A DNA stretch of 64,000 nucleotides, taken from positions 1 through 64,000 of the forward strand of contig JAFLKN010000053.1 in NCBI GenBank assembly GCA_019163175.1. The letters are read 5' to 3'. Below the pieces are notes generated by a model. It saw only the letters and a list, made by a program, of their open reading frames with translations. It had not been told where the DNA came from and did not search any database. Within the stretch, counting starts at the first letter, position 1, and each line of letters opens with the position of its first letter. Of the stretch, positions 1 to 64,000 are shown piece by piece. The stretch is from Prolixibacteraceae bacterium (GTDB lineage: Bacteria > Bacteroidota > Bacteroidia > Bacteroidales > Prolixibacteraceae). Both the position numbers and the translations under genes were made by a program.

Positions 1-1021
1 GTCCGCTGGCAGCTTCAGGGTGGAACTGAGTCGAGAAGAATGGTTTGGTTTTGTGGCGGATTCCTTCGTTGGTTTGGTCGTTTACATTGGTAAACAAAGG
101 TTCCCAATCAGCAGGCAAAGTTTTGGTATCAACTGCAAAACCGTGGTTCTGCGAAGTGATGAAACAACGGTCGGTTCCCTGCAACAATACCGGTTGGTTA
201 TGGCTGCGGTGACCGAATTTCAGTTTGTAAGTTTCAGCTCCGGCAGCACGTGCTAGCAACTGGTTTCCGAGGCAAATTCCCATAATTGGTTTTTCGGCAT
301 CCATCGTTTTGCGGATATTTTCAACCGTAGCATCGCACAAAGCAGGGTCACCCGGGCCATTCGAAAGGAAGATGCCGTCAAAATCTTCATTATTGAAATC
401 GTAATCCCAAGGTACCACGATAACTGTTGCATTGCGATTGATCAAACAGCGAATAATGTTGTATTTCACGCCGCAATCGACTAAAACGATGCGGTGTTCT
501 CCGTTTCCATAAACTTCAACTGTGTCGGTACTGGCAATGGCAACCAGATTTTCCTGATTCGGATCGTAAAAATCGATCACTTCATCATCAAACTCAATCT
601 TACCAAGTAAAGAACCTTTTACGCGAATAATTTTGGTTAGTGCACGAGTATCAATTCCGAACAATCCGGGCACTTTATGTTCTTTCAGCCAATCGCCCAG
701 ACTCTTGATCGCGTTCCAGTGGCTATATTCGAACGAATAATCTGAAACAATTAAACCGGTGATGTGAATCTTGTCAGACTCATAAAACTCGTACAAATTC
801 TGATCTTTCGAATCACTTGGCACACCATAATTTCCAATCAACGGGAAGGTTGAAACGAGTATCTGACCCGTATATGAAGGATCTGTTAAACTTTCCGGAT
901 AACCAGTCATAGCGGTGTAAAAAACCACTTCACCGGCTGCTGATTTTTCATATCCGAACGATTTTCCTTCAAAAGTTGTCCCGTCTTCAAGAATCAATCT
1001 GACTTTTCTAAGTTGTGTCAT
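1..1021 (-). CDS. carA: carbamoyl-phosphate synthase small subunit, 3' end cut by window edge
   Basis: Glutaminase subunit of carbamoyl-phosphate synthase: it releases ammonia from glutamine for the large subunit, feeding arginine and pyrimidine synthesis. The reverse strand reads MTQLRKVRLILEDGTTFEG from ATG at 1021 and stays open to base 1, about 340 codons against a usual 355-385. The class I amidotransferase nucleophile lies in PIMGICLGNQ (about base 270) and the catalytic His-Glu in FFSTQFHPEA near the left edge. It faces argR across a 243-bp divergent region containing ARG boxes, so arginine control is plausible. The start is supported by the conserved N-terminus. Identity is very secure; the last few residues are outside the window. 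Confidence 0.96.
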   Translation of the reverse strand, partial: MTQLRKVRLILEDGTTFEGKSFGYEKSAAGEVVFYTAMTGYPESLTDPSYTGQILVSTFPLIGNYGVPSDSKDQNLYEFYESDKIHITGLIVSDYSFEYSHWNAIKSLGDWLKEHKVPGLFGIDTRALTKIIRVKGSLLGKIEFDDEVIDFYDPNQENLVAIASTDTVEVYGNGEHRIVLVDCGVKYNIIRCLINRNATVIVVPWDYDFNNEDFDGIFLSNGPGDPALCDATVENIRKTMDAEKPIMGICLGNQLLARAAGAETYKLKFGHRSHNQPVLLQGTDRCFITSQNHGFAVDTKTLPADWEPLFTNVNDQTNEGIRHKTKPFFSTQFHPEAASG

Positions 1022-1038
1022 CGTTGCAATGCTAAATA

Positions 1039-1080
1039 TTAAAAAAAATGCGTTTGGCTACGGCTGTAGGGCAAACGCAT
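1039..1080 (-). other. possible 13-codon leader ORF inside the carA leader hairpin
   Basis: The ATG at 1080 opens a 13-codon frame, MRLPYSRSQTHFF, ending in TAA at 1041-1039, eighteen bases before the carA start. It includes two arginine codons, and its body coincides with the hairpin and T tract described separately. A translated leader peptide could couple arginine supply to carA transcription, as in classical attenuation. There is no ribosome-binding site to support translation, and a short frame through a hairpin can arise by chance, so this is only a candidate. Confidence 0.2.
1041..1080 (-). terminator. terminator-like hairpin in the carA leader (candidate attenuator)
   Basis: On the reverse strand ATGCGTTTG (1080-1072) pairs perfectly with CAAACGCAT (1056-1048), followed at once by eight T residues (1048-1041). 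This is the form of an intrinsic terminator, but no gene ends here: the only leftward transcript is the carA leader, whose start codon is at 1021. A terminator placed just before a start codon suggests transcription attenuation of carA. No competing antiterminator stem was identified. Confidence 0.55.
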
Positions 1081-1179
1081 GGTTGTTATTTTTAAACAAA
1101 CTTTCTTTTCTATGGATCTTCGGGATTTCTACCCGATACAATTCAAGTTTCAATTTGTTGATGTGTTTTATTTCTGCCA

Positions 1180-1187
1180 CAAAAATA
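1180..1187 (-). promoter_or_regulatory. candidate carA -7 element
   Basis: The reverse strand reads TATTTTTG, an exact match to the Bacteroidota -7 consensus TAnnTTTG. It would start transcription near 1174 and give carA a leader of about 150 nt containing the candidate attenuator. No good -33 TTTG was found at the usual distance. Confidence 0.35.
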
Positions 1188-1211
1188 GAGTTTTTTTTCT
1201 GAAAAAAAAGC

Positions 1212-1239
1212 TTGCAATTAATATTTTTGCATAAATTTG
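1212..1239 (+). promoter_or_regulatory. argR promoter (-33 TTG, -7 TAAATTTG)
   Basis: TAAATTTG at 1232-1239 matches TAnnTTTG exactly, and TTG at 1212-1214 lies 17 bp upstream as a -33 element. Transcription would start near 1245, about 20 nt before the argR ATG. The -7 element lies wholly within the upstream ARG box, so bound ArgR would block polymerase. Confidence 0.6.
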
Positions 1240-1262
1240 CATCGAAAATGTATAAATATACA
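1228..1262 (+). promoter_or_regulatory. tandem ARG boxes (ArgR operator)
   Basis: TGCATAAATTTGCA (1228-1241) and TGTATAAATATACA (1249-1262) both fit the ARG-box pattern TGnATwwwwATnCA, the second exactly and the first with one mismatch. They are offset by 21 bp, two helical turns, the spacing of paired ARG boxes that bind an ArgR hexamer in Escherichia coli. The pair covers the argR -7 element and runs to 2 bp before its start codon, indicating autoregulation and possibly control of divergent carA. Confidence 0.75.
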
Positions 1263-1264
1263 AA

Positions 1265-1747
1265 ATGAAGAATCGCACCAAAAGGCAACTTGCAATTAAA
1301 CAGGCAATTCTCAATAGCCGGATCAGCTGTCAGGATGAGCTTTTACACATCATGAAAGATCAGGGTTTTGAGTTGACCCAAGCAACCTTGTCCCGCGATT
1401 TAAAAATACTGAAAGTTGCAAAGGTTTCGGATCAGGCATTGGGTTATATATATGTCATTCCTGAAGGTGTGAATACAGAAAATCAGCGCGAAAATTCTCG
1501 CATCAATTTTTTGGCCGATGGGTTTCGCGATTTACAGTTCTCCGGAAATCTGGCTGTTATTAAAACCATGCCCGGTTATGCAAGCAGTATTGCAGTTGTC
1601 ATTGATAATGCAGAGCCCTATGAAATCATCGGAACCATTGCCGGAGACGACACCATTCTGGTCATTTTGCGCGAAGGTATTACCCACAGCGATCTGGTTA
1701 ACAGTCTGATACTAATCATGCCAAAGTTGGAAGATAAGCTGGGTTAA
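1265..1747 (+). CDS. argR: arginine repressor ArgR
   Basis: Arginine-sensing DNA-binding protein that represses arginine synthesis genes. At 160 residues it is of normal length. The N-terminal winged helix contains the recognition segment TQATLSRDLKIL (about 38-49). The C-terminal oligomerisation and arginine-binding domain carries GTIAGDDTILVI, close to the GTIAGDDT motif of E. coli ArgR. It is the first rightward gene, with its start 2 bp after an ARG box and no Shine-Dalgarno sequence. The first methionine fits the family N-terminus. It probably controls the genes that follow as well as itself. Confidence 0.95.
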   Translation: MKNRTKRQLAIKQAILNSRISCQDELLHIMKDQGFELTQATLSRDLKILKVAKVSDQALGYIYVIPEGVNTENQRENSRINFLADGFRDLQFSGNLAVIKTMPGYASSIAVVIDNAEPYEIIGTIAGDDTILVILREGITHSDLVNSLILIMPKLEDKLG

Positions 1748-1917
1748 AGAGTGATCAGTTTTCAGTCTCAGTTGACAAACAGATTGCAATTTTGAAATGA
1801 GACAATACTTTGCCGTTAGGCTTTCGCCAACGGATATGAAGAAAAAATTAATACAGGAAAGAACGATTTGTGAGGATTTTAAAATTCCTGAAAATGAAAA
1901 TTTATTGAATTACGAAA

Positions 1918-2604
1918 ATGAAAGATTTAAAAGATATCCAAATTTATGTCGCTACCGAAGAGCATCTGAAATACGTTGACGCGGTAAACGATGCCATCGA
2001 CGTTGCATCTAAGGAACGCGGAACAGGTATTGCCCGACGTACCTACGAATATATTGCAGATAAAATGCTTGCCGGAAAAGCAATCATCGCCCTCGAAAAC
2101 AACGAGACTTTCGCCGGGTTCTGCTATGTTGAAACTTGGGGAGCCAAAAGCTTCGTGGCCAACTCCGGATTAATTGTCGTGAAAGATTATCGTGGAATTG
2201 GTTTGGCAACCGAAATCAAACGCAAAGCGTTTTCGCTTTCAAGACAACTTTTTCCGAGTGCCAAAATCTTTGGTTTGACAACCGGTTTGGCAGTGATGAA
2301 AATCAACCACGAATTGGGCTACCGCCCAGTTACTTTCTCGGAACTAACCGACGATGAAGATTTCTGGAATGGTTGCAAAAGCTGTGTGAATCACGACATT
2401 CTGGAACGGACAGGTAAAAGTAAATGTTTATGCACCGGAATGTTATATGATCCGGCATGGGAGCAGGAAAAAAAGGTGGAAGAAAAAGTGGAAGAGAAAA
2501 AAAGTTGGGCAATTAAAGACACTTTGCTCGACATTATCAATAAATTAAAACCAAATAAGAACGGAACTCAGACTAAAGAAGGTCGAAGATTTTTCATTTT
2601 TTAA
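1918..2604 (+). CDS. GNAT-family acyltransferase, candidate first enzyme of arginine synthesis
   Basis: A 228-residue GNAT protein. The acyl-CoA-binding region is GLIVVKDYRGIGLATEIKRK (about 84-103), a variant of the usual Q/RxxGxG/A loop. A cysteine pattern CKSC...CLC (about 153-172) could bind a metal. The last 45 residues are charged and probably not part of the fold. It lies between argR and argG, and no argJ or classical argA is present here, so it is the natural candidate for acylating glutamate in the first step. Because the transcarbamylase downstream is of the succinyl type, the donor could be succinyl-CoA. The fold is clear; the substrate is inferred from position. Confidence 0.75.
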   Translation: MKDLKDIQIYVATEEHLKYVDAVNDAIDVASKERGTGIARRTYEYIADKMLAGKAIIALENNETFAGFCYVETWGAKSFVANSGLIVVKDYRGIGLATEIKRKAFSLSRQLFPSAKIFGLTTGLAVMKINHELGYRPVTFSELTDDEDFWNGCKSCVNHDILERTGKSKCLCTGMLYDPAWEQEKKVEEKVEEKKSWAIKDTLLDIINKLKPNKNGTQTKEGRRFFIF

Positions 2605-2781
2605 TTCAGAAACAAAAAATAAACGATGGCTCCTGACAGATATTTTTCAGGATTATTTCTCATAGGAATTGGCCTTCAGCAAGCCAATAATTTGTAAGGT
2701 TTAGTAAAGTTGTAAGTATTAAGCGAATCTGCTGGTGAGTCATCGTTTTTATCTAAAATATTAAAATCAAGCAATTATATC

Positions 2782-3975
2782 ATGAAGGATAAAGTAGTTT
2801 TAGCATTTAGCGGAGGTTTAGATACTTCGTATTGCGCCAAATACCTGTCGGTCGAAAAAAACATGGACGTATATACTGCCATTGCCAATACAGGAGGTTT
2901 TACCCAATCTGATTTGGATTTAGTAGAGAAAAAGGCCTATCAGCTTGGTGCAATCAAGCATGTTGCGCTCGATGTTACCGATTCGTATTACGAAAAAAGT
3001 ATCAAATACATGGTTTTTGGGAACATTCTCCGGAACAATACTTACCCGATTTCGGTGAGTTCCGAGCGCGTATTTCAGGCCATTGCGATTATCGAATATG
3101 CCAAGCAAATTGGTGCCAAATATGTTGCTCATGGAAGTACCGGCGCCGGAAATGACCAGGTTCGTTTCGACCTCACTTTCCAGATTTTGGCTCCTGAAAT
3201 TGGAATCCTCACTCCTACCCGCGATTTGGAACTGAGCCGTCAGGAAGAAATTGATTACCTGAAAGCCCACGGTGTTGAAGCCGACTGGAAAAAAATGGAC
3301 TACTCCATCAACAAGGGACTTTGGGGTACCAGCATCGGTGGAAAAGAAACTTTGAAATCAAACAAGACTTTGCCAGAAGATGCATATCCATCGCAACTGA
3401 CCGAAACCGAAGAAAAAGAAATCACCATAGATTTTATCGCCGGCGAATTAAAAGGTGTGAATGGCGAGATTTTCGAAAATCCGGTGAATGCAATCCGTGC
3501 GTTGGAAGCTCTTGCTTCGCCATATGCTGTTGGCCGCGATATGCACATTGGTGACACCATCATTGGAATTAAAGGCCGCGTGGGTTTCGAAGCCGCTGCT
3601 CCGATTATTGCCATAAAAGCTCACCAGATGCTCGAAAAACATACTTTGACCAAATGGCAGCAATACTGGAAAGAACAACTGGGTAACTGGTACGGAATGT
3701 TCCTTCACGAAGCTTTGTATTTCGAACCGGTGATGCGCGACATCGAGAAATTCCTCGAACACTCTCAGGAAAATGTGACCGGAAAAGTGATTGTGAAACT
3801 CAAACCATACAACTTTGTGCTGGTTGGTGTTGAATCTGATCACGACCTCATGCGTTCAGAATTTGGTGAATATGGCGAAAAAAACTCAGCATGGACTGCC
3901 GATGATGTGAAAGGCTTCACTAAGGTACTTTCTACTTCGCTGAAAATCCACAATTCGGTAAACCATAGTTTCTAG
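2782..3975 (+). CDS. argG: argininosuccinate synthase
   Basis: Joins citrulline and aspartate using ATP to form argininosuccinate, the penultimate step to arginine. The 397-residue protein begins KDKVVLAFSGGLDTSYCAKYL with the PP-loop ATP motif SGGLDTS (9-15). Substrate-binding motifs HGSTGAGNDQVRF and RDLELSRQEEIDYL follow. Length is normal for the Bacteroidota form. A 178-bp gap without a clear promoter separates it from the GNAT gene. argH, which completes the pathway, is not in this window. Confidence 0.96.
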   Translation: MKDKVVLAFSGGLDTSYCAKYLSVEKNMDVYTAIANTGGFTQSDLDLVEKKAYQLGAIKHVALDVTDSYYEKSIKYMVFGNILRNNTYPISVSSERVFQAIAIIEYAKQIGAKYVAHGSTGAGNDQVRFDLTFQILAPEIGILTPTRDLELSRQEEIDYLKAHGVEADWKKMDYSINKGLWGTSIGGKETLKSNKTLPEDAYPSQLTETEEKEITIDFIAGELKGVNGEIFENPVNAIRALEALASPYAVGRDMHIGDTIIGIKGRVGFEAAAPIIAIKAHQMLEKHTLTKWQQYWKEQLGNWYGMFLHEALYFEPVMRDIEKFLEHSQENVTGKVIVKLKPYNFVLVGVESDHDLMRSEFGEYGEKNSAWTADDVKGFTKVLSTSLKIHNSVNHSF

Positions 3976-3990
3976 CAACCGAGTAAAAAA

Positions 3991-4080
3991 GTCACCCAGA
4001 ACTTGTTTCGGGTTCTGATCAATATTGAGATGCTGAAACCCCGCCTGCCAAGCGAGCGGGCAGGAAGTTTAGCATGACGC
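3991..4080. repeat. intergenic palindromic repeat between argG and argC
   Basis: A 90-bp block bounded by GTCA and TGAC. It contains hairpin CAGAAC...GTTCTG (3997-4017), an outer stem ATGCTGAAAC...GTTTAGCAT with one bulge, and an inner GC-rich stem CCTGCC...GGCAGG. This compound-hairpin layout resembles dispersed REP-like elements common between genes in Bacteroidota. It may stabilise or partly terminate the operon mRNA. Confidence 0.6.
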
Positions 4081-4113
4081 TTTGATTAAATTTTTTAAAT
4101 GATATTTGAGAAA

Positions 4114-5082
4114 ATGATAAAAGTTGGAATCATAGGAGGTGCCGGTTATACTGCCGGCGAACTGATCCGTATTTTGCTGAGTCATCCACAGGCTAAACTG
4201 ACCTTTGTTCAGAGCAGCAGCAACAGCGGCAATTTATTGTCGGATGTGCATACCGATTTGTTTGGCGACACCGACATCAAATTTGTTGCCGAAGCTGATT
4301 TTTCGTTGATTGATGTGGCTTTCTTCTGCATGGGACACGGAAAATCAAAAGAATTTCTTCAGAAAAACAGCATTCCTGAAAGCGTGAAAATCGTTGATTT
4401 GAGCCACGATTTCAGATTAAAGCGCGAAGGAAATGACTTTGTTTACGGTTTGCCTGAATTGAATCGGGAAATTATCCGGAAGTCAAACCGCATTGCTAAT
4501 CCCGGATGTTTTGCAACCGGAATTCAGTTGGCTGTTTTGCCTTTGGCCGCTGCTGGTTTGATTACAGATGAAGTGCATGTAAACGCCATCACAGGTTCAA
4601 CTGGCGCAGGACAAGCACCGAGTGAAACTTCGCATTTCAGCTGGAGGAACAACAATATGTCGGTTTACAAGGCTTTTGAACATCAGCATTTGGGCGAAAT
4701 CGGTCAAAGTTTCAAACAATTGCAGCCCAATTTTAATTTCGATATCAATTTTATTCCGGTTCGCGGAAACCATACCCGAGGCATCTTTGCCTCAGTTTAT
4801 ACCCAATTTGACGGTTCGTTAGAAGAAGCAGTCAAGCTGTATCAGGATTATTACGCTTCGCATCCATTTGTGTTTGTGAGCAAAACTAATCCCGATCTGA
4901 AACAAGTGGTAAACACCAATAAAGCGATTGTTTACCTCGAAAAACATGGCAATAAACTCATGATTCTTTCGATAACCGACAATCTGTTGAAAGGCGCATC
5001 CGGACAGGCCGTTCAAAACATGAACCTGATTTTTGGCCTCGAAGAAACGCTTGGACTGAATTTAAAAGCAGTGGCTTTTTAA
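4114..5082 (+). CDS. argC: N-acyl-gamma-glutamyl-phosphate reductase
   Basis: NADPH-dependent reductase making N-acylglutamate semialdehyde in arginine synthesis. The N-terminus MIKVGIIGGAGYTAGELIR is the dinucleotide-binding glycine loop. The catalytic cysteine lies in NPGCFATG and the catalytic histidine in VRGNHTRG. An in-frame ATG five codons upstream (4099) would add MIFEK, but family members begin at MIKVGI, so 4114 is preferred. The protein of 322 residues is full length. In this organism the acyl group is probably succinyl, judging from the downstream transcarbamylase. Confidence 0.95.
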   Translation: MIKVGIIGGAGYTAGELIRILLSHPQAKLTFVQSSSNSGNLLSDVHTDLFGDTDIKFVAEADFSLIDVAFFCMGHGKSKEFLQKNSIPESVKIVDLSHDFRLKREGNDFVYGLPELNREIIRKSNRIANPGCFATGIQLAVLPLAAAGLITDEVHVNAITGSTGAGQAPSETSHFSWRNNNMSVYKAFEHQHLGEIGQSFKQLQPNFNFDINFIPVRGNHTRGIFASVYTQFDGSLEEAVKLYQDYYASHPFVFVSKTNPDLKQVVNTNKAIVYLEKHGNKLMILSITDNLLKGASGQAVQNMNLIFGLEETLGLNLKAVAF

Positions 5083-5089
5083 AATAAAT

Positions 5090-5158
5090 GTTGCGAGTTA
5101 CAGGTTGCGGGTTACGAGTCAATCCCAACACGAAACTCGCAACCCATAACTCGTAACA
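5090..5158. repeat. intergenic inverted repeat between argC and argD
   Basis: A left arm of about 23 bp, starting GTTGCGAGTTACAGGTTGCG, faces a right arm ending CCCATAACTCGTAAC, with about four mismatches, two of which would be G-U pairs in RNA. The loop is about 22 nt. It fills nearly the whole argC-argD gap. Arrays of such gttgcgagtt-type palindromes occur between genes in Bacteroidota. Confidence 0.6.
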
Positions 5159-5166
5159 TTTTTATT

Positions 5167-6288
5167 ATGAATTTATTCGACGTATATCCGTTACTCGACA
5201 TCACTCCGGTAAAAGGAGAAGGTTGTTACATGTGGGACGAAAACGGAACCAAATACCTTGATTTATATGGTGGTCATGCTGTAATTTCAGTAGGACATTC
5301 GCATCCGCATTATATAAAAAGAATCACTAGCCAATTGAACGAGATTGGTTTTTACTCCAATTCGGTGCAGGTTCCGCAACAACAGGAACTGGCAGAAAAG
5401 TTAGGGCAAGTTTCAGGCTATCCGGATTATCAGCTTTTTCTGGTGAATTCAGGAGCAGAAGCCAATGAAAATGCCTTGAAACTGGCATCATTCGTTACTG
5501 GCCGCAAAAAAATAGTGAGTTTTAAAAAAGGATTTCACGGACGAACTTCGGCTGCAGTGGCAGTGACCGACAATCCAAAACTGATTGCTCCCGTAAACGA
5601 AACTTCGAACGCCGTTATAATTCCATTCAACAATCTAGTACTGCTCGAAGAACAACTAAAAACCAACGAAATTGCCGGAGTAATTATTGAAGGAATTCAG
5701 GGAATTGGCGGTATACATGTACCGGCTGAGGGCTTTTTAGTTCAAACTGAAAAATTGTGCAAACAATACGGAGCATTGTTAATTCTGGACGAAATTCAAT
5801 CGGGATATGGCCGTAGCGGGAAATTCTTCGCGCACCAATACACCACCATAAAACCAGATTTGATTACCGTAGCCAAAGGAATGGGCAACGGATTTCCAGT
5901 CGGCGCATTGCTGATTGCCCCTAAAATTAAGCCATGGCACGGCATGTTGGGAACCACTTTTGGTGGAAATTACATGGCTTGTGCTGCGAGTTTGGCTGTT
6001 CTGGAAATTATGGAGACCGAAAAACTGGTCAAAAATGCGGCCGAAGTGGGTGGATATCTGATTAATAAGCTGAAAGAATTTACCCAGATTAAGGAGGTCA
6101 GAGGACTTGGTTTGATGATCGGACTCGAATTTGATCAACAAATTAATGACATTCGTCATGTTTTATTAAAAAAACATCATATTTTTACCGGCGTAAGTGG
6201 AGTAAATACCATCAGGTTACTTTCTCCGCTAACTTTGTCCAAAGAACAAGCCGATGTATTCATTAAAGCACTGGCTGAAACAATCTGA
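5167..6288 (+). CDS. argD: N-acylornithine aminotransferase (class III)
   Basis: PLP-dependent transaminase converting N-acylglutamate semialdehyde to N-acylornithine. At 373 residues it is typical of ArgD. Motifs: the cofactor phosphate region LVNSGAEANENALKLA, the FKKGFHGRTSAA segment, LDEIQSGYGRSGKFFAHQ, and the Schiff-base lysine in TVAKGMGNGFPVGA. It sits between argC and proC. The class III family includes ornithine and 4-aminobutyrate aminotransferases, but context and length favour ArgD; succinylornithine is the likely substrate. Confidence 0.9.
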   Translation: MNLFDVYPLLDITPVKGEGCYMWDENGTKYLDLYGGHAVISVGHSHPHYIKRITSQLNEIGFYSNSVQVPQQQELAEKLGQVSGYPDYQLFLVNSGAEANENALKLASFVTGRKKIVSFKKGFHGRTSAAVAVTDNPKLIAPVNETSNAVIIPFNNLVLLEEQLKTNEIAGVIIEGIQGIGGIHVPAEGFLVQTEKLCKQYGALLILDEIQSGYGRSGKFFAHQYTTIKPDLITVAKGMGNGFPVGALLIAPKIKPWHGMLGTTFGGNYMACAASLAVLEIMETEKLVKNAAEVGGYLINKLKEFTQIKEVRGLGLMIGLEFDQQINDIRHVLLKKHHIFTGVSGVNTIRLLSPLTLSKEQADVFIKALAETI

Positions 6289-6305
6289 TAGCTAATTTCA
6301 AAAAT

Positions 6306-7097
6306 ATGATTGACCAGAAAATTACCATTATTGGAGGAGGAAATCTTGGAGGTGCTGTTGCATTTGGTTTAATTAAATCGAAGCAAATTCAACCATCGGC
6401 ATTGACTGTTTCCGACCGATACACTAGTGTTCTGAAAAAATTTCAGGAACAAGGTGCAACAACTACTGATAACAATATTGAAGCTGTTAGAAATGCCGAT
6501 ATTATTATTCTGGCTATCAAACCCTATCAGGCCAGCGACATCCTTGCTGAGATAAAACCTGTTTTGAATGCAAATCAAATTCTCATTTCTGCGGTTGCAG
6601 GCCTGGGGCTACCAAAACTTGAAGAGGCTGTTAGTGGTTCGGGTGTACATACTTTCAGGATTATGCCCAACACTGCAATTGCCATTCAGGAATCTATGAC
6701 CCTGATTTCCACCAATGTAAAATCGGAAGAACTTCAGAATGTAGTTGTCCATATTTTCGATCAATTGGGAAAAGCGCTTATTATTCCTGAAGATTTAATG
6801 GCAGCTGCAACAGTGCTCGGTTCGTGCGGAATTGCATTTGCATTGCGTTACATCAGGGCAGCTATGCAGGGCGGAATCGAAATGGGATTCAGTGCTGAAA
6901 TGGCTCAGCTTATTACCGCGCAAACAGTAAAAGGTGCAACCGGTTTGATAATGGAATCGGGCAGACATCCGGAGCAGGAGATTGATAAGGTAACGACACC
7001 ACGCGGAATCACCATAACCGGTTTGAATGAAATGGAGCATAAAGGGTTCAGTTCTTCGCTGATACAAGGACTGATCGCCTCATACAATAAATGCTGA
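6306..7097 (+). CDS. proC: pyrroline-5-carboxylate reductase
   Basis: Last enzyme of proline synthesis, reducing pyrroline-5-carboxylate with NAD(P)H. The 263-residue protein begins ITIIGGGNLGGAVAFGL, the Rossmann glycine loop, and has the family C-terminal signature around VTTPRGITITGLNEMEHKGF. It starts 17 bp after argD and overlaps proB by 7 bp, so argD, proC and proB are almost certainly co-transcribed. Confidence 0.95.
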   Translation: MIDQKITIIGGGNLGGAVAFGLIKSKQIQPSALTVSDRYTSVLKKFQEQGATTTDNNIEAVRNADIIILAIKPYQASDILAEIKPVLNANQILISAVAGLGLPKLEEAVSGSGVHTFRIMPNTAIAIQESMTLISTNVKSEELQNVVVHIFDQLGKALIIPEDLMAAATVLGSCGIAFALRYIRAAMQGGIEMGFSAEMAQLITAQTVKGATGLIMESGRHPEQEIDKVTTPRGITITGLNEMEHKGFSSSLIQGLIASYNKC

Positions 7098-8194
7098 TTT
7101 TGAAAACAAATTTGCGTTATAAAAAAATAACTGTCAAAGTGGGCAGTAACGTTCTAACCAAGTCTGATGGGACATTGAATGATGCCAACATTTCTCACCT
7201 GGTTGACCAGATCGCTTTTCTGCATCAAAATGGTGTTGAAGTTGTGCTGGTATCCTCAGGTGCAGTTGCTGCAGGTCGCGGAGAAATCGGGAATGGCCGG
7301 AAACTGGATACGGTTTCGGCTCGCCAATTGTGGTCGGCTGTAGGTCAGGTTAAAATGATCAACAAATGGGCTGAAGCGTTTAATAACTATGGAATTGTGT
7401 GTGCGCAGGTGCTCACTACCAAAGAGAATTTCAGTGACCGGGTTCATTACCTGAATATGAAAAACTGCATTTCGACACTGATTGAGCACAAGGTTATTCC
7501 GATTGTGAATGAGAATGATACGATTTCGGTCACCGAATTGATGTTTACCGACAATGATGAGCTTTCAGGATTAATTGCCTCGATGGAAGATTCGGAAGCA
7601 CTAATAATCCTAAGCAACATCGACGGAATTTACGATGGTTCGCCTGAATTACCTGAATCTAAAGTGATTCGCGAAATCACCTCAAAAAGCAAACCACTCA
7701 ACGAGGCGATTTCAACAAACAAATCCAGTTTCGGGCGCGGTGGAATGTTGACCAAATATCATATTGCCAAGAAAGTAGCAAAAGGTGGTATTAACGTTCA
7801 CATTGCCAACGGAATGAAGGAGAATACGCTCCTAAAGATTATGAATCCGGCAGAGGATTTTATTCACACCACATTCTTGTCAGAAAACAAGAAGTCGTCC
7901 AATGTAAAGAAATGGATTTCATATTCTGAAAGCTTTGCAAAGGGAGAACTGGTCGTTAATCAAGGAGCCAGAGATGCGCTACTTTCAAGTCAGGCGACTA
8001 GTCTTTTACCGGTTGGCGTGATTTCGATTGAAGGTACTTTTGAAAAAGGAGATTTGGTTAAAATTAAAGATAAAGACGGAAAGCTGATCGGAATTGGAAA
8101 ATCGGAGTACAATTCGGAGAAAGCGGAAAAATACAAAGGAAATAAAAACAAAAAAGCTGTGGTTCATTACGACTATTTATACATCATGGAATAA
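7091..8194 (+). CDS. proB: glutamate 5-kinase with PUA domain
   Basis: Phosphorylates glutamate to gamma-glutamyl phosphate, the first step of proline synthesis. The amino-acid-kinase domain covers about residues 10-265 (KITVKVGSNVLTKSDG, VLVSSGAVAAGRGEIG, VNENDTIS, GRGGMLTKYHIAKK). A PUA domain (about 285-367) follows, as in the E. coli enzyme. Its ATG lies inside the proC stop region, so translation is probably coupled. Full length at 367 residues. The enzyme is commonly feedback-inhibited by proline in this family. Confidence 0.95.
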   Translation: MLILKTNLRYKKITVKVGSNVLTKSDGTLNDANISHLVDQIAFLHQNGVEVVLVSSGAVAAGRGEIGNGRKLDTVSARQLWSAVGQVKMINKWAEAFNNYGIVCAQVLTTKENFSDRVHYLNMKNCISTLIEHKVIPIVNENDTISVTELMFTDNDELSGLIASMEDSEALIILSNIDGIYDGSPELPESKVIREITSKSKPLNEAISTNKSSFGRGGMLTKYHIAKKVAKGGINVHIANGMKENTLLKIMNPAEDFIHTTFLSENKKSSNVKKWISYSESFAKGELVVNQGARDALLSSQATSLLPVGVISIEGTFEKGDLVKIKDKDGKLIGIGKSEYNSEKAEKYKGNKNKKAVVHYDYLYIME

Positions 8195-8287
8195 TGAAAA
8201 TTGACTCGGGATTTGTGTACTTGATACCCTTTTCATAGACCCCTTAAATTTTGCCTTAACTTTTGGCAGCATTTCCTGAGTTATATT

Positions 8288-8312
8288 CCCCCTTCCTCCC
8301 CCTGGAAGGGGG
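8288..8312. repeat. C/G-rich inverted repeat before proA
   Basis: CCCCCTTCC (8288-8296) pairs perfectly with GGAAGGGGG (8304-8312) around a TCCCCCT loop in the 135-bp proB-proA gap. No T tract follows on the forward strand, so it is a hairpin repeat rather than a standard terminator. Confidence 0.5.
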
Positions 8313-8329
8313 CTTTATATTTAAGAATT

Positions 8330-9580
8330 ATGACAGTAAAAGAACAACTTACACTGGTTTTAAAAGCCAGCCGAAAACTGAACCTCGTTTCAGTTGAGAA
8401 AATAAATCAGGTTTTACTGGATGTGGCCGAAGCTGCAATAGAAAATACTGCGTTTATCCTTCAGGAAAATGCAAAAGATCTGAGTCGAATGGATCCAAGT
8501 GATCCAAAATATGACCGGTTGATGCTGACAGTTGATCGGATAAAAGGAATTGCTTCAGACATCAGCAATGTGGCTTCACTTCCCTCTCCTCTTGGCCGGA
8601 TTTTGAGCGAAACCAGCCGACCAAACGGACTACAAATCACAAAAATAAGTGTACCATTCGGAGTCATCGGAATCATTTATGAAGCTCGTCCAAATGTAAC
8701 TTTCGACGTATTTTCCTTGTGCCTGAAATCAGGAAACGCCTGTGTTTTAAAGGGAGGAAGTGATGCAAACGATTCGAATGTGGCCATTGTAAAAGTTATT
8801 CAAGAAGTCCTCCGAAAACATGATTTAGATGAAAATATCCTATCACTTTTGCCGGTCGATCGCGAAGCTACAACCGAACTTTTGAATGCCCATGGTTTAG
8901 TCGATCTGATAATTCCACGCGGTTCACAAAGCCTGATCAATTTTGTGCGTGAAAACTCATCGATTCCGGTAATTGAAACCGGTGCCGGAATTTGCCACAC
9001 TTATTTCGATGAGTTTGGCGATATTTCAAAAGGCAAAGACATTGTGTACAACGCAAAAACACGTCGTCCGAGTGTGTGTAATGCGCTCGATTGTCTGATT
9101 GTTCATGAAAACCGACTGAATGACTTGCCTTTACTTACCGAACTTCTTCCACAAAGCCAGGTGGTTATTTATGCCGACGAAAAAGCTTATCAGATGCTTG
9201 ATGGTAAATATCCATCAGAACTCCTCGAACATGCCACCGAAGAATCTTTCGGAACTGAATTTCTATCCTACAAAATGGCAATCAAAACAGTTGCCGATCT
9301 GGATGAAGCTTTAGATCACATTGCCACATTCAGCTCAAAACATTCAGAGGCTATTATTTCCGAAAATCAGGATGCGCTTGAAATATTCCGGAAATCAGTC
9401 GATGCAGCAGCCGTTTACTGCAATGTTTCAACGGCTTTTACCGATGGTGCGCAGTTTGGGTTAGGCGCTGAAATTGGCATTTCCACACAAAAGCTTCATG
9501 CCCGCGGACCGATGGCTCTTGAAGAGCTAACCAGTTACAAATGGATTGTTGACGGCGATGGGCAAATCAGACCGAAATAA
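8330..9580 (+). CDS. proA: gamma-glutamyl phosphate reductase
   Basis: NADPH-dependent reductase converting gamma-glutamyl phosphate to glutamate semialdehyde, which cyclises to the ProC substrate. The 416-residue protein has an aldehyde-dehydrogenase fold with [16 protein letters not shown], the nucleotide-binding [11 protein letters not shown], and the catalytic cysteine in [17 protein letters not shown]. Together with proC and proB it completes proline synthesis from glutamate inside the arginine gene series. It begins 135 bp after proB. Confidence 0.96.
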
Positions 9581-9584
9581 AAAA

Positions 9585-9630
9585 AGTGACTAAAGTGTGC
9601 TTGAGTTCGGAGTGACTAAAGTTGGTAAAG
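9585..9630. repeat. gagtgactaaagt-type intergenic repeat
   Basis: Contains AGTGACTAAAGT and, after 15 bp, TTCGGAGTGACTAAAGTT. The latter is almost the same as TTCGGAGTGCCTAAAGTT in the gap before argB (10739-10813), marking a dispersed repeat family at two junctions of the same gene series. Confidence 0.45.
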
Positions 9631-9649
9631 AACAGATTCTTTGTTTCCG

Positions 9650-9675
9650 TTAACTCTGTGTTCTCTGTGGTAAAA
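9650..9675. repeat. tctgtgttctctgtgg-type dispersed repeat
   Basis: The stretch TAACTCTGTGTTCTCTGTGG followed by TAAA resembles a short sequence found between genes in many bacteria. A related version occurs at 38350-38377. The role is unknown. Confidence 0.35.
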
Positions 9676-9782
9676 AACAAAAAATCCTTTTCAGAATTGA
9701 AAATAGCTGTATCTTTATACAATTACCAATTTCTACATAAAACATTGAAAAACAATATTTTCAGAAGATAAATAATACTAAA

Positions 9783-10733
9783 ATGAGACATTTTACATCA
9801 GTCTATGATTTGGAAAATCTGGACGAAGCATTAAAGCTTGCATTCGAAATAAAAAAATCACCATACAAATACCAGGATTTAGGTAAAAATAAAACGCTTT
9901 TACTCGTTTTCTTTAACTCAAGTCTCCGCACCCGTTTAAGCACTCAAAAAGCCGGATTAAATCTGGGAATGAATGTAATTGTTTTCGACATCAACGAAGG
10001 TGGCTGGAAACTGGAAACCGAACTTGGCGTAATTATGGACGGTGATAAACCAGAACATATCCGCGAAGCTGTTCCTGTAATTGGTCGGTATTGTGACATT
10101 ATAGGAGTTCGCTCTTTTGCAAAATTCGAAAATCGTGAGGATGATTACCAGGAGAAAATCATCCAGCAATTTGTCGATTTCTCTGGAGTACCGGTGGTAA
10201 GTATGGAAGCAGCAACCCGGCATCCGTTGCAATCGTTTGCCGATCAGCTTACGATCGAAGAATTCAAGACTAAACCTCGCCCGAAGGTAGTTTTGAGTTG
10301 GGCACCGCACCCACGGGCATTGCCGCAGGCAGTTCCAAACTCGTTTGTGGAGTGGATGCGTCAGACCGACTATGAATTGGTAGTAACTCATCCTGAAGGT
10401 TATGAGTTGGCCCCTGAATTTATGGGAGACCTGAAACCAGAATATGACCAGATGAAAGCTTTTGAAGGTGCAGATTTCATCTATGCTAAAAATTGGGCAT
10501 CGTACAGTGATTACGGAAAAATTCTATCGAAAGACCGCTCATGGACCGTTTCTGAACGGCAGATGGCAGTGACCGATAACGCTAAATTTATGCATTGCTT
10601 GCCGGTTCGCCGCAACATGATTGTGACGGACGAAGTCATAGATGGACCAAATTCGATTGTTATTCAGGAAGCCGAAAACCGCTTGTATTCGGCACAGGCT
10701 GTATTAAAAATGATTTTAGACGAAATAAAATAG
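9783..10733 (+). CDS. argF': N-succinylornithine carbamoyltransferase (AOTC/SOTC family)
   Basis: Transfers the carbamoyl group of carbamoyl phosphate to N-acylornithine, giving N-acylcitrulline. Of 316 residues, with the phosphate-binding loop FNSSLRTR (44-51) and the C-terminal motif MHCLPVRR. The specificity position is proline: GDKPEHIREA puts Pro at residue 90. In the Bacteroides fragilis enzyme Pro90 specifies N-succinylornithine, whereas Xanthomonas N-acetylornithine transcarbamylase has Glu92 there. The pathway here should therefore run on succinylated intermediates. A 202-bp gap with repeats precedes it; argB follows. The succinyl call rests on the family knowledge of that one residue. 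Confidence 0.9.
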   Translation: MRHFTSVYDLENLDEALKLAFEIKKSPYKYQDLGKNKTLLLVFFNSSLRTRLSTQKAGLNLGMNVIVFDINEGGWKLETELGVIMDGDKPEHIREAVPVIGRYCDIIGVRSFAKFENREDDYQEKIIQQFVDFSGVPVVSMEAATRHPLQSFADQLTIEEFKTKPRPKVVLSWAPHPRALPQAVPNSFVEWMRQTDYELVVTHPEGYELAPEFMGDLKPEYDQMKAFEGADFIYAKNWASYSDYGKILSKDRSWTVSERQMAVTDNAKFMHCLPVRRNMIVTDEVIDGPNSIVIQEAENRLYSAQAVLKMILDEIK

Positions 10734-10738
10734 AAAAG

Positions 10739-10813
10739 TTCAGAGTGCCTAGAATTCGGAGTGCCTAAAGTTTTAACTTCGAACTCCAGGCACTTTAGAC
10801 ACTTCGTACTTAA
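10739..10813. repeat. imperfect palindrome between argF' and argB
   Basis: A left arm with AGAGTGCCTAGAATTCGGAG and then TGCCTAAAGTT faces a right arm AACTTCGAACTCCAGGCACT continuing TTAGACACTTCG, folding into a long imperfect hairpin that fills the intergenic space. Same family as 9585-9630. Confidence 0.55.
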
Positions 10814-10822
10814 AAGAAATTT

Positions 10823-11602
10823 ATGGAAAGATTGACCATTGTAAAAGTTGGTGGAAAAGTCGTTGAAGAAAAAGAATCACTCGATTTATTACTGAACCAG
10901 TTTGCGCAAATCAGGGGAAAACGAATTCTAGTTCATGGAGGAGGTCGGCTGGCCACTACTCTGGCCGAAAAGTTGGGGATTGAAACCAAGATGATTGAAG
11001 GTCGCCGCATTACTGACGAAGCCACTCTCGAGGTTGTTACGATGGTTTACGCCGGATTGGTTAATAAAAATATTGTTGCCGGATTACAGGCCAGAGGTTG
11101 CAATTCCATTGGGTTAACCGGTGCCGATCTGAATGTAATCCGTGCAAAAAAACGTCCTGTAAAAGATATTGATTACGGGTTTGTTGGTGATATTCTAGGC
11201 GTAAATACATCCGAATTAAGGTTGCTACTGAACGAAGAGGTTGTACCTGTAATGGCGCCAATCACACATGATTGTCATGGACAACTGCTAAATACAAATG
11301 CTGATACGATTGCGGCAGATCTGGCTATCGAATTGTCGAATTATTTTACGGTCAATCTCTTTTATTGCTTCGAGAAAAAGGGTGTATTGCTTAATGCTGA
11401 AGACGAGAATTCAGTTATCTCAGAATTAAGTTTTGATCGTTTTAAGCTTCTTCAGGAAGAAGGAGTAATCAAAGAGGGAATGATTCCTAAACTCGACAAC
11501 GGATTTAATGCCATGAGAAATGGTGTTAGTCAGGTTCTGATTACTAACCCCAATCTTATTTCAATGGCCCGGGGAACCCGATTGAGCCTGAAGGAAGATT
11601 AA
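10823..11602 (+). CDS. argB: N-acylglutamate kinase
   Basis: Amino-acid-kinase family enzyme phosphorylating N-acylglutamate, step two of arginine synthesis. The 259-residue protein has the N-terminal VKVGGKVVEE, the glycine loop LVHGGGRLATTLAEKLG, the substrate loop GRRITDEATLEVV, and the C-terminal EGMIPKLDNGFNAMRNGVSQV. It is short, without the N-terminal helix of arginine-inhibited hexameric kinases, so feedback control may be weak. It ends the rightward series and is followed at once by a strong terminator. The deacylase (argE) and argH are not in the window. Confidence 0.95.
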   Translation: MERLTIVKVGGKVVEEKESLDLLLNQFAQIRGKRILVHGGGRLATTLAEKLGIETKMIEGRRITDEATLEVVTMVYAGLVNKNIVAGLQARGCNSIGLTGADLNVIRAKKRPVKDIDYGFVGDILGVNTSELRLLLNEEVVPVMAPITHDCHGQLLNTNADTIAADLAIELSNYFTVNLFYCFEKKGVLLNAEDENSVISELSFDRFKLLQEEGVIKEGMIPKLDNGFNAMRNGVSQVLITNPNLISMARGTRLSLKED

Positions 11603-11622
11603 ATAACCATACCGCATATTGA

Positions 11623-11660
11623 AAAATCCGGCTCAACATTGAGTCGGATTTTCTTATTTT
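11623..11660 (+). terminator. terminator after argB
   Basis: AAAATCCGGCTCAA (11623-11636) pairs with TTGAGTCGGATTTT (11639-11652) over 14 bp with one wobble pair, followed by CTTATTTT. It closes the arginine/proline transcript 20 bp after argB. Confidence 0.85.
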
Positions 11661-11794
11661 ATGCAAGAGAATAATCGCAGGTACAGTGCTCATTGTATAG
11701 CATATCTCAAATATCATCTTTTAATAATCGGAAAACAGACCCAAAAACCTAGAACTTTTTTGGTCAAATTACGTTTATAGCTGTACAAATTTGC

Positions 11795-11972
11795 GATTCA
11801 GATTCTTTCCTTCCGAGATAAAATATTCTGTGATTTGTAGTGTTGGTGGATAGTTTTGGTGGTAAAACAGATCATTTTACGCAATTAGGTGGTGGTTGGT
11901 TTAGTTAGGTGGATTGATTGTGTGGATTAGAAGAACCGTTTCAAACAATAGTTTGAAACGGTTTCTTATTTT
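11795..11972 (+). ncRNA. possible small RNA between two terminators
   Basis: No ORF fits this span, yet it ends in a strong intrinsic terminator and begins after a weak promoter-like pair (TTG at 11760-11762 and TACAAATTTG at 11784-11793). The middle contains a hairpin GTAAAA...TTTTAC (11862-11880) and is G/T-rich with four GGTGG copies (11845, 11858, 11888, 11908). No known RNA family was recognised. It could equally be the leader or remnant of something else. Confidence 0.35.
11935..11972 (+). terminator. terminator of the candidate small RNA
   Basis: ACCGTTTCAAAC (11935-11946) and GTTTGAAACGGT (11951-11962) form a perfect 12-bp stem with an AATA loop, followed by TTCTTATTTTTATTTT. No coding gene ends upstream of it after the argB terminator, so it must serve another transcript. 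Confidence 0.8.
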
Positions 11973-12060
11973 TATTTTAGCAGTAACATTTGATCGTAAA
12001 AAATGAAAATCTACAACCCATTTTATCCTATTAAAAGGACATTATTTCAAGAGAAAATTT

Positions 12061-12068
12061 TAGATTTG
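12061..12068 (+). promoter_or_regulatory. candidate -7 element upstream of tRNA-Pro
   Basis: TAGATTTG fits TAnnTTTG exactly and lies about 80 bp before the tRNA. No matching -33 TTTG was seen at 19-21 bp, so support is weak. Confidence 0.3.
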
Positions 12069-12147
12069 CAACGCAATTAGAAATTTGTCTTTCACTCGTT
12101 CCGGAAGATACTTTCCTGCATGGAAAGTTTGATTTCAAATTAAATTT

Positions 12148-12221
12148 CGGGGTGTAGCGCAGCTTGGTAGCGCGCGTCGTTCGGGACGACGAGGTCGTCG
12201 GTTCAAATCCGGCTACCCCGA
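12148..12221 (+). tRNA. tRNA-Pro (anticodon CGG)
   Basis: A 74-nt cloverleaf. The acceptor CGGGGTG (12148-12154) pairs with TACCCCG (12214-12220) and the discriminator is A. The D arm contains AGCTTGGTAGC. The anticodon stem CGTCG/CGACG encloses TTCGGGA, giving CGG, which reads the proline codon CCG. The T arm contains GGTTCAAATCC. CCA is not encoded. Confidence 0.96.
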
Positions 12222-12275
12222 CACAAAAGGCACCAGTATTAAACTCATTTCTGAGTCTCGTTCATTAAATTTACA

Positions 12276-12319
12276 AGAAGGAAAAGATTGCCAAACTGAC
12301 AAACTTTTCCTTCTTTTTT
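12276..12319 (+). terminator. terminator after tRNA-Pro
   Basis: AGAAGGAAAAG (12276-12286) pairs with CTTTTCCTTCT (12304-12314) over 11 bp and is followed by a T run. It lies 55 bp after the tRNA. Confidence 0.8.
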
Positions 12320-12372
12320 ATTTCAGTATCCCGGTAATACGAAATGATAGATATAACAAACTATAGTACTAC

Positions 12373-14613
12373 TCAATACACCGCTATTTCATCAACAAAC
12401 ATAAATCCCTTCATCACATTTGGCGCAACAATAAGGATATATCTTGCTCCGGTATGTTTACAGTCGAATGTAAATGTTTTAAAGATCAGTTCAGGATTGT
12501 CGGGTCGAATATCGTGAGTTTGTTTTTGAAATGAAGTAAAATTTTTTCCGTCGTCCGAAAACTGAATTTCGACAAATGATGGTAAGTGAACTCCTGGTCC
12601 GGGCTGATGCATAAATCGCACAGAAACCGACGAAATAGCCTGTTTATTTTCCATGTCAACAGTCACATCAAAGTCGTTCAAATAACCCAACCACTGTTTA
12701 TCCGAATAGGTTAACGAACCTTTTACTCCATTGGTTAGGGTTTGTTCCTTTTGAGCCGGATAAGAATCGCTCCAAAGTTGATTGTAAACAACCTTTTTGC
12801 CAACCGCCAGGTGATATTCGGCTGTATAATTGGTCACCTCGCCTTTCATTTCTCTATCAGAAAAAACGGCAGCTTTAATTTCAGTTTTTCCTGAAGTGTA
12901 AAACGGCTTTTCAAATAGCGTTGAAGTTGCAACTGGGGCACTTCCGTCAAGGGTAAATCGTATTTCGGGCATATATTGTTCGCTTTGAAAACTGATCTGA
13001 TCCTGTTGCATTATATCGTCAGGCTGTGCTGTGACAGTCAGAAAAGTTGAAGGGCGGTAGTAATTTACATTCTTTCGCTGCAAAAGGCGATAGTGAGCTT
13101 GAAGACGACGGTGAAAATCTTCGAAATTCTTATTCTCCTTTGGTGTCCATGCGACTTCGGCCAAAGCCAATGCCCTCGGATAAGCCATGTATTCAACCTG
13201 GTAGGAAGTTGGCATGAATTCCGTCCAAAGATTGGCCTGAGTTCCCAGAATGTGTCGAGCCTGATCGGAAGTTAATTCCTGAGGGACAGGTTCAAAATCA
13301 TAAACCCGTTTGATGGGTAAAAAGCCTCCAATAGCTTCAGGTTGCGTTCTCGGATCACTTTGGTAGGCATCCAGATAGGTTTCGCCGGGAGTCATTACCA
13401 CATCGTGATTCTGCTGAACAGCTTTTATACCTCCGCTAATGCCCCTCCAGCTCATAACTGTAGCATCTTCAGGTAGTCCACCATCAATAATCTCATCCCA
13501 GCCAAGCAGTTTTCGTCCGTGAGCCTTTAAAAACTTTTCCATGTGCTTAATCAAGTAGCTTTGTAATTCATGCTCATTCTTCAGCCCCTTTTCGTGCTTC
13601 AATTTCTGACATTTATCGCATTGTTCCCAGTGCTTTGTATTGGCTTCATCGCCACCAACATGAATGTATGTTGAAGGAAAAATCGCCATAACTTCAACCA
13701 AAACATTTTCAAGGAACGTATAGGTTTCGGGATTGCCAATGCAGTATTCACCACTCTGATAAGGTTTTCCGGAGCAGGAAAGTTCAGGATAAATTGCCAG
13801 AACTTCTTCGGAATGACCGGGCATTTCAATTTCCGGAATTACGGTAATTCCACGCCGCGCAGCATAAGCAACAATTTCTTTGGCGTCTTCCTGGGTGTAG
13901 AATCCGCCATAGGCATTTGGACTTCCTTCGTTGATATATTTTCGCGTGCTTTTCCACCACTCTTTCCAGGTATTGTGCGTACGGAAGGCCGCTTTGGAAG
14001 TAAGCTCAGGATACTTTTTGATTTCGAGGCGCCATCCCGGCCCGTCAGTCAAATGCCAGTGGAAGGTATTGTATTTGTATAGCGCCATCAAATCCAGATA
14101 TTTTTTAATAAAACTTACCGGAAAGAAATTTCGTGACACGTCCAGATGCATCCCTCTATAGCTGAATCTCGGGGAGTCGGTAATTTCTGCACAGGGAATT
14201 TGAGTTATATCGGCTTGTAACAGTTGCAACTGAATGAGTGTAAACAACGCACGAATCGCCCCCTGTCGGGTAAATGCGTAAATGGATATTTTATCGGGTG
14301 AAATATTCAGTTTATAACCCTCAGCACCTAAATTTTCGCCCTCATCGGCTTTGAAGAAGACAATAGAAGCACCTTTGTTTTGTTTCACAACAGGATTGCC
14401 CAAATTCAATTGTTCCGCCAGAAGCAGCGCAACCTCAGTAAACTCAATAGGAGCATATATTTTTTGCACAGAAGAAAGTCGAAATACACCTTGTTTGTCT
14501 ATACAATTCAACGGTTTTGGAATCAAATCAGATGCTTTAGGATTACTCGCCGGTTGTGCAACCAACATATTTATTGCGAATAGCCATCCGCATAAAATGA
14601 CAAATTTTTTCAT
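12373..14613 (-). CDS. beta-N-acetylhexosaminidase, GH20
   Basis: Exported hexosaminidase removing terminal GlcNAc or GalNAc from glycans. Of 746 residues: signal peptide (1-19), GH20b-type N-terminal domain (about 30-150), and the catalytic barrel (about 152-500) with the Asp-Glu pair of the substrate-assisted mechanism in HVGGDEANTKHW (D322, E323). A chitobiase C-terminal-like segment (about 525-590) and a discoidin-like F5/8 domain (about 610-746) follow. It is the last leftward gene, about 250 bp after the S9 peptidase. An inverted repeat ATTGGT-N7-ACCAAT lies 45 bp upstream. In this neighbourhood it may free GlcNAc from muropeptide-type sugars, but host or algal glycans are also possible. 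Confidence 0.92.
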   Translation of the reverse strand: MKKFVILCGWLFAINMLVAQPASNPKASDLIPKPLNCIDKQGVFRLSSVQKIYAPIEFTEVALLLAEQLNLGNPVVKQNKGASIVFFKADEGENLGAEGYKLNISPDKISIYAFTRQGAIRALFTLIQLQLLQADITQIPCAEITDSPRFSYRGMHLDVSRNFFPVSFIKKYLDLMALYKYNTFHWHLTDGPGWRLEIKKYPELTSKAAFRTHNTWKEWWKSTRKYINEGSPNAYGGFYTQEDAKEIVAYAARRGITVIPEIEMPGHSEEVLAIYPELSCSGKPYQSGEYCIGNPETYTFLENVLVEVMAIFPSTYIHVGGDEANTKHWEQCDKCQKLKHEKGLKNEHELQSYLIKHMEKFLKAHGRKLLGWDEIIDGGLPEDATVMSWRGISGGIKAVQQNHDVVMTPGETYLDAYQSDPRTQPEAIGGFLPIKRVYDFEPVPQELTSDQARHILGTQANLWTEFMPTSYQVEYMAYPRALALAEVAWTPKENKNFEDFHRRLQAHYRLLQRKNVNYYRPSTFLTVTAQPDDIMQQDQISFQSEQYMPEIRFTLDGSAPVATSTLFEKPFYTSGKTEIKAAVFSDREMKGEVTNYTAEYHLAVGKKVVYNQLWSDSYPAQKEQTLTNGVKGSLTYSDKQWLGYLNDFDVTVDMENKQAISSVSVRFMHQPGPGVHLPSFVEIQFSDDGKNFTSFQKQTHDIRPDNPELIFKTFTFDCKHTGARYILIVAPNVMKGFMFVDEIAVY

Positions 14614-14657
14614 TCGAATATCGTTAATTATTTACTTTTTCATTGACTGAAATCCTT

Positions 14658-14676
14658 ATTGGTATTTTTGACCAAT
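14658..14676. promoter_or_regulatory. inverted repeat ATTGGT-N7-ACCAAT upstream of the GH20 gene
   Basis: A perfect 6-bp inverted repeat with a 7-bp spacer, 45 bp before the GH20 start. TGGT...ACCA arms recall operators of GntR-family amino-sugar regulators, but the spacer is longer than in those, so this is only a candidate operator. The remaining part of the 253-bp gap shows no gene. Confidence 0.3.
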
Positions 14677-14866
14677 TGAAATTTCGACCTGCAGAATATC
14701 AGCAAAGAGCCCTGTAACAAAAGACTGTTTTACAAGCTAGTCCACCCAAATTGCAACCAACTTATAAAACAGCCTAAGTATAAATTCCTGATCTCAAAAA
14801 GCTTTTTCAAACAACATAAATTATCTGAAAGAGCCATGCAGGATTATCCTAAATTCAGGTCTGAAT

Positions 14867-17281
14867 TTATTTTTTTAAGTATTTCTCAAAAAACTGATCT
14901 TGCTCCCACAATAAATGCATGATATTTTCTTTTGCCACATAACTGTGAGCTTCTTTTGGCAGCAAAACCATTCGGGCTGGTGCGCCTAAACCTTTCAGCG
15001 CCTGAAAATAGCGTTCGGTTTGCAGAGTAAATGTACCTGGATTGTTATCGGCTTCGCCATGCACCAAAAGTATTGGAGTTTTCATTTTTTCAGCATTCAT
15101 AAACGGCGACATCGTGTTGTACACATCAGTTGCCTCCCAGTAATTTCGCTGTTCGCTTTGAAACCCAAACGGTGTTAACGTGCGGTTGTATGCTCCGCTG
15201 CGGGCAATTCCGCAAGCAAAAAGCTTACTGTGAGTCAATAAATTTGCAGTCATAAATGCTCCGTAAGAATGCCCGCCAACAGCCACTTTTTTACGATCGA
15301 TGTAACCAAGAGCATCAACAGCTTCGATAGCAGCTTCGGCATTGGCAACCAACTGGCTGATAAACGAATCGTTTGGTTCTGTTTTTCCTTCTCCAATAAT
15401 AGGAAAAGCAGCATCGTCTAAAACCACATAACCTTTAGTTACCCAATAAACAAACGACCCGTAATATGGAAATGTAAATTCATTCGGATTCGATGATGTT
15501 TGTCCGGCACTGTTTTTATCCTTGTACTCGGTAGGATAAGCCCAAATCAGCAATGGCAATTTTCCTTTTTTAACTTTGTCGTAACCGGCTGGTAAATACA
15601 ATGTTCCTGAAAGCTCAACTCCATCTTTACGTTTGTATTTGATTACCGATTTCTCAACATTTTTTATGCTCTCAAACGGATTCGGGAACTGGGTTAAAGG
15701 AACAAGGGCTATCTTCTTTTTTAAATTCCTCAAATAATAGTTCGGATACTCCGATTTCGATTGAATATTAACCAACACCTCGCCCTTTTTCACATCCAAA
15801 ATTGACATGATTCGCTCCATCTTATCGGTGTAAGCTGATTTGTAAATTCGGGTAGTCTTCAGTGTTTTGATATTAAGCTGATCAATGAACGGAAATTGTC
15901 CTTCTTTGGTAAATCCATCACCAATCAGGAAGGCATTATCCTTTTCAAATAACAAAACCTCACGACCGAAACTGTTTTTGTGGGTTTCAAAATTTCCCGG
16001 ATCGGAATAAATATCCTGCGAATTACGGTTCGAAATTACCTGCGGCTTCTCAGAGGAATTAGCCGGATTAAACAAGTATGTTCGGGTATTTCTGGTATCG
16101 TACCAATTGTCGTAAAGCACAGCGGTTGTTTCGTTTCCCCAGATTATTCCGGCATAACGATCTGTTGTTTTGGCCAAAAGATTTGGCTCACTTGAAAAGG
16201 GTGAATCCCATTGGTAAACAGCATCACGGTATTCAACTTTTGTTTCCGGATCGCCTCCATCCAGAGCTTCCACAAAATACAAACTTGCAGGTTTATCGCT
16301 TCGCCAGTTCATACTTCGTTTGCCTTTACGTACGGCCATAAAACCTTTAGGCAAAACTTCGCTTAAACCAACTTCATTTACCTGTTTTATCTCTTTCCCT
16401 GCTAAATCGTAAACCACAGTTTTTGAGGGAAACCGGCTAAGAGGAACGATATATGAGAATGGTTTCTGAATCGTAGTAACCATCAGGCAACTACCATCAG
16501 GTGAGAAACTTTCGTTGGAGTACATGGCCTGGCCTTTGAACAGTTCGGCTTGTCCGCTCAGGTTTATTTTATACAATTCAGATGTTACCAAAGTCTCAAA
16601 ATTAGCTTCATCTGTCTTGTTTTTTAGCATGTCAGGATAAGTACGATTCTGGGCTTTGGCACCATCGCTATTCGAAATAATAGGACCTGAAGGCAAACCT
16701 TTTTTTGCATCAATCAAGGGTTTACGATTTTCAGGAATTAGGCGAACCAACAGGTTCTGACTATCAGAATACCAGCTAAACGGCCTACCCAAATTTGCAT
16801 TAAGAGGTTTTGCCGACAAACGAGTTGCAGTAGCTGTTGCCACATCAAGCACCCACAATTCAATTGCATTGGTGGTTGTGTTGGTAAAAGCCAGTCTCTT
16901 ATCGTCGGGCGACCAACTTAAATTTGTAATTCGCGGATTTGCAGGTAAACCCTGAACCTGCAAAGGATTTTGATCGGTTGTTTTACGAACTTTCAGGTTG
17001 TTGAAATAAGTAATTGCGCTTGCAATATTGGTAACCGGATTGATCCGTAGTCCACCCAATTGCAATTCCTCCTGATTCAGATCTTCGAGAGTTTTGTAGG
17101 TATTTTGATAGGTGAAAATCATAACCTCCTTCTTTTCATCCATCATTACACCGGGAGATCGAACATAGTCAACAAGTTCCAGGATTTCACGCGAAGGTTT
17201 CTGGTAATTCAGATTTTCCTGTGCCTCAACAAGCACCTGACTAACGATCAATGCAGCCATACTTAAAATTAGTTTTCTCAT
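14867..17281 (-). CDS. S9 family peptidase (prolyl oligopeptidase type), exported
   Basis: Serine peptidase of 804 residues with a signal peptide (1-20), a predicted beta-propeller region (about 40-560) and an alpha/beta hydrolase domain (about 560-804). The triad is visible as Ser672 in GGHSYGAF, Asp745 in VHGEADNN and His779 in KEAHSY. The GHSYG motif and overall architecture resemble the prolyl-oligopeptidase-like glutamyl endopeptidases. Such enzymes trim short peptides in the periplasm. Nearby epimerase and NlpC/P60 genes suggest it may act on peptides freed from peptidoglycan stems, but this is inference from location. Confidence 0.88.
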   Translation of the reverse strand: MRKLILSMAALIVSQVLVEAQENLNYQKPSREILELVDYVRSPGVMMDEKKEVMIFTYQNTYKTLEDLNQEELQLGGLRINPVTNIASAITYFNNLKVRKTTDQNPLQVQGLPANPRITNLSWSPDDKRLAFTNTTTNAIELWVLDVATATATRLSAKPLNANLGRPFSWYSDSQNLLVRLIPENRKPLIDAKKGLPSGPIISNSDGAKAQNRTYPDMLKNKTDEANFETLVTSELYKINLSGQAELFKGQAMYSNESFSPDGSCLMVTTIQKPFSYIVPLSRFPSKTVVYDLAGKEIKQVNEVGLSEVLPKGFMAVRKGKRSMNWRSDKPASLYFVEALDGGDPETKVEYRDAVYQWDSPFSSEPNLLAKTTDRYAGIIWGNETTAVLYDNWYDTRNTRTYLFNPANSSEKPQVISNRNSQDIYSDPGNFETHKNSFGREVLLFEKDNAFLIGDGFTKEGQFPFIDQLNIKTLKTTRIYKSAYTDKMERIMSILDVKKGEVLVNIQSKSEYPNYYLRNLKKKIALVPLTQFPNPFESIKNVEKSVIKYKRKDGVELSGTLYLPAGYDKVKKGKLPLLIWAYPTEYKDKNSAGQTSSNPNEFTFPYYGSFVYWVTKGYVVLDDAAFPIIGEGKTEPNDSFISQLVANAEAAIEAVDALGYIDRKKVAVGGHSYGAFMTANLLTHSKLFACGIARSGAYNRTLTPFGFQSEQRNYWEATDVYNTMSPFMNAEKMKTPILLVHGEADNNPGTFTLQTERYFQALKGLGAPARMVLLPKEAHSYVAKENIMHLLWEQDQFFEKYLKK

Positions 17282-17361
17282 ATTGGTTTATCTATATTTT
17301 AGTTCCTTAAAAATTTCAAATCAATTCAATATCCACGAGTGTCTAAAAAACTGGGCACTAA

Positions 17362-17580
17362 TTAATAATTAATCTTTTGGTTTCTGCCCATGATGAAATA
17401 CAAAATGGCTCCTATAAGATTGAAGCAAACAACTATAATTACCCATATCAATTGCATATTTCCTTCGAATCGACTGCGAACGATATCTATAATTGCTAAG
17501 AGCGGGAGCAAAAAAAGACCAAAAGCTACGATTAGAACAAGAATTAATTCCTGCGGACCAATAATTCCTAAGAGTTCCAT
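17362..17580 (-). CDS. small PLDc_N-type membrane protein
   Basis: A 72-residue protein with two hydrophobic helices (about 10-30 and 42-63), the second ending in the typical ILYFIMGRNQK. This is the PLDc_N domain seen at the N-terminus of cardiolipin synthases and, as here, alone in short membrane proteins. Role unknown. It stands alone between the S9 peptidase and the esterase, with gaps of 80 and 137 bp. Confidence 0.75.
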   Translation of the reverse strand: MELLGIIGPQELILVLIVAFGLFLLPLLAIIDIVRSRFEGNMQLIWVIIVVCFNLIGAILYFIMGRNQKINY

Positions 17581-17717
17581 AGAAGGTATTTTAAAGATTA
17601 GTTATGAGTAGATGATCAGATTAATTCATTACTAATATAACATATTTACCCAATAAATATTTGCACTATAAACCAACCAAAACAGCGATTAATCAATTCA
17701 TATTCAGCCACCTAAAA

Positions 17718-18986
17718 TCATCTCTTGATCAGCTTTAATCCAGTAGTAATTCCCTTTGTGGTCTTTAATGATACTAAATATACTCCCTTTTCTAAACTGC
17801 TAATATCGATGCCCTTTTCAATGATCGGATTCTCAATTTGGATGATCTTTTGTCCCCAAAGATTAAAAATATCGATTTGAATAAGATCGTCACTAGTGCC
17901 TGACAAAAAGAAATGATCGCTTGCCGGATTTGGATAAATACAGTAGTTACTTACCAAAATATTTTGGTTAACTCGGGTTGCAATTTTGAGTTGTGACGTA
18001 TCCATCACATTGTACAAAAAATTGAGTCCTTGCGGAAAACTTGTAAACAAACTGTTCGAATGATCGCCATTGGGATCTTGGATGTAGGTATGAGGCAGCT
18101 TGTATTTATCAAGAGAGTCTGAAAACATTTTGTTGGGCTTTGCCAGTTTAAATTCATCGAGTTCGCCACAGTATGTATAAATGGCCATTGCCGGATTTCC
18201 TTTCCAACCCCTGATTAAGTTGCTTGGATTGTGTTTTTCCCAAATGTCCAAAACTGATTTATCAGCATTTCCTGCTGAATTTAAAGGAAATAAAATGGGC
18301 GGAGTAGCATCAGGCTTGGGCGAAAATGCGCCTGCCATTGAATATATTAACTTTGTGACATTGCCTGAATAGGTAAAATTATAGGGAGGTACTGAACCAT
18401 GTTCTGCCCTTATATCTGAGAGTAATTCATCAATGTAAGTAATATTAAGCGGCCCGCTTAAAGCCGACACACCAATAAATTTTTCAGGATATTTTAAAGC
18501 TATTTTCATGGCACCATATCCTCCCATCGAATGCCCCATAATGCTCCATTTCGCCCGGTGGTTGTATGTATTGTAACTCTTGTCAATCTCATCAATCAAA
18601 TCATGAACGATGTAATCTTCATAATTTCCATAGAGTACCGAATTGGTATAAAAACTCCCTTTGTAAGGCTCGCAAGATCCATCAGGAATGATAAAAATTA
18701 CCTTGAAAAGCTTATCGAAAAATAGCTTGGTTAAAAAATTATCGAGAAATGGCTCAAGTGAATTGACCATGTCGGTTGCAGTGATCGACGCTCCATGAAG
18801 AAACACAATTACCGGATATTTTTTTGTAGTATCCGATTGGTTGTAATTGACTGGCAATCCAACATAGTATGTCTTTTCTTTTTGAAGCGCTTTGCTGTAT
18901 ATGGTTTTTTGCTGAAACCATTTGCCCGAAACCTGCAAACTGGTCATTCCTAGCAAAAGGATTAGCAGAATGGAGCTTTTTCTCAT
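17718..18986 (-). CDS. esterase-family alpha/beta hydrolase with T9SS sorting domain
   Basis: Secreted hydrolase of 422 residues: signal peptide (1-21), esterase-D/feruloyl-esterase-like domain (about 30-320) with the nucleophile elbow IMGHSMGGYGAM and oxyanion-side motif VIVFLHGASI, and a C-terminal type IX sorting domain (about 350-422) marked by IYPNPASDHF, IFNLWGQK and LEKGVYLVSL. The tail means export to the cell surface through type IX secretion. The substrate is an ester not identifiable from sequence. It lies 79 bp after the epimerase gene. Confidence 0.88.
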   Translation of the reverse strand: MRKSSILLILLLGMTSLQVSGKWFQQKTIYSKALQKEKTYYVGLPVNYNQSDTTKKYPVIVFLHGASITATDMVNSLEPFLDNFLTKLFFDKLFKVIFIIPDGSCEPYKGSFYTNSVLYGNYEDYIVHDLIDEIDKSYNTYNHRAKWSIMGHSMGGYGAMKIALKYPEKFIGVSALSGPLNITYIDELLSDIRAEHGSVPPYNFTYSGNVTKLIYSMAGAFSPKPDATPPILFPLNSAGNADKSVLDIWEKHNPSNLIRGWKGNPAMAIYTYCGELDEFKLAKPNKMFSDSLDKYKLPHTYIQDPNGDHSNSLFTSFPQGLNFLYNVMDTSQLKIATRVNQNILVSNYCIYPNPASDHFFLSGTSDDLIQIDIFNLWGQKIIQIENPIIEKGIDISSLEKGVYLVSLKTTKGITTGLKLIKR

Positions 18987-19065
18987 TTTGACACTTTTTG
19001 GGTTCTCAGAAATTCGATTTTAAAATACACCAAAGCTTGAAAAGACTATTCTCAGAAAAACAAAA

Positions 19066-20217
19066 TTAAATCTTCCATTTGGAATCCAATGCAGAAATCC
19101 CAATTCCGGGCTGATCAATTAAAATTATTTTTCCATCAACCACCTGAACACCTTTATATGGATCATTCGAAATAAGCAGATTACCATCCAAATCGGCCCA
19201 TTCACATTTTGGCGATAGTTGTGCAGCAGCTGAAATTGCACAAGAAGTTTCGGTCATACAACCAATCATCACTTTCATATTAAGCGATTCTGCCAATGTC
19301 ATCATTTGATGAGCTTCGCGCATTCCGGTACATTTCATTAGCTTAATGTTGATGCCATGATAGACTCCTTTGGCCTTCATTACATCAGGAAGTCGTTGTA
19401 CCGACTCATCTCCAATGGTTGGCAGCGGACTATTTGCAGTCAGCCAGGCCATGTCGTCGATTGCAGTTTTAGGCATTGGTTGTTCGACGAAAACCACACC
19501 CTTTTCCTTTAGCCAGTGAATCATGTCCAAAGCCATTTGCTTATCGGTCCAACCTTGATTTACGTCTACACAAAGCGGCACATCAGTCACCGATCGAATA
19601 GTTTCAATCATTTCCCGATCCGTCTTTTGTCCCAATTTCACTTTCAGTATCCGGTATGGTGCAGCTTCAACAGTTTTTTGTCGGACAACCTCCGGAGTAT
19701 CAATACCGATGGTAAACGAAGTATTGGGTGTATCTGCCGGGTCGAATCCCCATATTTTATACCAGGGCTGCCCCATTATTTTGCCGACCAGATCGTGCAG
19801 AGCAATGTCAACCGATGCTTTTGCGGCACAGTTTCCGGGCATTACTGAATCAACATAGCTCAGAATATCTTCCATCTGAAATGGATCTTTAAACTGGCTT
19901 AAATTCAGCGAGGACAGAAATTTAGAAGCCGATTCAATACTTTCGCCCAGATAAGGAGGCATGGAAGCTTCACCATAACCAGTTACCCCTTCAAATTCGA
20001 GCGAGGTTAATACATCAGGAGTAGTTTTCCGCGAATTGTTTGCAATGGTAAAGACATGTCTCAGTTGCAAATCATTGGGTATAAACCGCAACACCAATCC
20101 TTTTCCTGAAGTTTTACCGGTTTTCTGTTTCATGGCTGCAAAAAGAGTTTCAATTCCGGTCAGTCCGGCTAAGGCTGTTACTCCGGTGGTTCGAATAAAA
20201 TTTCGTCTGGTATTCAT
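19066..20217 (-). CDS. L-Ala-D/L-Glu (dipeptide) epimerase with Tat-type signal
   Basis: Enolase-superfamily enzyme of 383 residues that epimerises L-Ala-D-Glu from peptidoglycan stems to L-Ala-L-Glu, which ordinary peptidases can cut. Motifs: base lysines in LKVKLGQK, the metal ligands in CVDVNQGW, VEQPM and IGDES, and the second lysine in NIKLMKC. The N-terminus MNTRRNFIRTTGVTALAGL is a twin-arginine signal, unusual because characterised AE epimerases are cytoplasmic. It starts 12 bp after the NlpC/P60 gene, a pairing like ykfB-ykfC of Bacillus subtilis. The family assignment is strong; periplasmic location is inferred from the signal. Confidence 0.9.
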   Translation of the reverse strand: MNTRRNFIRTTGVTALAGLTGIETLFAAMKQKTGKTSGKGLVLRFIPNDLQLRHVFTIANNSRKTTPDVLTSLEFEGVTGYGEASMPPYLGESIESASKFLSSLNLSQFKDPFQMEDILSYVDSVMPGNCAAKASVDIALHDLVGKIMGQPWYKIWGFDPADTPNTSFTIGIDTPEVVRQKTVEAAPYRILKVKLGQKTDREMIETIRSVTDVPLCVDVNQGWTDKQMALDMIHWLKEKGVVFVEQPMPKTAIDDMAWLTANSPLPTIGDESVQRLPDVMKAKGVYHGINIKLMKCTGMREAHQMMTLAESLNMKVMIGCMTETSCAISAAAQLSPKCEWADLDGNLLISNDPYKGVQVVDGKIILIDQPGIGISALDSKWKI

Positions 20218-20229
20218 ATTTACGATTGC

Positions 20230-21426
20230 TTATTTCTGATTTACAACAACATACCACGGATGATCTTTAACCAAAGTAATTCCTTCCGTATTCAATGAAT
20301 TTAAAATTCTGCTTGATGTAACCAACTCTTTGGTTTGACTCAAATTATAATCAGGAGCTTTTGGATCGATGCTATTAATGCGCACCAAGCCGGAGGCGTG
20401 AATATACTTTCCATTTCCCATATATAATCCAACGTGAGTAACCCGCTGTGCATTGCGACCAAAAAACAGCAAATCGCCGGGCTGAAGCGTTTCTATATTT
20501 TTAAAATCAGGAAGCTTGCCATGCCTTGCCTGCTGGGAAGCATCGCGCTCCAGAATGATTGCCTGCGTGTAATAACAGGTCTTTGTCATACCCGAACAAT
20601 CCAGTGACTTGCTCGAAGTTCCTCCCCACAAATACGGAAGTCCAAGCATATGTTGAGCGAACGAAATCATTGCCAGGACATCAGGTGTACGGGTAGTCCA
20701 TTCCTTCCACGACAGACATTCATCTTTTTTTACAAAGCCTGTCCGACCATCAGGAATACGTATTTTCAGGTAATCTTTTACTTCAGATTCCACTTCAAAC
20801 AAATCACCAATAACCAAATCAGTCACAACCATGCCTTTCCGATCGGGTACATCCGTTGCAACTCCTGAAATCGAATTGTAAACATACCGATTCGACTTTT
20901 TCCAAACATCAAGGATAATATGACTTAAACGGGTAAGTCCGTTACCCTCCATCCAGCCAATATAATGATCGGGAGTCTGTACCCGAAACCAACCATTTTC
21001 AAATTCAAGAACCCTTAGCGGAGTTCCCATTAATGTTTGCGATACCATTTCTGCGGCGTGATCGGGATAAGAACGCATACTGCAAACAGAAAGCGTTGCA
21101 AGACCCCATATTTTACCGTCAAGAGCAACCTCGGGTAAAACTTCGAACGAGTCAACAAATTGAATCCCTCTATCTTTAAGCAAGTCAACAATTTTTGTTT
21201 TAGCTTCAGGCAGGTCAGTTTTTCCTTTCAAGATAAAAATCGGTTGCAAGGTATCCTGAAACGAAATATCCAAAATCGCAACCCGTTTATCGGGTACCAG
21301 TTGCTTTTGTACCTTCTGAATTTCAGCATTTAAAGCCTTAAAATTTGGAACCTGAGCCCAGGTTGTGGAATAACACAGCAACAAAAGCAAAAGATTCAAG
21401 CCAATATGGCGATAAGAATGGTTCAT
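20230..21426 (-). CDS. NlpC/P60 cysteine endopeptidase with SH3-like domains (YkfC type)
   Basis: Exported peptidase of 398 residues expected to cut the D-Glu to diamino-acid bond of stem peptides, releasing L-Ala-D-Glu. Signal peptide (1-24), bacterial SH3-like segments in the middle (about 95-245, for example SYPDHAAEMVSQTLMGTPLRV and WFRVQTPDHYIGW), and the catalytic domain (about 250-380) with the nucleophile in LDCSGMTKTCYY and the histidine in THVGLYMGNGKYIHASG. Product and substrate match the epimerase gene 12 bp downstream. The GHL10 lipoprotein gene ends 31 bp upstream, so all three are probably one transcript. Confidence 0.92.
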   Translation of the reverse strand: MNHSYRHIGLNLLLLLLCYSTTWAQVPNFKALNAEIQKVQKQLVPDKRVAILDISFQDTLQPIFILKGKTDLPEAKTKIVDLLKDRGIQFVDSFEVLPEVALDGKIWGLATLSVCSMRSYPDHAAEMVSQTLMGTPLRVLEFENGWFRVQTPDHYIGWMEGNGLTRLSHIILDVWKKSNRYVYNSISGVATDVPDRKGMVVTDLVIGDLFEVESEVKDYLKIRIPDGRTGFVKKDECLSWKEWTTRTPDVLAMISFAQHMLGLPYLWGGTSSKSLDCSGMTKTCYYTQAIILERDASQQARHGKLPDFKNIETLQPGDLLFFGRNAQRVTHVGLYMGNGKYIHASGLVRINSIDPKAPDYNLSQTKELVTSSRILNSLNTEGITLVKDHPWYVVVNQK

Positions 21427-21457
21427 AATTCTTACTAATTAGTATTCACGTAAAACA

Positions 21458-22921
21458 TCATTTAATTGTAAAAACAGCAGATCTGGCCGATTCAACCTGA
21501 TCTTCGTTGAGCGCGGTTACAAAATAACTCTTTTCTGAAACACCAGAGAACTTCTGGTCAGTAAATATCTGAACGGCATGTGCATTAAAAATGTTCTTTA
21601 ATTCAGTATCTTTTTCGAGCTGGTAAACCACATATTTTTTAGCCCCGGAAACTGAATTCCAGCTCAATTGCTTACCCGATAAACTTACAACCGGCGCAGC
21701 AACTGATGGAGCAGTTAACGCACCCATGAGCGGAAGTACCGATTTCCAGACATATTTGGTCTTTAAAAAAGTGAACAACTCTGTATTTTCCAGAAACCGC
21801 ATCCTGAAAAAGAAGCAACCAGATAGATTTGTGCTTTTCCTGACTTTCTCAATTTCTTTATCAAATTCGGTTACCGAGCCATAAGCCGGATAAGCCGAAT
21901 CTTTAAATTTATAAGCTGCGATACCAACAACCATCGGAACTCCCCTTGCATTATCATTCCAAAAGTTAGCCTGTTTGCCAAAATCGGCAACGGCATGACC
22001 AAACTCCCAGTAAATTTGTGGGGCGAGGTAATCAACCCACTTATTGTCGAGCCACACAAACGGATCGGCATATAAATCAATACTGTTTTCGCGCCGACCC
22101 GAAGGCGAAATGCCAAAAAGAACGCTCGGCTTATTGGCTTTTATTACCCGACTTACTTCAGCTACCATCAAATTAACATTATCTGCCCGCCAGGTATGTA
22201 CATCCTTCCCTACTCCATATTTATCGAAAGCTACCTTATCATCGAAGCCGAATGGATTTGTGGTTGATTTGGCTCCTGATGGATAAAAATAATCATCGAA
22301 ATGTATGGCATCCACATCGTAGCGGGTTATGATGTCTTTTACCACTGCAACCAGATGGGCTCTCACTTCCGGCAAACCCGGATTAAAATACCGTACTCCA
22401 TTGTATTCAATTACCCAAGAAGGATTTTTAACAGCAACATGGCTGGAAGCTAAAACTGCTGAAACATTTCCAATACGATACGGATTCAACCAGGCATGAA
22501 ACTCCATACCCATGCGGTGAGCCTCATCAATGGCATATTTCATTGGATCGTAACCGGGATCTTGGCCTTGTACGCCGGTCAGATAAACCGACCAAGGTTC
22601 GAGTGTTGATGGATAAAAGGCATCGGCAACCGGACGTACCTGCAAGATGACTGCATTAAAATTCAGTGTCATGCATCGTGACAATTGCATCGTAAGTTCC
22701 ATCTTTTGCGTTTCCGCATTTCCTTTGGTAATTGGCCAATCGTAATTGCCAACCGTTGCAATCCAAGCTGCCCGAATTTCCTTTTTATCGACAACAATTT
22801 CGTCCTTTGTTGGATCATATGCGCGAGTAGTTTCATCGATTTCCGGATCTACGGCATCATCGCTACATCCCCAAATCATGAGTACAAATAATCCAAAAAC
22901 CAGCAGATTTCTATACACCAT
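21458..22921 (-). CDS. GHL10-type (DUF187) glycoside-hydrolase-like lipoprotein
   Basis: Lipoprotein of about 487 residues. The upstream ATG at 22954 would put 11 hydrophilic residues before the signal; starting at 22921 gives MVYRNLLVFGLFVLMIWGC with a lipobox cysteine, so 22921 is preferred. The main domain starts at KEIRAAWIATVGNYDWP and has ILQVRPVADAFYP, FHAWLNPYR and IHFDDYFYP, the hallmarks of the YngK/DUF187 barrel. A short C-terminal Ig/FN3-like domain follows. A paralogue is encoded at 44134-45648. Substrate is not established; the setting suggests cell-wall glycans. Confidence 0.85.
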   Translation of the reverse strand: MVYRNLLVFGLFVLMIWGCSDDAVDPEIDETTRAYDPTKDEIVVDKKEIRAAWIATVGNYDWPITKGNAETQKMELTMQLSRCMTLNFNAVILQVRPVADAFYPSTLEPWSVYLTGVQGQDPGYDPMKYAIDEAHRMGMEFHAWLNPYRIGNVSAVLASSHVAVKNPSWVIEYNGVRYFNPGLPEVRAHLVAVVKDIITRYDVDAIHFDDYFYPSGAKSTTNPFGFDDKVAFDKYGVGKDVHTWRADNVNLMVAEVSRVIKANKPSVLFGISPSGRRENSIDLYADPFVWLDNKWVDYLAPQIYWEFGHAVADFGKQANFWNDNARGVPMVVGIAAYKFKDSAYPAYGSVTEFDKEIEKVRKSTNLSGCFFFRMRFLENTELFTFLKTKYVWKSVLPLMGALTAPSVAAPVVSLSGKQLSWNSVSGAKKYVVYQLEKDTELKNIFNAHAVQIFTDQKFSGVSEKSYFVTALNEDQVESARSAVFTIK

Positions 22922-22978
22922 TTTACTTTCCTGAATATATTTAAGTGCTGACATTTAAATCCAGTTTAAAAAAAGTAT

Positions 22979-23007
22979 AAAGGCTATCAAAAAAATTGAC
23001 AGCCTTT
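22979..23007 (-). terminator. terminator of the SusC-SusD transcript
   Basis: AAAGGCT (22979-22985) pairs with AGCCTTT (23001-23007), extended by TCAA/TTGA after one mismatch, and on the reverse strand a T-rich ATACTTTTTTT follows. It separates the SusC unit from the GHL10 gene, which would need readthrough or its own promoter. Confidence 0.7.
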
Positions 23008-23033
23008 AATTTCTATTTTAAGGATAACCGTTA

Positions 23034-23534
23034 TTAAATTACACCTGGCCTTTTAAAATACTTCGATTCAGCCCTCAGAATTACTTCTCCTGAAAAACGA
23101 CTTGCATCTCCTTTTGTTGGAGAAATAATGACATCAGCATAATTGCCACCTTTTTTCATGAAAATTTCAACTTTTGCACTAACAAGAGAACCTTTACACT
23201 GCATTTCAATTCTGATATTTCCCTTTTTATCAAGAACTTGATTGTAATCAGAGACAGTAAGTTTATGAGGATTCGCGCCAACTACCATTCCCTGAAGAAA
23301 GACAAATCCCTGCTCGTATGAGATGAATTTTGCAACGTCAGTATTTGTTTCAATAGTTCCGGTGCTCGTTTCATAAGTATCAACAATTATAACAAAGTCT
23401 TTTGCTTCAATCGCGGCAACAGCTTTCTCAAACTGAGCTTTTGCGGCTGCTTCCTTTTCGGCTTTTTTATCTTGTGCAAACGAAATTGCTGATGTGAAGC
23501 CAAGAAATAAGGCCATTAAAAATAATCTCTTCAT
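23034..23534 (-). CDS. DUF4251 domain protein, exported
   Basis: A 166-residue protein with a signal peptide (1-20, ending SFAQ), a lysine/alanine-rich linker and a DUF4251-like domain (about 40-160), recognised from SYEQGFVFLQG and the final AESKYFKRPG. Function unknown; the family is found in periplasmic proteins of Bacteroidota. It begins 6 bp after the preceding gene, is the last gene of the SusC transcript, and is followed by a terminator. Confidence 0.75.
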   Translation of the reverse strand: MKRLFLMALFLGFTSAISFAQDKKAEKEAAAKAQFEKAVAAIEAKDFVIIVDTYETSTGTIETNTDVAKFISYEQGFVFLQGMVVGANPHKLTVSDYNQVLDKKGNIRIEMQCKGSLVSAKVEIFMKKGGNYADVIISPTKGDASRFSGEVILRAESKYFKRPGVI

Positions 23535-23540
23535 AACTGT

Positions 23541-24404
23541 TTAGTTTAGTGCAATTGTACTTAAACGAATAGCCTGATCAGCATATTTTGCGCCTTCTTT
23601 TCCATTCATATGGAAAATGTAATTCCTACCTTTTCCGAGTGAAAAAGCTGTCGCAGTCCAATCAGTCAAAGCCCCGGTAGAAGTTGGGAAATGTTTCAAA
23701 CGATTTCCTGCTCCATCAAATGCAACAAAGACCATTCCTGTTTCAGTACCAGACCAAACAGTTCCACTTTTAACCAATTTGTATGGAATTAGCTTAGAAG
23801 CCTCTTTGAAACCGCATGAAGCGATGTCAATGTACTTGTACGGACTAGCAGTTGTTCCGGCACCCCTTCTTCCCTTCAGAAAGATTGTACCGTAAGGAGT
23901 AACTCCATCGGCCTTGTAAAGCAGATTCACAAATTGAATATGTGCTACGGTGTCAGCCCACGCATCAGTTGCAGGGAAAACATCAGCATCCTGAATCACA
24001 AAAGGCGTTTCGGTAAGACGATGGATAAAAGCTGTGAATTTTCCTGAACCTACCGTAAACGTGTTGCTGTATTGCAGGACTTTTGAAATACTCAAGTCAG
24101 GATTTGTAACATTCTTGAATGCATCAACTTTAACCGTACCTTGAGGAACAACGTGATACTTTGCCACGCTGTTGGGAAGAATCCCTCCAAGAGCTGTTGA
24201 AACCTCTGAAACCAGTTGGTCATTGTATTTAAGCTGAGTTATATTCAAAGTGGTTGTTGCCACAACCGGAATATCATAAACTAGCCTTACTTCAGCAGAT
24301 TTTGCCAAGTCAATATCTGTACTTCCAAATGTAATTTCATTTGTCTCGCAAGATGCCAGTAAAAACACCATCAAGACAGAAACTAATATAAGTGTTGTTT
24401 TCAT
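23541..24404 (-). CDS. DUF4397-like lipoprotein beside SusD
   Basis: A 287-residue lipoprotein: the signal MKTTLILVSVLMVFLLASC ends in a lipobox. The body has repeated beta-rich segments beginning SAEVRLVYDIPVV and AHIQFVNLLYKADG, typical of DUF4397. Position directly after susD (26 bp) suggests a surface glycan-binding partner, as such lipoproteins often are in Sus-type systems. The DUF4397 call is by resemblance and the binding role is inferred. Confidence 0.6.
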   Translation of the reverse strand: MKTTLILVSVLMVFLLASCETNEITFGSTDIDLAKSAEVRLVYDIPVVATTTLNITQLKYNDQLVSEVSTALGGILPNSVAKYHVVPQGTVKVDAFKNVTNPDLSISKVLQYSNTFTVGSGKFTAFIHRLTETPFVIQDADVFPATDAWADTVAHIQFVNLLYKADGVTPYGTIFLKGRRGAGTTASPYKYIDIASCGFKEASKLIPYKLVKSGTVWSGTETGMVFVAFDGAGNRLKHFPTSTGALTDWTATAFSLGKGRNYIFHMNGKEGAKYADQAIRLSTIALN

Positions 24405-24430
24405 TATCAGTCGTTTTTATATTGTTGTTA

Positions 24431-26224
24431 TTAATTACCCGGAGTTGCAAACCACACTTGTGAGGTATGATAATTATCGGCATCACCAGCAATTGGCAAA
24501 AGCTTTTTAAGAGAAGGCAAATTCCACATGTACTCAGAGTTGTAACGAGGACGTAAACGATAAGCCGGAGAGCCTAAATTAGTAGGTGGAAATTTAGTTC
24601 TTCTGTTTACAACATCAGCCGAAGGAAGATAGAATCCTTTATAAACTCTGGCAGGATTAGAATCCAGCTTATGGTAGACTACTTCGTTTGTCCACGACGT
24701 TCCTGTGATCGCAGTGCCACTCGCACTAAGAACCAGATCGTAGTTATAACGGCGTATATCGTTCCAAGTATCCAAACTCCATGGGAAAAGGGCAACATAC
24801 TTTTGCATCATGATGTGAGAAAGAGAAAAGTCGCCAATAGGTAAATTGTTCACAAACTTACTATTCAGGTAATCGGTAGCCAAAGTTGTAAATCTGGCAG
24901 AAGTAATTTTATCCCCAATAACTGAAGTTTGTTTATTTTTACTGTCTTTAACAATGGTTCCGGGAACGATAAGTTTTTTTACAAAATCCATGTGCCCAGA
25001 CACTCCATTTTTGAATGCAGCAAATGCCTCAGGCTTTTGTCCTTTCAAGAAGAGAGCTTCAGCTTTGATCAACTGAATTTCAGCATAACTTGAAAGTGGC
25101 CAAGGTGCATCGTCGCGGTACAACCATCTACCTGTTCCTGAAGTAGCTATAGTAGGAGCTGTTGTTCCTCCCCAGAAAGTACAGGCTACAGCATTAGTCA
25201 GCCTGGTTCCATCAAATTTATACGTACCTTTTTTAATGTTATTTTGATTAACCTGCATCGTATCCTTTGTTCCAAGTAAAAGAATTGCTCGTGGGTCAAG
25301 AGTTGCAGTATCAGTTACCATCTGGTATGCACTTAATCCTTCAATTAAACCGGAAGCATTGTAATTAGGAATGGTACCTGTCATCACTTGCACCGCATAA
25401 TCCGACTGTCCGAAAACATTGGTAAGGTTAGCTCTAAGTACTCCATAAAAATTTGATGTTGTACCTACTCCAGTCGCCTGAAATGATAGAAACGCATCAT
25501 CAGCAGCACTGGCAAATGATTTATCAGCACAAATTATTGCAGAATCAAGGTAAGCTGTATTCTTTCTCGACATGGCAATATAGTTTCTGGCAAGAACAGC
25601 ATAAGCAAACTTTTTCCATTTAGCTGCATCGCCTTTATAAACAAGATCAGCAGTTGAGATGCTACCTGGATATACCGTTTTATCAGTCTTTTCCAACTCA
25701 GCAATTGCCTGATATGCCCATTTACGAACCATAGAAAAAGCATATTCCTGACTATCGTAATTGTGCGAAAGAAGACCGGGAACATAAGCGTCTTTTACCG
25801 GAAGATCTCCATGTAAAGATGCCAATATATGCCATGAATAGGCTTTAACGGTTAAACCGATACCAGCAAGTTTAAACTGTTCCAATTCTCTTCCATCGTT
25901 AATTATACTCTCCAGATTTTTTCCCTGAAGCCAGTACGACATTCTCCAACATTCACCGGCAGCATCACTTCCGGAAATAAAATTATGGGAAACACCAAAA
26001 TTAGATACATAGGTTGAAGTCCCACTGAAATACTGAGTAATAGGCGCTACAGCCCTAAGATCGTAAGCAATACCCTCATAAGAAGCAAGCACTGGCCCCA
26101 AACGTAGAATCGGGTTAACCCAGTCAGGAGCATCTACGTTTTTATTCACATCCAGCCAGGTATCAGTACAAGAACTAATACCAATGACCAGAAGTATAAG
26201 TAATGATATTAATATTTTTTTCAT
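24431..26224 (-). CDS. SusD/RagB-type outer-membrane lipoprotein
   Basis: Surface lipoprotein of 597 residues that captures substrate for the SusC channel. The signal MKKILISLLILLVIGISSC ends in a lipobox. A TPR-like helical core is visible, for example AKWKKFAYAVLARNYIAMS and QLIKAEALFLKGQKPEAFAAF, as in the SusD-like family. It starts 12 bp after susC. The ligand cannot be read from sequence; surrounding genes suggest peptidoglycan fragments or peptides. Confidence 0.93.
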   Translation of the reverse strand: MKKILISLLILLVIGISSCTDTWLDVNKNVDAPDWVNPILRLGPVLASYEGIAYDLRAVAPITQYFSGTSTYVSNFGVSHNFISGSDAAGECWRMSYWLQGKNLESIINDGRELEQFKLAGIGLTVKAYSWHILASLHGDLPVKDAYVPGLLSHNYDSQEYAFSMVRKWAYQAIAELEKTDKTVYPGSISTADLVYKGDAAKWKKFAYAVLARNYIAMSRKNTAYLDSAIICADKSFASAADDAFLSFQATGVGTTSNFYGVLRANLTNVFGQSDYAVQVMTGTIPNYNASGLIEGLSAYQMVTDTATLDPRAILLLGTKDTMQVNQNNIKKGTYKFDGTRLTNAVACTFWGGTTAPTIATSGTGRWLYRDDAPWPLSSYAEIQLIKAEALFLKGQKPEAFAAFKNGVSGHMDFVKKLIVPGTIVKDSKNKQTSVIGDKITSARFTTLATDYLNSKFVNNLPIGDFSLSHIMMQKYVALFPWSLDTWNDIRRYNYDLVLSASGTAITGTSWTNEVVYHKLDSNPARVYKGFYLPSADVVNRRTKFPPTNLGSPAYRLRPRYNSEYMWNLPSLKKLLPIAGDADNYHTSQVWFATPGN

Positions 26225-26236
26225 CTCTTTAATTCA

Positions 26237-29200
26237 TTAAAATGTTACATTTATACCAAACGATATTCCTCTGGGAGCCGCGATAGCCATCATATCCTGA
26301 CCAACCCCACCAGTTCCGCCAAGTGCAGCCGAATTAGAGTTTCCTACTACATCGATTCCAGAATAATTGGTCCAAACAAAGAGATCAGACCCTGTAGTGA
26401 AAATTGAAGCAGCAGTGATAAGTCCTTTTGAAGTATTTGCTAACCATTTTTTATCAAGTGCATAAGAAAGCCTAACTTCGGCCAATCTCATGTAGTTGAT
26501 ATTTTGTTCTATCCAATCCGGGTCTGCTCCGGAATATCCATACTGCAGATCACCCAATTTTACACCAATGGTATTGGTTGTTGGTGTTGGAGTATTTTCG
26601 TAACCATCTTTCAATACTCCGGTGAAAACAACAGGAGGTGCTTCCCGCAAAGCCACAGATTCATCACTGTAACCATACTGCATCATGTAACGTTTGGTTC
26701 CATTAACAACTGCAGCTCCTACACGGCCATCCAACAATGCAGAAAGTGAAAAACCTTTGTATTTAACTGAAGCGGTAAAACCGAATAAAAAATCAGGTTC
26801 ACGATCTGCCAAATAACTCCATACTCCTGATGTTAAAGGCAAGCCAGTTGATGGATCGACCAAAACCTGACCATTGGTATTTCTTTGATAATCCTGACCA
26901 GTTAATGATGTAATAGGATAACCTACTTTAATACCATTTCTGATGTTCCCTGAATTCCAGGTATAAGCATTATAATATTCAGTAACATTTTCAGGTAACG
27001 ACTCAACATTACTCCAGTTCTTAGTGAAATTGACACTGGTATTGACAACCCAGTTGCGGTTCTTTACAATATCGCCACTAACTCTCAATTCAGCTCCACT
27101 CGTTTTGAACGAACCCACATTCATATTATTCAATACGAAGCCGGTTGCATAACTCATTCGGAAACCTGTAATAATCTGGTCTTTTGAGAATGTGTTATAA
27201 TACGACATATCTATGTCCATTCTGTTTTTGAAAAGGCGAGCTTCCATACCGACTTCCCATGATGTATTCATCTCGGGGCGAAGATTTTCATTTGGACCAG
27301 TAAAACCGTATCGGTATCCGCCATAAGAGGTAGCTGCAGCTTCAAGGGCAGGATAGATAGATAATGGTGGGGCATCTTTACCTACCTGAGCAACTGAACC
27401 TCTAAGTTTTACATAGCTGAAAGTCTCCGAAACCGATTTCATAAAAGGAAGGTCGGAAACAATAATACTTAAATCAGCAGCAGGATAAAAATAACTGTTG
27501 TTGGCTAAAGGAAGTGTAGACGACCAGTCATTACTACCACGAATGGTCAGGAACGCCATATTGTTATATGAGAATTCAAATGATCCCTTTACTGACTGAA
27601 GACGTCTTTTCATCGTCCTTGTGATATTGACTAAAGTTGCAATATCTGTATTATTTATAGACTGAAAATCGGGAACCATAAATTTTTCACCATGTACAGA
27701 TAAGGTTTTTGATCCTTGTTCAAGCTGGTGATAACCCACCTGAGCAGAAGCATTAAACTTTCCGAATTCTTTCTTATACGTTGAAATAATATTGATGATA
27801 GGATTCGATTCATTTACCTTGGCCTGATCATAAGATCCAGTTCCGGTAGCAGTGGAAGACCATTGCGGATGACGTACAATCACCATCGTAGTTGAACTTA
27901 CGTCGAACCCAACCTGAGCGCGAATAAGCATATCCTTAATTGGAGTAATATTAATGGCCATATTTGAAATGAAACGCTGTGTCTCATCGTAATTTTTGTT
28001 CTTATACAAATCAAAATATGGATTTAAAATATCAACATCAGCATATTTATTCGGATAACGAATATTCCCGGCAGCATTCAAATATGAACTCATATCATCT
28101 GTTAAAGGCCAGTTCATAGCTCTTTGTAAAACACCGCCTGTACCTTTTGAAACTTTTGTATTACTAACATTGGCATAACTCAGTGATGATTCAATGTTCA
28201 TCCATTTAGAGAGCTTAGCCGTTCCTGATAAAGTAATATTATCACGGGCATAATCGGAAGTAGGAACTATACCAGTCTGTTTTGTTGTACTGGCAGCCGC
28301 GCGAAAAGTCATAGCTTCAGTACCTGCTTCAAACGACAAATTGTGCTTTTGACTTATACCTGTTTGAAATAAATTCTCCAGATTGTTATACAATTGAGTT
28401 CCGGGAGCATAGGCTGCACCAAATCTTCTTGAAGTATAGTAGTTGGTATTGTTATACATACCGTTATCATATTTGGTTTGCATCTCCGGATAACGATAAG
28501 CCTGATCAAAACGGAAATAGTTGTTATAATTTACAATTCCTCTTCCTATTTTTCCTTTCTTGGTGGTAATAATAATAGCACCGTTTGAGGCATCACTACC
28601 ATAAAGTGCAGCGGCTGCAGCCCCTTTCAAAACAGTAATATTTTCAATGTCCTCCGGATTTAGGTCGGAACCACGGTTACTAAAATCCAGAGTACGGTCA
28701 GCAACTACAGGATCAGAACCTGCCTTGGCGGCAAGACCGCCGATAGGGTTGAATGTTGTATTACTCATCGGAATACCATCAATAACATACAATGGCTGAT
28801 TATTCCCGGAAATTGAAGTAGCACCACGGATAAGCACAGAGCTTGAAGATCCGGGGGTACCTCCAGAGTTAGTAATTTGAACACCAGCAACACGACCTTG
28901 CAGTGAATTAACAAAATTTTCACGTCCTGATTCAGCAATATCTGAACCCTTCACCGATTGAGTTGCTGCACCAACAGCCCTGGCAGCACGTTTTATACCA
29001 TACTCACCAATAATTACGGCTTCATCTAGCATAACATTTGAGACTTCAAGCCTCACATCAATCGTTGTTTTTGTACCAACAACAATCTCCTGAAGATTGT
29101 ATCCTATTGATGAAAAAACAAGTACCTGACCACTGGAAGCCTGAATGCTATATTCTCCATTCATGCCAGTAATTGCACCTCTGGTTGTACCTTTTACCAA

Positions 29201-29338
29201 AACGGTTACACCAGGAATAGATTCATTATTACTCGCATCAACCACCTTACCTTTAAAGGTAAGTGTCTGTTGTGCGCTGGATGTCTGCGCAAGCATGATC
29301 CCCAGCCCCATTAAACACATTAGAAGGATTGCTTTCAT
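26237..29338 (-). CDS. SusC/RagA-type TonB-dependent outer-membrane channel
   Basis: TonB-linked outer-membrane importer of 1033 residues. Signal peptide (1-22), a carboxypeptidase-regulatory-like domain (about 25-105) with FKGKVVDASNNESIPGVTV, a plug domain (about 115-230) with GRVAGVQITNSGGTPGSSSS and LYVIDGIPM, and a large beta-barrel ending in an aromatic strand (GISFGINVTF). It heads the transcript. A promoter with an upstream motif shared with murK lies about 145-200 bp before the start. The plug and barrel are typical; no substrate can be inferred directly. Confidence 0.96.
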   Translation of the reverse strand: MKAILLMCLMGLGIMLAQTSSAQQTLTFKGKVVDASNNESIPGVTVLVKGTTRGAITGMNGEYSIQASSGQVLVFSSIGYNLQEIVVGTKTTIDVRLEVSNVMLDEAVIIGEYGIKRAARAVGAATQSVKGSDIAESGRENFVNSLQGRVAGVQITNSGGTPGSSSSVLIRGATSISGNNQPLYVIDGIPMSNTTFNPIGGLAAKAGSDPVVADRTLDFSNRGSDLNPEDIENITVLKGAAAAALYGSDASNGAIIITTKKGKIGRGIVNYNNYFRFDQAYRYPEMQTKYDNGMYNNTNYYTSRRFGAAYAPGTQLYNNLENLFQTGISQKHNLSFEAGTEAMTFRAAASTTKQTGIVPTSDYARDNITLSGTAKLSKWMNIESSLSYANVSNTKVSKGTGGVLQRAMNWPLTDDMSSYLNAAGNIRYPNKYADVDILNPYFDLYKNKNYDETQRFISNMAINITPIKDMLIRAQVGFDVSSTTMVIVRHPQWSSTATGTGSYDQAKVNESNPIINIISTYKKEFGKFNASAQVGYHQLEQGSKTLSVHGEKFMVPDFQSINNTDIATLVNITRTMKRRLQSVKGSFEFSYNNMAFLTIRGSNDWSSTLPLANNSYFYPAADLSIIVSDLPFMKSVSETFSYVKLRGSVAQVGKDAPPLSIYPALEAAATSYGGYRYGFTGPNENLRPEMNTSWEVGMEARLFKNRMDIDMSYYNTFSKDQIITGFRMSYATGFVLNNMNVGSFKTSGAELRVSGDIVKNRNWVVNTSVNFTKNWSNVESLPENVTEYYNAYTWNSGNIRNGIKVGYPITSLTGQDYQRNTNGQVLVDPSTGLPLTSGVWSYLADREPDFLFGFTASVKYKGFSLSALLDGRVGAAVVNGTKRYMMQYGYSDESVALREAPPVVFTGVLKDGYENTPTPTTNTIGVKLGDLQYGYSGADPDWIEQNINYMRLAEVRLSYALDKKWLANTSKGLITAASIFTTGSDLFVWTNYSGIDVVGNSNSAALGGTGGVGQDMMAIAAPRGISFGINVTF

Positions 29339-29480
29339 TTCATTTCATTTAATTTTGGTTATACGTATAATTTCAGATTTTTTATTTTTGATTTAAACAA
29401 AGTATAAACAGATTAACTTTTTTAAATTTTAGTTGCCCGGGGGAAAGCTGAAACTTGATGATTAAGTGTAAATTTTGGAA

Positions 29481-29536
29481 CTAAAGTAAAAATTTATTTC
29501 CAAAAAACATGTGTTTTTGTAACATGTAATACCAAT
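29481..29536 (-). promoter_or_regulatory. SusC promoter with upstream motif shared with murK
   Basis: On the reverse strand ATTGGTATTACATGTTA (29536-29520) precedes a -7-like TACTTTAG (29488-29481), with 48 nt between motif start and TA. The same motif (one mismatch) and exactly the same 48-nt spacing occur before murK. ACAT recurs at about 15 bp, as for a dimeric activator. Transcription would start near 29475, leaving a 137-nt leader. The rest of the 308-bp gap is AT-rich with no gene. Confidence 0.55.
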
Positions 29537-29646
29537 TTATTTTTTATAAATTTTTATATTTTTTTAACACTTGAATATCAGCGCATTATAAAATCATAAA
29601 ATGATATTATTTTCTAAAACATATGCAAAGATGTAATTCAGGTATT

Positions 29647-30867
29647 TTAAGGATAAAGCAAGTACTTTTTACGCAGCATTTTAAAGTCAGACAAACCCGG
29701 TTCCCACGAATCTCGTATCTCCTTTTCTGATTTACCCGCCCTAATTTGTTCTTTCAAGAGCGAATTACCTGCTAACTTATCGAAATTCCCCATCTGATTG
29801 CTTTGTTTGAAATCGAAGAACTTTTCCTTAGATGGATAAGCCTGGTACATTTCGAATAACCAATTCAGATTGATTTTGCCGCTTTTACGTAGCTCAGTCA
29901 GGTTATATTTCCTTAAATCAAGTCCGTAGCAGACTTTATTCTGATGCAGTGGAGTTTCACTCATTCCTTTTATACCGACAGGAGTGAACGAAAATTCGTA
30001 TTTCCCTTTTAAATCAGGATTTCCAAGTACCGTAAACGGGTAATAAGTTCCTCTGCCCTGACTGATAATTGTACCTTCAAATAAACAAAGCGAAGGATAC
30101 AACAAAATGGATTGCGCAGTATTCAAATTGGGTGACGGGGCAACTGGTAATACATATTCCGTATCATGCGAATAGTTAGCAACCTGCATTATGGTTACCT
30201 GACATTTCACCTTATTAGTCAGCCAACCTTCGCCATTGTACAACAGAGCCAGTTCGCCAACTGTCATTCCATGCGTAATGGGTATAGGGAACATTCCAAT
30301 ACCCGATTTTAGTTTCATATCCAGAATTGGTCCGTCAACTGTGAAGCCGTTTGGGTTTGGACGATCCAATACAATAAGCTGCTTCTGATTATCTGCGCAT
30401 GATTCCATTACGCGCGCCAACAGGTTGATGTAGGTATAAAATCGTGCACCCACATCCTGAATATCAAAAATAACCACATCAACATTGGCTAAATCTTCTT
30501 TTGAAGGTTTGCTCTTTTTGCCATAAAGCGAAATTTCAGGAATACCTGTTTTGGCATCGATGCTATCGGCAACCACTGCACCTGCACTGGCTGTTCCACG
30601 AAAACCGTGCTCCGGGCCAAAGATCTTTACGATGTTTACCTGTAGCGATTTCAAGCTATCGACCAGCGAAGTTTTGCCGATAATTGATGTTTGATTGGCA
30701 ACAATGGCTACCCGCTTGCCTTTGAGCAATGGCAGGTACTTTTCGGTTTGCTCTGCACCAGTTTTAATGGGTGAGGCATTTGAATTATTCAGGACAGGAT
30801 TTCCGCAAGAAATCAGGAACGTGAGTACCAAAATCAGTGTAAATAATGATGATTTGATTCGTTTCAT
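29647..30867 (-). CDS. namZ: exo-beta-N-acetylmuramidase NamZ, GH171 (DUF1343), copy 1
   Basis: Releases MurNAc from the non-reducing end of peptidoglycan fragments, the activity described for NamZ of B. subtilis and Tannerella. DUF1343 motifs: IFGPEHGFRG, VVIFDIQDVGARFYTYI, LDRPNPNGFTVDG and THGMTVGELALLYNGEG. The N-terminus MKRIKSSLFTLILVLTFLISC is a lipoprotein signal. An ATG nine codons upstream (30894) would overlap the preceding gene, so 30867 is preferred; then 7 bp separate them. Last gene of the long leftward unit; 406 residues. Confidence 0.92.
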   Translation of the reverse strand: MKRIKSSLFTLILVLTFLISCGNPVLNNSNASPIKTGAEQTEKYLPLLKGKRVAIVANQTSIIGKTSLVDSLKSLQVNIVKIFGPEHGFRGTASAGAVVADSIDAKTGIPEISLYGKKSKPSKEDLANVDVVIFDIQDVGARFYTYINLLARVMESCADNQKQLIVLDRPNPNGFTVDGPILDMKLKSGIGMFPIPITHGMTVGELALLYNGEGWLTNKVKCQVTIMQVANYSHDTEYVLPVAPSPNLNTAQSILLYPSLCLFEGTIISQGRGTYYPFTVLGNPDLKGKYEFSFTPVGIKGMSETPLHQNKVCYGLDLRKYNLTELRKSGKINLNWLFEMYQAYPSKEKFFDFKQSNQMGNFDKLAGNSLLKEQIRAGKSEKEIRDSWEPGLSDFKMLRKKYLLYP

Positions 30868-30874
30868 GGTTAGG

Positions 30875-31906
30875 CTATTTGTTAATTGTTTCAATCATTG
30901 CTAAGTAATTTTCAATGGGCACATAAGTTGGTATGCTGTTTCCCGATCCCAAAGCATAGGCTTTTGACCCGGTTAATTCCAGCATTTTCAGGCATCTTTC
31001 GGCTATAGTTTCAGGCGTACTGCGAACCAAAAAATCCATATCAATACCTCCCATAACAGCAATTTGCTCATGCCAAAGCTTCCAGGCCTCTTCTACAGGT
31101 AGAATATTGTCTTCGTACGAATGTTTGGCATCATAGTTCATATCCTCAACAACATCGTCAAGCACCTCCGAAAGATTTCCGCAGGAATGAAGTATGGCAT
31201 ATTTCCCATTTTGGTGAATGGCTTCAACTATCTTTTTATGCCAGGGAAATACAAATTGACGAAGCATATCGGGCGAGAGCATAGTTTGAGTTTTGAATCC
31301 CCAGTCGTCATTTACGATTAATGCCCCAACGGTTTCTATGGCACTGCATATTTCGTAAAAACGCAGCAAGCGCGAGCCGACCTCATCAAAAATGGCTTTC
31401 GTCAAATCCTCATCTTCGTAAATCAGAAAACAAAGCCGCTCAAAACCAACCAAATCGATTACATTTTCGAGCACACCACCCGGCGCTGAGACAATAAATT
31501 TCATTCCTTCAATCAATTCTGATGATAATTTATTCAGTAATTCGAAGTCGCCTTTTTCAGGATCAGGCCAATTGTATGATTCAAATGTTGCTCGGTTGGT
31601 TATTGCAGAACCTTCATTGAGCGATACCGTGGCTTTCTTCTCATGATCAGTGTTTTCGAACGAAAAAGCGTTAAAGTAGCGCGAAGGAATTGTGGCATAA
31701 TCATATCCTGCCCGATGAAAAAATTGAATAATATCCCGAATCTGGTCTTCCCGTTTATCTGTTCCAGCAAATGGCCTGTCGTTCACAAATGAAATCAGTT
31801 CGCCATTGACGAAATATTCAAAAAGCACTGGCCGATCAGGCTTCTGACGACAAAGCACTTTCTCCAGTTGATGAAAGTCAGCGGGATATTTTCGGGTTAA
31901 GACCAT
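30875..31906 (-). CDS. uroporphyrinogen-decarboxylase-family protein
   Basis: Cytoplasmic protein of 343 residues with a UroD-like barrel. HSCGNLSEVLDD near residue 245 resembles the HxCG(N/D) metal-binding motif of UroD-type methyltransferases (MtaA/CmuA) rather than true HemE, whose N-terminal substrate motif was not found. It starts right after the stop of the second namZ gene and ends 7 bp before the first, so it is co-transcribed with two MurNAc-releasing enzymes. No corrinoid protein is nearby. Its function is unknown; haem synthesis is unlikely. Confidence 0.8.
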   Translation of the reverse strand: MVLTRKYPADFHQLEKVLCRQKPDRPVLFEYFVNGELISFVNDRPFAGTDKREDQIRDIIQFFHRAGYDYATIPSRYFNAFSFENTDHEKKATVSLNEGSAITNRATFESYNWPDPEKGDFELLNKLSSELIEGMKFIVSAPGGVLENVIDLVGFERLCFLIYEDEDLTKAIFDEVGSRLLRFYEICSAIETVGALIVNDDWGFKTQTMLSPDMLRQFVFPWHKKIVEAIHQNGKYAILHSCGNLSEVLDDVVEDMNYDAKHSYEDNILPVEEAWKLWHEQIAVMGGIDMDFLVRSTPETIAERCLKMLELTGSKAYALGSGNSIPTYVPIENYLAMIETINK

Positions 31907-33139
31907 TTATTTGTATAAATAATATTTCTTCGATAGTTGCTTAAAAGCAAGCTCATCTTTGCGCCAGTAGGGCAACATATCTTCTACCTTCATATTTTTG
32001 GCCATCAGCAAACGAATCTGATCTGAGCCACAAACCTTGTCGAACATGTCGTAGCGCTTCTCTGTTTCCGGACCAAAACATTTCTTATCAGGATAAAGAG
32101 AAGCCATTTCCTGCATCACGTAAAACTGAATTTCAGTCAATCGGACCTTTTTATAATCGGTCAAATAAAACTGAACTCCGGAATAATTTTTCCCCTGTCC
32201 TACCGCATAAAAGGGTTTCAGGAAAATAGGCCGAAACAAAACTCCGGGCAATTGCAGCTTATTTAAACGCTGACTTAATGCTGAAGCATCAATCGAGTCT
32301 TTAGCGAATAGCTGAAAAGGAAGGGTGTAGCCCACTCCTATCGACATAAAGCTGAACTCACCTAAAATTCCTGAAGCCGCATAATAATAAGCCGAAGTTG
32401 CTTGCGGAACATGAGGAGATGTCAGCACCCAAGGCAAATCGGTTTGATCAAAAGTCAGGCTTCGTTTCCAGCCTTTCATTGGAACAACAGTGAGTTTGCA
32501 TTGCTTTTTCAGCATATTCTCGCCATTCAGCAGTTTTGCCAATTCGCCACAGGTAAGTCCGTAGATGTAAGGAATTTTGAATTGACTAACGAAAGAAATG
32601 AACTTATCTTCGGCCAGATTGCCTTCCACTTTTAACCCACCAACCGGGTTTGGACGATCCAATACAACAAATTCGATATTATTTTCGGCAGCAGCTTCCA
32701 TTGCAAGCCCCATTGTGCTGATGTAGGTATATGAACGGCAACCAATATCCTGAATGTCGTAAACCAACACATCCACATCCTTCAACATTTCAGCGTTGGC
32801 TTTGCGGGTTTTGCCATAAAGCGAATACACCGGAATTCCGGTTTGTTTATCGATGGTGGTTTCTATTTTATCTCCAGCATAAACATCACCACGCACGCCA
32901 TGCTCCGGCCCGTAAAGTGCTACCAGCTTCACTCCTTGAGCCTCGTTCAGAATATCGACGGATGATTTCAGCTGCGAATCGACTCCTGTTGGGTTCGTGA
33001 TCAACCCAACGCGTTTACCCTGAAGTATTTTAAAATTGCTTTCACGCAATACTTCAATTCCGGTTCTCACCTTTGAAGCGGCAAAGGCATTCAAAATCAG
33101 GAATGATAAAAGGGTAATCAGAAAGGTTTTTGTTTTCAT
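31907..33139 (-). CDS. namZ: exo-beta-N-acetylmuramidase NamZ, GH171 (DUF1343), copy 2
   Basis: Second NamZ homologue, 410 residues, with a cleavable signal peptide (ending NAFAAS) instead of a lipoprotein signal. Motifs: LYGPEHGVRGDVYAGD, VLVYDIQDIGCRSYTYI, LDRPNPVGGLKVEG and GLTCGELAKLLNGEN. The two copies keep the same framework but differ widely, so they may act on different fragments or in different places (soluble here, membrane-anchored in copy 1). The UroD-like gene begins at the very next base. Confidence 0.92.
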   Translation of the reverse strand: MKTKTFLITLLSFLILNAFAASKVRTGIEVLRESNFKILQGKRVGLITNPTGVDSQLKSSVDILNEAQGVKLVALYGPEHGVRGDVYAGDKIETTIDKQTGIPVYSLYGKTRKANAEMLKDVDVLVYDIQDIGCRSYTYISTMGLAMEAAAENNIEFVVLDRPNPVGGLKVEGNLAEDKFISFVSQFKIPYIYGLTCGELAKLLNGENMLKKQCKLTVVPMKGWKRSLTFDQTDLPWVLTSPHVPQATSAYYYAASGILGEFSFMSIGVGYTLPFQLFAKDSIDASALSQRLNKLQLPGVLFRPIFLKPFYAVGQGKNYSGVQFYLTDYKKVRLTEIQFYVMQEMASLYPDKKCFGPETEKRYDMFDKVCGSDQIRLLMAKNMKVEDMLPYWRKDELAFKQLSKKYYLYK

Positions 33140-33172
33140 TGCTAGGTTTAATTTATTTTAGTTTTACGCTAT

Positions 33173-33221
33173 TCCGTCCGAAAGATCATTATTGCTCTTT
33201 TGAATTTTGATCGCGGACGGA
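33173..33221. repeat. intercistronic hairpin between the AmiE-like and namZ genes
   Basis: TCCGTCCG (33173-33180) pairs with CGGACGGA (33214-33221), and GATCA (33184-33188) with TGATC (33208-33212) further in. No T tract follows on the reverse strand. It sits in the 183-bp gap inside the unit and may act as an mRNA-stability or processing site. No gene was seen in the gap. Confidence 0.5.
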
Positions 33222-33322
33222 TTCTTTCTGTTTGTCGTTTATTCTACAAATATTTCACTCCTCCGGAGTTAAATCAACAAGTCAACTTGATAACCTGACA
33301 ACATTTCCAACTCTTCAATCCA

Positions 33323-35230
33323 TCAGTCCTTCAATTGCTTATAAATGGCCGATAATATTTCAGTTCGCACATTCAAATCGCTGATAAGACTATTGTTGCG
33401 GGTTGGATAAACACGATTCGACAGGAAAACATACATTAACCGGGTTTTTGGATCCATCCATACAAAAGTTCCGGTAAACCCGAAATGGCCAAAGCTTTCA
33501 GGACTCACTTCCGGACAAGGATAAGCTTCGGAAGGTTTCAGCGAATCGAGATTAAGCGAAGGTTTATCGAAAATCACACCCCGGCGATTTTTGTTCTGCG
33601 GAAACTGAGCTCGGGTAAATTCTTTCATGGTTGCCTCGCTCACGTATTGTTTTCCGCCATAGGTTCCCATTTGCAAATACATTTGCATCAGTTTTGCCAA
33701 ATCGTTAGCCGAAGCAAAAACACCCGCATTTCCTGAAATTCCTCCCAAAACAGCAGCCGACTCGTCGTGAACCGTTCCCTGAATCAACTGATAACGGTAG
33801 TAAGTATCGAGTTCGGTGGGTGCAATCTGGTCGCGCGAAAAACGATCGAGTGGATTATAGGTAATGGCATAAGCGCCCAAAGGTTTGTAGAATTGGTCTT
33901 CCACATAGGTCTTAAAATCAGTCCCCGAAATGCGCTCAACAATTTGAGGAGTAATTACCAAAGGCAAATCGCTGTACACATACTTACCTCTGGTTTTAAG
34001 CGGAGTCTGGCGAATCTCGCGATTTACAACTTTCTGAAATTTCTTATGCAGATACATTCCGGGAGCCACACAGAGCGTGTGATTTTTGTCGGGTGCCGCC
34101 GTGTACCATTTGGGCGATGGCTTCCCATTTTCCATAGTCTGCTTGTAAAAGCCTATAAAAGGAACCAATCCCGACTGGTGAGCATACAATTCGCGGACAG
34201 TCACATCAGACTTGTCGGATCGGTGAAACAGACGATTTTTCCAGTCAGTGAAATAGTCAGCAACTGGTTTATCCAGATTAATTTTTCCTTCATCGTACAA
34301 TTTCAATACTCCCGGCAAACCACCGGTTACTTTAGTCACCGAAGCAAGATCATACAAATCGTCCAATCCAGCCGGTTTGACTTTTTCAAAGGTCTGGTAA
34401 CCATACGCTTTTCTGAAAATGATTTTACCATCTTTAGCCACCAGCACATTACATCCGGGAAATGCTTTTTTCTCCAGCGCATTATTCACAATCGAATCGA
34501 TATCGCTGTTCAAATCAGCCGACGAGATGCCAACTTCCTCAGGAAGCGTGTATTTCAACCGAACCGGCTTTTCAATGTTGATTCCGGCACCCTGCTGATA
34601 CGTCGTTCCAATGTTGGCAGTTAATTTTCCTGAAGCTCCGATTCCACCGAAAATTAACTGAGCCGATAAAGACTGGGCTAAACTATCGTTATCCAGAGCC
34701 AGAATAAGTCCTGCAGGTTTTCCGGCACTTTTTACAGTGGCAAAAGCCTCCGGCTGACAGAAAAAGGTAATAACTGAAGTCCGTTCCCGATTCAAAAAAC
34801 TGATCAGTTTGGGGAGTTCCGTTGATGAATTGACAACATGAATTCCGGCAACGACCAAATTAAAGCCAGTCAGTTTCGATTGCATGTCTGCCAAATCCTG
34901 AGTTGTGAAATTCGCAGGAAGATTAAAAAAATCAACCTTCATGTAATTCTCCAGCATATGTTGAAATTCAGTTGGTCTCTCAGAACCAACCGAAAGTGCA
35001 GCAATTCTTAAGGTATCGAGACGTGCGAATGGGATCAGGTTATTTTTGTTCTCGAGCAAGACCAGTGAGGCTTCAATTTGTTGCCTTTTCTTCAATTCGG
35101 CTTCCTGTTCGTTCGCCGATTGGCACGAAACCAGTGCAACACCTAAAGCTGGAAGCATTGACCAGAAAAGAAAAACTAATCCAATTTTAAGGAACAAACC
35201 TGGTTTTAATTTTAAGCCGATTGATTTCAT
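33323..35230 (-). CDS. serine hydrolase (AmiE/beta-lactamase fold) fused to an orphan GH3_C domain
   Basis: Lipoprotein, C43 lipobox in the 642-codon numbering from the GTG at 35251; the ATG at 35230 (MKSIGLKLKPG) is the better start. Residues about 55-215 resemble the C-terminal domain of NagZ-type GH3 enzymes (ASLVLLENKNNLIPF), but the GH3 catalytic barrel is missing. Residues about 240-640 form a class C beta-lactamase-type hydrolase: SVTK (S304-K307), YSD in YVYSDLPLV, and GHFGFTGT. In B. subtilis, nagZ, amiE and namZ are adjacent and AmiE, of this fold, is a MurNAc-L-Ala amidase. The same job is likely here, by analogy. Confidence 0.82.
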   Translation of the reverse strand: MKSIGLKLKPGLFLKIGLVFLFWSMLPALGVALVSCQSANEQEAELKKRQQIEASLVLLENKNNLIPFARLDTLRIAALSVGSERPTEFQHMLENYMKVDFFNLPANFTTQDLADMQSKLTGFNLVVAGIHVVNSSTELPKLISFLNRERTSVITFFCQPEAFATVKSAGKPAGLILALDNDSLAQSLSAQLIFGGIGASGKLTANIGTTYQQGAGINIEKPVRLKYTLPEEVGISSADLNSDIDSIVNNALEKKAFPGCNVLVAKDGKIIFRKAYGYQTFEKVKPAGLDDLYDLASVTKVTGGLPGVLKLYDEGKINLDKPVADYFTDWKNRLFHRSDKSDVTVRELYAHQSGLVPFIGFYKQTMENGKPSPKWYTAAPDKNHTLCVAPGMYLHKKFQKVVNREIRQTPLKTRGKYVYSDLPLVITPQIVERISGTDFKTYVEDQFYKPLGAYAITYNPLDRFSRDQIAPTELDTYYRYQLIQGTVHDESAAVLGGISGNAGVFASANDLAKLMQMYLQMGTYGGKQYVSEATMKEFTRAQFPQNKNRRGVIFDKPSLNLDSLKPSEAYPCPEVSPESFGHFGFTGTFVWMDPKTRLMYVFLSNRVYPTRNNSLISDLNVRTEILSAIYKQLKD

Positions 35231-35247
35231 ATTCCCGTTTATTAAAT

Positions 35248-35706
35248 TCACAATTTATTTATTTCCAACTGTCTGCAAATCCTTTCCAATTCCGCTTCTG
35301 CAGAATCAACATTTTCAGCCTTTGCCAAAGGCATTAACTCTTTACCCTTCGAATCATACAAAATCAGCCGGTAATCTTCGGTGGTACTATCCAGCGTTCT
35401 GTTGCCTCCACTGTAAGTTCGCCATATTTTTCCCGACCTTCTGATTCCTATTTTCATATCTGGTTTTACATTCAGCCATTCTCCGGTTTTTATTATTCCA
35501 AACAGATTATTCAGAAACCGGACTCTTTTTTGGCCTGAATCAACTTCGGTGCTCGAATAAGTAAACCCGACAAATGCCCCGATAACAAGTAAAAGCAGCG
35601 AGAACAACGAAAACCAGACTGAAGCTAAACCAGCCACAAACACGATTATTCCGGAGAAAGAACCTACCGGTCCAAAAGATTTATCGAGTTTGTTATGGCT
35701 TATCAT
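35248..35706 (-). CDS. small two-helix membrane protein, unknown function
   Basis: A 152-residue protein with two adjacent hydrophobic helices (about 14-32 and 33-51) and a soluble C-terminal part rich in basic and polar residues. No family was recognised. It ends next to the start of the AmiE-like gene and starts 7 bp after the DUF4922 gene, so it belongs to the long leftward unit. Confidence 0.65.
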   Translation of the reverse strand: MISHNKLDKSFGPVGSFSGIIVFVAGLASVWFSLFSLLLLVIGAFVGFTYSSTEVDSGQKRVRFLNNLFGIIKTGEWLNVKPDMKIGIRRSGKIWRTYSGGNRTLDSTTEDYRLILYDSKGKELMPLAKAENVDSAEAELERICRQLEINKL

Positions 35707-35713
35707 TTTATAC

Positions 35714-36700
35714 TCAATTTAAGTCTTGTTTGATTTTCTCGTTCAATTCCTGAAAAGTATCCTCATCAACGCACACTTGCGTCAGAATATCCACAATATT
35801 TTCGCTCGTTAACTTGTCAAAATCTTCTTGTCGCGGAAGTATAAAAACTCCGCCAAAATCAACCGAACCGGGGCTAATTAAAATATGCTCGGCTCCTTTG
35901 GCAAAAAACTGAGTTGGCCGGTGAGCTTTCCGTGGAAAGAGATGAATAATCCATTTTCCTTCAGAAAAAGTGCACAAGGCATTCATCATAGGCTCAACTT
36001 TTTCGACTTGCATGGCCTGAAAATGGAGATAATAAACGCCAATAATCCGCAAAGCTTCTTCCATCGAATTGGTCTCAATCGAAATCATTTTCCGGAGAAA
36101 ATGATCAAATGCCCAAACCTGAGTTTCCGCTCTGGAATAAAGAATTCGGGCTGTTGATTTCAAGCGGTCAAAATCCTCGTTAACAGGCAAAAAATCACTC
36201 TCGCCTGCCTGAAAATGAAGATGATCCGGAGCTGAAGCCCCACATTCAGGTCCATTGTAGAATACAGTAAAACCTTCCATAGCCACAGCAAGTTCGAGCA
36301 AGTAGCGCACATTGGGTGTAAAACGCTGATCGACATGCTTATTTGACGATACCGTAAAATGGTATTTAAAAATTGGGAACGGATTGACCAAAATCAGAAA
36401 CTGATCGCCAAACTCAATGGCATCCTGCTCTGCCGGACGATTTTCATTACACAAAAAGCATTTTCGGGCAGCAATCGATTTTTTATCGACATTGGACACC
36501 GACGACAGCATCCGTTCCGGATTAAACTGAGCCCGAATATCAAATCCATTAAAATGAAAACTCCTTTCTTTTACCTTCTCCAGACCTTTAAAATTAGCTG
36601 CAGCCAATGGCCATGTGAGCTTTTCAGCCTCAACAAATTCCCGAAGAATCTGAGCGGCTGACTGATTTGTTTCTTTTATAATATCAAGCAATTGAGCCAT
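35714..36700 (-). CDS. DUF4922 protein, GalT/HIT-like nucleotidyltransferase fold
   Basis: A 328-residue cytoplasmic protein. KCFLCNENRPAEQ (about 80-92) has a CxxC of the kind that binds zinc in galactose-1-phosphate uridylyltransferase, and GASAPDHLHFQAG has the HxHxQ catalytic motif of the GalT and Ap4A-phosphorylase branch of the HIT superfamily. It is therefore a likely nucleotidyltransferase or phosphorylase of sugar phosphates or dinucleotides. Its immediate partners are the GT2 upstream and salvage genes downstream. The specific reaction is unknown. Confidence 0.72.
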   Translation of the reverse strand: MAQLLDIIKETNQSAAQILREFVEAEKLTWPLAAANFKGLEKVKERSFHFNGFDIRAQFNPERMLSSVSNVDKKSIAARKCFLCNENRPAEQDAIEFGDQFLILVNPFPIFKYHFTVSSNKHVDQRFTPNVRYLLELAVAMEGFTVFYNGPECGASAPDHLHFQAGESDFLPVNEDFDRLKSTARILYSRAETQVWAFDHFLRKMISIETNSMEEALRIIGVYYLHFQAMQVEKVEPMMNALCTFSEGKWIIHLFPRKAHRPTQFFAKGAEHILISPGSVDFGGVFILPRQEDFDKLTSENIVDILTQVCVDEDTFQELNEKIKQDLN

Positions 36701-36763
36701 GTTTCGTATCTTTTAATATCCCCAAAAGGGTTTAAAAATCTTTTGGGGGATAAATAGAACAAC

Positions 36764-38221
36764 CTATTTTCCTAATCTTTTTCGTGCTTTTAATTCGATG
36801 GTACGAATGCGGTCTTTGTACAAATTATGACCGTTCATCACTTCAATGCTCAGGGCAGCATCCGAATTATCGTCCCAACGGCGACACAGGTAAATCGGGT
36901 TATAAATGCGGCCAATCTGGTACTGGCGCGAAATGGCCAATCCCAAAGCGTAGTCTTCGCCATAATTCACATTCGGCACCGGAATACGTCGTAGTACCGG
37001 GGTATAAAATGCCCGCGGCGCGCCTAGTCCATTAATCCGAAGTGCATTGTTGCGGCCATTTTCGGGCGTCCATTCCTTGTGATCAATTATACCGGGAGGT
37101 ATTTCTTCCAATGCAAAATTGACCATTTGATAAGTTCCCACTACCATAGCGCAGTTTTGCTGATAAAATGCATCGACAACCTGCTGAACAGTAGTTTCGT
37201 CAAAATACAAATCATCGCTGTCGAGCTGAATGGCGAACTTCCCGCATTTCGGGTGATTAGCTGCCAGATTCCAGCAACCGCCAATTCCAAGATCGGTGCG
37301 ATCGGGAATAACATGAATTAAACGATCATCTGCTTCAGCATAATTCTGAATGATTTCAGAAGTTCCGTCAGTTGAGAAATTGTCAGCGATAATAAGGTTA
37401 AACCTGAAGCTGGCTTTTTGGGCCAGAACTGATTTTATGGCATCTTCTATGGTTCGAACCCGGTTACGGACCGGAATAATCACTGATGCTTCTACTTCAA
37501 AAACCTGCTCATCAAATTTCACGGGAGTAAAAACAGGTTCGAGATAACCACCTACATTTTTGAGGTGTTGAGTGCAGGCTTTTTCCATTTCAATTTGTAC
37601 TGCCCGGTTTTTAGGATCAACGTAATCAAATATTTTTTCGCCCGATTTACGGAGATCCGATTCCTTTTCAGTATATAAAAACTCTGGAATCCGGAACAAT
37701 TCGGCATACTGCGAAACACCCAAACGGAGTGCATACAATCCGGCAAAAGCAAAATCTTCAGCCACCCCCTCAGCGGCTTTTTTCATGATTTCGGTGCGAT
37801 AAAAAAGTACCGATCCAAAGTTGAAATCATCGCGCAGACTTCCTTCCTGATAGTCTATCACCGGCTGATTCTCAACCTTACCGCCTTTTACAGCCAGATA
37901 ATTCGAATAAACCAAACCACTTTGAGTATCGTCGGCAATCTGTGCAAAACGTTCGAGCGCTTTTTGTCCAAGTTGCAAAGCTCCGGGGCGCGTATAAATC
38001 AATGTATATCGGGTATTGGCCAAAGTGGCCATGCGCTTCACTGTTTTTCCGTAAGTCATGGGTTCCGATTTCAACATCTCTGCGCCATCAACCAAACAAT
38101 TTTGCTCAGCGCCACACACCACATAAATCTGCGAAACCAAGTCCGACTTTCTTAATTCCTGAATGGTTGCAAGCGTTTCTTCCTGCGAACCAAAAGGGAT
38201 AAAGCATGTAATTTTTTTCAT
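36764..38221 (-). CDS. family 2 glycosyltransferase with N-terminal extra domain
   Basis: Of 485 residues from the ATG at 38221 (MKKITCFIPFG); an ATG 15 codons upstream is possible but adds a sequence unlike the family. A first, degenerate GT-A-like half (about 1-230) precedes a clear GT2 domain (about 240-440): SVIIPVRNRVRTIEDAIKSV, IIADNFSTDGTSEI and QLDSDDLYF with the DxD site. No transmembrane helix, so cytoplasmic. Followed after 63 bp by the DUF4922 gene. Acceptor and donor are unknown. Confidence 0.82.
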   Translation of the reverse strand: MKKITCFIPFGSQEETLATIQELRKSDLVSQIYVVCGAEQNCLVDGAEMLKSEPMTYGKTVKRMATLANTRYTLIYTRPGALQLGQKALERFAQIADDTQSGLVYSNYLAVKGGKVENQPVIDYQEGSLRDDFNFGSVLFYRTEIMKKAAEGVAEDFAFAGLYALRLGVSQYAELFRIPEFLYTEKESDLRKSGEKIFDYVDPKNRAVQIEMEKACTQHLKNVGGYLEPVFTPVKFDEQVFEVEASVIIPVRNRVRTIEDAIKSVLAQKASFRFNLIIADNFSTDGTSEIIQNYAEADDRLIHVIPDRTDLGIGGCWNLAANHPKCGKFAIQLDSDDLYFDETTVQQVVDAFYQQNCAMVVGTYQMVNFALEEIPPGIIDHKEWTPENGRNNALRINGLGAPRAFYTPVLRRIPVPNVNYGEDYALGLAISRQYQIGRIYNPIYLCRRWDDNSDAALSIEVMNGHNLYKDRIRTIELKARKRLGK

Positions 38222-38349
38222 TTCCTTCTTTTTACAAATTGAACCATATAGGCTCATCGGCCACAATAGTTTTTATTATTTTATCTAAATACAAATCCTA
38301 ATTTAATTCACTGGTTGCATACACATCTAAAAATGACACACATCGTTTT

Positions 38350-38377
38350 CCTATGTTTTCTATGTGTCTATGTGGTT
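38350..38377. repeat. ctatgttttctatgtgtc-type dispersed repeat
   Basis: In the 160-bp gap between the amidase and GT2 genes. TTTCTATGTGTCTATGTGGT resembles the element at 9650-9675 and forms part of an imperfect hairpin with the upstream GACACACAT. Role unknown. Confidence 0.3.
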
Positions 38378-38380
38378 CGC

Positions 38381-41300
38381 TTACTTCAGCCCCCAGTATT
38401 TTAAAACCTGACCCATCAATTCAGTTCGTTGTTGCGTGGTGGTAATTGTTTCGAATGGAAATCCAAGTACCACTGTGCGGTAGCTGCCATTGTAGCAAAC
38501 ACCTGCCGTTTTATTATCCACCTGATAGCGAAACAGAACTTTAGATTTGTCGCCTTTGGGTTCAATCGCATCCGGCGATTCTACCTTGTAAATTTCAGGA
38601 TGATAGCCCTGCACAAAACTAATTTCAGTCGAAAAATCAGATTTCATATCGTTCACAGGATAAATGCCTCCACTACGGCTGGCATGATTGGTCATAAAAC
38701 GAAAGTGCAAAACATCAGCAGCAAACTTTTTCGCCAGGGTGTCACCGCAAAGTTGCAGATCGGTTCCAATATAGGCTCCCGAAACGAAGACTTTAGCGCC
38801 TTCAGCTGATGTAAATTCGGTAATGGCAGTTCTCATTTTCGGCGTAAATACCGTAAAGTCTCGTTTCTTATAACCATAAAAACGTTCGACTGTTTTTTCT
38901 TCACCAAAAATTAAATCCAGAGCGGCAAATGCATTTTTATCCCAGTTTTGTTGTTCAAAAGCTTCATCGCTCATCGAAATAAATCCCATCCCATTATTTC
39001 TAAAAGCCTCACCGTGAACCAGCGGATAATCAAATGTATTTCCCTGCACAATCCGTGTTTCCTGATCGGCATGACTCGAACCAAAGCCGGAAGCATCGTC
39101 GTCTTTCCATGGCGATTTGCGGTCGAAATCGTATTGCTCGCCAATGAAAGCAATGTCGTTTTTATAGGCCACACCTTCATCTTCAGCCATCGAAAATCCG
39201 GCATATTTGCCGTTATCAAAAGCTTCCGGACCGCTAATCCGGTCAAAACCATTCACTATTAGCACTGGCTTTTTGCCGTCGGCTGGCAAACTGCAGGCAA
39301 GTATTTCTGAAGGGAAACTTTCGCCACCCTCGTTTACAGCAGTAATTTTAAAACTATAAATTAGTCCAGGCTTTAATCCTGAAATCAGATCGGTGGTATC
39401 CGAGATGGTCTTCCCGTTATCAAATCCACCATGTTCAGTCCGTGAGTAAATTCGATATGATTTTGGTGTAGCTGTTGGTTCCAATGGATCCTGAACAGGT
39501 CTCCAACTCAGTCGAATTGAGCTTCCTTCCAGGTTCATCCGGAAATGAGAAACCGGCAACGGCTGAACCACATAGTCCTGATTATTCTGGGAAGCCAGAA
39601 ACTTCAGGATTCCCTTATAATAGGCTCGGCTAACATCAAACTTAAAACGTGGATCGTAGGCCTGATACATGTCGGCAAAGTTCTGGTGCGACAACAATTC
39701 AGAAAGCATTGTTGGCACTTTAGGACGTAATGATTCAGAATATTGTTTATTCCACATTCCACGGCGTGTCCATTCGGGTTCATACAATTTTCGCAAATCA
39801 TCAACAACCTGCGTCTGCACCAAATCGCACAAATCGCGACTGGCCCAGCGCGACTGACCATTTGGAAATTCAGGTTTTCCGTAAGTTGTATCGTAAATTA
39901 CCAAACTTCCGATAATGGCGCTATCGGGAGTTGTTCCGGCATCGGTGTGAAAAGCCATGGCCATATCAACAGGAATTCCAAGTCCTTTGGCATTTGGGTT
40001 GCCCGTAGGTCCATTGGGCGCGCCCATCAGGTAATTTACCCACTCACCCCGACTCTGATAATCGTCTTTGTAATCATTTTTCCCACTTTCGCGTTTGGCA
40101 TACAGTGCGGCATCCTGTCCCCGGTTCGAATAATCGATCTTTTCTTTGTTCAGCATATAAACCAGGGTGTCGGGCATCCCAACATATTGCAAATAGTAGC
40201 GGGCTCCTTCCTGATAACGTGGGCGTTTGCTTGCGTATGGCAACCACGCCGATGAATCCAAAGCAAAACCTTTTTCATTACGAAGCTTTTGCAGACGTTC
40301 CATATCCTGAAGTTTTCCGCGAACAACATTGCCCATTCCACCACCAAAACGAACAGCATCAACCGAAACCTGCTTTCCTGATTCAACAGAAAGATTAGAA
40401 AGCTCAACCTTCCCGGTTTCTATATTAAGTCCCTTTTCGAAACGGAAAGTCCCCAGAAAAACCCAGGTTCCGCCTCCAATAGTTTGATTGACCAGCAACT
40501 CAGTCTTTCCGCCTGAATGATAAACCGTGTAATGTGCATCAGTCACATTCTGATCATTTCGGGCATACGAAACATAGACGGCATAGTCACCCGTTTCCGG
40601 AATTTCAGGTGTATAATTTATTCTTGCATCAGCCAATTTTTTAGCGGCCATTTGGCGTGTTTCGCCCATTTGGAATAGATTTTCTCCTTCAAGCAGAAAA
40701 GGCACTTTCAGACCAAAACCCTTTTCTTTTCCCTGCTGAAAGGCTTCACCACTTTCCTCATATGCTGAACCTTTTGAAGACCCATCGTCATCGATGATGA
40801 TCTCATGTTTTTGAATATCCCTTTCGCGTGCCAGAAAAACATTGGCTCCGGCATTTTCGAGCATCGGGGTGATGTAAGGGACCACAAAACTCATGGTCCA
40901 CAAGTCTTCAACGGTAAGGAAAACCCTTGCACGCTGCCATTCCCAGCGGTCGAGTGTATTTTCGTAATACCAACCATGACTTTGCCACATCGCCACATTC
41001 CGGTCAGTCAAGCCCTTGGGTGGACTTTGGTTTTTCGAACTATTCCTTACTATCGGGATGACCGCTTGGGCTGGTTTGCTCAATCGGTTGGCGTCAATCG
41101 GCACTGAAGTTCCCCGGTAATAATTCGGAATCAGTTCGGAAATATCTTTGCCCATACTCTCAATTGATACGGAGTATTTCCTGAATTTACGACCAAGCAA
41201 ATCTTTGTACCAGTTGTAATATTGGCTTGTGTTTTCGGGACGAAAAGGAATATAAGAAAACGATTCTTTCATTTTCAGATTCACTTTCTTTGCCTGAAAA

Positions 41301-41467
41301 TCGACACTAAACGTATCAGGTCTAAATTTATAAACCGTTCCTTCCGAAGCTTTTTTGGCAAATTCGGAAGAAGCCTGACTGGCCCTTTTCTGCAGGCGTT
41401 TTAGCTTGTCGGCTTTTACAGTTGTACCAATAAAAATGAATATCAGGCAAAAAATTAAAAATTTCAT
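38381..41467 (-). CDS. Amidase_3-type N-acetylmuramoyl-L-alanine amidase split by a golvesin-like domain
   Basis: Exported protein; ATG at 41467 gives signal MKFLIFCLIFIFIGTTVKA, and an ATG 14 codons upstream is less likely. In the 1042-codon numbering, the zinc amidase residues are split: His178 (WQSHGWYY) and Glu201 (TVEDLW) precede, and His521 (MAFHTDAG) and the catalytic Glu604 (VPTMLSELLSHQN) follow, an insertion whose core (about 297-390) is a golvesin-like domain (ETGDYAVYVSYAR). A fibronectin-III domain (about 650-740) and an unassigned 300-residue tail come next. Such proteins are often labelled xanthan lyase. It should cut the MurNAc-L-Ala amide bond. The amidase reading rests on matching four residues and their spacing. 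Confidence 0.8.
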   Translation of the reverse strand: MKFLIFCLIFIFIGTTVKADKLKRLQKRASQASSEFAKKASEGTVYKFRPDTFSVDFQAKKVNLKMKESFSYIPFRPENTSQYYNWYKDLLGRKFRKYSVSIESMGKDISELIPNYYRGTSVPIDANRLSKPAQAVIPIVRNSSKNQSPPKGLTDRNVAMWQSHGWYYENTLDRWEWQRARVFLTVEDLWTMSFVVPYITPMLENAGANVFLARERDIQKHEIIIDDDGSSKGSAYEESGEAFQQGKEKGFGLKVPFLLEGENLFQMGETRQMAAKKLADARINYTPEIPETGDYAVYVSYARNDQNVTDAHYTVYHSGGKTELLVNQTIGGGTWVFLGTFRFEKGLNIETGKVELSNLSVESGKQVSVDAVRFGGGMGNVVRGKLQDMERLQKLRNEKGFALDSSAWLPYASKRPRYQEGARYYLQYVGMPDTLVYMLNKEKIDYSNRGQDAALYAKRESGKNDYKDDYQSRGEWVNYLMGAPNGPTGNPNAKGLGIPVDMAMAFHTDAGTTPDSAIIGSLVIYDTTYGKPEFPNGQSRWASRDLCDLVQTQVVDDLRKLYEPEWTRRGMWNKQYSESLRPKVPTMLSELLSHQNFADMYQAYDPRFKFDVSRAYYKGILKFLASQNNQDYVVQPLPVSHFRMNLEGSSIRLSWRPVQDPLEPTATPKSYRIYSRTEHGGFDNGKTISDTTDLISGLKPGLIYSFKITAVNEGGESFPSEILACSLPADGKKPVLIVNGFDRISGPEAFDNGKYAGFSMAEDEGVAYKNDIAFIGEQYDFDRKSPWKDDDASGFGSSHADQETRIVQGNTFDYPLVHGEAFRNNGMGFISMSDEAFEQQNWDKNAFAALDLIFGEEKTVERFYGYKKRDFTVFTPKMRTAITEFTSAEGAKVFVSGAYIGTDLQLCGDTLAKKFAADVLHFRFMTNHASRSGGIYPVNDMKSDFSTEISFVQGYHPEIYKVESPDAIEPKGDKSKVLFRYQVDNKTAGVCYNGSYRTVVLGFPFETITTTQQRTELMGQVLKYWGLK

Positions 41468-41525
41468 ATATCGTTCTGTTTTGAACTTGTTCCGTTCGTT
41501 ATTTGACAAGGAAAAAGATTGGGCA

Positions 41526-42635
41526 TTATACTTTTATAAATATCTTCTTCTTGTACAACACATAGCCAATCATCCAGAAAAATACCACGTGCGAAATGGC
41601 AAAAAGTAATGAACCATTTAGTTCGCCTGCCAATGGGAGGAAAAAGTCGCGGTAGAGTTTAGCATTTCCGCTAATGATTTTTCCGTCGGGATCGGTAAAA
41701 TGAACTAACCTACCCATTGTTTTAGCCCAGAGTCCGGAGAGCGCAAATATGAAAAGCGGATTCACTCCAAAAACTACAAAGAAGGATGTCCATTTTGAAT
41801 AACCTTTCAAATCGATAATCCAGATGAGTAAAGCTAACACAATACTGGCCCAACCTGCAGTATAAAGCACATACGAACTGGTCCAGATGGGTTTGTTGAT
41901 CGGGAAAACAAGTCCCCATATCAATCCGGCTGCAACGAAAATAGTTCCCGCCAAAATCAACTTTTTAGGTACCGTTATTTTTTCGGTATCCTTAACTACC
42001 GAGCCAATGAGATAACCGATAATTACGGTAACAATCGCCGGAATGGTACTGAATAATCCTTCCGGATCAAACGGGATTCCAAAGCCTTTATAAAGATGTG
42101 ATTCGCCCAGAATAGCTTTATCTATTACCGAAGTAACATTTCCTTCAAGCGAAAACGGATCATTGCCACCAAACCATGAAAGCAAAGCCCAGTAGAGCAG
42201 CAGGATACCGCCACCAATATAAGGCAAATATTTCCGGGGTGAAGCCAACACAATTACGGCTCCAATTCCATAAGCCAAAGCAATGCGCTGAAGCACGCCC
42301 AGAATGCGGAGTTTGGAATAATCGGTCGTCCATTGCGGAAATGAATTCAGAAATAAGCCAATGGCAAAAATCAGCAGGGTTCGTTTACCTATTTTCAACA
42401 GCGACTCTTTGTTTAATGTGTTACCATATTTCGAGAATGAGAAAAACATGGAGACACCAACGACAAAAAGAAAGAATGGAAATACCAAATCGGTTGGTGT
42501 ACAACCATGCCATTTGGCGTGTTCAAGCGGAGCATAAATATGCGCCCAGCTTCCGGGATTATTCACCAGAATCATCAGTGCGACGGTCATACCACGCAAC
42601 ACATCAAGCGCGAGGTAGCGTTGTGTCTTTATCAT
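41526..42635 (-). CDS. NagX/HGSNAT-like (DUF5009) membrane acetyltransferase
   Basis: A 369-residue integral membrane protein with about ten hydrophobic helices. The opening RYLALDVLRGMTVALMILVN and the motif EHAKWHGCTPTDLVFPFFLF match the heparan-alpha-glucosaminide N-acetyltransferase family, which passes an acetyl group from cytoplasmic acetyl-CoA to a terminal glucosamine on the far side of the membrane. It overlaps the symporter gene by 32 bp. Near a deacetylase-like domain and GlcNAc-releasing enzymes it may restore N-acetyl groups before uptake. The substrate is inferred. Confidence 0.83.
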   Translation of the reverse strand: MIKTQRYLALDVLRGMTVALMILVNNPGSWAHIYAPLEHAKWHGCTPTDLVFPFFLFVVGVSMFFSFSKYGNTLNKESLLKIGKRTLLIFAIGLFLNSFPQWTTDYSKLRILGVLQRIALAYGIGAVIVLASPRKYLPYIGGGILLLYWALLSWFGGNDPFSLEGNVTSVIDKAILGESHLYKGFGIPFDPEGLFSTIPAIVTVIIGYLIGSVVKDTEKITVPKKLILAGTIFVAAGLIWGLVFPINKPIWTSSYVLYTAGWASIVLALLIWIIDLKGYSKWTSFFVVFGVNPLFIFALSGLWAKTMGRLVHFTDPDGKIISGNAKLYRDFFLPLAGELNGSLLFAISHVVFFWMIGYVLYKKKIFIKV

Positions 42636-44073
42636 GATTTGATTTTTTAGTTAGTATCAGCAGTCCGGCAAACATGATCATTCCATTCAGAAGTAGCAAC
42701 TCGAAGCCGAATTTGTAGCCACCCAGTAATGTTTCAGAATTGATATTAATGATGTACGTTAAAACCGGTGATAAAATTCCAAGAATAGGAACCCAACGAT
42801 CTTTCACCTGACGTTTGGTTAATATTCCAAAAGCAAATAATCCCAGCAACGGCCCATACGTATAACCAGCAACTTTGAAAACGGCAGTGACCACACTTTC
42901 GTTATTAATTATCCGGAATAGTACGATCACCAAAAATATCAGTACCGAAAACCCAATATGCACTTTCGTTCGGGCTGATTTACTATCCGAACTTTTCGGA
43001 TCAAGATTCAGGAAATCAATACAAAACGAGGTGGTTAACGCAGTCAGGGCTGAGTCGGAACTCGAATAGGTTGCAGAAACAATTCCGAGCAGAAACAAAA
43101 CTCCTGCAATGGTTCCAAAATGATTCAAGGCCAAAAGAGGAAAGAAATCATCCGATTTCTCAGGAACCGGAATTCCCTTCATCTGTGCATAAATATAAAG
43201 CATAACACCAAGACTCAGAAACAGCAGGTTTGTCAGGATAAATGCCAGACTAAACCAGAACAAATTCTTTTGGGCATCGCGCTTGTTTTTGCAGGTCAAA
43301 CTTTTTTGCATCATATCCTGATCAAGACCATTCATTACAATAACAATTCCGAGTCCGGCCAGAAACTGCTTGAAGAAGTTGGTTTTCGATCGCCAGTCCC
43401 AATCGAACGTTTTGCTGAACGGATGCTCGTCGATGGCTTTCACCATATCACCAAAATTCATATCCAGTTGGGTAGAAATTAGGATGGTGGTCAAAATAAC
43501 CGAAGTCACCAAAAATGTTGTTTGCAGCGTATCAGTATAAATTACAGTTTTGATTCCGGCACGATGGGTATAAGCCCAGATCATAAAAATGGCTATGGCA
43601 ACCGTGACCACAAATGGGATTCCGAGAGCATCGAAAAAAGCGAGCTGCAATACTCCAGCTACGAGATACATCCGAAATGCAGCGCCAATGGTGCGCGAAA
43701 CCAGGAAAAAGAACGAACCAGTTTTGTACGACCGAACACCAAACCGCTGATCAAGGTAAGTATAAATGGATACCAAATTTAGTTTATAATATAGTGGGAT
43801 GAGTACCAAAGCCACAACCCAGTAGCCTACAAAGTTTCCGAGCAAAAACTGGAGGTAAGTCCAGCCCGAGTTGCCAACCTCACCCGGAACCGAGATAAAT
43901 GTTACGCCGGAAATGGTAGTTCCGATCATGGCAAAAGCCACTACATACCAGGGAGACCGGCGGTTACCAGTAAAGAATGTTTCGTTAGTTGCATTTTTAG
44001 AGGTGAGGTACGAAATGCCAAACACCATTCCAAAAAAACACAAAAGGACGATAAAAAGTATGGTTGCGCTCAT
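42604..44073 (-). CDS. sodium:solute symporter, possible MurNAc/GlcNAc importer
   Basis: Inner-membrane SSS-family transporter of 489 residues with about 13 helices; FAMIGTTISGVTFISVPG (about 47-64) contains the typical first sodium-site segment. In Tannerella forsythia a non-PTS MurNAc uptake system works together with a MurK-like kinase next to MurQ. Here the symporter lies in a unit divergent from murK-murQ, and it is the only sugar-type transporter in the locus, so MurNAc or a muropeptide sugar is the likely cargo. The specificity is not shown by sequence. Confidence 0.85.
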   Translation of the reverse strand: MSATILFIVLLCFFGMVFGISYLTSKNATNETFFTGNRRSPWYVVAFAMIGTTISGVTFISVPGEVGNSGWTYLQFLLGNFVGYWVVALVLIPLYYKLNLVSIYTYLDQRFGVRSYKTGSFFFLVSRTIGAAFRMYLVAGVLQLAFFDALGIPFVVTVAIAIFMIWAYTHRAGIKTVIYTDTLQTTFLVTSVILTTILISTQLDMNFGDMVKAIDEHPFSKTFDWDWRSKTNFFKQFLAGLGIVIVMNGLDQDMMQKSLTCKNKRDAQKNLFWFSLAFILTNLLFLSLGVMLYIYAQMKGIPVPEKSDDFFPLLALNHFGTIAGVLFLLGIVSATYSSSDSALTALTTSFCIDFLNLDPKSSDSKSARTKVHIGFSVLIFLVIVLFRIINNESVVTAVFKVAGYTYGPLLGLFAFGILTKRQVKDRWVPILGILSPVLTYIININSETLLGGYKFGFELLLLNGMIMFAGLLILTKKSNHDKDTTLPRA

Positions 44074-44133
44074 TTATTCAGTTTCAAGTTTCAAATTCAA
44101 AGTTTCAAGTTGTCAGGAGCCAACAGATTCTAT

Positions 44134-45648
44134 CTATTTCTTAAATTCCACCGGATAGCTTTCGTGATGCGAAGGACTAATGGCTGTTACCGCATACCGA
44201 TATTTTCTGAGCCGGGTATTTTTGTTCGACTCAACGATCAACGATTTTTCATTGGTAACGGTATAGATATGCTCCGGATTTTCAATGTTCAAGTTAGCCT
44301 TTTTGCCGAGTTTATAAACCACAAACATCCGATTGTTATCAGCATTTTCCCAACTGAGTTCGAAGGCTTTATGTTTTTTGCGAACAACAGGATGTTCAGG
44401 AGTTCCCGGCTTAAGCATTTTCACCCTCGGATTTGGTGGCGTCAGCGCAGGAAAAGTGTACATATCTTTCAGCAGAAGCTCTTTAATTCCCATCGGATTT
44501 TTCCGGAGTGATTTACCACTAAAAAATACACTTCCAGAAATAGCCGGAATACTCCGGTTCAGCTTAATCTGGTTAATTATTTCTTCAGGCGTTTGCCATG
44601 ATTTTTCTTGTGATTTTTCATTAACGAGAAAAGGAGCCTGACCAATGTATAACTGGCATCCGTAAGTGTTTTTGCTCCACCAATCAACCAAAACAGCATA
44701 ATCAGCAACAGTTTTTCCAATGTGCCAGTACAATTGCGGTGTAACGTAATCAATCCAGCCCTCTTTTTGCCACAGCAGAATATCGGCATACAAATCGTCA
44801 TAGTTGGTAACACCTGCTTTGGTAGCCGATCCTGCCAGATCGGTCGAGTTGTTCTTCCATACTCCAAAAGGCGAAATTCCGAATTCCACTGTTTCCCTGA
44901 TTGATTTAATTGTGTCGTGCAATTGTTTGATGATCATGTCAACATTATTTCGCCGCCAATCATCCTTTTTGTCAGGAGCAAATCCGTTAGGATAAGCCAC
45001 AAACGAGTTTTGATCTGGAAATTCAAGCCCGGCAATCCGATAAGGATAAAAATAATCGTCAAAATGGATGGCATCTATGTCGTATCTTCTTACCAAATCA
45101 GCCACGACACGCGCCACATGGTTGCGCACTTCCGGAATTCCGGGATCGAAATACTTCTTGTTTCCATAGGTTAGTAACCATTCCGGATGAGTATTTGCCA
45201 CATGAGTAGATGCCGGAACAGATTTCACGATATTCTGTACTGCCCGATACGGATTCAGCCAAACATGTATATCCAATCCCCGTTTACGGCACTCAGCAAT
45301 GGTAAACGCTAGCGGATCGTAATACGGATCGGGAGCAATACCCTGCTTTCCGGAAAGCCATTCTGACCAGGGTTCCAGATTGGATTCAAATAAAGCATCG
45401 GCATCCGGCCTGATTTGAAAAACGACAGTGTTCATGTTCCAGGCCTTCACCTGATCCAACAGTTCGATCATTTCAGCTTTCTGCCTTTCGGTAGTCAACC
45501 CTTTTTCCGATGGCCAATCAATGTTTTCAACAGTGGCAATCCAAAAAGCACGCATTTCGTGTTTTGGATAGTGTTGAGAAAAGGTTGAGGTCGTAACCGT
45601 AATGAGTATCAAAAGGGTAAGAACCCGGAATCGAGATTTTATCTTCAT
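44134..45648 (-). CDS. GHL10-type (DUF187) glycoside-hydrolase-like protein, second copy
   Basis: A 504-residue exported protein (signal ends TSTFSQ). The domain begins HEMRAFWIATVENIDWPSEKG and contains FQIRPDADALF, IHVWLNPYRA and IHFDDYFYPYR, followed by a C-terminal FN3-like domain. It is clearly a paralogue of the lipoprotein at 21458-22921 but has a cleavable signal rather than a lipobox. Placed 61 bp before the symporter gene. Substrate unproven; the two GHL10 genes, one in each cluster, suggest a shared target. Confidence 0.88.
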   Translation of the reverse strand: MKIKSRFRVLTLLILITVTTSTFSQHYPKHEMRAFWIATVENIDWPSEKGLTTERQKAEMIELLDQVKAWNMNTVVFQIRPDADALFESNLEPWSEWLSGKQGIAPDPYYDPLAFTIAECRKRGLDIHVWLNPYRAVQNIVKSVPASTHVANTHPEWLLTYGNKKYFDPGIPEVRNHVARVVADLVRRYDIDAIHFDDYFYPYRIAGLEFPDQNSFVAYPNGFAPDKKDDWRRNNVDMIIKQLHDTIKSIRETVEFGISPFGVWKNNSTDLAGSATKAGVTNYDDLYADILLWQKEGWIDYVTPQLYWHIGKTVADYAVLVDWWSKNTYGCQLYIGQAPFLVNEKSQEKSWQTPEEIINQIKLNRSIPAISGSVFFSGKSLRKNPMGIKELLLKDMYTFPALTPPNPRVKMLKPGTPEHPVVRKKHKAFELSWENADNNRMFVVYKLGKKANLNIENPEHIYTVTNEKSLIVESNKNTRLRKYRYAVTAISPSHHESYPVEFKK

Positions 45649-45748
45649 ACAAAATTTAGTTCATTTTTAATTTGCTCCGTTTGCTAAAGCGAAACGGCAA
45701 AGAATATCACTTTTCAGTCAACATATTTTTTCAATCTGGTACCTGAAA

Positions 45749-47233
45749 CTATTTGAGATACTCAACTTCCATATGCCAGTTCCACTTATCGAAGTAGAGG
45801 TTTCCTCCCTCCCACTCCAATTCGCCGCGCTGAAGATCATACGGTTCGCTTCTTGGGAATTTCTTTTCCGGAACCAATTTGCGACCATAATCATCATTCA
45901 CAATCAAACGGTACGAATCAATTCCTGAGCTGTAAAAATTCCTGACTTTCTCGTCAGAACTACTTTGTAAGCCGAACGACTGATCGACAGGTACCCAACC
46001 TACACCTTCAAAATATACTTCACACCAATCGTGCAGATTCACATTACCCGGATGCAGCATCCATCCACTTTGCCATTTTGCCGGAATACCCTGCGAACGA
46101 ACCAAGGTCATAAAAAGCAAAGTCTGCATACCACAATCGCCATGACGGGTATTCATCACATAGCCCGGAATATCAGGCATAATACTGTATTCGAGCGCGC
46201 TGGCCCAGCGAATCGAATCGTTGATCCATTGGTAAATTTTCTGAACTTTTTCCAGCGGATTGGTCTCGACGGAAAGAATCTGGTCAGCCAACTTTTTGAT
46301 CTGCGGTGTAAACACAATCTGCGGGGCCCGCTCTCGGGTATTTTCCTTGTAAACCGAACTTTCCATGTCGTACGGCTTTATGTCTTCCTGCTTCAAATCA
46401 AAATACTGAGCAGAACTTTCAACTTCAAATTCGAGTCTAAAAAAAGTGGGCTGATCTTTTACAGCCTTCTTTTCCAGATATATGGTGCGCTGTAAATTTT
46501 CGTTTCCGGCAATCTGATTGTTTTCCGGATCTGAGCTGATCAGACGAATCTTAGTTTGTCGGGCATTCCCTTCTCTTGGAAAAGGCAGCCAGCAACGAAT
46601 AGTTTTTCCTTTAGGAACTACATTATCATCCGCATCGACGAAATAACTCAATTTCATTCGAACAGGCATCGTTGTTTGTCCTGAAGTTTTAGTCGCTGAA
46701 ATAACATTTTGAGTTTGCTGCAAACGGAACAAATCAAGCGAATCAACCTGCGAACCGTCCACTTTAACTTTATAGGTTCGCGCTTCATCGTCGAGCCGGA
46801 ACAAGTTGGGGACGGCATTCTTGAAATAGCGTTTCTCGCCATCAATCATACGCATTTCCAATTTCTGAGTGGTTTCCCATTTACGGAAAAGTGCGGTATC
46901 CAATACCGGAAAATATTTTGAAAGACGCTCTTTTAGTTCGTCTTCAGTCAACCTAAAATCGACCCGGATACGCCGACCAATTTCAACAATCGAATCCAGT
47001 TTATATAAATTGTCGGCAGCTAAAGAACCGCTTGCCTTCAAGGAATCAGCCAACAATTCAGCCTTTTTAATTTCACCGGAACGCACCATTTCTTCAATTC
47101 CTGAAAAATCAAATGGTTTTTCAGGAGTAGTTTTACAGGCAAAATAAAATACCATAAAAATGCCACCCCAAATAAACAATCTGGTCGTTTTTCGCAATTG
47201 GTATGACAAAAACATTCTATTAAAACCTATCAT
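45749..47233 (-). CDS. transglutaminase-like lipoprotein
   Basis: A 494-residue lipoprotein with signal ending VFYFAC. The transglutaminase-fold core (about 320-440) has the Cys in NTRHGDCGMQT, the His in LHDWCEVYF and the Asp in VPVDQSFG, a complete catalytic triad. Bacterial members usually act as peptidases or amidases on peptide bonds rather than cross-linkers, so a peptidoglycan stem-peptide role is plausible. The start at 47233 is acceptable; an internal Met at 47215 is an alternative. The GH9 gene ends 17 bp upstream. Confidence 0.85.
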   Translation of the reverse strand: MIGFNRMFLSYQLRKTTRLFIWGGIFMVFYFACKTTPEKPFDFSGIEEMVRSGEIKKAELLADSLKASGSLAADNLYKLDSIVEIGRRIRVDFRLTEDELKERLSKYFPVLDTALFRKWETTQKLEMRMIDGEKRYFKNAVPNLFRLDDEARTYKVKVDGSQVDSLDLFRLQQTQNVISATKTSGQTTMPVRMKLSYFVDADDNVVPKGKTIRCWLPFPREGNARQTKIRLISSDPENNQIAGNENLQRTIYLEKKAVKDQPTFFRLEFEVESSAQYFDLKQEDIKPYDMESSVYKENTRERAPQIVFTPQIKKLADQILSVETNPLEKVQKIYQWINDSIRWASALEYSIMPDIPGYVMNTRHGDCGMQTLLFMTLVRSQGIPAKWQSGWMLHPGNVNLHDWCEVYFEGVGWVPVDQSFGLQSSSDEKVRNFYSSGIDSYRLIVNDDYGRKLVPEKKFPRSEPYDLQRGELEWEGGNLYFDKWNWHMEVEYLK

Positions 47234-47250
47234 TTTTTTGACCTCACTGG

Positions 47251-49710
47251 TTAAAATTTTTCGGTTGAATATCCCTTTTTCTTCAAATAACTTATTAGTT
47301 CTCCTAACCGATTGTAAAACTTATCGGTACGTTCGGGAGCTGTTCCCAAATGAATCAGCATAATGCAGCCGTTCAGTCCATTGGGATCTTTCTTTTCAAA
47401 AGCTTTAATGTCGTTCATAATGGTTTCCGACGATCGGTAACCAGTCATAACCGGCGTAGTATAATCAGCATTCGAGCGAATTCCAGGAGTAAAATTGATC
47501 ACCTTTAAACCCATTTGACGGCACCAATCCACGCTCTCAGCATTGTACCACTCGTATGGAGGCAAGAATACCGACGCTTTTTCAGGCGTAATACCAAAAC
47601 CAGCCATTTTTAGATAATTGGCTTTCAAATCCTCTGCAAATTGCGTTTGATTGACCAGTGATAAATCGCGTTTTGTCCAATCGGCATACAACAAATGTCC
47701 GTCGGAATGTGCACCAAGATAATGGCCATCAGTTATTAAACTCTGAATAAGCGACTTATTATCAGCATTCTTATAAAAAGTTCCGGTAAAGAAAAATGAA
47801 GCTTTTGCTTTGTTCTTTTTCAACGTTTGAGCAATTACTTTTCCACCTTCGGCAAATTCATGAGCCGAAAAAATCAAATAGACTTTCTTTTCGTTCCGAT
47901 CGGTACGAACCACTGCCCCTTCAGAATCTACAAGCGATTTATCCGATTCGTTTTCAGTTTCGAGCGACGAAAGCAAATAACTCAAACTGGCGGTTCCGTC
48001 CATCGTTGGTTCGTTGGTCGAATAGTCGCCCATATCGTCGTGGTAAACAGCCTTTCCGTTCTGGAATTCAGCATATTCATCGGCTTCGTGCAATGCAATT
48101 CCTAACAGACTTTTGTAAATATGCGAGTAAACAGGCCCATCAACCAATCCGCCGGTAGTTGTTTTTTTTAGGATGTGTGTCAATGATGAATGTGGAATTG
48201 CTGGATAATCACCACCAGCCGGAAGTCCGCAAATCATAGATGTACCCCACGGATTGCATCCCAAAAGCCAGTCAGTCAGCGCTGTCTCCATGTCTTCGAA
48301 ACTGGTATCTCCAGTAATTTTCCTGTACAATTTAGCCTGAGTTGCTGCTGCCACCACAAAATTATTGGAACACCATACAAAGGGTACCCCAATTTTAAAC
48401 GGATCGGTGCCAGCATATTTTCGGATTTGCTCCAACCCCTGTTTCATCAAACCGGTGAACTGCCTGGCAACGACCGGATCCGTGGACTGCGCCAGCAAAG
48501 CGTGTCCAAGGTTGACAAACGGATAGAACTGGTAATGACGGGCGCGGTTAAGTTCCATCCAGGGCGAAACGGGTTCCAGTTCGCCCCAGTATTTGGCTTC
48601 CTTCTGAAAATCAGTTTGTTTATTCAGCGGTATTCGTGTGGCAGCGGCCAATTCCATATCATCAACCCAATTGTCTTCTTCGTAAAAATAGGGCGAAACC
48701 ATACAGGCAGTTTGGCAATTCCCCAAATCTGATTTCGCGAAATACCAGGCATCGTTTGACTTTGCCAGCATTTGATCAGCAAACTGAGGATCAATATTCT
48801 TGAATATTAAAGCGCCCAAGGCAAATGAGGAAGAAAACTTAGCCGCGATAGACGAAACGCCGGTTGTGCGGTTTTTATATCTACCCAATCCCTGCGTTTT
48901 TCCGGTAACAAAATAAACCGGGCGGAACAAATTCTCCAGCCCATAGCTCGCGGTATCTTTATTGGGAAGGCGAAGTCCAACATGATCGCGGTCGTCGGCA
49001 ATCTGGTTATACATTTCATTTTTAGCCGGATTCATCCGCATGAGCCATTCCAAACCCCAGCGGGCCTCATCCAGAATATCAGGAATCCCATTAATTCCAA
49101 GCTTTCCGTTAGCATCAAAGCGATCGGCATAAGCGGTTGGATTTTGCTGATAAGCGAACAGCAACTGATAAATGGCATTGGCCGAAGTGGTCGTGTATTG
49201 CAGGTAATCCGAAGCATCGTGCCAGCCTCCTACCACATTGATCCGTTGACCTGTTTTGGTAGGATGATCAACAATGATTCCATCGTGTGTATGACAGGAA
49301 TCGTTCAGGTACGGATTGTACCCGCAGCGCTGCTGACGCATATAATTCAGGATAAAATCGGCAGTACCTTTATAAACTTCTGTAGAAATCCGAAAAGATG
49401 GCGAGATAGCATTTCCGGCTTTCAGGTAATATCCACCTTCTTGCTGAAATGCCGTAAAATTCAGTCTATATGCAGCTCGCTGTCCCCAAACCGAAGGATC
49501 GGCAGCTTCCGTATTGCCCTCGTAAACCAGTTTTCCTGAAAGAGTTTCGTAAAGCTGAAATGAAGAAATATCATTTGTCTTGTCCGAAAGAAATACCGCA
49601 ACTTTAACTGAATGAGGTAAATATCCAAGCTGATTGATCCGGATAACCTCGTAAGCCGAGACTCCGAATGAAATCAAACAAAAAAAACACGAAAGAAAAA
49701 ACACTTTCAT
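47251..49710 (-). CDS. GH9 glycoside hydrolase fused to a NodB-like deacetylase domain
   Basis: Exported 819-residue protein. Signal (1-19), Ig-like N-terminal domain (about 20-110), GH9 catalytic domain (about 112-585) with GGWHDASDY (D165, D168) and the acid Glu567 in TNEPTMDG, then a NodB-fold domain (about 608-815). In the latter, metal ligands H668 and H672 are present (HSDGH), but motif 1, normally TFDD, is IFSAHE, and RxPY is replaced by LPPY, so activity is uncertain. Some GH9 enzymes are exo-glucosaminidases of chitin-derived sugars; a glucosamine/GlcNAc substrate fits this setting better than cellulose. First gene of the long leftward unit. Confidence 0.88.
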   Translation of the reverse strand: MKVFFLSCFFCLISFGVSAYEVIRINQLGYLPHSVKVAVFLSDKTNDISSFQLYETLSGKLVYEGNTEAADPSVWGQRAAYRLNFTAFQQEGGYYLKAGNAISPSFRISTEVYKGTADFILNYMRQQRCGYNPYLNDSCHTHDGIIVDHPTKTGQRINVVGGWHDASDYLQYTTTSANAIYQLLFAYQQNPTAYADRFDANGKLGINGIPDILDEARWGLEWLMRMNPAKNEMYNQIADDRDHVGLRLPNKDTASYGLENLFRPVYFVTGKTQGLGRYKNRTTGVSSIAAKFSSSFALGALIFKNIDPQFADQMLAKSNDAWYFAKSDLGNCQTACMVSPYFYEEDNWVDDMELAAATRIPLNKQTDFQKEAKYWGELEPVSPWMELNRARHYQFYPFVNLGHALLAQSTDPVVARQFTGLMKQGLEQIRKYAGTDPFKIGVPFVWCSNNFVVAAATQAKLYRKITGDTSFEDMETALTDWLLGCNPWGTSMICGLPAGGDYPAIPHSSLTHILKKTTTGGLVDGPVYSHIYKSLLGIALHEADEYAEFQNGKAVYHDDMGDYSTNEPTMDGTASLSYLLSSLETENESDKSLVDSEGAVVRTDRNEKKVYLIFSAHEFAEGGKVIAQTLKKNKAKASFFFTGTFYKNADNKSLIQSLITDGHYLGAHSDGHLLYADWTKRDLSLVNQTQFAEDLKANYLKMAGFGITPEKASVFLPPYEWYNAESVDWCRQMGLKVINFTPGIRSNADYTTPVMTGYRSSETIMNDIKAFEKKDPNGLNGCIMLIHLGTAPERTDKFYNRLGELISYLKKKGYSTEKF

Positions 49711-49844
49711 AGTTGCGCTGGTTTTCGGAATTGGGTTCAGGGATTAAGTACGTAAAAAAGACACCTTATAAAGATATAAATCAATTTTCAGGAGGTGCTT
49801 CCAATCAGGAATTATTTACTTTCGCATCCATTCTAAACCTGGAT

Positions 49845-49852
49845 CAAAAATA
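49845..49852 (-). promoter_or_regulatory. candidate -7 element of the GH9 operon
   Basis: The reverse strand reads TATTTTTG, an exact TAnnTTTG, 135 bp before the GH9 start. No -33 was found at the usual distance, but the shared activator-like motif lies 24-40 bp upstream, in reverse orientation. The divergent units may therefore be controlled from one site. Confidence 0.45.
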
Positions 49853-49875
49853 GCGGAATAAATGAATTTTTAAAT

Positions 49876-49931
49876 ATTGGTAATACATGTTATATGATAC
49901 ATTTATTTTCAATTCAAAATCCCTATCTTTA
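49876..49931 (+). promoter_or_regulatory. murK promoter with upstream motif shared with susC
   Basis: ATTGGTAATACATGTTA (49876-49892) is followed at a start-to-start distance of 48 nt by TATCTTTA (49924-49931), a one-mismatch -7 element, with transcription expected near 49938 and the ATG at 49979. Motif and distance repeat those upstream of susC. ATACAT occurs twice, 14 bp apart. No -33 TTTG is present, which fits an activator-dependent promoter. Confidence 0.6.
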
Positions 49932-49978
49932 CCACTGAAAACAACAAAACGAATTTCTGCTAAACACATAAGCCCCCA

Positions 49979-50824
49979 ATGAGATTAATCGCAGATAGTG
50001 GATCGACCAAAGCAGCCTGGAAATTAATCGGAAACTCCGGTGAGATAAAGGATATCAAGACTTCTGGAATCAATCCTTTTTTCCGTTCGGAAGACGACAT
50101 TTTCATGGATCTGGAAAAGTCGCTATTGCCTGAAACAGGAACTGAAATCACAGAAATATATTTTTACGGAACTGGTATTATCAATACCGAAAAAGGCGAT
50201 ATCATCCGGGGTGCTTTAAACCGGATTTACCCACAAGCCTCGATAGAAACGCATAGCGATGTATTGGGAGCTGCCCGCGCCTTATTTGGCAACAAAGCTG
50301 GAATTGCCTGCATTCTGGGAACCGGCTCGAATGTTTGTTTGTATGACGGAAAAGAAGTTACAGGTGGAGTTTCGCCACTTGGATTTATACTGGGCGATGA
50401 AGGAAGTGGGGCTGTAATGGGGCGAAAATTGTTGGGCGACTATTTCAAAGAAGTTATGCCGCTGAATCTGCGCATCGATTTTGAAGCCCGCTACAAACTG
50501 ACCCGAGAAGAAGCATTGAACCGTGTTTACCGCAGCGAAAAACCCAATCAATTTCTGGCTCAGTTTACTCCATTTTTGTCAGAACATGCAAATTCGGCGT
50601 ATTGTCAGGAATTTGTTCAGCGAAATTTTATGGAATTCTTTGAGCGTAATGTCAGTCATATTCCAGATTACACCAGCTACCCAATCGGGTTTATCGGTTC
50701 GGTGGCTTATTATTTCAGCCAAATACTGAACAACACGGCCAGTTACTTTGGCTTCGACGAAACAACGATACTTAAAGATCCGATTGACGGATTGGAAAAA
50801 TATTACTCGCAAGAAAAAATTTAA
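49979..50824 (+). CDS. murK: BadF/BcrA-type sugar kinase, MurK-like
   Basis: A 281-residue ATPase-fold kinase. MRLIADSGSTKAAWKLI is the first phosphate loop, CILGTGSNVCLYDG the second, and GFILGDEGSGAVMGRKLLGDYF the adenosine region, as in BadF-type N-acetylglucosamine and MurNAc kinases. It is 10 bp upstream of murQ, whose substrate MurNAc-6-P would be made by phosphorylating MurNAc, hence the MurK name; GlcNAc kinase activity is also possible. In Tannerella a homologous kinase is co-transcribed with the MurNAc transporter and murQ. Confidence 0.85.
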   Translation: MRLIADSGSTKAAWKLIGNSGEIKDIKTSGINPFFRSEDDIFMDLEKSLLPETGTEITEIYFYGTGIINTEKGDIIRGALNRIYPQASIETHSDVLGAARALFGNKAGIACILGTGSNVCLYDGKEVTGGVSPLGFILGDEGSGAVMGRKLLGDYFKEVMPLNLRIDFEARYKLTREEALNRVYRSEKPNQFLAQFTPFLSEHANSAYCQEFVQRNFMEFFERNVSHIPDYTSYPIGFIGSVAYYFSQILNNTASYFGFDETTILKDPIDGLEKYYSQEKI

Positions 50825-50834
50825 GATACACAGA

Positions 50835-51653
50835 ATGACAACAGAAAGTACAACCGAAGCCGATTCATTGTATAATGATCTGGAAAACAAGTCGGTAAAA
50901 GAGCTTTTATTAAGCATTCACGAAGAAGACAAAAAGGTATTGCCTGCCGTAAATGAGGCTATCCCCCAAATCGAAAAACTGGTCGAACAGGTTTATCAAC
51001 GCATGAAAAAAGGCGGGCGATTGTTTTACCTCGGAGCCGGAACCAGCGGACGGCTGGGCATATTAGACGCTTCCGAAATTCCACCTACTTTTGGCGTTGG
51101 TCACGATTTGGTGATTGGCCTGATTGCCGGTGGCGACCGTGCTATCCGTAAAGCGGTTGAAATGGCTGAGGACGACGAAGAACAGGGTTGGAAAGACCTG
51201 GAAAAGTACCAGGTAAACAAGTTGGATACGATTGTCGGAATAGCAGCCTCGGGGCGCACGCCTTATGTGATTGGTGCCGTTAAAAAAGCTCGTGCCGAAG
51301 GTTTGCTAACTGGCTGCATTGTAAATAATAACGGCAGCTCGTTAGCTCAAAGTGTCGACATTGCCATTGAAGCCATCGTTGGTCCTGAATTCCTGACTGG
51401 CAGCACCCGCATGAAATCGGGCACTTCGCAAAAACTTATTCTGAACATGATTACCACCTCGCTGATGATAAAACTCGGACGCGTAAAAGGCAACAAAATG
51501 GTGAACATGCAGTTAACCAATCAAAAACTGATTAACCGCGGAACCCGCATGATTATGGCTGAGCTGGGCTACAACGAAGTAAAAGCCAAACGTTTGCTGC
51601 TACTACATGGATCGGTAAACAATGTACTACTGGCCGAAAAGGAAGAAAAGTAA
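50835..51653 (+). CDS. murQ: N-acetylmuramic acid 6-phosphate etherase
   Basis: Removes the lactyl group of MurNAc-6-P to give GlcNAc-6-P and lactate. SIS-domain protein of 272 residues: FYLGAGTSGRLGILDASEIPP, AGGDRAIRKAVEMAEDDEEQG, GIAASGRTPYV and TGSTRMKSGTSQKL are the MurQ signatures. A frame open from 50748 overlaps murK, but the ATG at 50835, 10 bp after the kinase, gives the family N-terminus and is preferred. A terminator follows. A second, truncated copy of its 3' end lies at 53371-53526. Confidence 0.95.
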   Translation: MTTESTTEADSLYNDLENKSVKELLLSIHEEDKKVLPAVNEAIPQIEKLVEQVYQRMKKGGRLFYLGAGTSGRLGILDASEIPPTFGVGHDLVIGLIAGGDRAIRKAVEMAEDDEEQGWKDLEKYQVNKLDTIVGIAASGRTPYVIGAVKKARAEGLLTGCIVNNNGSSLAQSVDIAIEAIVGPEFLTGSTRMKSGTSQKLILNMITTSLMIKLGRVKGNKMVNMQLTNQKLINRGTRMIMAELGYNEVKAKRLLLLHGSVNNVLLAEKEEK

Positions 51654-51681
51654 AGGGAATCAATCAAACTATAAACCGAAG

Positions 51682-51711
51682 CCGGGATCATTCAGTTGCT
51701 CCCGGTTTTTT
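51682..51711 (+). terminator. terminator after murQ
   Basis: CCGGGA (51682-51687) and TCCCGG (51700-51705) form a 6-bp GC-rich stem followed by six T residues. A related hairpin follows the murQ remnant at 53551-53586. Confidence 0.7.
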
Positions 51712-51832
51712 GGGTTTGATGGCTATATGGAGAAGAAGATGGCAATCGATTTCCAAGCCGTCTGAACGGAAATATGATCTCCGAAAACCATTCCTTACAG
51801 CCGGATAGAAATGATAAAGAGATTCTATTTTG

Positions 51833-53104
51833 TTAATCCTTAATACAGCGCACAGAATAACCATTTTGCTTATAATAACTACCTACATCTATCCTATTGC
51901 TGTCAAAGTACAGAAAACATACCCTTGCCTTATTTGGTTCGTAATAAGCGGTAGTAGTCGAACTCCAAAATCCAGCAATAGTGCCCAATGATTTAAACTC
52001 AGCAGTATATTGGTAACGACCACCTCCGGGTAAAGCAGTAAAGCCCTTTTCGTCGATCGCACCTGTATTTGGAGCAGCCCAATTATTCGTACCGGTTTCT
52101 TTCATTTTGCTTCCTGCAACAGTTATTCCACCCAAATAATTAATAAATGTTTCCCATTGTTCAACTGTAGGAACATGCCAACCTATTGGAGCAAGTTTTT
52201 CAGTATTGATGGCAAACCAGTTGTACAATCTTCCAAAAGTGGGGATGGTTTCAGTGCTAGCAATATTATTGAAATTGCAATATCCGGGAGTAATTAAAGC
52301 TGCCCATGCACTCGGATCGGACACATTTGGGATAGCTGTACCATCATTGTATTTCGTGCTTTTAAGATTCTCGGCCATCCATACCTGTGTTCCAATTTGG
52401 ACGACAGGGTAATTGTTTCCATCAACATCAGAGCAAGCGACAAAATTAAAGGAAATGATCTTATCCTGAGTTGGAACTTCCATAACAATGGTGCTGTAAT
52501 TACCTGATTTACCTGTAATTTTCAACCTATCACCCAAATTGTATTGCATAAGTTTCTCTGTAATGGCACTTTTTAACCTCTTTGCTTCAATAGAAATGGA
52601 ATTTGTACCAAGGTAGCTTATTTTTGCGTCTGTTTTTGCAGTTCTATTGCTAACTAATTTCCCTGTATAATTGTAGGCCTGTGAATTAACTTTTATGGTA
52701 AAAATTCCACTCCCAAGTCCGCATATTTGAAAGAAATGGGTACCAATTGGCAATATTTTTTGTGATATACCAATTCTTTTACCAGACATGTCGTAAAGTT
52801 CAATCGTTGATAAACCTGTGGCAATAGCTCCAAAATCTATTTGACTTACGTCTGTCATCGGATTAGGATAAATACGGATAGTACGCTCAACATCAAGCAG
52901 TGGTTCTACCCCAGTACTTGTTGAAACAAGATGAAGTACTTCTGAACCATTTAGGATTGCACTTTTATTTTGGGTCAGGTTTTCAACTTTAACAGTGCCA
53001 ACAGTGGCACTGGCTCCTGTACCTGCAAAACTAATCTTGTAGTCCTGTGCTTGTAAATGTCCGATTGCAAAAAGAAACAACATTATCAAAGTATTTTTCT
53101 TCAT
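51833..53104 (-). CDS. FISUMP-domain protein with T9SS-like segment
   Basis: An exported 423-residue protein (signal MKKNTLIMLFLFAIGHLQA). Residues about 77-155 resemble a type IX sorting domain (IYPNPMTDVSQIDF, IELYDMSGKRI), here internal rather than at the end. Residues about 225-423 are a FISUMP (Fibrobacter succinogenes major paralogous) domain: YPVVQIGTQVWMAENLKSTKY and GWHVPTVEQWETFINYLGG, with the end SVRCIKD. Function unknown; such domains are common in surface proteins. It lies between murQ and a truncated murQ copy, on the opposite strand. Confidence 0.82.
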   Translation of the reverse strand: MKKNTLIMLFLFAIGHLQAQDYKISFAGTGASATVGTVKVENLTQNKSAILNGSEVLHLVSTSTGVEPLLDVERTIRIYPNPMTDVSQIDFGAIATGLSTIELYDMSGKRIGISQKILPIGTHFFQICGLGSGIFTIKVNSQAYNYTGKLVSNRTAKTDAKISYLGTNSISIEAKRLKSAITEKLMQYNLGDRLKITGKSGNYSTIVMEVPTQDKIISFNFVACSDVDGNNYPVVQIGTQVWMAENLKSTKYNDGTAIPNVSDPSAWAALITPGYCNFNNIASTETIPTFGRLYNWFAINTEKLAPIGWHVPTVEQWETFINYLGGITVAGSKMKETGTNNWAAPNTGAIDEKGFTALPGGGRYQYTAEFKSLGTIAGFWSSTTTAYYEPNKARVCFLYFDSNRIDVGSYYKQNGYSVRCIKD

Positions 53105-53370
53105 TTGACTTGGAAATATGGTTTTAGACTACGAGATAATTAATAGGACGTTGCATTACCATGAAAGTAGCAAATTTCAAACTATTTAAACGTTCATCAC
53201 TATTCAAACATCAAAAAGTATGCGAAAGCAATGATGTGTTTTACGTTGTTAAAGCAGAAATTAAATAGCATTACACATGACATATTAATCTTGCAAGTGC
53301 AATTAAACTTAACAAAGTTAAATAATTTCATTTATCACTTACCTTATCAATAAAAAATTAAATGAGTCGG

Positions 53371-53526
53371 TTGGTTAACATGTGGCTGACCAACCAAAAA
53401 CTGATTAACCGCGGAACCCGCATGATTATGGCTGAGTTGGGCTACAATGAAGTAAAAGCCAAACGCTTACTGCTTCTACATGGATCGGTAAATAATGTGT
53501 TGCTAGCAGAAAAAGAAGAAAAATAA
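53371..53526 (+). pseudogene. murQ: truncated murQ copy (3' end only)
   Basis: The frame from about 53380 encodes 48 residues (MWLTNQKLINRGTRMIMAEL onward, ending LLAEKEEK), nearly identical to the last 48 of MurQ, and at DNA level most bases match with mainly third-position changes. No upstream murQ sequence is present, so it is a remnant. It is followed by its own terminator like the intact gene. The 266 bp before it (53105-53370) show no gene or clear element. Confidence 0.9.
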
Positions 53527-53550
53527 GAATCAATCTTATTCGCAACATAC

Positions 53551-53586
53551 AAAAGCCGGAGGCATTCATTTACTTCCGGCTTTTTT
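53551..53586 (+). terminator. terminator after the murQ remnant
   Basis: AAAAGCCGGA (53551-53560) pairs perfectly with TCCGGCTTTT (53575-53584), giving a 10-bp stem with a T run. Position and GC-rich core correspond to the terminator after intact murQ, though the sequence has diverged. Confidence 0.75.
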
Positions 53587-53692
53587 GTGCTTTTTAGTGA
53601 GCTGGCAACTTTATATCTTGCTTTACGAACAAGGCAGTTTAGAAAATCCTGAAAATTACAGCTAATGATTAATGAGGTACTTCAATCAGCTA

Positions 53693-54409
53693 TTATTGTT
53701 GCTCTGTAATTCTTTTAATCCTCTTTTGATAATCATTTTGTACCAACAATCTGTTATTTCCGGAACCATGGGCAGGAAGAAAGAGCGAACAATTGGTATC
53801 CAACAGTTTGCCCCAGCTGCGAATCATTAAGTCCTCATCTTCAGCGTAGGGTGGAAAAACTGACGATTTGAATACGCCAAACATCGCATCCCCAACAAGG
53901 GCAATTTCATCATCAACAATCAAACTCATCGAACCAGCGGTATGTCCGGGAGTATGCAACAACCGAGCATTAAAACCAAATCCATTCAAATCAAAATCCG
54001 AATCAACCAACACATCGGCGCTGCAAGGTAAATAGCGGAACAAATGAAACAATCGTTTCCCCAATAGATTCATTAGAGGGCGTGTTAAAAAAGTAGTGCC
54101 ATTAGGGACGATGTTATCTCCTGCCGACAAATACCTCTTCTCGTTCCGTTGCACAATTACTTTACTGGAAAACTTCGCTTGAATCCGGCTGGCATTGGCA
54201 GCATGGTCAAAATGAGCATGAGCTAGAATCAAATAATCGATGGAATTTACACCCAATTTATGAAGTTGCTTTTGAAGCTTAGGCCATAAGCGTGAAACGG
54301 AAGTATCAATCAGGATGTTCGTTGTGCCATTCGACAACAAAAACACATTGCTTCTTCCTGAAAGTACCCGAATGATTAAATATCCACTTTTAGTTTTCCA
54401 ACATTTCAT
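53693..54409 (-). CDS. MBL-fold metallo-hydrolase
   Basis: A 238-residue cytoplasmic protein with the metallo-beta-lactamase metal-binding residues: HAHFDHAAN (HxHxDH), LLHTPGHTAGS, the bridging Asp in VGDAMFG and the final His in LPAHGSG. This is the glyoxalase-II-like subfamily, which hydrolyses thioesters, phosphodiesters or lactones; the substrate is not evident. It stands alone between the murQ remnant and the hybrid two-component gene. Confidence 0.88.
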   Translation of the reverse strand: MKCWKTKSGYLIIRVLSGRSNVFLLSNGTTNILIDTSVSRLWPKLQKQLHKLGVNSIDYLILAHAHFDHAANASRIQAKFSSKVIVQRNEKRYLSAGDNIVPNGTTFLTRPLMNLLGKRLFHLFRYLPCSADVLVDSDFDLNGFGFNARLLHTPGHTAGSMSLIVDDEIALVGDAMFGVFKSSVFPPYAEDEDLMIRSWGKLLDTNCSLFLPAHGSGNNRLLVQNDYQKRIKRITEQQ

Positions 54410-54565
54410 TGTCTGTCAGTGCTATAATGGTATACAATTGTCCTTTCTTTAAGCTCAAGTAAAAGTCTGCTCATTAAAATCAGCACAACTTTTAAAAGAG
54501 TAGCTTCTTCCAAAACTATGATTTTCAGGACACTTTAGCAAGTTCATTTACAACTGACGAGGGTA

Positions 54566-57500
54566 TTATTCCACACCGTGCTTTTCGGCATAGTCGCTGG
54601 CGCTCATGCCAAATTCCTGCTTAAAGCATTTGCGGAAATGCGACAGATCTTTAAACCCTACGGCATAAGCCACTTCCGAAACGTTAAGCTTTTTCTGCAC
54701 CAGCATTTGGGCGGCGCGTTTCAGGCGAATGTTGCGAACAAATTCTTTCACGGTCATTTCGGTCAGCGCATCGAGTTTGCGGTAGAGCTGCATGCGGCTA
54801 ACACCTATTTCACCAGCAAAACGTTCAATGTCCAGATCGGGATCGGAGATATTGTTTTCAACCACTTCTATTGCTTTTTGCAGGAAACGCTCGTCGGGAG
54901 AACTTAGGATGATATTTCGGGGTTGTAACAGCATTTCGCTGGTATATTTCTGTTTGAGCGACTGACGAACCTGCAAAATATTCTCGACTTTGGTTTGCAG
55001 AATTACCAAATCGAAAGGTTTGGTAATGTAATCGTCGGCTCCGTGGCTAAGGCCTTCAATTTCGTGCTCGCGCGAGCCTAAAGCCGTAACCAGAACAATC
55101 GGGATGTGCGAGGTTCGTTCATCTTTTCGCACCTTCCGGCAAAATTCAAATCCATCCATGTCGGGCATCATCACATCGCTGATAATGATATCGGGTATGG
55201 TTTTTAGCGCAATATTCCAGCCTTCAAGTCCGTTTTCGGCCTCCAAAACCTGGTAATACGTATTAAAGTGCGATTTAATAAAGTAGCGCACGTCCGGATT
55301 ATCGTCAACCAAAAGCATAATCCGGCGTCCGGTCAACATCGATTCTCCCGGATGCTCGTCGGGCAAGGCATTTGTGCCACTTTCGTTCTGTTGGTCAGAA
55401 GCTGCATTGAAAGCTGCATCGGCAGGTGTAAGCTCTTCGTAAGGCAAATGAATGGTAAATTTAGAACCTTTTCCATGCTTGCTCAGCACTTTAATGCTGC
55501 CGTGGTGCAGTTTTACAAGTTCTTTGGTCAAAGCCAGCCCGATACCGGTTCCGGTCTGTTTCACGCCTTCGTCAACCTGGAAAAAGCGGGTAAATATCTT
55601 TTCAAGATTCGACTCGGCAATGCCAATGCCTGTATCTTTCACTGTAATTTCAATCATTCGCCGATCAGTCGATCCAGTTGCAGAATCATTGTCATCAGAA
55701 TCAAACACCAGCGCCAGGTTGACCGATATTTTACCACCTTTGCCGGTAAACTTAAAGGCATTCGACAAGAGGTTATTCATGATTTTACCCAGCTTATCGG
55801 CATCAAAATTCGTAATGATCTCCTTCTTCAGCGAGTTAAATTTCAACTCAATTTCTTTTTCCTGCGCATAATTGTCAAACGAACCCACAATTCCGGAGAG
55901 GAACGAAACCAGATCACCACAGGTGAGGGTAAGTTTCAGGTTTCCGGTTTCCATCTTCCTGAAATCAAGCAACTGGTTGATGAGCTGGTGCAATTGTGTG
56001 GCATTTCGGTGCATCACATCCACATGACCTTTCAGTTCGGATTCAGGAATGCTTTTGTTCCGCATTTTTTCGAGCGGCCCCAAAATGAGCGTGAGTGGTG
56101 TGCGTATTTCGTGCGAGATATTGGTGTAAAAACGCAGTTTCATCATGTCCAGCTCGTGCAGTTTTTTAGCATTCAGCCGTTCGAGCACCAAATCGTTTTT
56201 AAGCTTTTCCTTATTTAGCAAGAAGGAAATAAGCAGGTAGAATAGTCCGAAAATGCTTATAAAAATAAAACTTCTGAACCACCAGGTTTCCCAATAAGGC
56301 GGCTGCACAACAATTTTCAGCACAGGCCCTGGGTTACTTTCTTTTTGGTCTATGGAAACAGTCTTTACCTGGAAAAAATACTCTCCAGGATCGAGGTTGG
56401 TGTAAGTGGCAGAGCGATTTACTGAAGGTTCGTTCCACTCTTTGTCAAACCCTTCCAGATAATAAGAATACTGAATGCCGAGACTGTTGGCAAAATCAAA
56501 GGATGCAAAATCGAGGGTTATGGAGTTTTGATCGTATTTGAGGTCAATCTCTTTGGTTTCTGAAATGCTCTTGGTCAGCACATCGCGCTTATCATCGCCA
56601 ATACGAACCGATTTATTAAAAATTTTGAGATCGGTGAGCACGATGGGCGGAAAATAGTCGCCCGACTTAATTTTAACCGGATTAAAAATATTGAAGCCCG
56701 AAATTCCGCCAAACAGCAACTCGCCAGACTGAGTTTTATAGGCAGCCCCATAAGTGAACTGATTGTTCTGGAAACCATTCTTAAGCGAATAGTTGTGGAA
56801 ACGTTCGGTTTCCGGATCAAATTTCGAAAGCCCGTTGGTGGTACTCACCCACAAAAAATGTTCATTGTCTTCGAGAATGGCCAGAGTCTGGTTATTGGCC
56901 AGTCCGTTTTTCTCGGTGTAATACCTGACGATCCCTTTTTCTTTTGAATACAATGCAAGTCCGCGGTTAAGCGTGGCCACCCAAAAGCGGTTTTTCGAAT
57001 CCTGAAGCATGTATCGGGTGGTTTCATTTATCCGGATAGTCTTTTGATTTGTAGGATTGTAAATAATCAGTTCATCTGAACCAATCCACAAACAACCATC
57101 GTTATCTTGTGACAGCCAGTTTACCTGCTGAAAGTTGTCGAGATTGTGGTAATGTGTAAATGTCCCTGTAGCCTGGTCAAATTTATCCAGGCCGCCGGTA
57201 GTCCCTACCCAAATATCGTTGTTGCTGTCAAGCAGTAAAGTCCAAACGCGATTATCCGAAAGGCTCGATGGATCAGCCGGGTTGTTTCGGTAGTGCTTGA
57301 AGGTTCCGGTCTTTAAATTCATCACATCAATGCCACCCAGGAAAGTTCCAATCCACAGGTTGCCTTTTCCATCGTCGAGTATAGCTTTGATGCAGTTGCG
57401 TGAAAGGGAATTTGGATTTCCCTTTTGCGGAACCATATACCTAAAACGATTGGTCTTCCGATCGAGGATATTAATTCCGCCACTTTCGGTCCCCACCCAA

Positions 57501-58672
57501 ATGTCGCCTTTCGGATCGATCCAAAAAGCATAAAGTTCGCTGCTATTCAGATAACGATCGTCACCTTGCATAGATTTAAAGCCCAGAATATTCTGCCGCT
57601 CTTCGATCAGAAAATTGATTCCACTGCGTGTGCCAATCCACACATCGCCCTTGGCATCGTGGGTAATGCACTGCACTGAGTTATTAACCAAACTTTTGGG
57701 TTCGCGTTCGTCGTGGTAATATGAAGCCGTCACTCCCCTTATTTTGTCGTAAACGTACAAACCACCGCGGGTACCAATCCAGTATTTGCCACTTCGGTCT
57801 TTCGAGATCGCACGCACCGTATTACTTCGATCGTTGTTCAGGTCAATCGTCAGATGCTCTGCTTTGAGTGAGCTTGGATTAACCGTAAACATGCCGTTGG
57901 CGTATGTACCAATCCACACGATACCGTCCTCAATGAGAATTTCCCATATTTCATGGTTATCGGGTACGTTTTGCGGAATAAAAACCTTATTTGCTTCGTT
58001 GGTTGCCGGATTATAAACGAACAATCCGCTGTTGGTTCCTAGCCACAATCGCCCCAACTTATCTGATTTCAGCACCCTGAAATAATCAGTAAAAACAGAT
58101 TGGGTTGAAGGTTTAACTTCGGTCAGTTTATTCTCATTTTCTATGCGGTACAACTTGGTTTCAGTTCCCACCCATAAAACTCCGGAAGCATCTTCGTGAA
58201 TAGCAGTCACCGAAGCATCTTTCAGCACGGCAGATTCACCAGCATAAAATAAATGTTGGAAATTTTCTTTTTCGCGGTTGAATTTGTTGAGACCACCATT
58301 CTCAGTTCCAATCCATAGTTGTCCTTTGCTATCTTCAAAAATTGCTCTGACCAGATTTCCTTTCAGGCTGGCCGAATCTTCTGTGTCGTTTTTGAAAACC
58401 GTAAATTTATAGCCATCGAACCGGCAAACACCCTGCGATGTACCAATCCACATCCAGCCTTGTTTATCCTGAAGAATACAATGAATTTGATTGTTGGATA
58501 GGCCGTGCTCTTGTGAGTAGAAATCGAAATTCAGGTTATTGACCACTACTGTTGCCGGGGATTTTAGCGGTGCAAAACAAAACAGGAAAGCAAGCAGTAA
58601 AAACGCAGCATAACGGCAGAAGCTCGAAACTGTATTTGATCTGTTTAGTCCGGTTTTATTCACTGCAATCAT
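54566..58672 (-). CDS. hybrid two-component system regulator (HTCS)
   Basis: A 1368-residue one-protein sensor and regulator. Order: signal/anchor (about 20-40), a periplasmic two-component beta-propeller with repeated DxxGxLWIGT units (about 48-670), Y_Y_Y domain (about 705-790), a membrane helix (about 799-820), histidine kinase with phosphate-accepting His854 in NISHEIRTP, ATPase domain with DTGIGIAE and GTGIGLAL, receiver with Asp1166 in IISDVMMPDMDG, and an AraC-type DNA-binding domain (about 1250-1365). HTCS proteins usually sense a glycan fragment and activate nearby SusC genes; it could bind the motif shared by susC and murK, but this is not shown. Confidence 0.95.
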   Translation of the reverse strand: MIAVNKTGLNRSNTVSSFCRYAAFLLLAFLFCFAPLKSPATVVVNNLNFDFYSQEHGLSNNQIHCILQDKQGWMWIGTSQGVCRFDGYKFTVFKNDTEDSASLKGNLVRAIFEDSKGQLWIGTENGGLNKFNREKENFQHLFYAGESAVLKDASVTAIHEDASGVLWVGTETKLYRIENENKLTEVKPSTQSVFTDYFRVLKSDKLGRLWLGTNSGLFVYNPATNEANKVFIPQNVPDNHEIWEILIEDGIVWIGTYANGMFTVNPSSLKAEHLTIDLNNDRSNTVRAISKDRSGKYWIGTRGGLYVYDKIRGVTASYYHDEREPKSLVNNSVQCITHDAKGDVWIGTRSGINFLIEERQNILGFKSMQGDDRYLNSSELYAFWIDPKGDIWVGTESGGINILDRKTNRFRYMVPQKGNPNSLSRNCIKAILDDGKGNLWIGTFLGGIDVMNLKTGTFKHYRNNPADPSSLSDNRVWTLLLDSNNDIWVGTTGGLDKFDQATGTFTHYHNLDNFQQVNWLSQDNDGCLWIGSDELIIYNPTNQKTIRINETTRYMLQDSKNRFWVATLNRGLALYSKEKGIVRYYTEKNGLANNQTLAILEDNEHFLWVSTTNGLSKFDPETERFHNYSLKNGFQNNQFTYGAAYKTQSGELLFGGISGFNIFNPVKIKSGDYFPPIVLTDLKIFNKSVRIGDDKRDVLTKSISETKEIDLKYDQNSITLDFASFDFANSLGIQYSYYLEGFDKEWNEPSVNRSATYTNLDPGEYFFQVKTVSIDQKESNPGPVLKIVVQPPYWETWWFRSFIFISIFGLFYLLISFLLNKEKLKNDLVLERLNAKKLHELDMMKLRFYTNISHEIRTPLTLILGPLEKMRNKSIPESELKGHVDVMHRNATQLHQLINQLLDFRKMETGNLKLTLTCGDLVSFLSGIVGSFDNYAQEKEIELKFNSLKKEIITNFDADKLGKIMNNLLSNAFKFTGKGGKISVNLALVFDSDDNDSATGSTDRRMIEITVKDTGIGIAESNLEKIFTRFFQVDEGVKQTGTGIGLALTKELVKLHHGSIKVLSKHGKGSKFTIHLPYEELTPADAAFNAASDQQNESGTNALPDEHPGESMLTGRRIMLLVDDNPDVRYFIKSHFNTYYQVLEAENGLEGWNIALKTIPDIIISDVMMPDMDGFEFCRKVRKDERTSHIPIVLVTALGSREHEIEGLSHGADDYITKPFDLVILQTKVENILQVRQSLKQKYTSEMLLQPRNIILSSPDERFLQKAIEVVENNISDPDLDIERFAGEIGVSRMQLYRKLDALTEMTVKEFVRNIRLKRAAQMLVQKKLNVSEVAYAVGFKDLSHFRKCFKQEFGMSASDYAEKHGVE

Positions 58673-58779
58673 ATCCTGAATTTTATTGACAGGGAACTAA
58701 ATTACAATCTTTTGGCAGATTTTGGAAGTAATCTATGCAATTCGGGTTCTGCGTGTACAAATTAAAAGTGGAAGGGTAA

Positions 58780-60927
58780 TTATTTGTCTTGTCTGGCGCC
58801 CATGACGCCAAAATTGAGGATATCAAAATTACGTTCGTACGAAGTAACAAACAATCCGTTGTTCATGAAACCACCCATTGGAGTTACCCTTCTGAAATCA
58901 AAAATCATCTGGGTCAATTCCATTGGGTATTCGGGCAAACAACTCCTAAAATCCTTCCCATAGCGATAAAGCGCACTCAGGAAATAAAAGGTAACATCGT
59001 AACCCTGGTGGCTGAATTGCGTGGGTTCTGTCGAAAATGTTTCGCGATACTGACCAACAAAACGACGAACAAGAGGTTTGTTGTAATCGATAAAATAAGG
59101 TGACAAATAGCGCAACCGCACACGATGGAAATTCTCTGTCTGAATACTTTTCAGTTTGGTCAGTGTCGGCGTTCCAATCAGCACAATGTTATAGTTTTCG
59201 GCCAGGGCATTTAGATTGGTCACGGCAACACTCACCTGCGCTTCATTATCGGTAGGAATGATAAAAATATTTTCACCGGTTTGGTCCAAAAGCGGTTTTA
59301 CATTATTCACACCCTGACTTTGAAAATTATACTCGTGAAACAATTTTTTCTTTGCCTGTAAGGCCAGCCGCTCTTTACTCATTTGCGCAAGTTTAGCCTC
59401 AGCCGAAGTTGAATTGCCGCTCAATTGCAGCTGGATAAAGTTTTTGCCAAAAAATTCGTTACCGATATAAGCTGCAGTTTGTTCGGTCTGATATTCTTTG
59501 GTCGGATTCACTTTAAAATACCAGGGATTATTCTTCTCGAAGTTACCGGTTGGCGACAATGGTGAAATCATCGGAATGCGGTTTTTTGCTGCAAAAGCAG
59601 CAACTGTTTCCTGAATTTCAGGATAAACCGGGCCAATTATCAGATTCAGATCACGAAATTCGTCCAACTGCAACAAGGCGTTTACCATTTGCTGGTTGCT
59701 GGCATCAAACACAAGCAATTCGATGTTCATACCTATGCTTTGCAGACTGTCGATAGCCAGCAAAGCTCCTTCATAAAACTCCAGAAATCCTAAAATTTTA
59801 GGATCGATATTGGGCAGGTTGGCCACAACTGTTGTATCAGTAATTACAGGTATAACAGGGGGATTCAGAACAATTTTGCTTAGAAGAATTGCCTTATTGA
59901 GACCTCCGGAACTAAGCTGATCGTTACCCGACAAATTGAATGGCAATAAAAGTCCTGCTTTGTATTTACGCGTATTTGGCGCTGAAACTGGATTGCAATT
60001 CGCTGTCTCCGGAATTTCCTGAACCGGCGCCGAAATTACATTCTTTTGTTCCGAGACTTTACTTTTTGCCGACGAATATTCCGGAATCAGAATGATTTCT
60101 CCGGCCTCCAGACTTCGGGAAAGCAGCGATGGGTTGGCTTTTTTCAATTCATCAACATCAACACCGAAACGAGATGCCAGCGAAAAGAGTGTTTCTCCCT
60201 TTTCAACCTGATATTTAGTAAAGGCCTGTGGTGCAGTAGTTGCTTCAGTCGCCTGAATTGCCTTTTTCTCCGGAATCTTTAGCTTCATGCCTGTTTTCAA
60301 ACCGTTTTGCAAAGCTGGATTGTACTTCAGCATTTCTTCGTGCGAAATGCCGTACCTCTGCTCCAAACTATACAAAGTTTCGCCCGAAACAACCGGATGA
60401 ACCGAATAATCAGAAATGTCTGCAGAAGTACCAGACGGCGAAAGAGCTGCTTCAGCAGTTTGCTCAGCAGATTTGGTGATACTTACCGGAATTTTCAGCA
60501 CCTGCCCAACCACCAAGCCATTGGTAAGTTCAGGGTTAAACCTGATCAGATCGTTAGCCGAGGCTCCATATTGCTTGGCTATTGAAAAAATAGTCTGCTT
60601 TTTACTGACCTTGTGGTAGTAAAACTCTTCTTCAACCGCTGCTGGTTTTGAAACCTCAACTTTCTGAGGTTCTGCTGCAACAACCTTTCCAACCGGAATT
60701 TTTACCGTTGAACCAGCTTGCAAAATCGCAGTAAGACCGGGATTTGCCTGAAGTATTTCTTTCTGCGAAACTTTATATTTCTGACACAGGCTGAATACAG
60801 TTTCGCTCTTGGTTACCGTGTGCAAAACGTATTTTACTCCTGAAATCTCAACCTCTTTCTGCGAAAAAACAGAATGAGACATAGAAAGAAATAACGTGCA
60901 GAAACAAATTACAAGAAATAGCTTCAT
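58780..60927 (-). CDS. four-LysM protein with receptor-type periplasmic-binding domain
   Basis: Exported protein of 715 residues from the ATG at 60927 (MKLFLVICF); a start nine codons upstream is possible. Four LysM repeats (about 42-87, 111-155, 183-228, 246-292 in 724-codon numbering), for example TKSETVFSLCQKYKVSQKEI, bind GlcNAc-containing cell wall. The C-terminal part (about 330-720) resembles a type 1 periplasmic-binding, receptor ligand-binding domain, such as LNLIIGPVYPEIQETVAAF. LysM tethering suggests wall localisation. It is a housekeeping-type gene in Bacteroidota, and a link to the salvage locus is not shown. Confidence 0.85.
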   Translation of the reverse strand: MKLFLVICFCTLFLSMSHSVFSQKEVEISGVKYVLHTVTKSETVFSLCQKYKVSQKEILQANPGLTAILQAGSTVKIPVGKVVAAEPQKVEVSKPAAVEEEFYYHKVSKKQTIFSIAKQYGASANDLIRFNPELTNGLVVGQVLKIPVSITKSAEQTAEAALSPSGTSADISDYSVHPVVSGETLYSLEQRYGISHEEMLKYNPALQNGLKTGMKLKIPEKKAIQATEATTAPQAFTKYQVEKGETLFSLASRFGVDVDELKKANPSLLSRSLEAGEIILIPEYSSAKSKVSEQKNVISAPVQEIPETANCNPVSAPNTRKYKAGLLLPFNLSGNDQLSSGGLNKAILLSKIVLNPPVIPVITDTTVVANLPNIDPKILGFLEFYEGALLAIDSLQSIGMNIELLVFDASNQQMVNALLQLDEFRDLNLIIGPVYPEIQETVAAFAAKNRIPMISPLSPTGNFEKNNPWYFKVNPTKEYQTEQTAAYIGNEFFGKNFIQLQLSGNSTSAEAKLAQMSKERLALQAKKKLFHEYNFQSQGVNNVKPLLDQTGENIFIIPTDNEAQVSVAVTNLNALAENYNIVLIGTPTLTKLKSIQTENFHRVRLRYLSPYFIDYNKPLVRRFVGQYRETFSTEPTQFSHQGYDVTFYFLSALYRYGKDFRSCLPEYPMELTQMIFDFRRVTPMGGFMNNGLFVTSYERNFDILNFGVMGARQDK

Positions 60928-60980
60928 GGTTGAACGTGTAAATGAACAGATCAAAAGGCTGCTTTATTTTTCAAGGCAAT

Positions 60981-61964
60981 TTAAAAAGTCTTTTCGCCAA
61001 AATACTTCATAAACTGTACCCGTTCCCAGGCTTGAGTCGAAGAAGTAGTCTGACTTAATGATCCGTTAAAGTCGCTTAAATTTTCATACCCCTTTTCATC
61101 CATCCAGTCCGATATACCCTTGTTCATGCGGGTAATAGCCGATGGTCCTTCTTTATAAAGCACAGAAGCAACCTGTACAGCAGCTGCACCGGCCAATAAA
61201 AATTTAAGTGCAGTTTCGGTAGTGTGGATTCCGGTAGTTGCCGCCAGATCACAGGATGTAATTCCGGAAAGGATTCCGGTCCAGCGCAAAGGCAGAATGT
61301 AGTCGTGGGGCGAACTTAAAACTTCAGTCAGTACTACAGTTTGCGAATGAATATCGATATCGGGACTATAAAAGCGGTTAAAAATAGTAATCCCCGCAAT
61401 TCCGGTCTGAGACAATTTCTGAACTACGTCAGGCAGATTGGTGAAATAGTGGCTAATTTTAATGCTTACCGGTATTTTTACAACCTGAAGAACTCTGTTA
61501 ATGGTATCAAAATAAAACTGTTCATCGTTTTCTGCAGTGCTGCTTGTTTTAGGATAAAGGTACATATTGAGCTCCAGCGCATCGGCACCAGCTTCTTCAA
61601 TTTTCCGTGCAAACAACACCCAGTCACTCGAACTTACACAGTTTACACTGGCCACAACCGGAACAGTAGTTCTTGATTTAACATCAGTTATAAGCTTCAG
61701 GTATTTCCTGATGTTATCTTCCTTGATCACATAGTCAAAATAATCAAGGTATTCAGGATCAGAATGCAGGTTGTCGCGCAAACTCAATTCTTCCTGCAAT
61801 TCGTGATATATTTCTTCTTCAAAAATTGATTTTAGTACGATGGCGCCAGCACCGGCTTCGGCCAGTTTTAATACTTGTTCTGCATGCCCAGTCATACTGC
61901 TGCTCGCGGCAATAATCGGACTTCTTAATTCGAGTCCAAAAAATCGGGTTGATATATTTGCCAT
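60981..61964 (-). CDS. dihydroorotate dehydrogenase-like protein
   Basis: A 327-residue flavin-barrel protein of the dihydroorotate dehydrogenase superfamily: it opens STRFFGLELRSPIIAASSSM, has AGAGAIVLKSIFEEEI and ASVNCVSSSDWV, and ends the barrel with GVIHTTE-like GIHTTETALKFLLAGAAAVQV. It lacks the tight match to PyrD and is usually called a DHOD-like or PreA-like oxidoreductase. It starts 32 bp after the glutamate-synthase-like gene, whose product could pass electrons to it. True pyrimidine activity is unlikely but not excluded. Confidence 0.82.
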   Translation of the reverse strand: MANISTRFFGLELRSPIIAASSSMTGHAEQVLKLAEAGAGAIVLKSIFEEEIYHELQEELSLRDNLHSDPEYLDYFDYVIKEDNIRKYLKLITDVKSRTTVPVVASVNCVSSSDWVLFARKIEEAGADALELNMYLYPKTSSTAENDEQFYFDTINRVLQVVKIPVSIKISHYFTNLPDVVQKLSQTGIAGITIFNRFYSPDIDIHSQTVVLTEVLSSPHDYILPLRWTGILSGITSCDLAATTGIHTTETALKFLLAGAAAVQVASVLYKEGPSAITRMNKGISDWMDEKGYENLSDFNGSLSQTTSSTQAWERVQFMKYFGEKTF

Positions 61965-61996
61965 AACTCTCGGGTTTAATCTTTTAAAAGTATAAA

Positions 61997-63490
61997 TTAA
62001 TTGGTTTGCTGGTGTTTTTCCTGAAGGTATTGATCCATAGAAGCTGCAGCTTTACGTCCGTCTCCCATTGCAAGAATAACGGTAGCTCCTCCCCTAACGA
62101 TATCACCACCGGCAAATAGTTCAGGAATCGAACTTTGCATGGTTTCTTCAACAACTTCAATTGTGCCCCATTTACTCACTTTCAGGTCTTTCACCTCTGA
62201 AGGAATCAACGGATTAGGTGAAACACCAACGGCAACAACAACCAGATCAACCGGAATATCGTATTCTGACCCTTCCAGAACAATCGGACGACGACGACCC
62301 GAAGCATCAGGTTCGCCTAATCCCATTCGCTGAATCCGCATTCCGTTTACTTTTCCTTTTTCGTCGGCAAAGTATTCAATCGGATTGGCAAGGTTCAAAA
62401 ATTCGATACCTTCTTCTTCAGCATGATGAACTTCTTCAACACGGGCCGGCATTTCAGCACGCGAACGACGATAAATAATCATGGCACGCTCGGCACCCAA
62501 TCGTTTGGCTGTACGCACCGAATCCATTGCAGTATTTCCACCACCAATAACAGCTACATTTTTTCCTTTGATGATCGGAGTATCAAACTCATCGCTGGCA
62601 GCATTCATCAGGTTTACACGGGTCAGGTATTCGTTTGACGACAAAATTCCATTGTAATTTTCACCCGGAATATTCATAAACCTCGGAAGCCCGGCTCCAC
62701 TGGCCACGAAGAAAGCTTCAAATCCTTCTTCTTTCAAATCGTCAAAACTGGCTGTTTTTCCGACAATGAAATTCCGGACAAACTTTACGCCCATCTTCTG
62801 GAGGTTGTCCAGTTCAACATCTACAATTTTGTTTGGCAACCTGAATTCAGGAATACCATATTTTAATACACCGCCAATTTCGTGCAGCGCTTCAAAAACG
62901 GTCACATCGTAACCCAGTTTAATCATATCACCGGCAAACGATAACGAAGCAGGGCCAGAACCGATAGCAGCCACCTTTATTCCATTGGATGGAGCCACTT
63001 CAGGAATCGACATTAATCCGCTTTCGCGTTCGTAATCGGCGGCAAAACGTTCCAGATAGCCTATCGCTACCGGATCTTTTTTCATTTTCTGAGTATAAAA
63101 ACAGCTGGCTTCGCATTGTTTTTCCTGTGGGCAAACACGACCGCAAACAGCCGGAAGAGCCGAAGTTTCTTTCAATGTTTTTGCTGCTTCAAGGAAGCTT
63201 CCCTGCTCGATGTATTTGACAAATTTCGGGATATTGATACTTACAGGGCAACCATCGATGCAAGTTGGATTCGGGCAATCCAGACATCTGGAAGCTTCCG
63301 CCTGCGCCTGAACTTCGGTCAGACCGGTATTTACTTCACGATCCTGGTAACGGATGCGCACAAACGGATCCAATTCAGGCATCCGCGTTCTGATCATGGC
63401 CGTACGGTCTTTGTTAGCCATTTTCTTTCTCAGTTCGACACGCCACTCTTTTTCGCGCTCAATCTGAAGATATTCTTTGTTTGTTGACAT
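61997..63490 (-). CDS. GltD/NfnB-type NADPH oxidoreductase subunit
   Basis: A 497-residue flavoprotein. The N-terminal part has two 4Fe-4S cysteine sets: CLDCPNPTCIDGCPV (about 74-88) and VCGRVCPQEKQCEASC (about 114-129). The C-terminal part has FAD and NADPH loops AAIGSGPASLSFA and VAVIGGGNTAMD. Paired with the next gene, a ferredoxin-NADP-reductase-type subunit, it matches NfnB of the bifurcating NfnAB transhydrogenase, while GltD alone is an alternative. The partner ends 19 bp upstream. Confidence 0.88.
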   Translation of the reverse strand: MSTNKEYLQIEREKEWRVELRKKMANKDRTAMIRTRMPELDPFVRIRYQDREVNTGLTEVQAQAEASRCLDCPNPTCIDGCPVSINIPKFVKYIEQGSFLEAAKTLKETSALPAVCGRVCPQEKQCEASCFYTQKMKKDPVAIGYLERFAADYERESGLMSIPEVAPSNGIKVAAIGSGPASLSFAGDMIKLGYDVTVFEALHEIGGVLKYGIPEFRLPNKIVDVELDNLQKMGVKFVRNFIVGKTASFDDLKEEGFEAFFVASGAGLPRFMNIPGENYNGILSSNEYLTRVNLMNAASDEFDTPIIKGKNVAVIGGGNTAMDSVRTAKRLGAERAMIIYRRSRAEMPARVEEVHHAEEEGIEFLNLANPIEYFADEKGKVNGMRIQRMGLGEPDASGRRRPIVLEGSEYDIPVDLVVVAVGVSPNPLIPSEVKDLKVSKWGTIEVVEETMQSSIPELFAGGDIVRGGATVILAMGDGRKAAASMDQYLQEKHQQTN

Positions 63491-63509
63491 TTCAGTAGAT
63501 TTAATAGGA

Positions 63510-64000
63510 TTACAAATACCGTTCGTTGGCTAGCTTCTCTTCGGATGAATAACCGCCCAGACGCATAATTAACTCATCAAAATCAATCTGGTGGGCATCA
63601 AATTCAGGCCCGTCGATACAGGTAAACAAGGTCTGTCCGCCAACGGTAACCCGACAGGCACCACACATTCCGGTACCGTCAACCATAATGGCATTCAAAC
63701 TAGCCTGGGTTGGTATCTGGTATTTTTTTGTCAGCAGGGAGGTAAATTTCATCATCACGGCGGGACCAATGGCAATGCATTCATCAACTTTTTCGCGCAG
63801 AATAACTGCTTCAGCACCGGCAGTAACCAATCCTTTTGTTCCGTATGATCCATCATCGGTCATCACAATCACTTCATCTGACCATTTTCGGATTTCGTCT
63901 TCCAGAATAATCAGGTCTTTATTACGGGCAGCCAAAATCGAGATCACACGATTTCCGGCTTTTTTAAATGCTTCAACAATGGGCAACATAGGCGCAACAC
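63510..64000 (-). CDS. NfnA-type ferredoxin-NADP reductase subunit, cut by right edge
   Basis: The 3' 163 codons of a flavoprotein, continuing beyond base 64000. Visible are the NADH/NAD-binding region and the 2Fe-2S cysteines in TGMCGACRVTVGGQTLFTC, then the typical FDAHQIDFDEL of NfnA/dihydroorotate-dehydrogenase electron-transfer subunits. The annotation frame opening at 63989 is internal; the true start is outside the window. With the downstream gene it forms an NfnAB-like pair. Confidence 0.9.
   Translation of the reverse strand, partial: VAPMLPIVEAFKKAGNRVISILAARNKDLIILEDEIRKWSDEVIVMTDDGSYGTKGLVTAGAEAVILREKVDECIAIGPAVMMKFTSLLTKKYQIPTQASLNAIMVDGTGMCGACRVTVGGQTLFTCIDGPEFDAHQIDFDELIMRLGGYSSEEKLANERYL

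Follow-up and report, generated by a model that had tools for sequence, protein, structure and literature searches.

A probable peptidoglycan-utilisation locus in a Prolixibacteraceae bacterium, and indications that the cell-wall-sugar importer MurT belongs to a sugar-acetylating membrane enzyme family

The window, a 64,000-nucleotide stretch of contig JAFLKN010000053.1 from a Prolixibacteraceae bacterium (assembly GCA_019163175.1), carries a leftward run of 13 open reading frames on the minus strand (29647–49710) and a divergent plus-strand pair, murK and murQ (49979–51653), the arrangement that an earlier note, made from the sequence alone, had described. The two units are separated by an intergenic region at 49711–49978; a consensus promoter scan of 49700–51900 returned seven promoter-like sites where shuffled sequence averaged 4.3 (sd 2.3), which is not informative, and promoter/terminator scanning gave no signal clearly above shuffles. 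Pfam called NamZ domains in two genes, and URO-D, a beta-lactamase fold, DUF4922, GT2, Golvesin_C, HGSNAT_cat, SSF, Transglut_core, GH9 and Polysacc_deac_1. The gene list of the note had omitted a GHL10 hydrolase (44134–45648, minus strand; PF02638, 2e-77), of the family of E. coli DigH.

The plus-strand pair had been read as a kinase and an etherase, and both assignments hold. The predicted MurNAc kinase MurK (49979–50824, plus strand) aligns to T. forsythia MurK (PDB 8ow9, E 1.5e-69; 8oqw, 7.6e-70), its best PDB match being the uncharacterised 1zxo (8.4e-78). It retains equivalents of D95 and of the S133, P134 and L135 that form the lactyl pocket, with T94 replaced by Ser, which together with the homology points to a MurNAc kinase. 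The predicted MurNAc-6-P etherase MurQ (50748–51653, plus strand; start probably an ATG near 50835) lies barely over the TIGR00274 cut-off (302.6 versus 302 bits) and well over that of PRK05441 (363 versus 168). The expected two GH171 exo-muramidases are likewise present, each far exceeding the cut-offs for both the NamZ_N and NamZ_C domains: a predicted NamZ2-type enzyme (29647–30894, minus strand; NamZ_N 1.8e-74, NamZ_C 1.5e-34), with an ATG probably near 30867 and a possible lipobox by pattern match, and a predicted NamZ1-type enzyme (31907–33139, minus strand; NamZ_N 3.3e-86; PDB 4k05, 1.1e-173), at 61% to NamZ of the T. forsythia operon. T. forsythia is already known to have two such enzymes, according to a title cited in PMC10465942.

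The hydrolase at 33323–35251 (minus strand; PF00144, 6.6e-47) is AmiE/PBP4B-like with a GH3-C-like N-terminus. It matches residues 384–861 of a NagZ-AmiE fusion encoded elsewhere in the same genome (L113, whose sequence stops at 861 within a 981-residue frame) at 42% over 484 residues, and thus corresponds to the serine-hydrolase and GH3-C-like parts of that fusion, but the GH3 catalytic domain that defines NagZ is missing from it. No complete NagZ was found within the salvage unit. The B. subtilis namZ-nagZ-amiE-murQ set has NamZ, an AmiE-like hydrolase and MurQ in common with this locus, and differs in that the AmiE-like protein here is without the GH3 catalytic domain and the NagZ-AmiE fusion lies outside the unit.

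The exported protein at 38381–41509 (minus strand), of the golvesin/“xanthan lyase” type, combines a golvesin insert (Golvesin_C, 6.9e-25) with FN3, and is a candidate MurNAc-L-Ala amidase. The signature of Amidase_3 is an H-E-H-E pattern, and H178, E201, H521 and E604 are invariant in 8/8 sequences. The amidase identity previously given to it could nevertheless not be established: Pfam makes no amidase call, the Amidase_3 model (PF01520) scores 18.7 bits against a cut-off of 27, hhalign comparison with a two-sequence amidase alignment gave a probability of 1.2%, and the predicted structure is poor (pLDDT 52). Beside it lie a GT2 glycosyltransferase (36764–38266, minus strand; PF00535, 1.2e-21), 61–62% to its T. 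forsythia counterpart, and a DUF4922 protein (35714–36700, minus strand; PF16269, 2.4e-57). In the latter, HxHxQ, presumably the motif of the GalT/Ap4A phosphorylase superfamily, is invariant (8/8), and the model (pLDDT 86) matches 4i5t in Foldseek (1.1e-9). The predicted fold and motif together assign the operon's DUF4922 to the GalT/Ap4A-phosphorylase fold, suggesting a nucleotide-sugar phosphorylase or transferase.

At the right end of the leftward run is an exported GH9 and NodB-like fusion (47251–49710, minus strand; PF00759, 5.4e-68; PF01522, 6.3e-12). Its GH9 part is closest to endoglucanase 3x17 (3.5e-36), with weak matches to 5dgq (8.6e-8) and 6gdt (5.5e-5). The deacetylase motif of NodB is TFDD; it occurs in none of nine sequences compared, the window protein having FSAHE in place of the canonical DD motif. 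The deacetylase assignment is weak. A role for the fusion as a stand-in for NagZ was considered and dropped for want of support: the genome encodes the NagZ-AmiE fusion, the GH9 domain is nearest an endoglucanase and the NodB motif is degenerate. Next to it lies a transglutaminase-like cysteine hydrolase with DCG and HDW motifs (45749–47233, minus strand; PF01841, 1.7e-20), homologues of which lie about 3 kb or less from epimerase and NlpC/P60 genes in three loci (L229, G074, G224). For the URO-D/MtaA-like protein (30875–31906, minus strand; PF01208, 5.4e-25) only family membership was found. The 152-residue protein (35248–35706, minus strand), hydrophobic by a crude scale, has no Pfam or NCBIfam match and no homologue at 1e-15 among 141 neighbourhoods.

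Much of this set is already known in one piece. As published, T. forsythia Tanf_08345–08385 runs xanthan lyase, gtf, gtf, lytB, ampG, ybbC and then murTKQ; in locus L223, where this operon was recovered, those nine places are taken in turn by genes for a golvesin protein, GT2, DUF4922, SpoIID, AmpG, NamZ, a NagX-like protein, MurK and MurQ. Seven of the nine have window homologues (golvesin, GT2, DUF4922, NamZ, MurT, MurK and MurQ), whereas AmpG and SpoIID homologues are absent from the window and located on another contig (C4), and murK-murQ is divergent here. The window adds NamZ2, SSF, GHL10, GH9-NodB, transglutaminase-like, AmiE-like, UroD and 152-residue protein genes, with a neighbouring SusC/D pair and peptide-salvage block. 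The novelty claimed for the locus by the earlier note mostly fails: GT2, DUF4922 and NagX are already in the T. forsythia operon. UroD does lie outside the described sets (0/141 neighbourhoods at E 1e-15), and GH9-NodB is rare, with 5/11 relatives near salvage genes and another 5/11 having no match to the tested salvage proteins within the fetched flanks.

Recurrence was counted over 21 neighbourhoods holding GT2, with second-copy loci G000b and G230b dropped. The core genes (DUF4922, AmpG, MurK, NamZ1, SpoIID, MurQ, golvesin and NagX) recur in 8 to 16 of the 21, above the 0 or 1 of 21 seen for 14 control window ORFs outside the cluster and left block; these are given separately, as nine of the 23 original controls belong to the left block later assigned to the locus. 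The other genes of the cluster turn up hardly more often than controls, or no more often (NamZ2 3, GHL10 3, SSF 2, AmiE 2, GH9-NodB 2, transglutaminase-like 1, URO-D 0 and 152-residue protein 0).

The symporter listed in the unit exists as an SSF sodium/solute symporter gene (42604–44073, minus strand; PF00474, 4.7e-25), a candidate MurNAc importer, but by operon position the counterpart of T. forsythia murT, the published MurNAc transporter gene, is the “NagX” gene (41526–42635, minus strand; HGSNAT_cat; 44% to L223 8832–10004), whose start the end of the SSF gene overlaps. The SSF symporter as MurT orthologue was rejected on T. forsythia gene order and genome search; the SSF homologue of T. 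forsythia is a separate gene, located on a different contig, and a P. gulae genome with SSF-MurK-MurQ contains no match to the MurT orthologue at E 1e-3. In profile searches the window protein scored 516.6 bits against 141.5 for the next in its own genome, and Tanf_08375 660.5 against 74.4 in T. forsythia, top ranks that are partly by construction, as the profile includes both proteins. The two are thus each other's counterparts as best matches and share a murK partnership, although murK is here divergent and four genes away.

The MurT orthologue shows homology (E 1.3e-33) to HGSNAT, a human transmembrane acetyltransferase of the TmAT superfamily (DUF5009). In an alignment of 60 sequences, which left out homologues of ≤100 bits or ≤300 residues, N25, H39 and D49 are conserved in 59/59 rows with a letter (one gap apiece at these sites), and R110 and E192 in 60/60. 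They correspond to HGSNAT N286, H297, D307, R372 and E499, described in published work as active-site residues (catalytic N, H and D; GlcN-binding R and E). The window protein is shorter than HGSNAT (369 versus 706 residues) and, unlike it, sits in a MurNAc operon, its T. forsythia orthologue being reported as a transporter. Its sole NCBIfam match is Shewanella NagX (NF046061), at 156.6 bits far under the 480-bit equivalog cut-off. These likenesses indicate that T. forsythia MurT, known for importing a cell-wall sugar, is a member of a family of sugar-acetylating membrane enzymes, and join work on MurT as a Bacteroidota MurNAc transporter family to that on the DUF5009/HGSNAT acetyltransferases. 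Published work variously labels MurT as a symporter, as an MFS protein or as a novel family, and a 2025 paper states that experimental confirmation exists for no DUF5009 protein. Among the matches listed in our literature searches, none connects MurT with HGSNAT/DUF5009 acetyltransferases; the match for MurNAc and HGSNAT, PMC12039267, concerns mite symbionts.

Judged from its conserved residues, the MurT orthologue most likely still moves acetyl from cytoplasmic acetyl-CoA onto a periplasmic amino sugar, probably GlcN, which is favoured as substrate because the conserved Glu touches the free 3-OH in HGSNAT. We tentatively suggest, at somewhat less than even confidence, that MurT is a bacterial HGSNAT re-acetylating N-deacetylated sugars at the periplasmic face, with the SSF symporter carrying MurNAc, or that acetyl transfer is coupled to sugar entry. 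A credible alternative, itself a little short of probable, is that MurT and the window orthologue act as genuine MurNAc permeases reusing the TmAT fold, the active-site residues serving transport. Transport is favoured because, as reported in PMC5790795, E. coli without MurP grew on MurNAc only when given MurT and MurK of T. forsythia together; deleting ampG in T. forsythia, moreover, reportedly does not abolish growth on MurNAc. The slot directly upstream of MurK, held by NagX/MurT in 49 of 80 named loci picked by similarity to T. forsythia MurK, otherwise holds transporter genes (SSF 5/80, AmpG 4/80). Against permeases stand the invariance of all five HGSNAT catalytic and substrate residues, the adjacency of MurT and SSF genes in some loci, extending to overlap in the window, and the published description of HGSNAT as side-chain gated without transporter-type large movements. 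If MurT does re-acetylate, resistant de-N-acetylated peptidoglycan could enter GlcNAc/MurNAc salvage routes.

The locus probably extends leftwards to about 12373. Next to the unit lie minus-strand genes for a SusC-type TonB-linked outer-membrane transporter (26237–29338; TIGR04056, 3.1e-188) and a SusD-like lipoprotein (24431–26224; PF12771, 1.1e-26), followed by a second GHL10 hydrolase (21458–22954; PF02638, 1.2e-63), a YkfC-like SH3-NlpC/P60 murein peptidase (20230–21426; PF00877, 6.7e-22; SH3_16) and an enolase-superfamily dipeptide epimerase/racemase resembling YkfB/YcjG (19066–20217; MR_MLE_C, 1.4e-32), which DgcA and L-Ala-D/L-Glu epimerase models match under cut-off. A GH20 hexosaminidase (12373–14613, minus strand; PF00728, 2.2e-117) possibly marks the end. 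Adjacent SusC and SusD with glycan enzymes, as present here, are the hallmark of a polysaccharide utilisation locus, and NlpC/P60 and epimerase homologues occur alongside salvage genes in 6/141 and 8/141 neighbourhoods, respectively. Left-block ORFs recur in 0–2 of the 21 neighbourhoods (SusC in 8), and we therefore infer their membership of the same unit from their position and strand, from annotation and from a few distant loci.

The salvage reading is supported by T. forsythia synteny and by the conservation of the core genes together. We regard the locus, with a probability of about three in four, as a peptidoglycan-utilisation locus, related to the T. forsythia ampG-murTKQ operon but larger; it very probably lets this Bacteroidota bacterium dismantle and eat bacterial cell wall, substrates, directions and activities in the source organism being predicted from sequence throughout. 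That it chiefly recycles the bacterium's own wall appears unlikely: AmiE-like and GHL10 enzymes serve self-recycling too in other bacteria, but a SusC/SusD pair adjoins the unit and most of its hydrolases have hydrophobic N-termini by a crude scan. A role on a different amino-sugar polymer (chitin or heparin-like glycans), with murK-murQ as a neighbouring unit, is very improbable: GH9, GH20 and the HGSNAT-family gene would suit other glycans as well and some GH9-NodB relatives were found without salvage neighbours, but two NamZ copies, MurK, MurQ, NlpC/P60 and a dipeptide epimerase are present, and the genes for NamZ, NagX, MurK and MurQ sit side by side in T. forsythia as in many relatives.

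In the peptidoglycan-utilisation pathway that we propose, SusC/SusD would import cell-wall fragments, from which the exported GHL10 pair, golvesin protein, AmiE-like, NlpC/P60, transglutaminase-like and GH9-NodB proteins would remove peptides and cleave glycans. NamZ1 and NamZ2 would free MurNAc, and GlcNAc would be freed by the GH20 enzyme or the NagZ encoded elsewhere. MurNAc may cross the inner membrane via the SSF symporter, the MurT orthologue or both, to be phosphorylated by MurK and relieved of D-lactate by MurQ, yielding GlcNAc-6-P; L-Ala-D-Glu would be handled by the epimerase. The locus offers a wide view of cell-wall utilisation that probably takes in sugars and peptides alike. To the right of murQ, a hybrid two-component protein (54566–58672, minus strand; Reg_prop, HisKA, Response_reg, HTH_18) is a candidate regulator of the locus.

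All 13 leftward ORFs (29647–49710) and the divergent murK–murQ pair (49979–51653) described by the earlier note were recovered by ORF analysis of the window, and most of the gene families it had assigned were correct, although GHL10 was missing from its list. In transcription order, the leftward unit encodes a GH9-NodB fusion, a transglutaminase-like protein, GHL10, a sodium/solute symporter (SSF; 42604–44073, minus strand), an HGSNAT-family transmembrane protein (“NagX”; 41526–42635, minus strand), a golvesin protein, GT2, DUF4922, a 152-aa hydrophobic protein, an AmiE-like protein (33323–35251, minus strand), NamZ1, a URO-D-like protein and NamZ2; MurK and MurQ have the opposite orientation. 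The locus is best read as peptidoglycan salvage, and represents a variation on an operon type already in the literature rather than a system of a new kind.

That operon is ampG-murTKQ of Tannerella forsythia (Tanf_08345–08385). Named genomes were scanned with a MurK alignment that had the T. forsythia protein as its first sequence; the analysis took the best 80 of 579 loci and is no census. The T. forsythia ATCC 43037 locus, L223, lies on contig NZ_JUET01000082, the contig named in PMC5388701, and carries golvesin (partial, at the locus end), GT2, DUF4922, SpoIID, AmpG, NamZ, NagX-like, MurK and MurQ. This order agrees with the published nine genes (xanthan lyase, gtf, gtf, lytB, ampG, ybbC, murT, murK, murQ; PMC5388701), and we therefore infer that the second “gtf” is DUF4922 and murT the NagX-like gene, with locus tags assigned by gene order rather than record annotation. 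In profile searches, the window NagX was the best match of its own genome (516.6 bits, next 141.5) and the NagX-like gene that of T. forsythia (660.5 bits, next 74.4); the profile contains both proteins, so their top rank is partly by construction, while the gap to the paralogues is not.

The core genes of the cluster are conserved together. GT2 has a strong homologue (E at most 1.4e-104) in 41 of 198 order genomes besides the window’s own, and 21 of the 41 neighbourhoods were examined, two of which had been taken around the golvesin gene. The resulting counts, which are lower bounds because several neighbourhoods end at contig ends, were 16 each for DUF4922, AmpG and MurK, 12 each for NamZ1 and SpoIID, 11 for MurQ, and eight each for golvesin and NagX. 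Conservation of the added genes alongside this core is not supported by the same counts, with three each for NamZ2 and GHL10, two each for SSF, AmiE and GH9-NodB, one for the transglutaminase-like gene, and none for URO-D or the 152-aa protein. Fourteen control ORFs of the window, outside the cluster and the block to its left, scored 0 or 1 each. The closest arrangement, in genome G525, runs on a single strand as GHL10, NamZ2, SSF, GT2, DUF4922, AmpG, NamZ1, NagX, MurK, MurQ, a metallophosphatase-like gene and GH9-NodB. The golvesin protein matched in 60 of 395 phylum genomes at E 1e-3, and among its 40 strongest places (39 genomes, E 2e-93 or better) NamZ homologues lay nearby at 1e-8 only in G230 and G238, so golvesin alone does not mark the full cluster. 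Outside the window, on contig C33 of its genome (L202/L203), a second GT2 paralogue (56%) directly follows another GHL10 gene, and contig C4 (L317) carries a single-strand run in which an alpha/beta hydrolase gene lies between homologues of AmpG and SpoIID.

Among the best 80 of the 579 loci, the gene directly upstream of MurK was NagX/MurT in 49, SSF in five, AmpG in four, and LDH-like and GT2 in one each; none of the tested genes occupied the slot in 18, two ended at the locus edge, and MurQ lay within 600 bp of MurK in 58. A search for MurT covered seven genomes: five with SSF in this slot and two of the four with AmpG. Porphyromonas gulae and G595 gave no match at E 1e-3, three had distant matches only (about 133–152 bits), G592 had a true MurT, and in G596 a fragment cut by the contig end allows no verdict. 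By this search, SSF-MurK-MurQ units can occur in the absence of MurT, and the window SSF is a reasonable candidate MurNAc importer. SSF homologues were present in all six genomes searched (E 1.7e-143 or better), T. forsythia among them. In many relatives (for example, 9942–12806 of L040 in G238, and many named loci), NamZ and MurT are separated by a gene for an FAD/4Fe-4S oxidase resembling D-lactate dehydrogenase, which would suit the D-lactate that MurQ sets free; none was seen in the window cluster.

By sequence, MurT belongs to the HGSNAT family: with a profile built from ten orthologues, every PDB match up to E 1 was an HGSNAT chain (best 1.3e-33). The HGSNAT catalytic dyad H297-D307 and stabiliser N286, as given in PMC11199644, align with H39, D49 and N25 of the window protein, invariant in all 59 rows with a letter (60 sequences including the window). 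R372 and E499, which bind the 6′- and 3′-OH of GlcN (PMC11199644), align with R110 and E192, invariant in 60/60. A glutamate contacting a free 3-OH would favour GlcN and disfavour MurN, since MurN carries lactate at that position. Different places of PMC5790795 term MurT a sodium symporter and an MFS member, and PMC7670621 terms it a novel family; T. forsythia MurT falls below the Pfam cut-offs (HGSNAT_cat 21.6 vs 22; DUF5009 19.2 vs 25), which may account for the gap between these descriptions and the HGSNAT family. That MurT is solely an enzyme is opposed by the E. coli complementation reported with MurT plus MurK (PMC5790795). This conflict between transporter and acetyltransferase family is the most interesting outcome, and is directly testable.

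Window MurK retains S133-P134-L135, the pocket named for MurNAc specificity. The AmiE-like protein shares 42% with residues 384–861 of a GH3, GH3-C-like and serine-hydrolase protein elsewhere in its genome, and a similar 634-aa form adjoins NamZ2 in G535. DUF4922, whose HxHxQ is invariant in 8/8 sequences, is confidently predicted to adopt a fold resembling that of yeast Ap4A phosphorylase (1.1e-9); its resemblance to GalT is weaker. Strong GH9-NodB relatives (E 2.3e-72 or better) occur in 11 of 198 order genomes other than the window’s own: six fused, one as separate neighbouring genes, three as GH9 without neighbouring NodB, and one as NodB alone. Salvage genes adjoin five (G525, G501, G413, G556, G465), the tested salvage proteins had no match in the flanking sequence examined for five others (G586, G238, G504, G517, G437), and G546 is too short to judge. 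A TFDD motif was found in none of nine NodB sequences compared.

The peptidoglycan locus is probably larger than these 15 genes, as the minus-strand run goes on leftward through SusC (26237–29338), SusD (24431–26224), two small ORFs, a second GHL10 (21458–22954), SH3-NlpC/P60 (20230–21426), an enolase-superfamily dipeptide epimerase (19066–20217), an esterase with a T9SS tail, an S9 peptidase and GH20 (12373–14613). This block (12373–29338) looks like the peptide half of a peptidoglycan locus, and with the cluster may form one sugar-plus-peptide locus. Epimerase homologues occur in 8 of 141 neighbourhoods and NlpC/P60 homologues in six, and in L229, G074, G224 and G432 both share a neighbourhood with transglutaminase-like, AmpG and golvesin genes; weighing against a single locus, left-block genes recur in 0–2 of the 21 order neighbourhoods, except SusC (8/21).

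To the right of the cluster, 54566–58672 encodes a hybrid two-component regulator that includes an AraC-type domain, and 58780–60954 a protein with four LysM domains and a periplasmic-binding-like part. GppX, the activator of the T. forsythia operon, is also a regulator of hybrid type and has an AraC-type domain (PMC5388701). A FISUMP-domain protein (51833–53104) has its T9SS sorting domain at residues 78–151, before the FISUMP domain and not C-terminal. At the far left, 1–12300 on the plus strand holds arginine-biosynthesis-type genes (argininosuccinate synthase, aminotransferase, amino acid kinases, carbamoyltransferase), and tRNA-Pro lies within the same interval.
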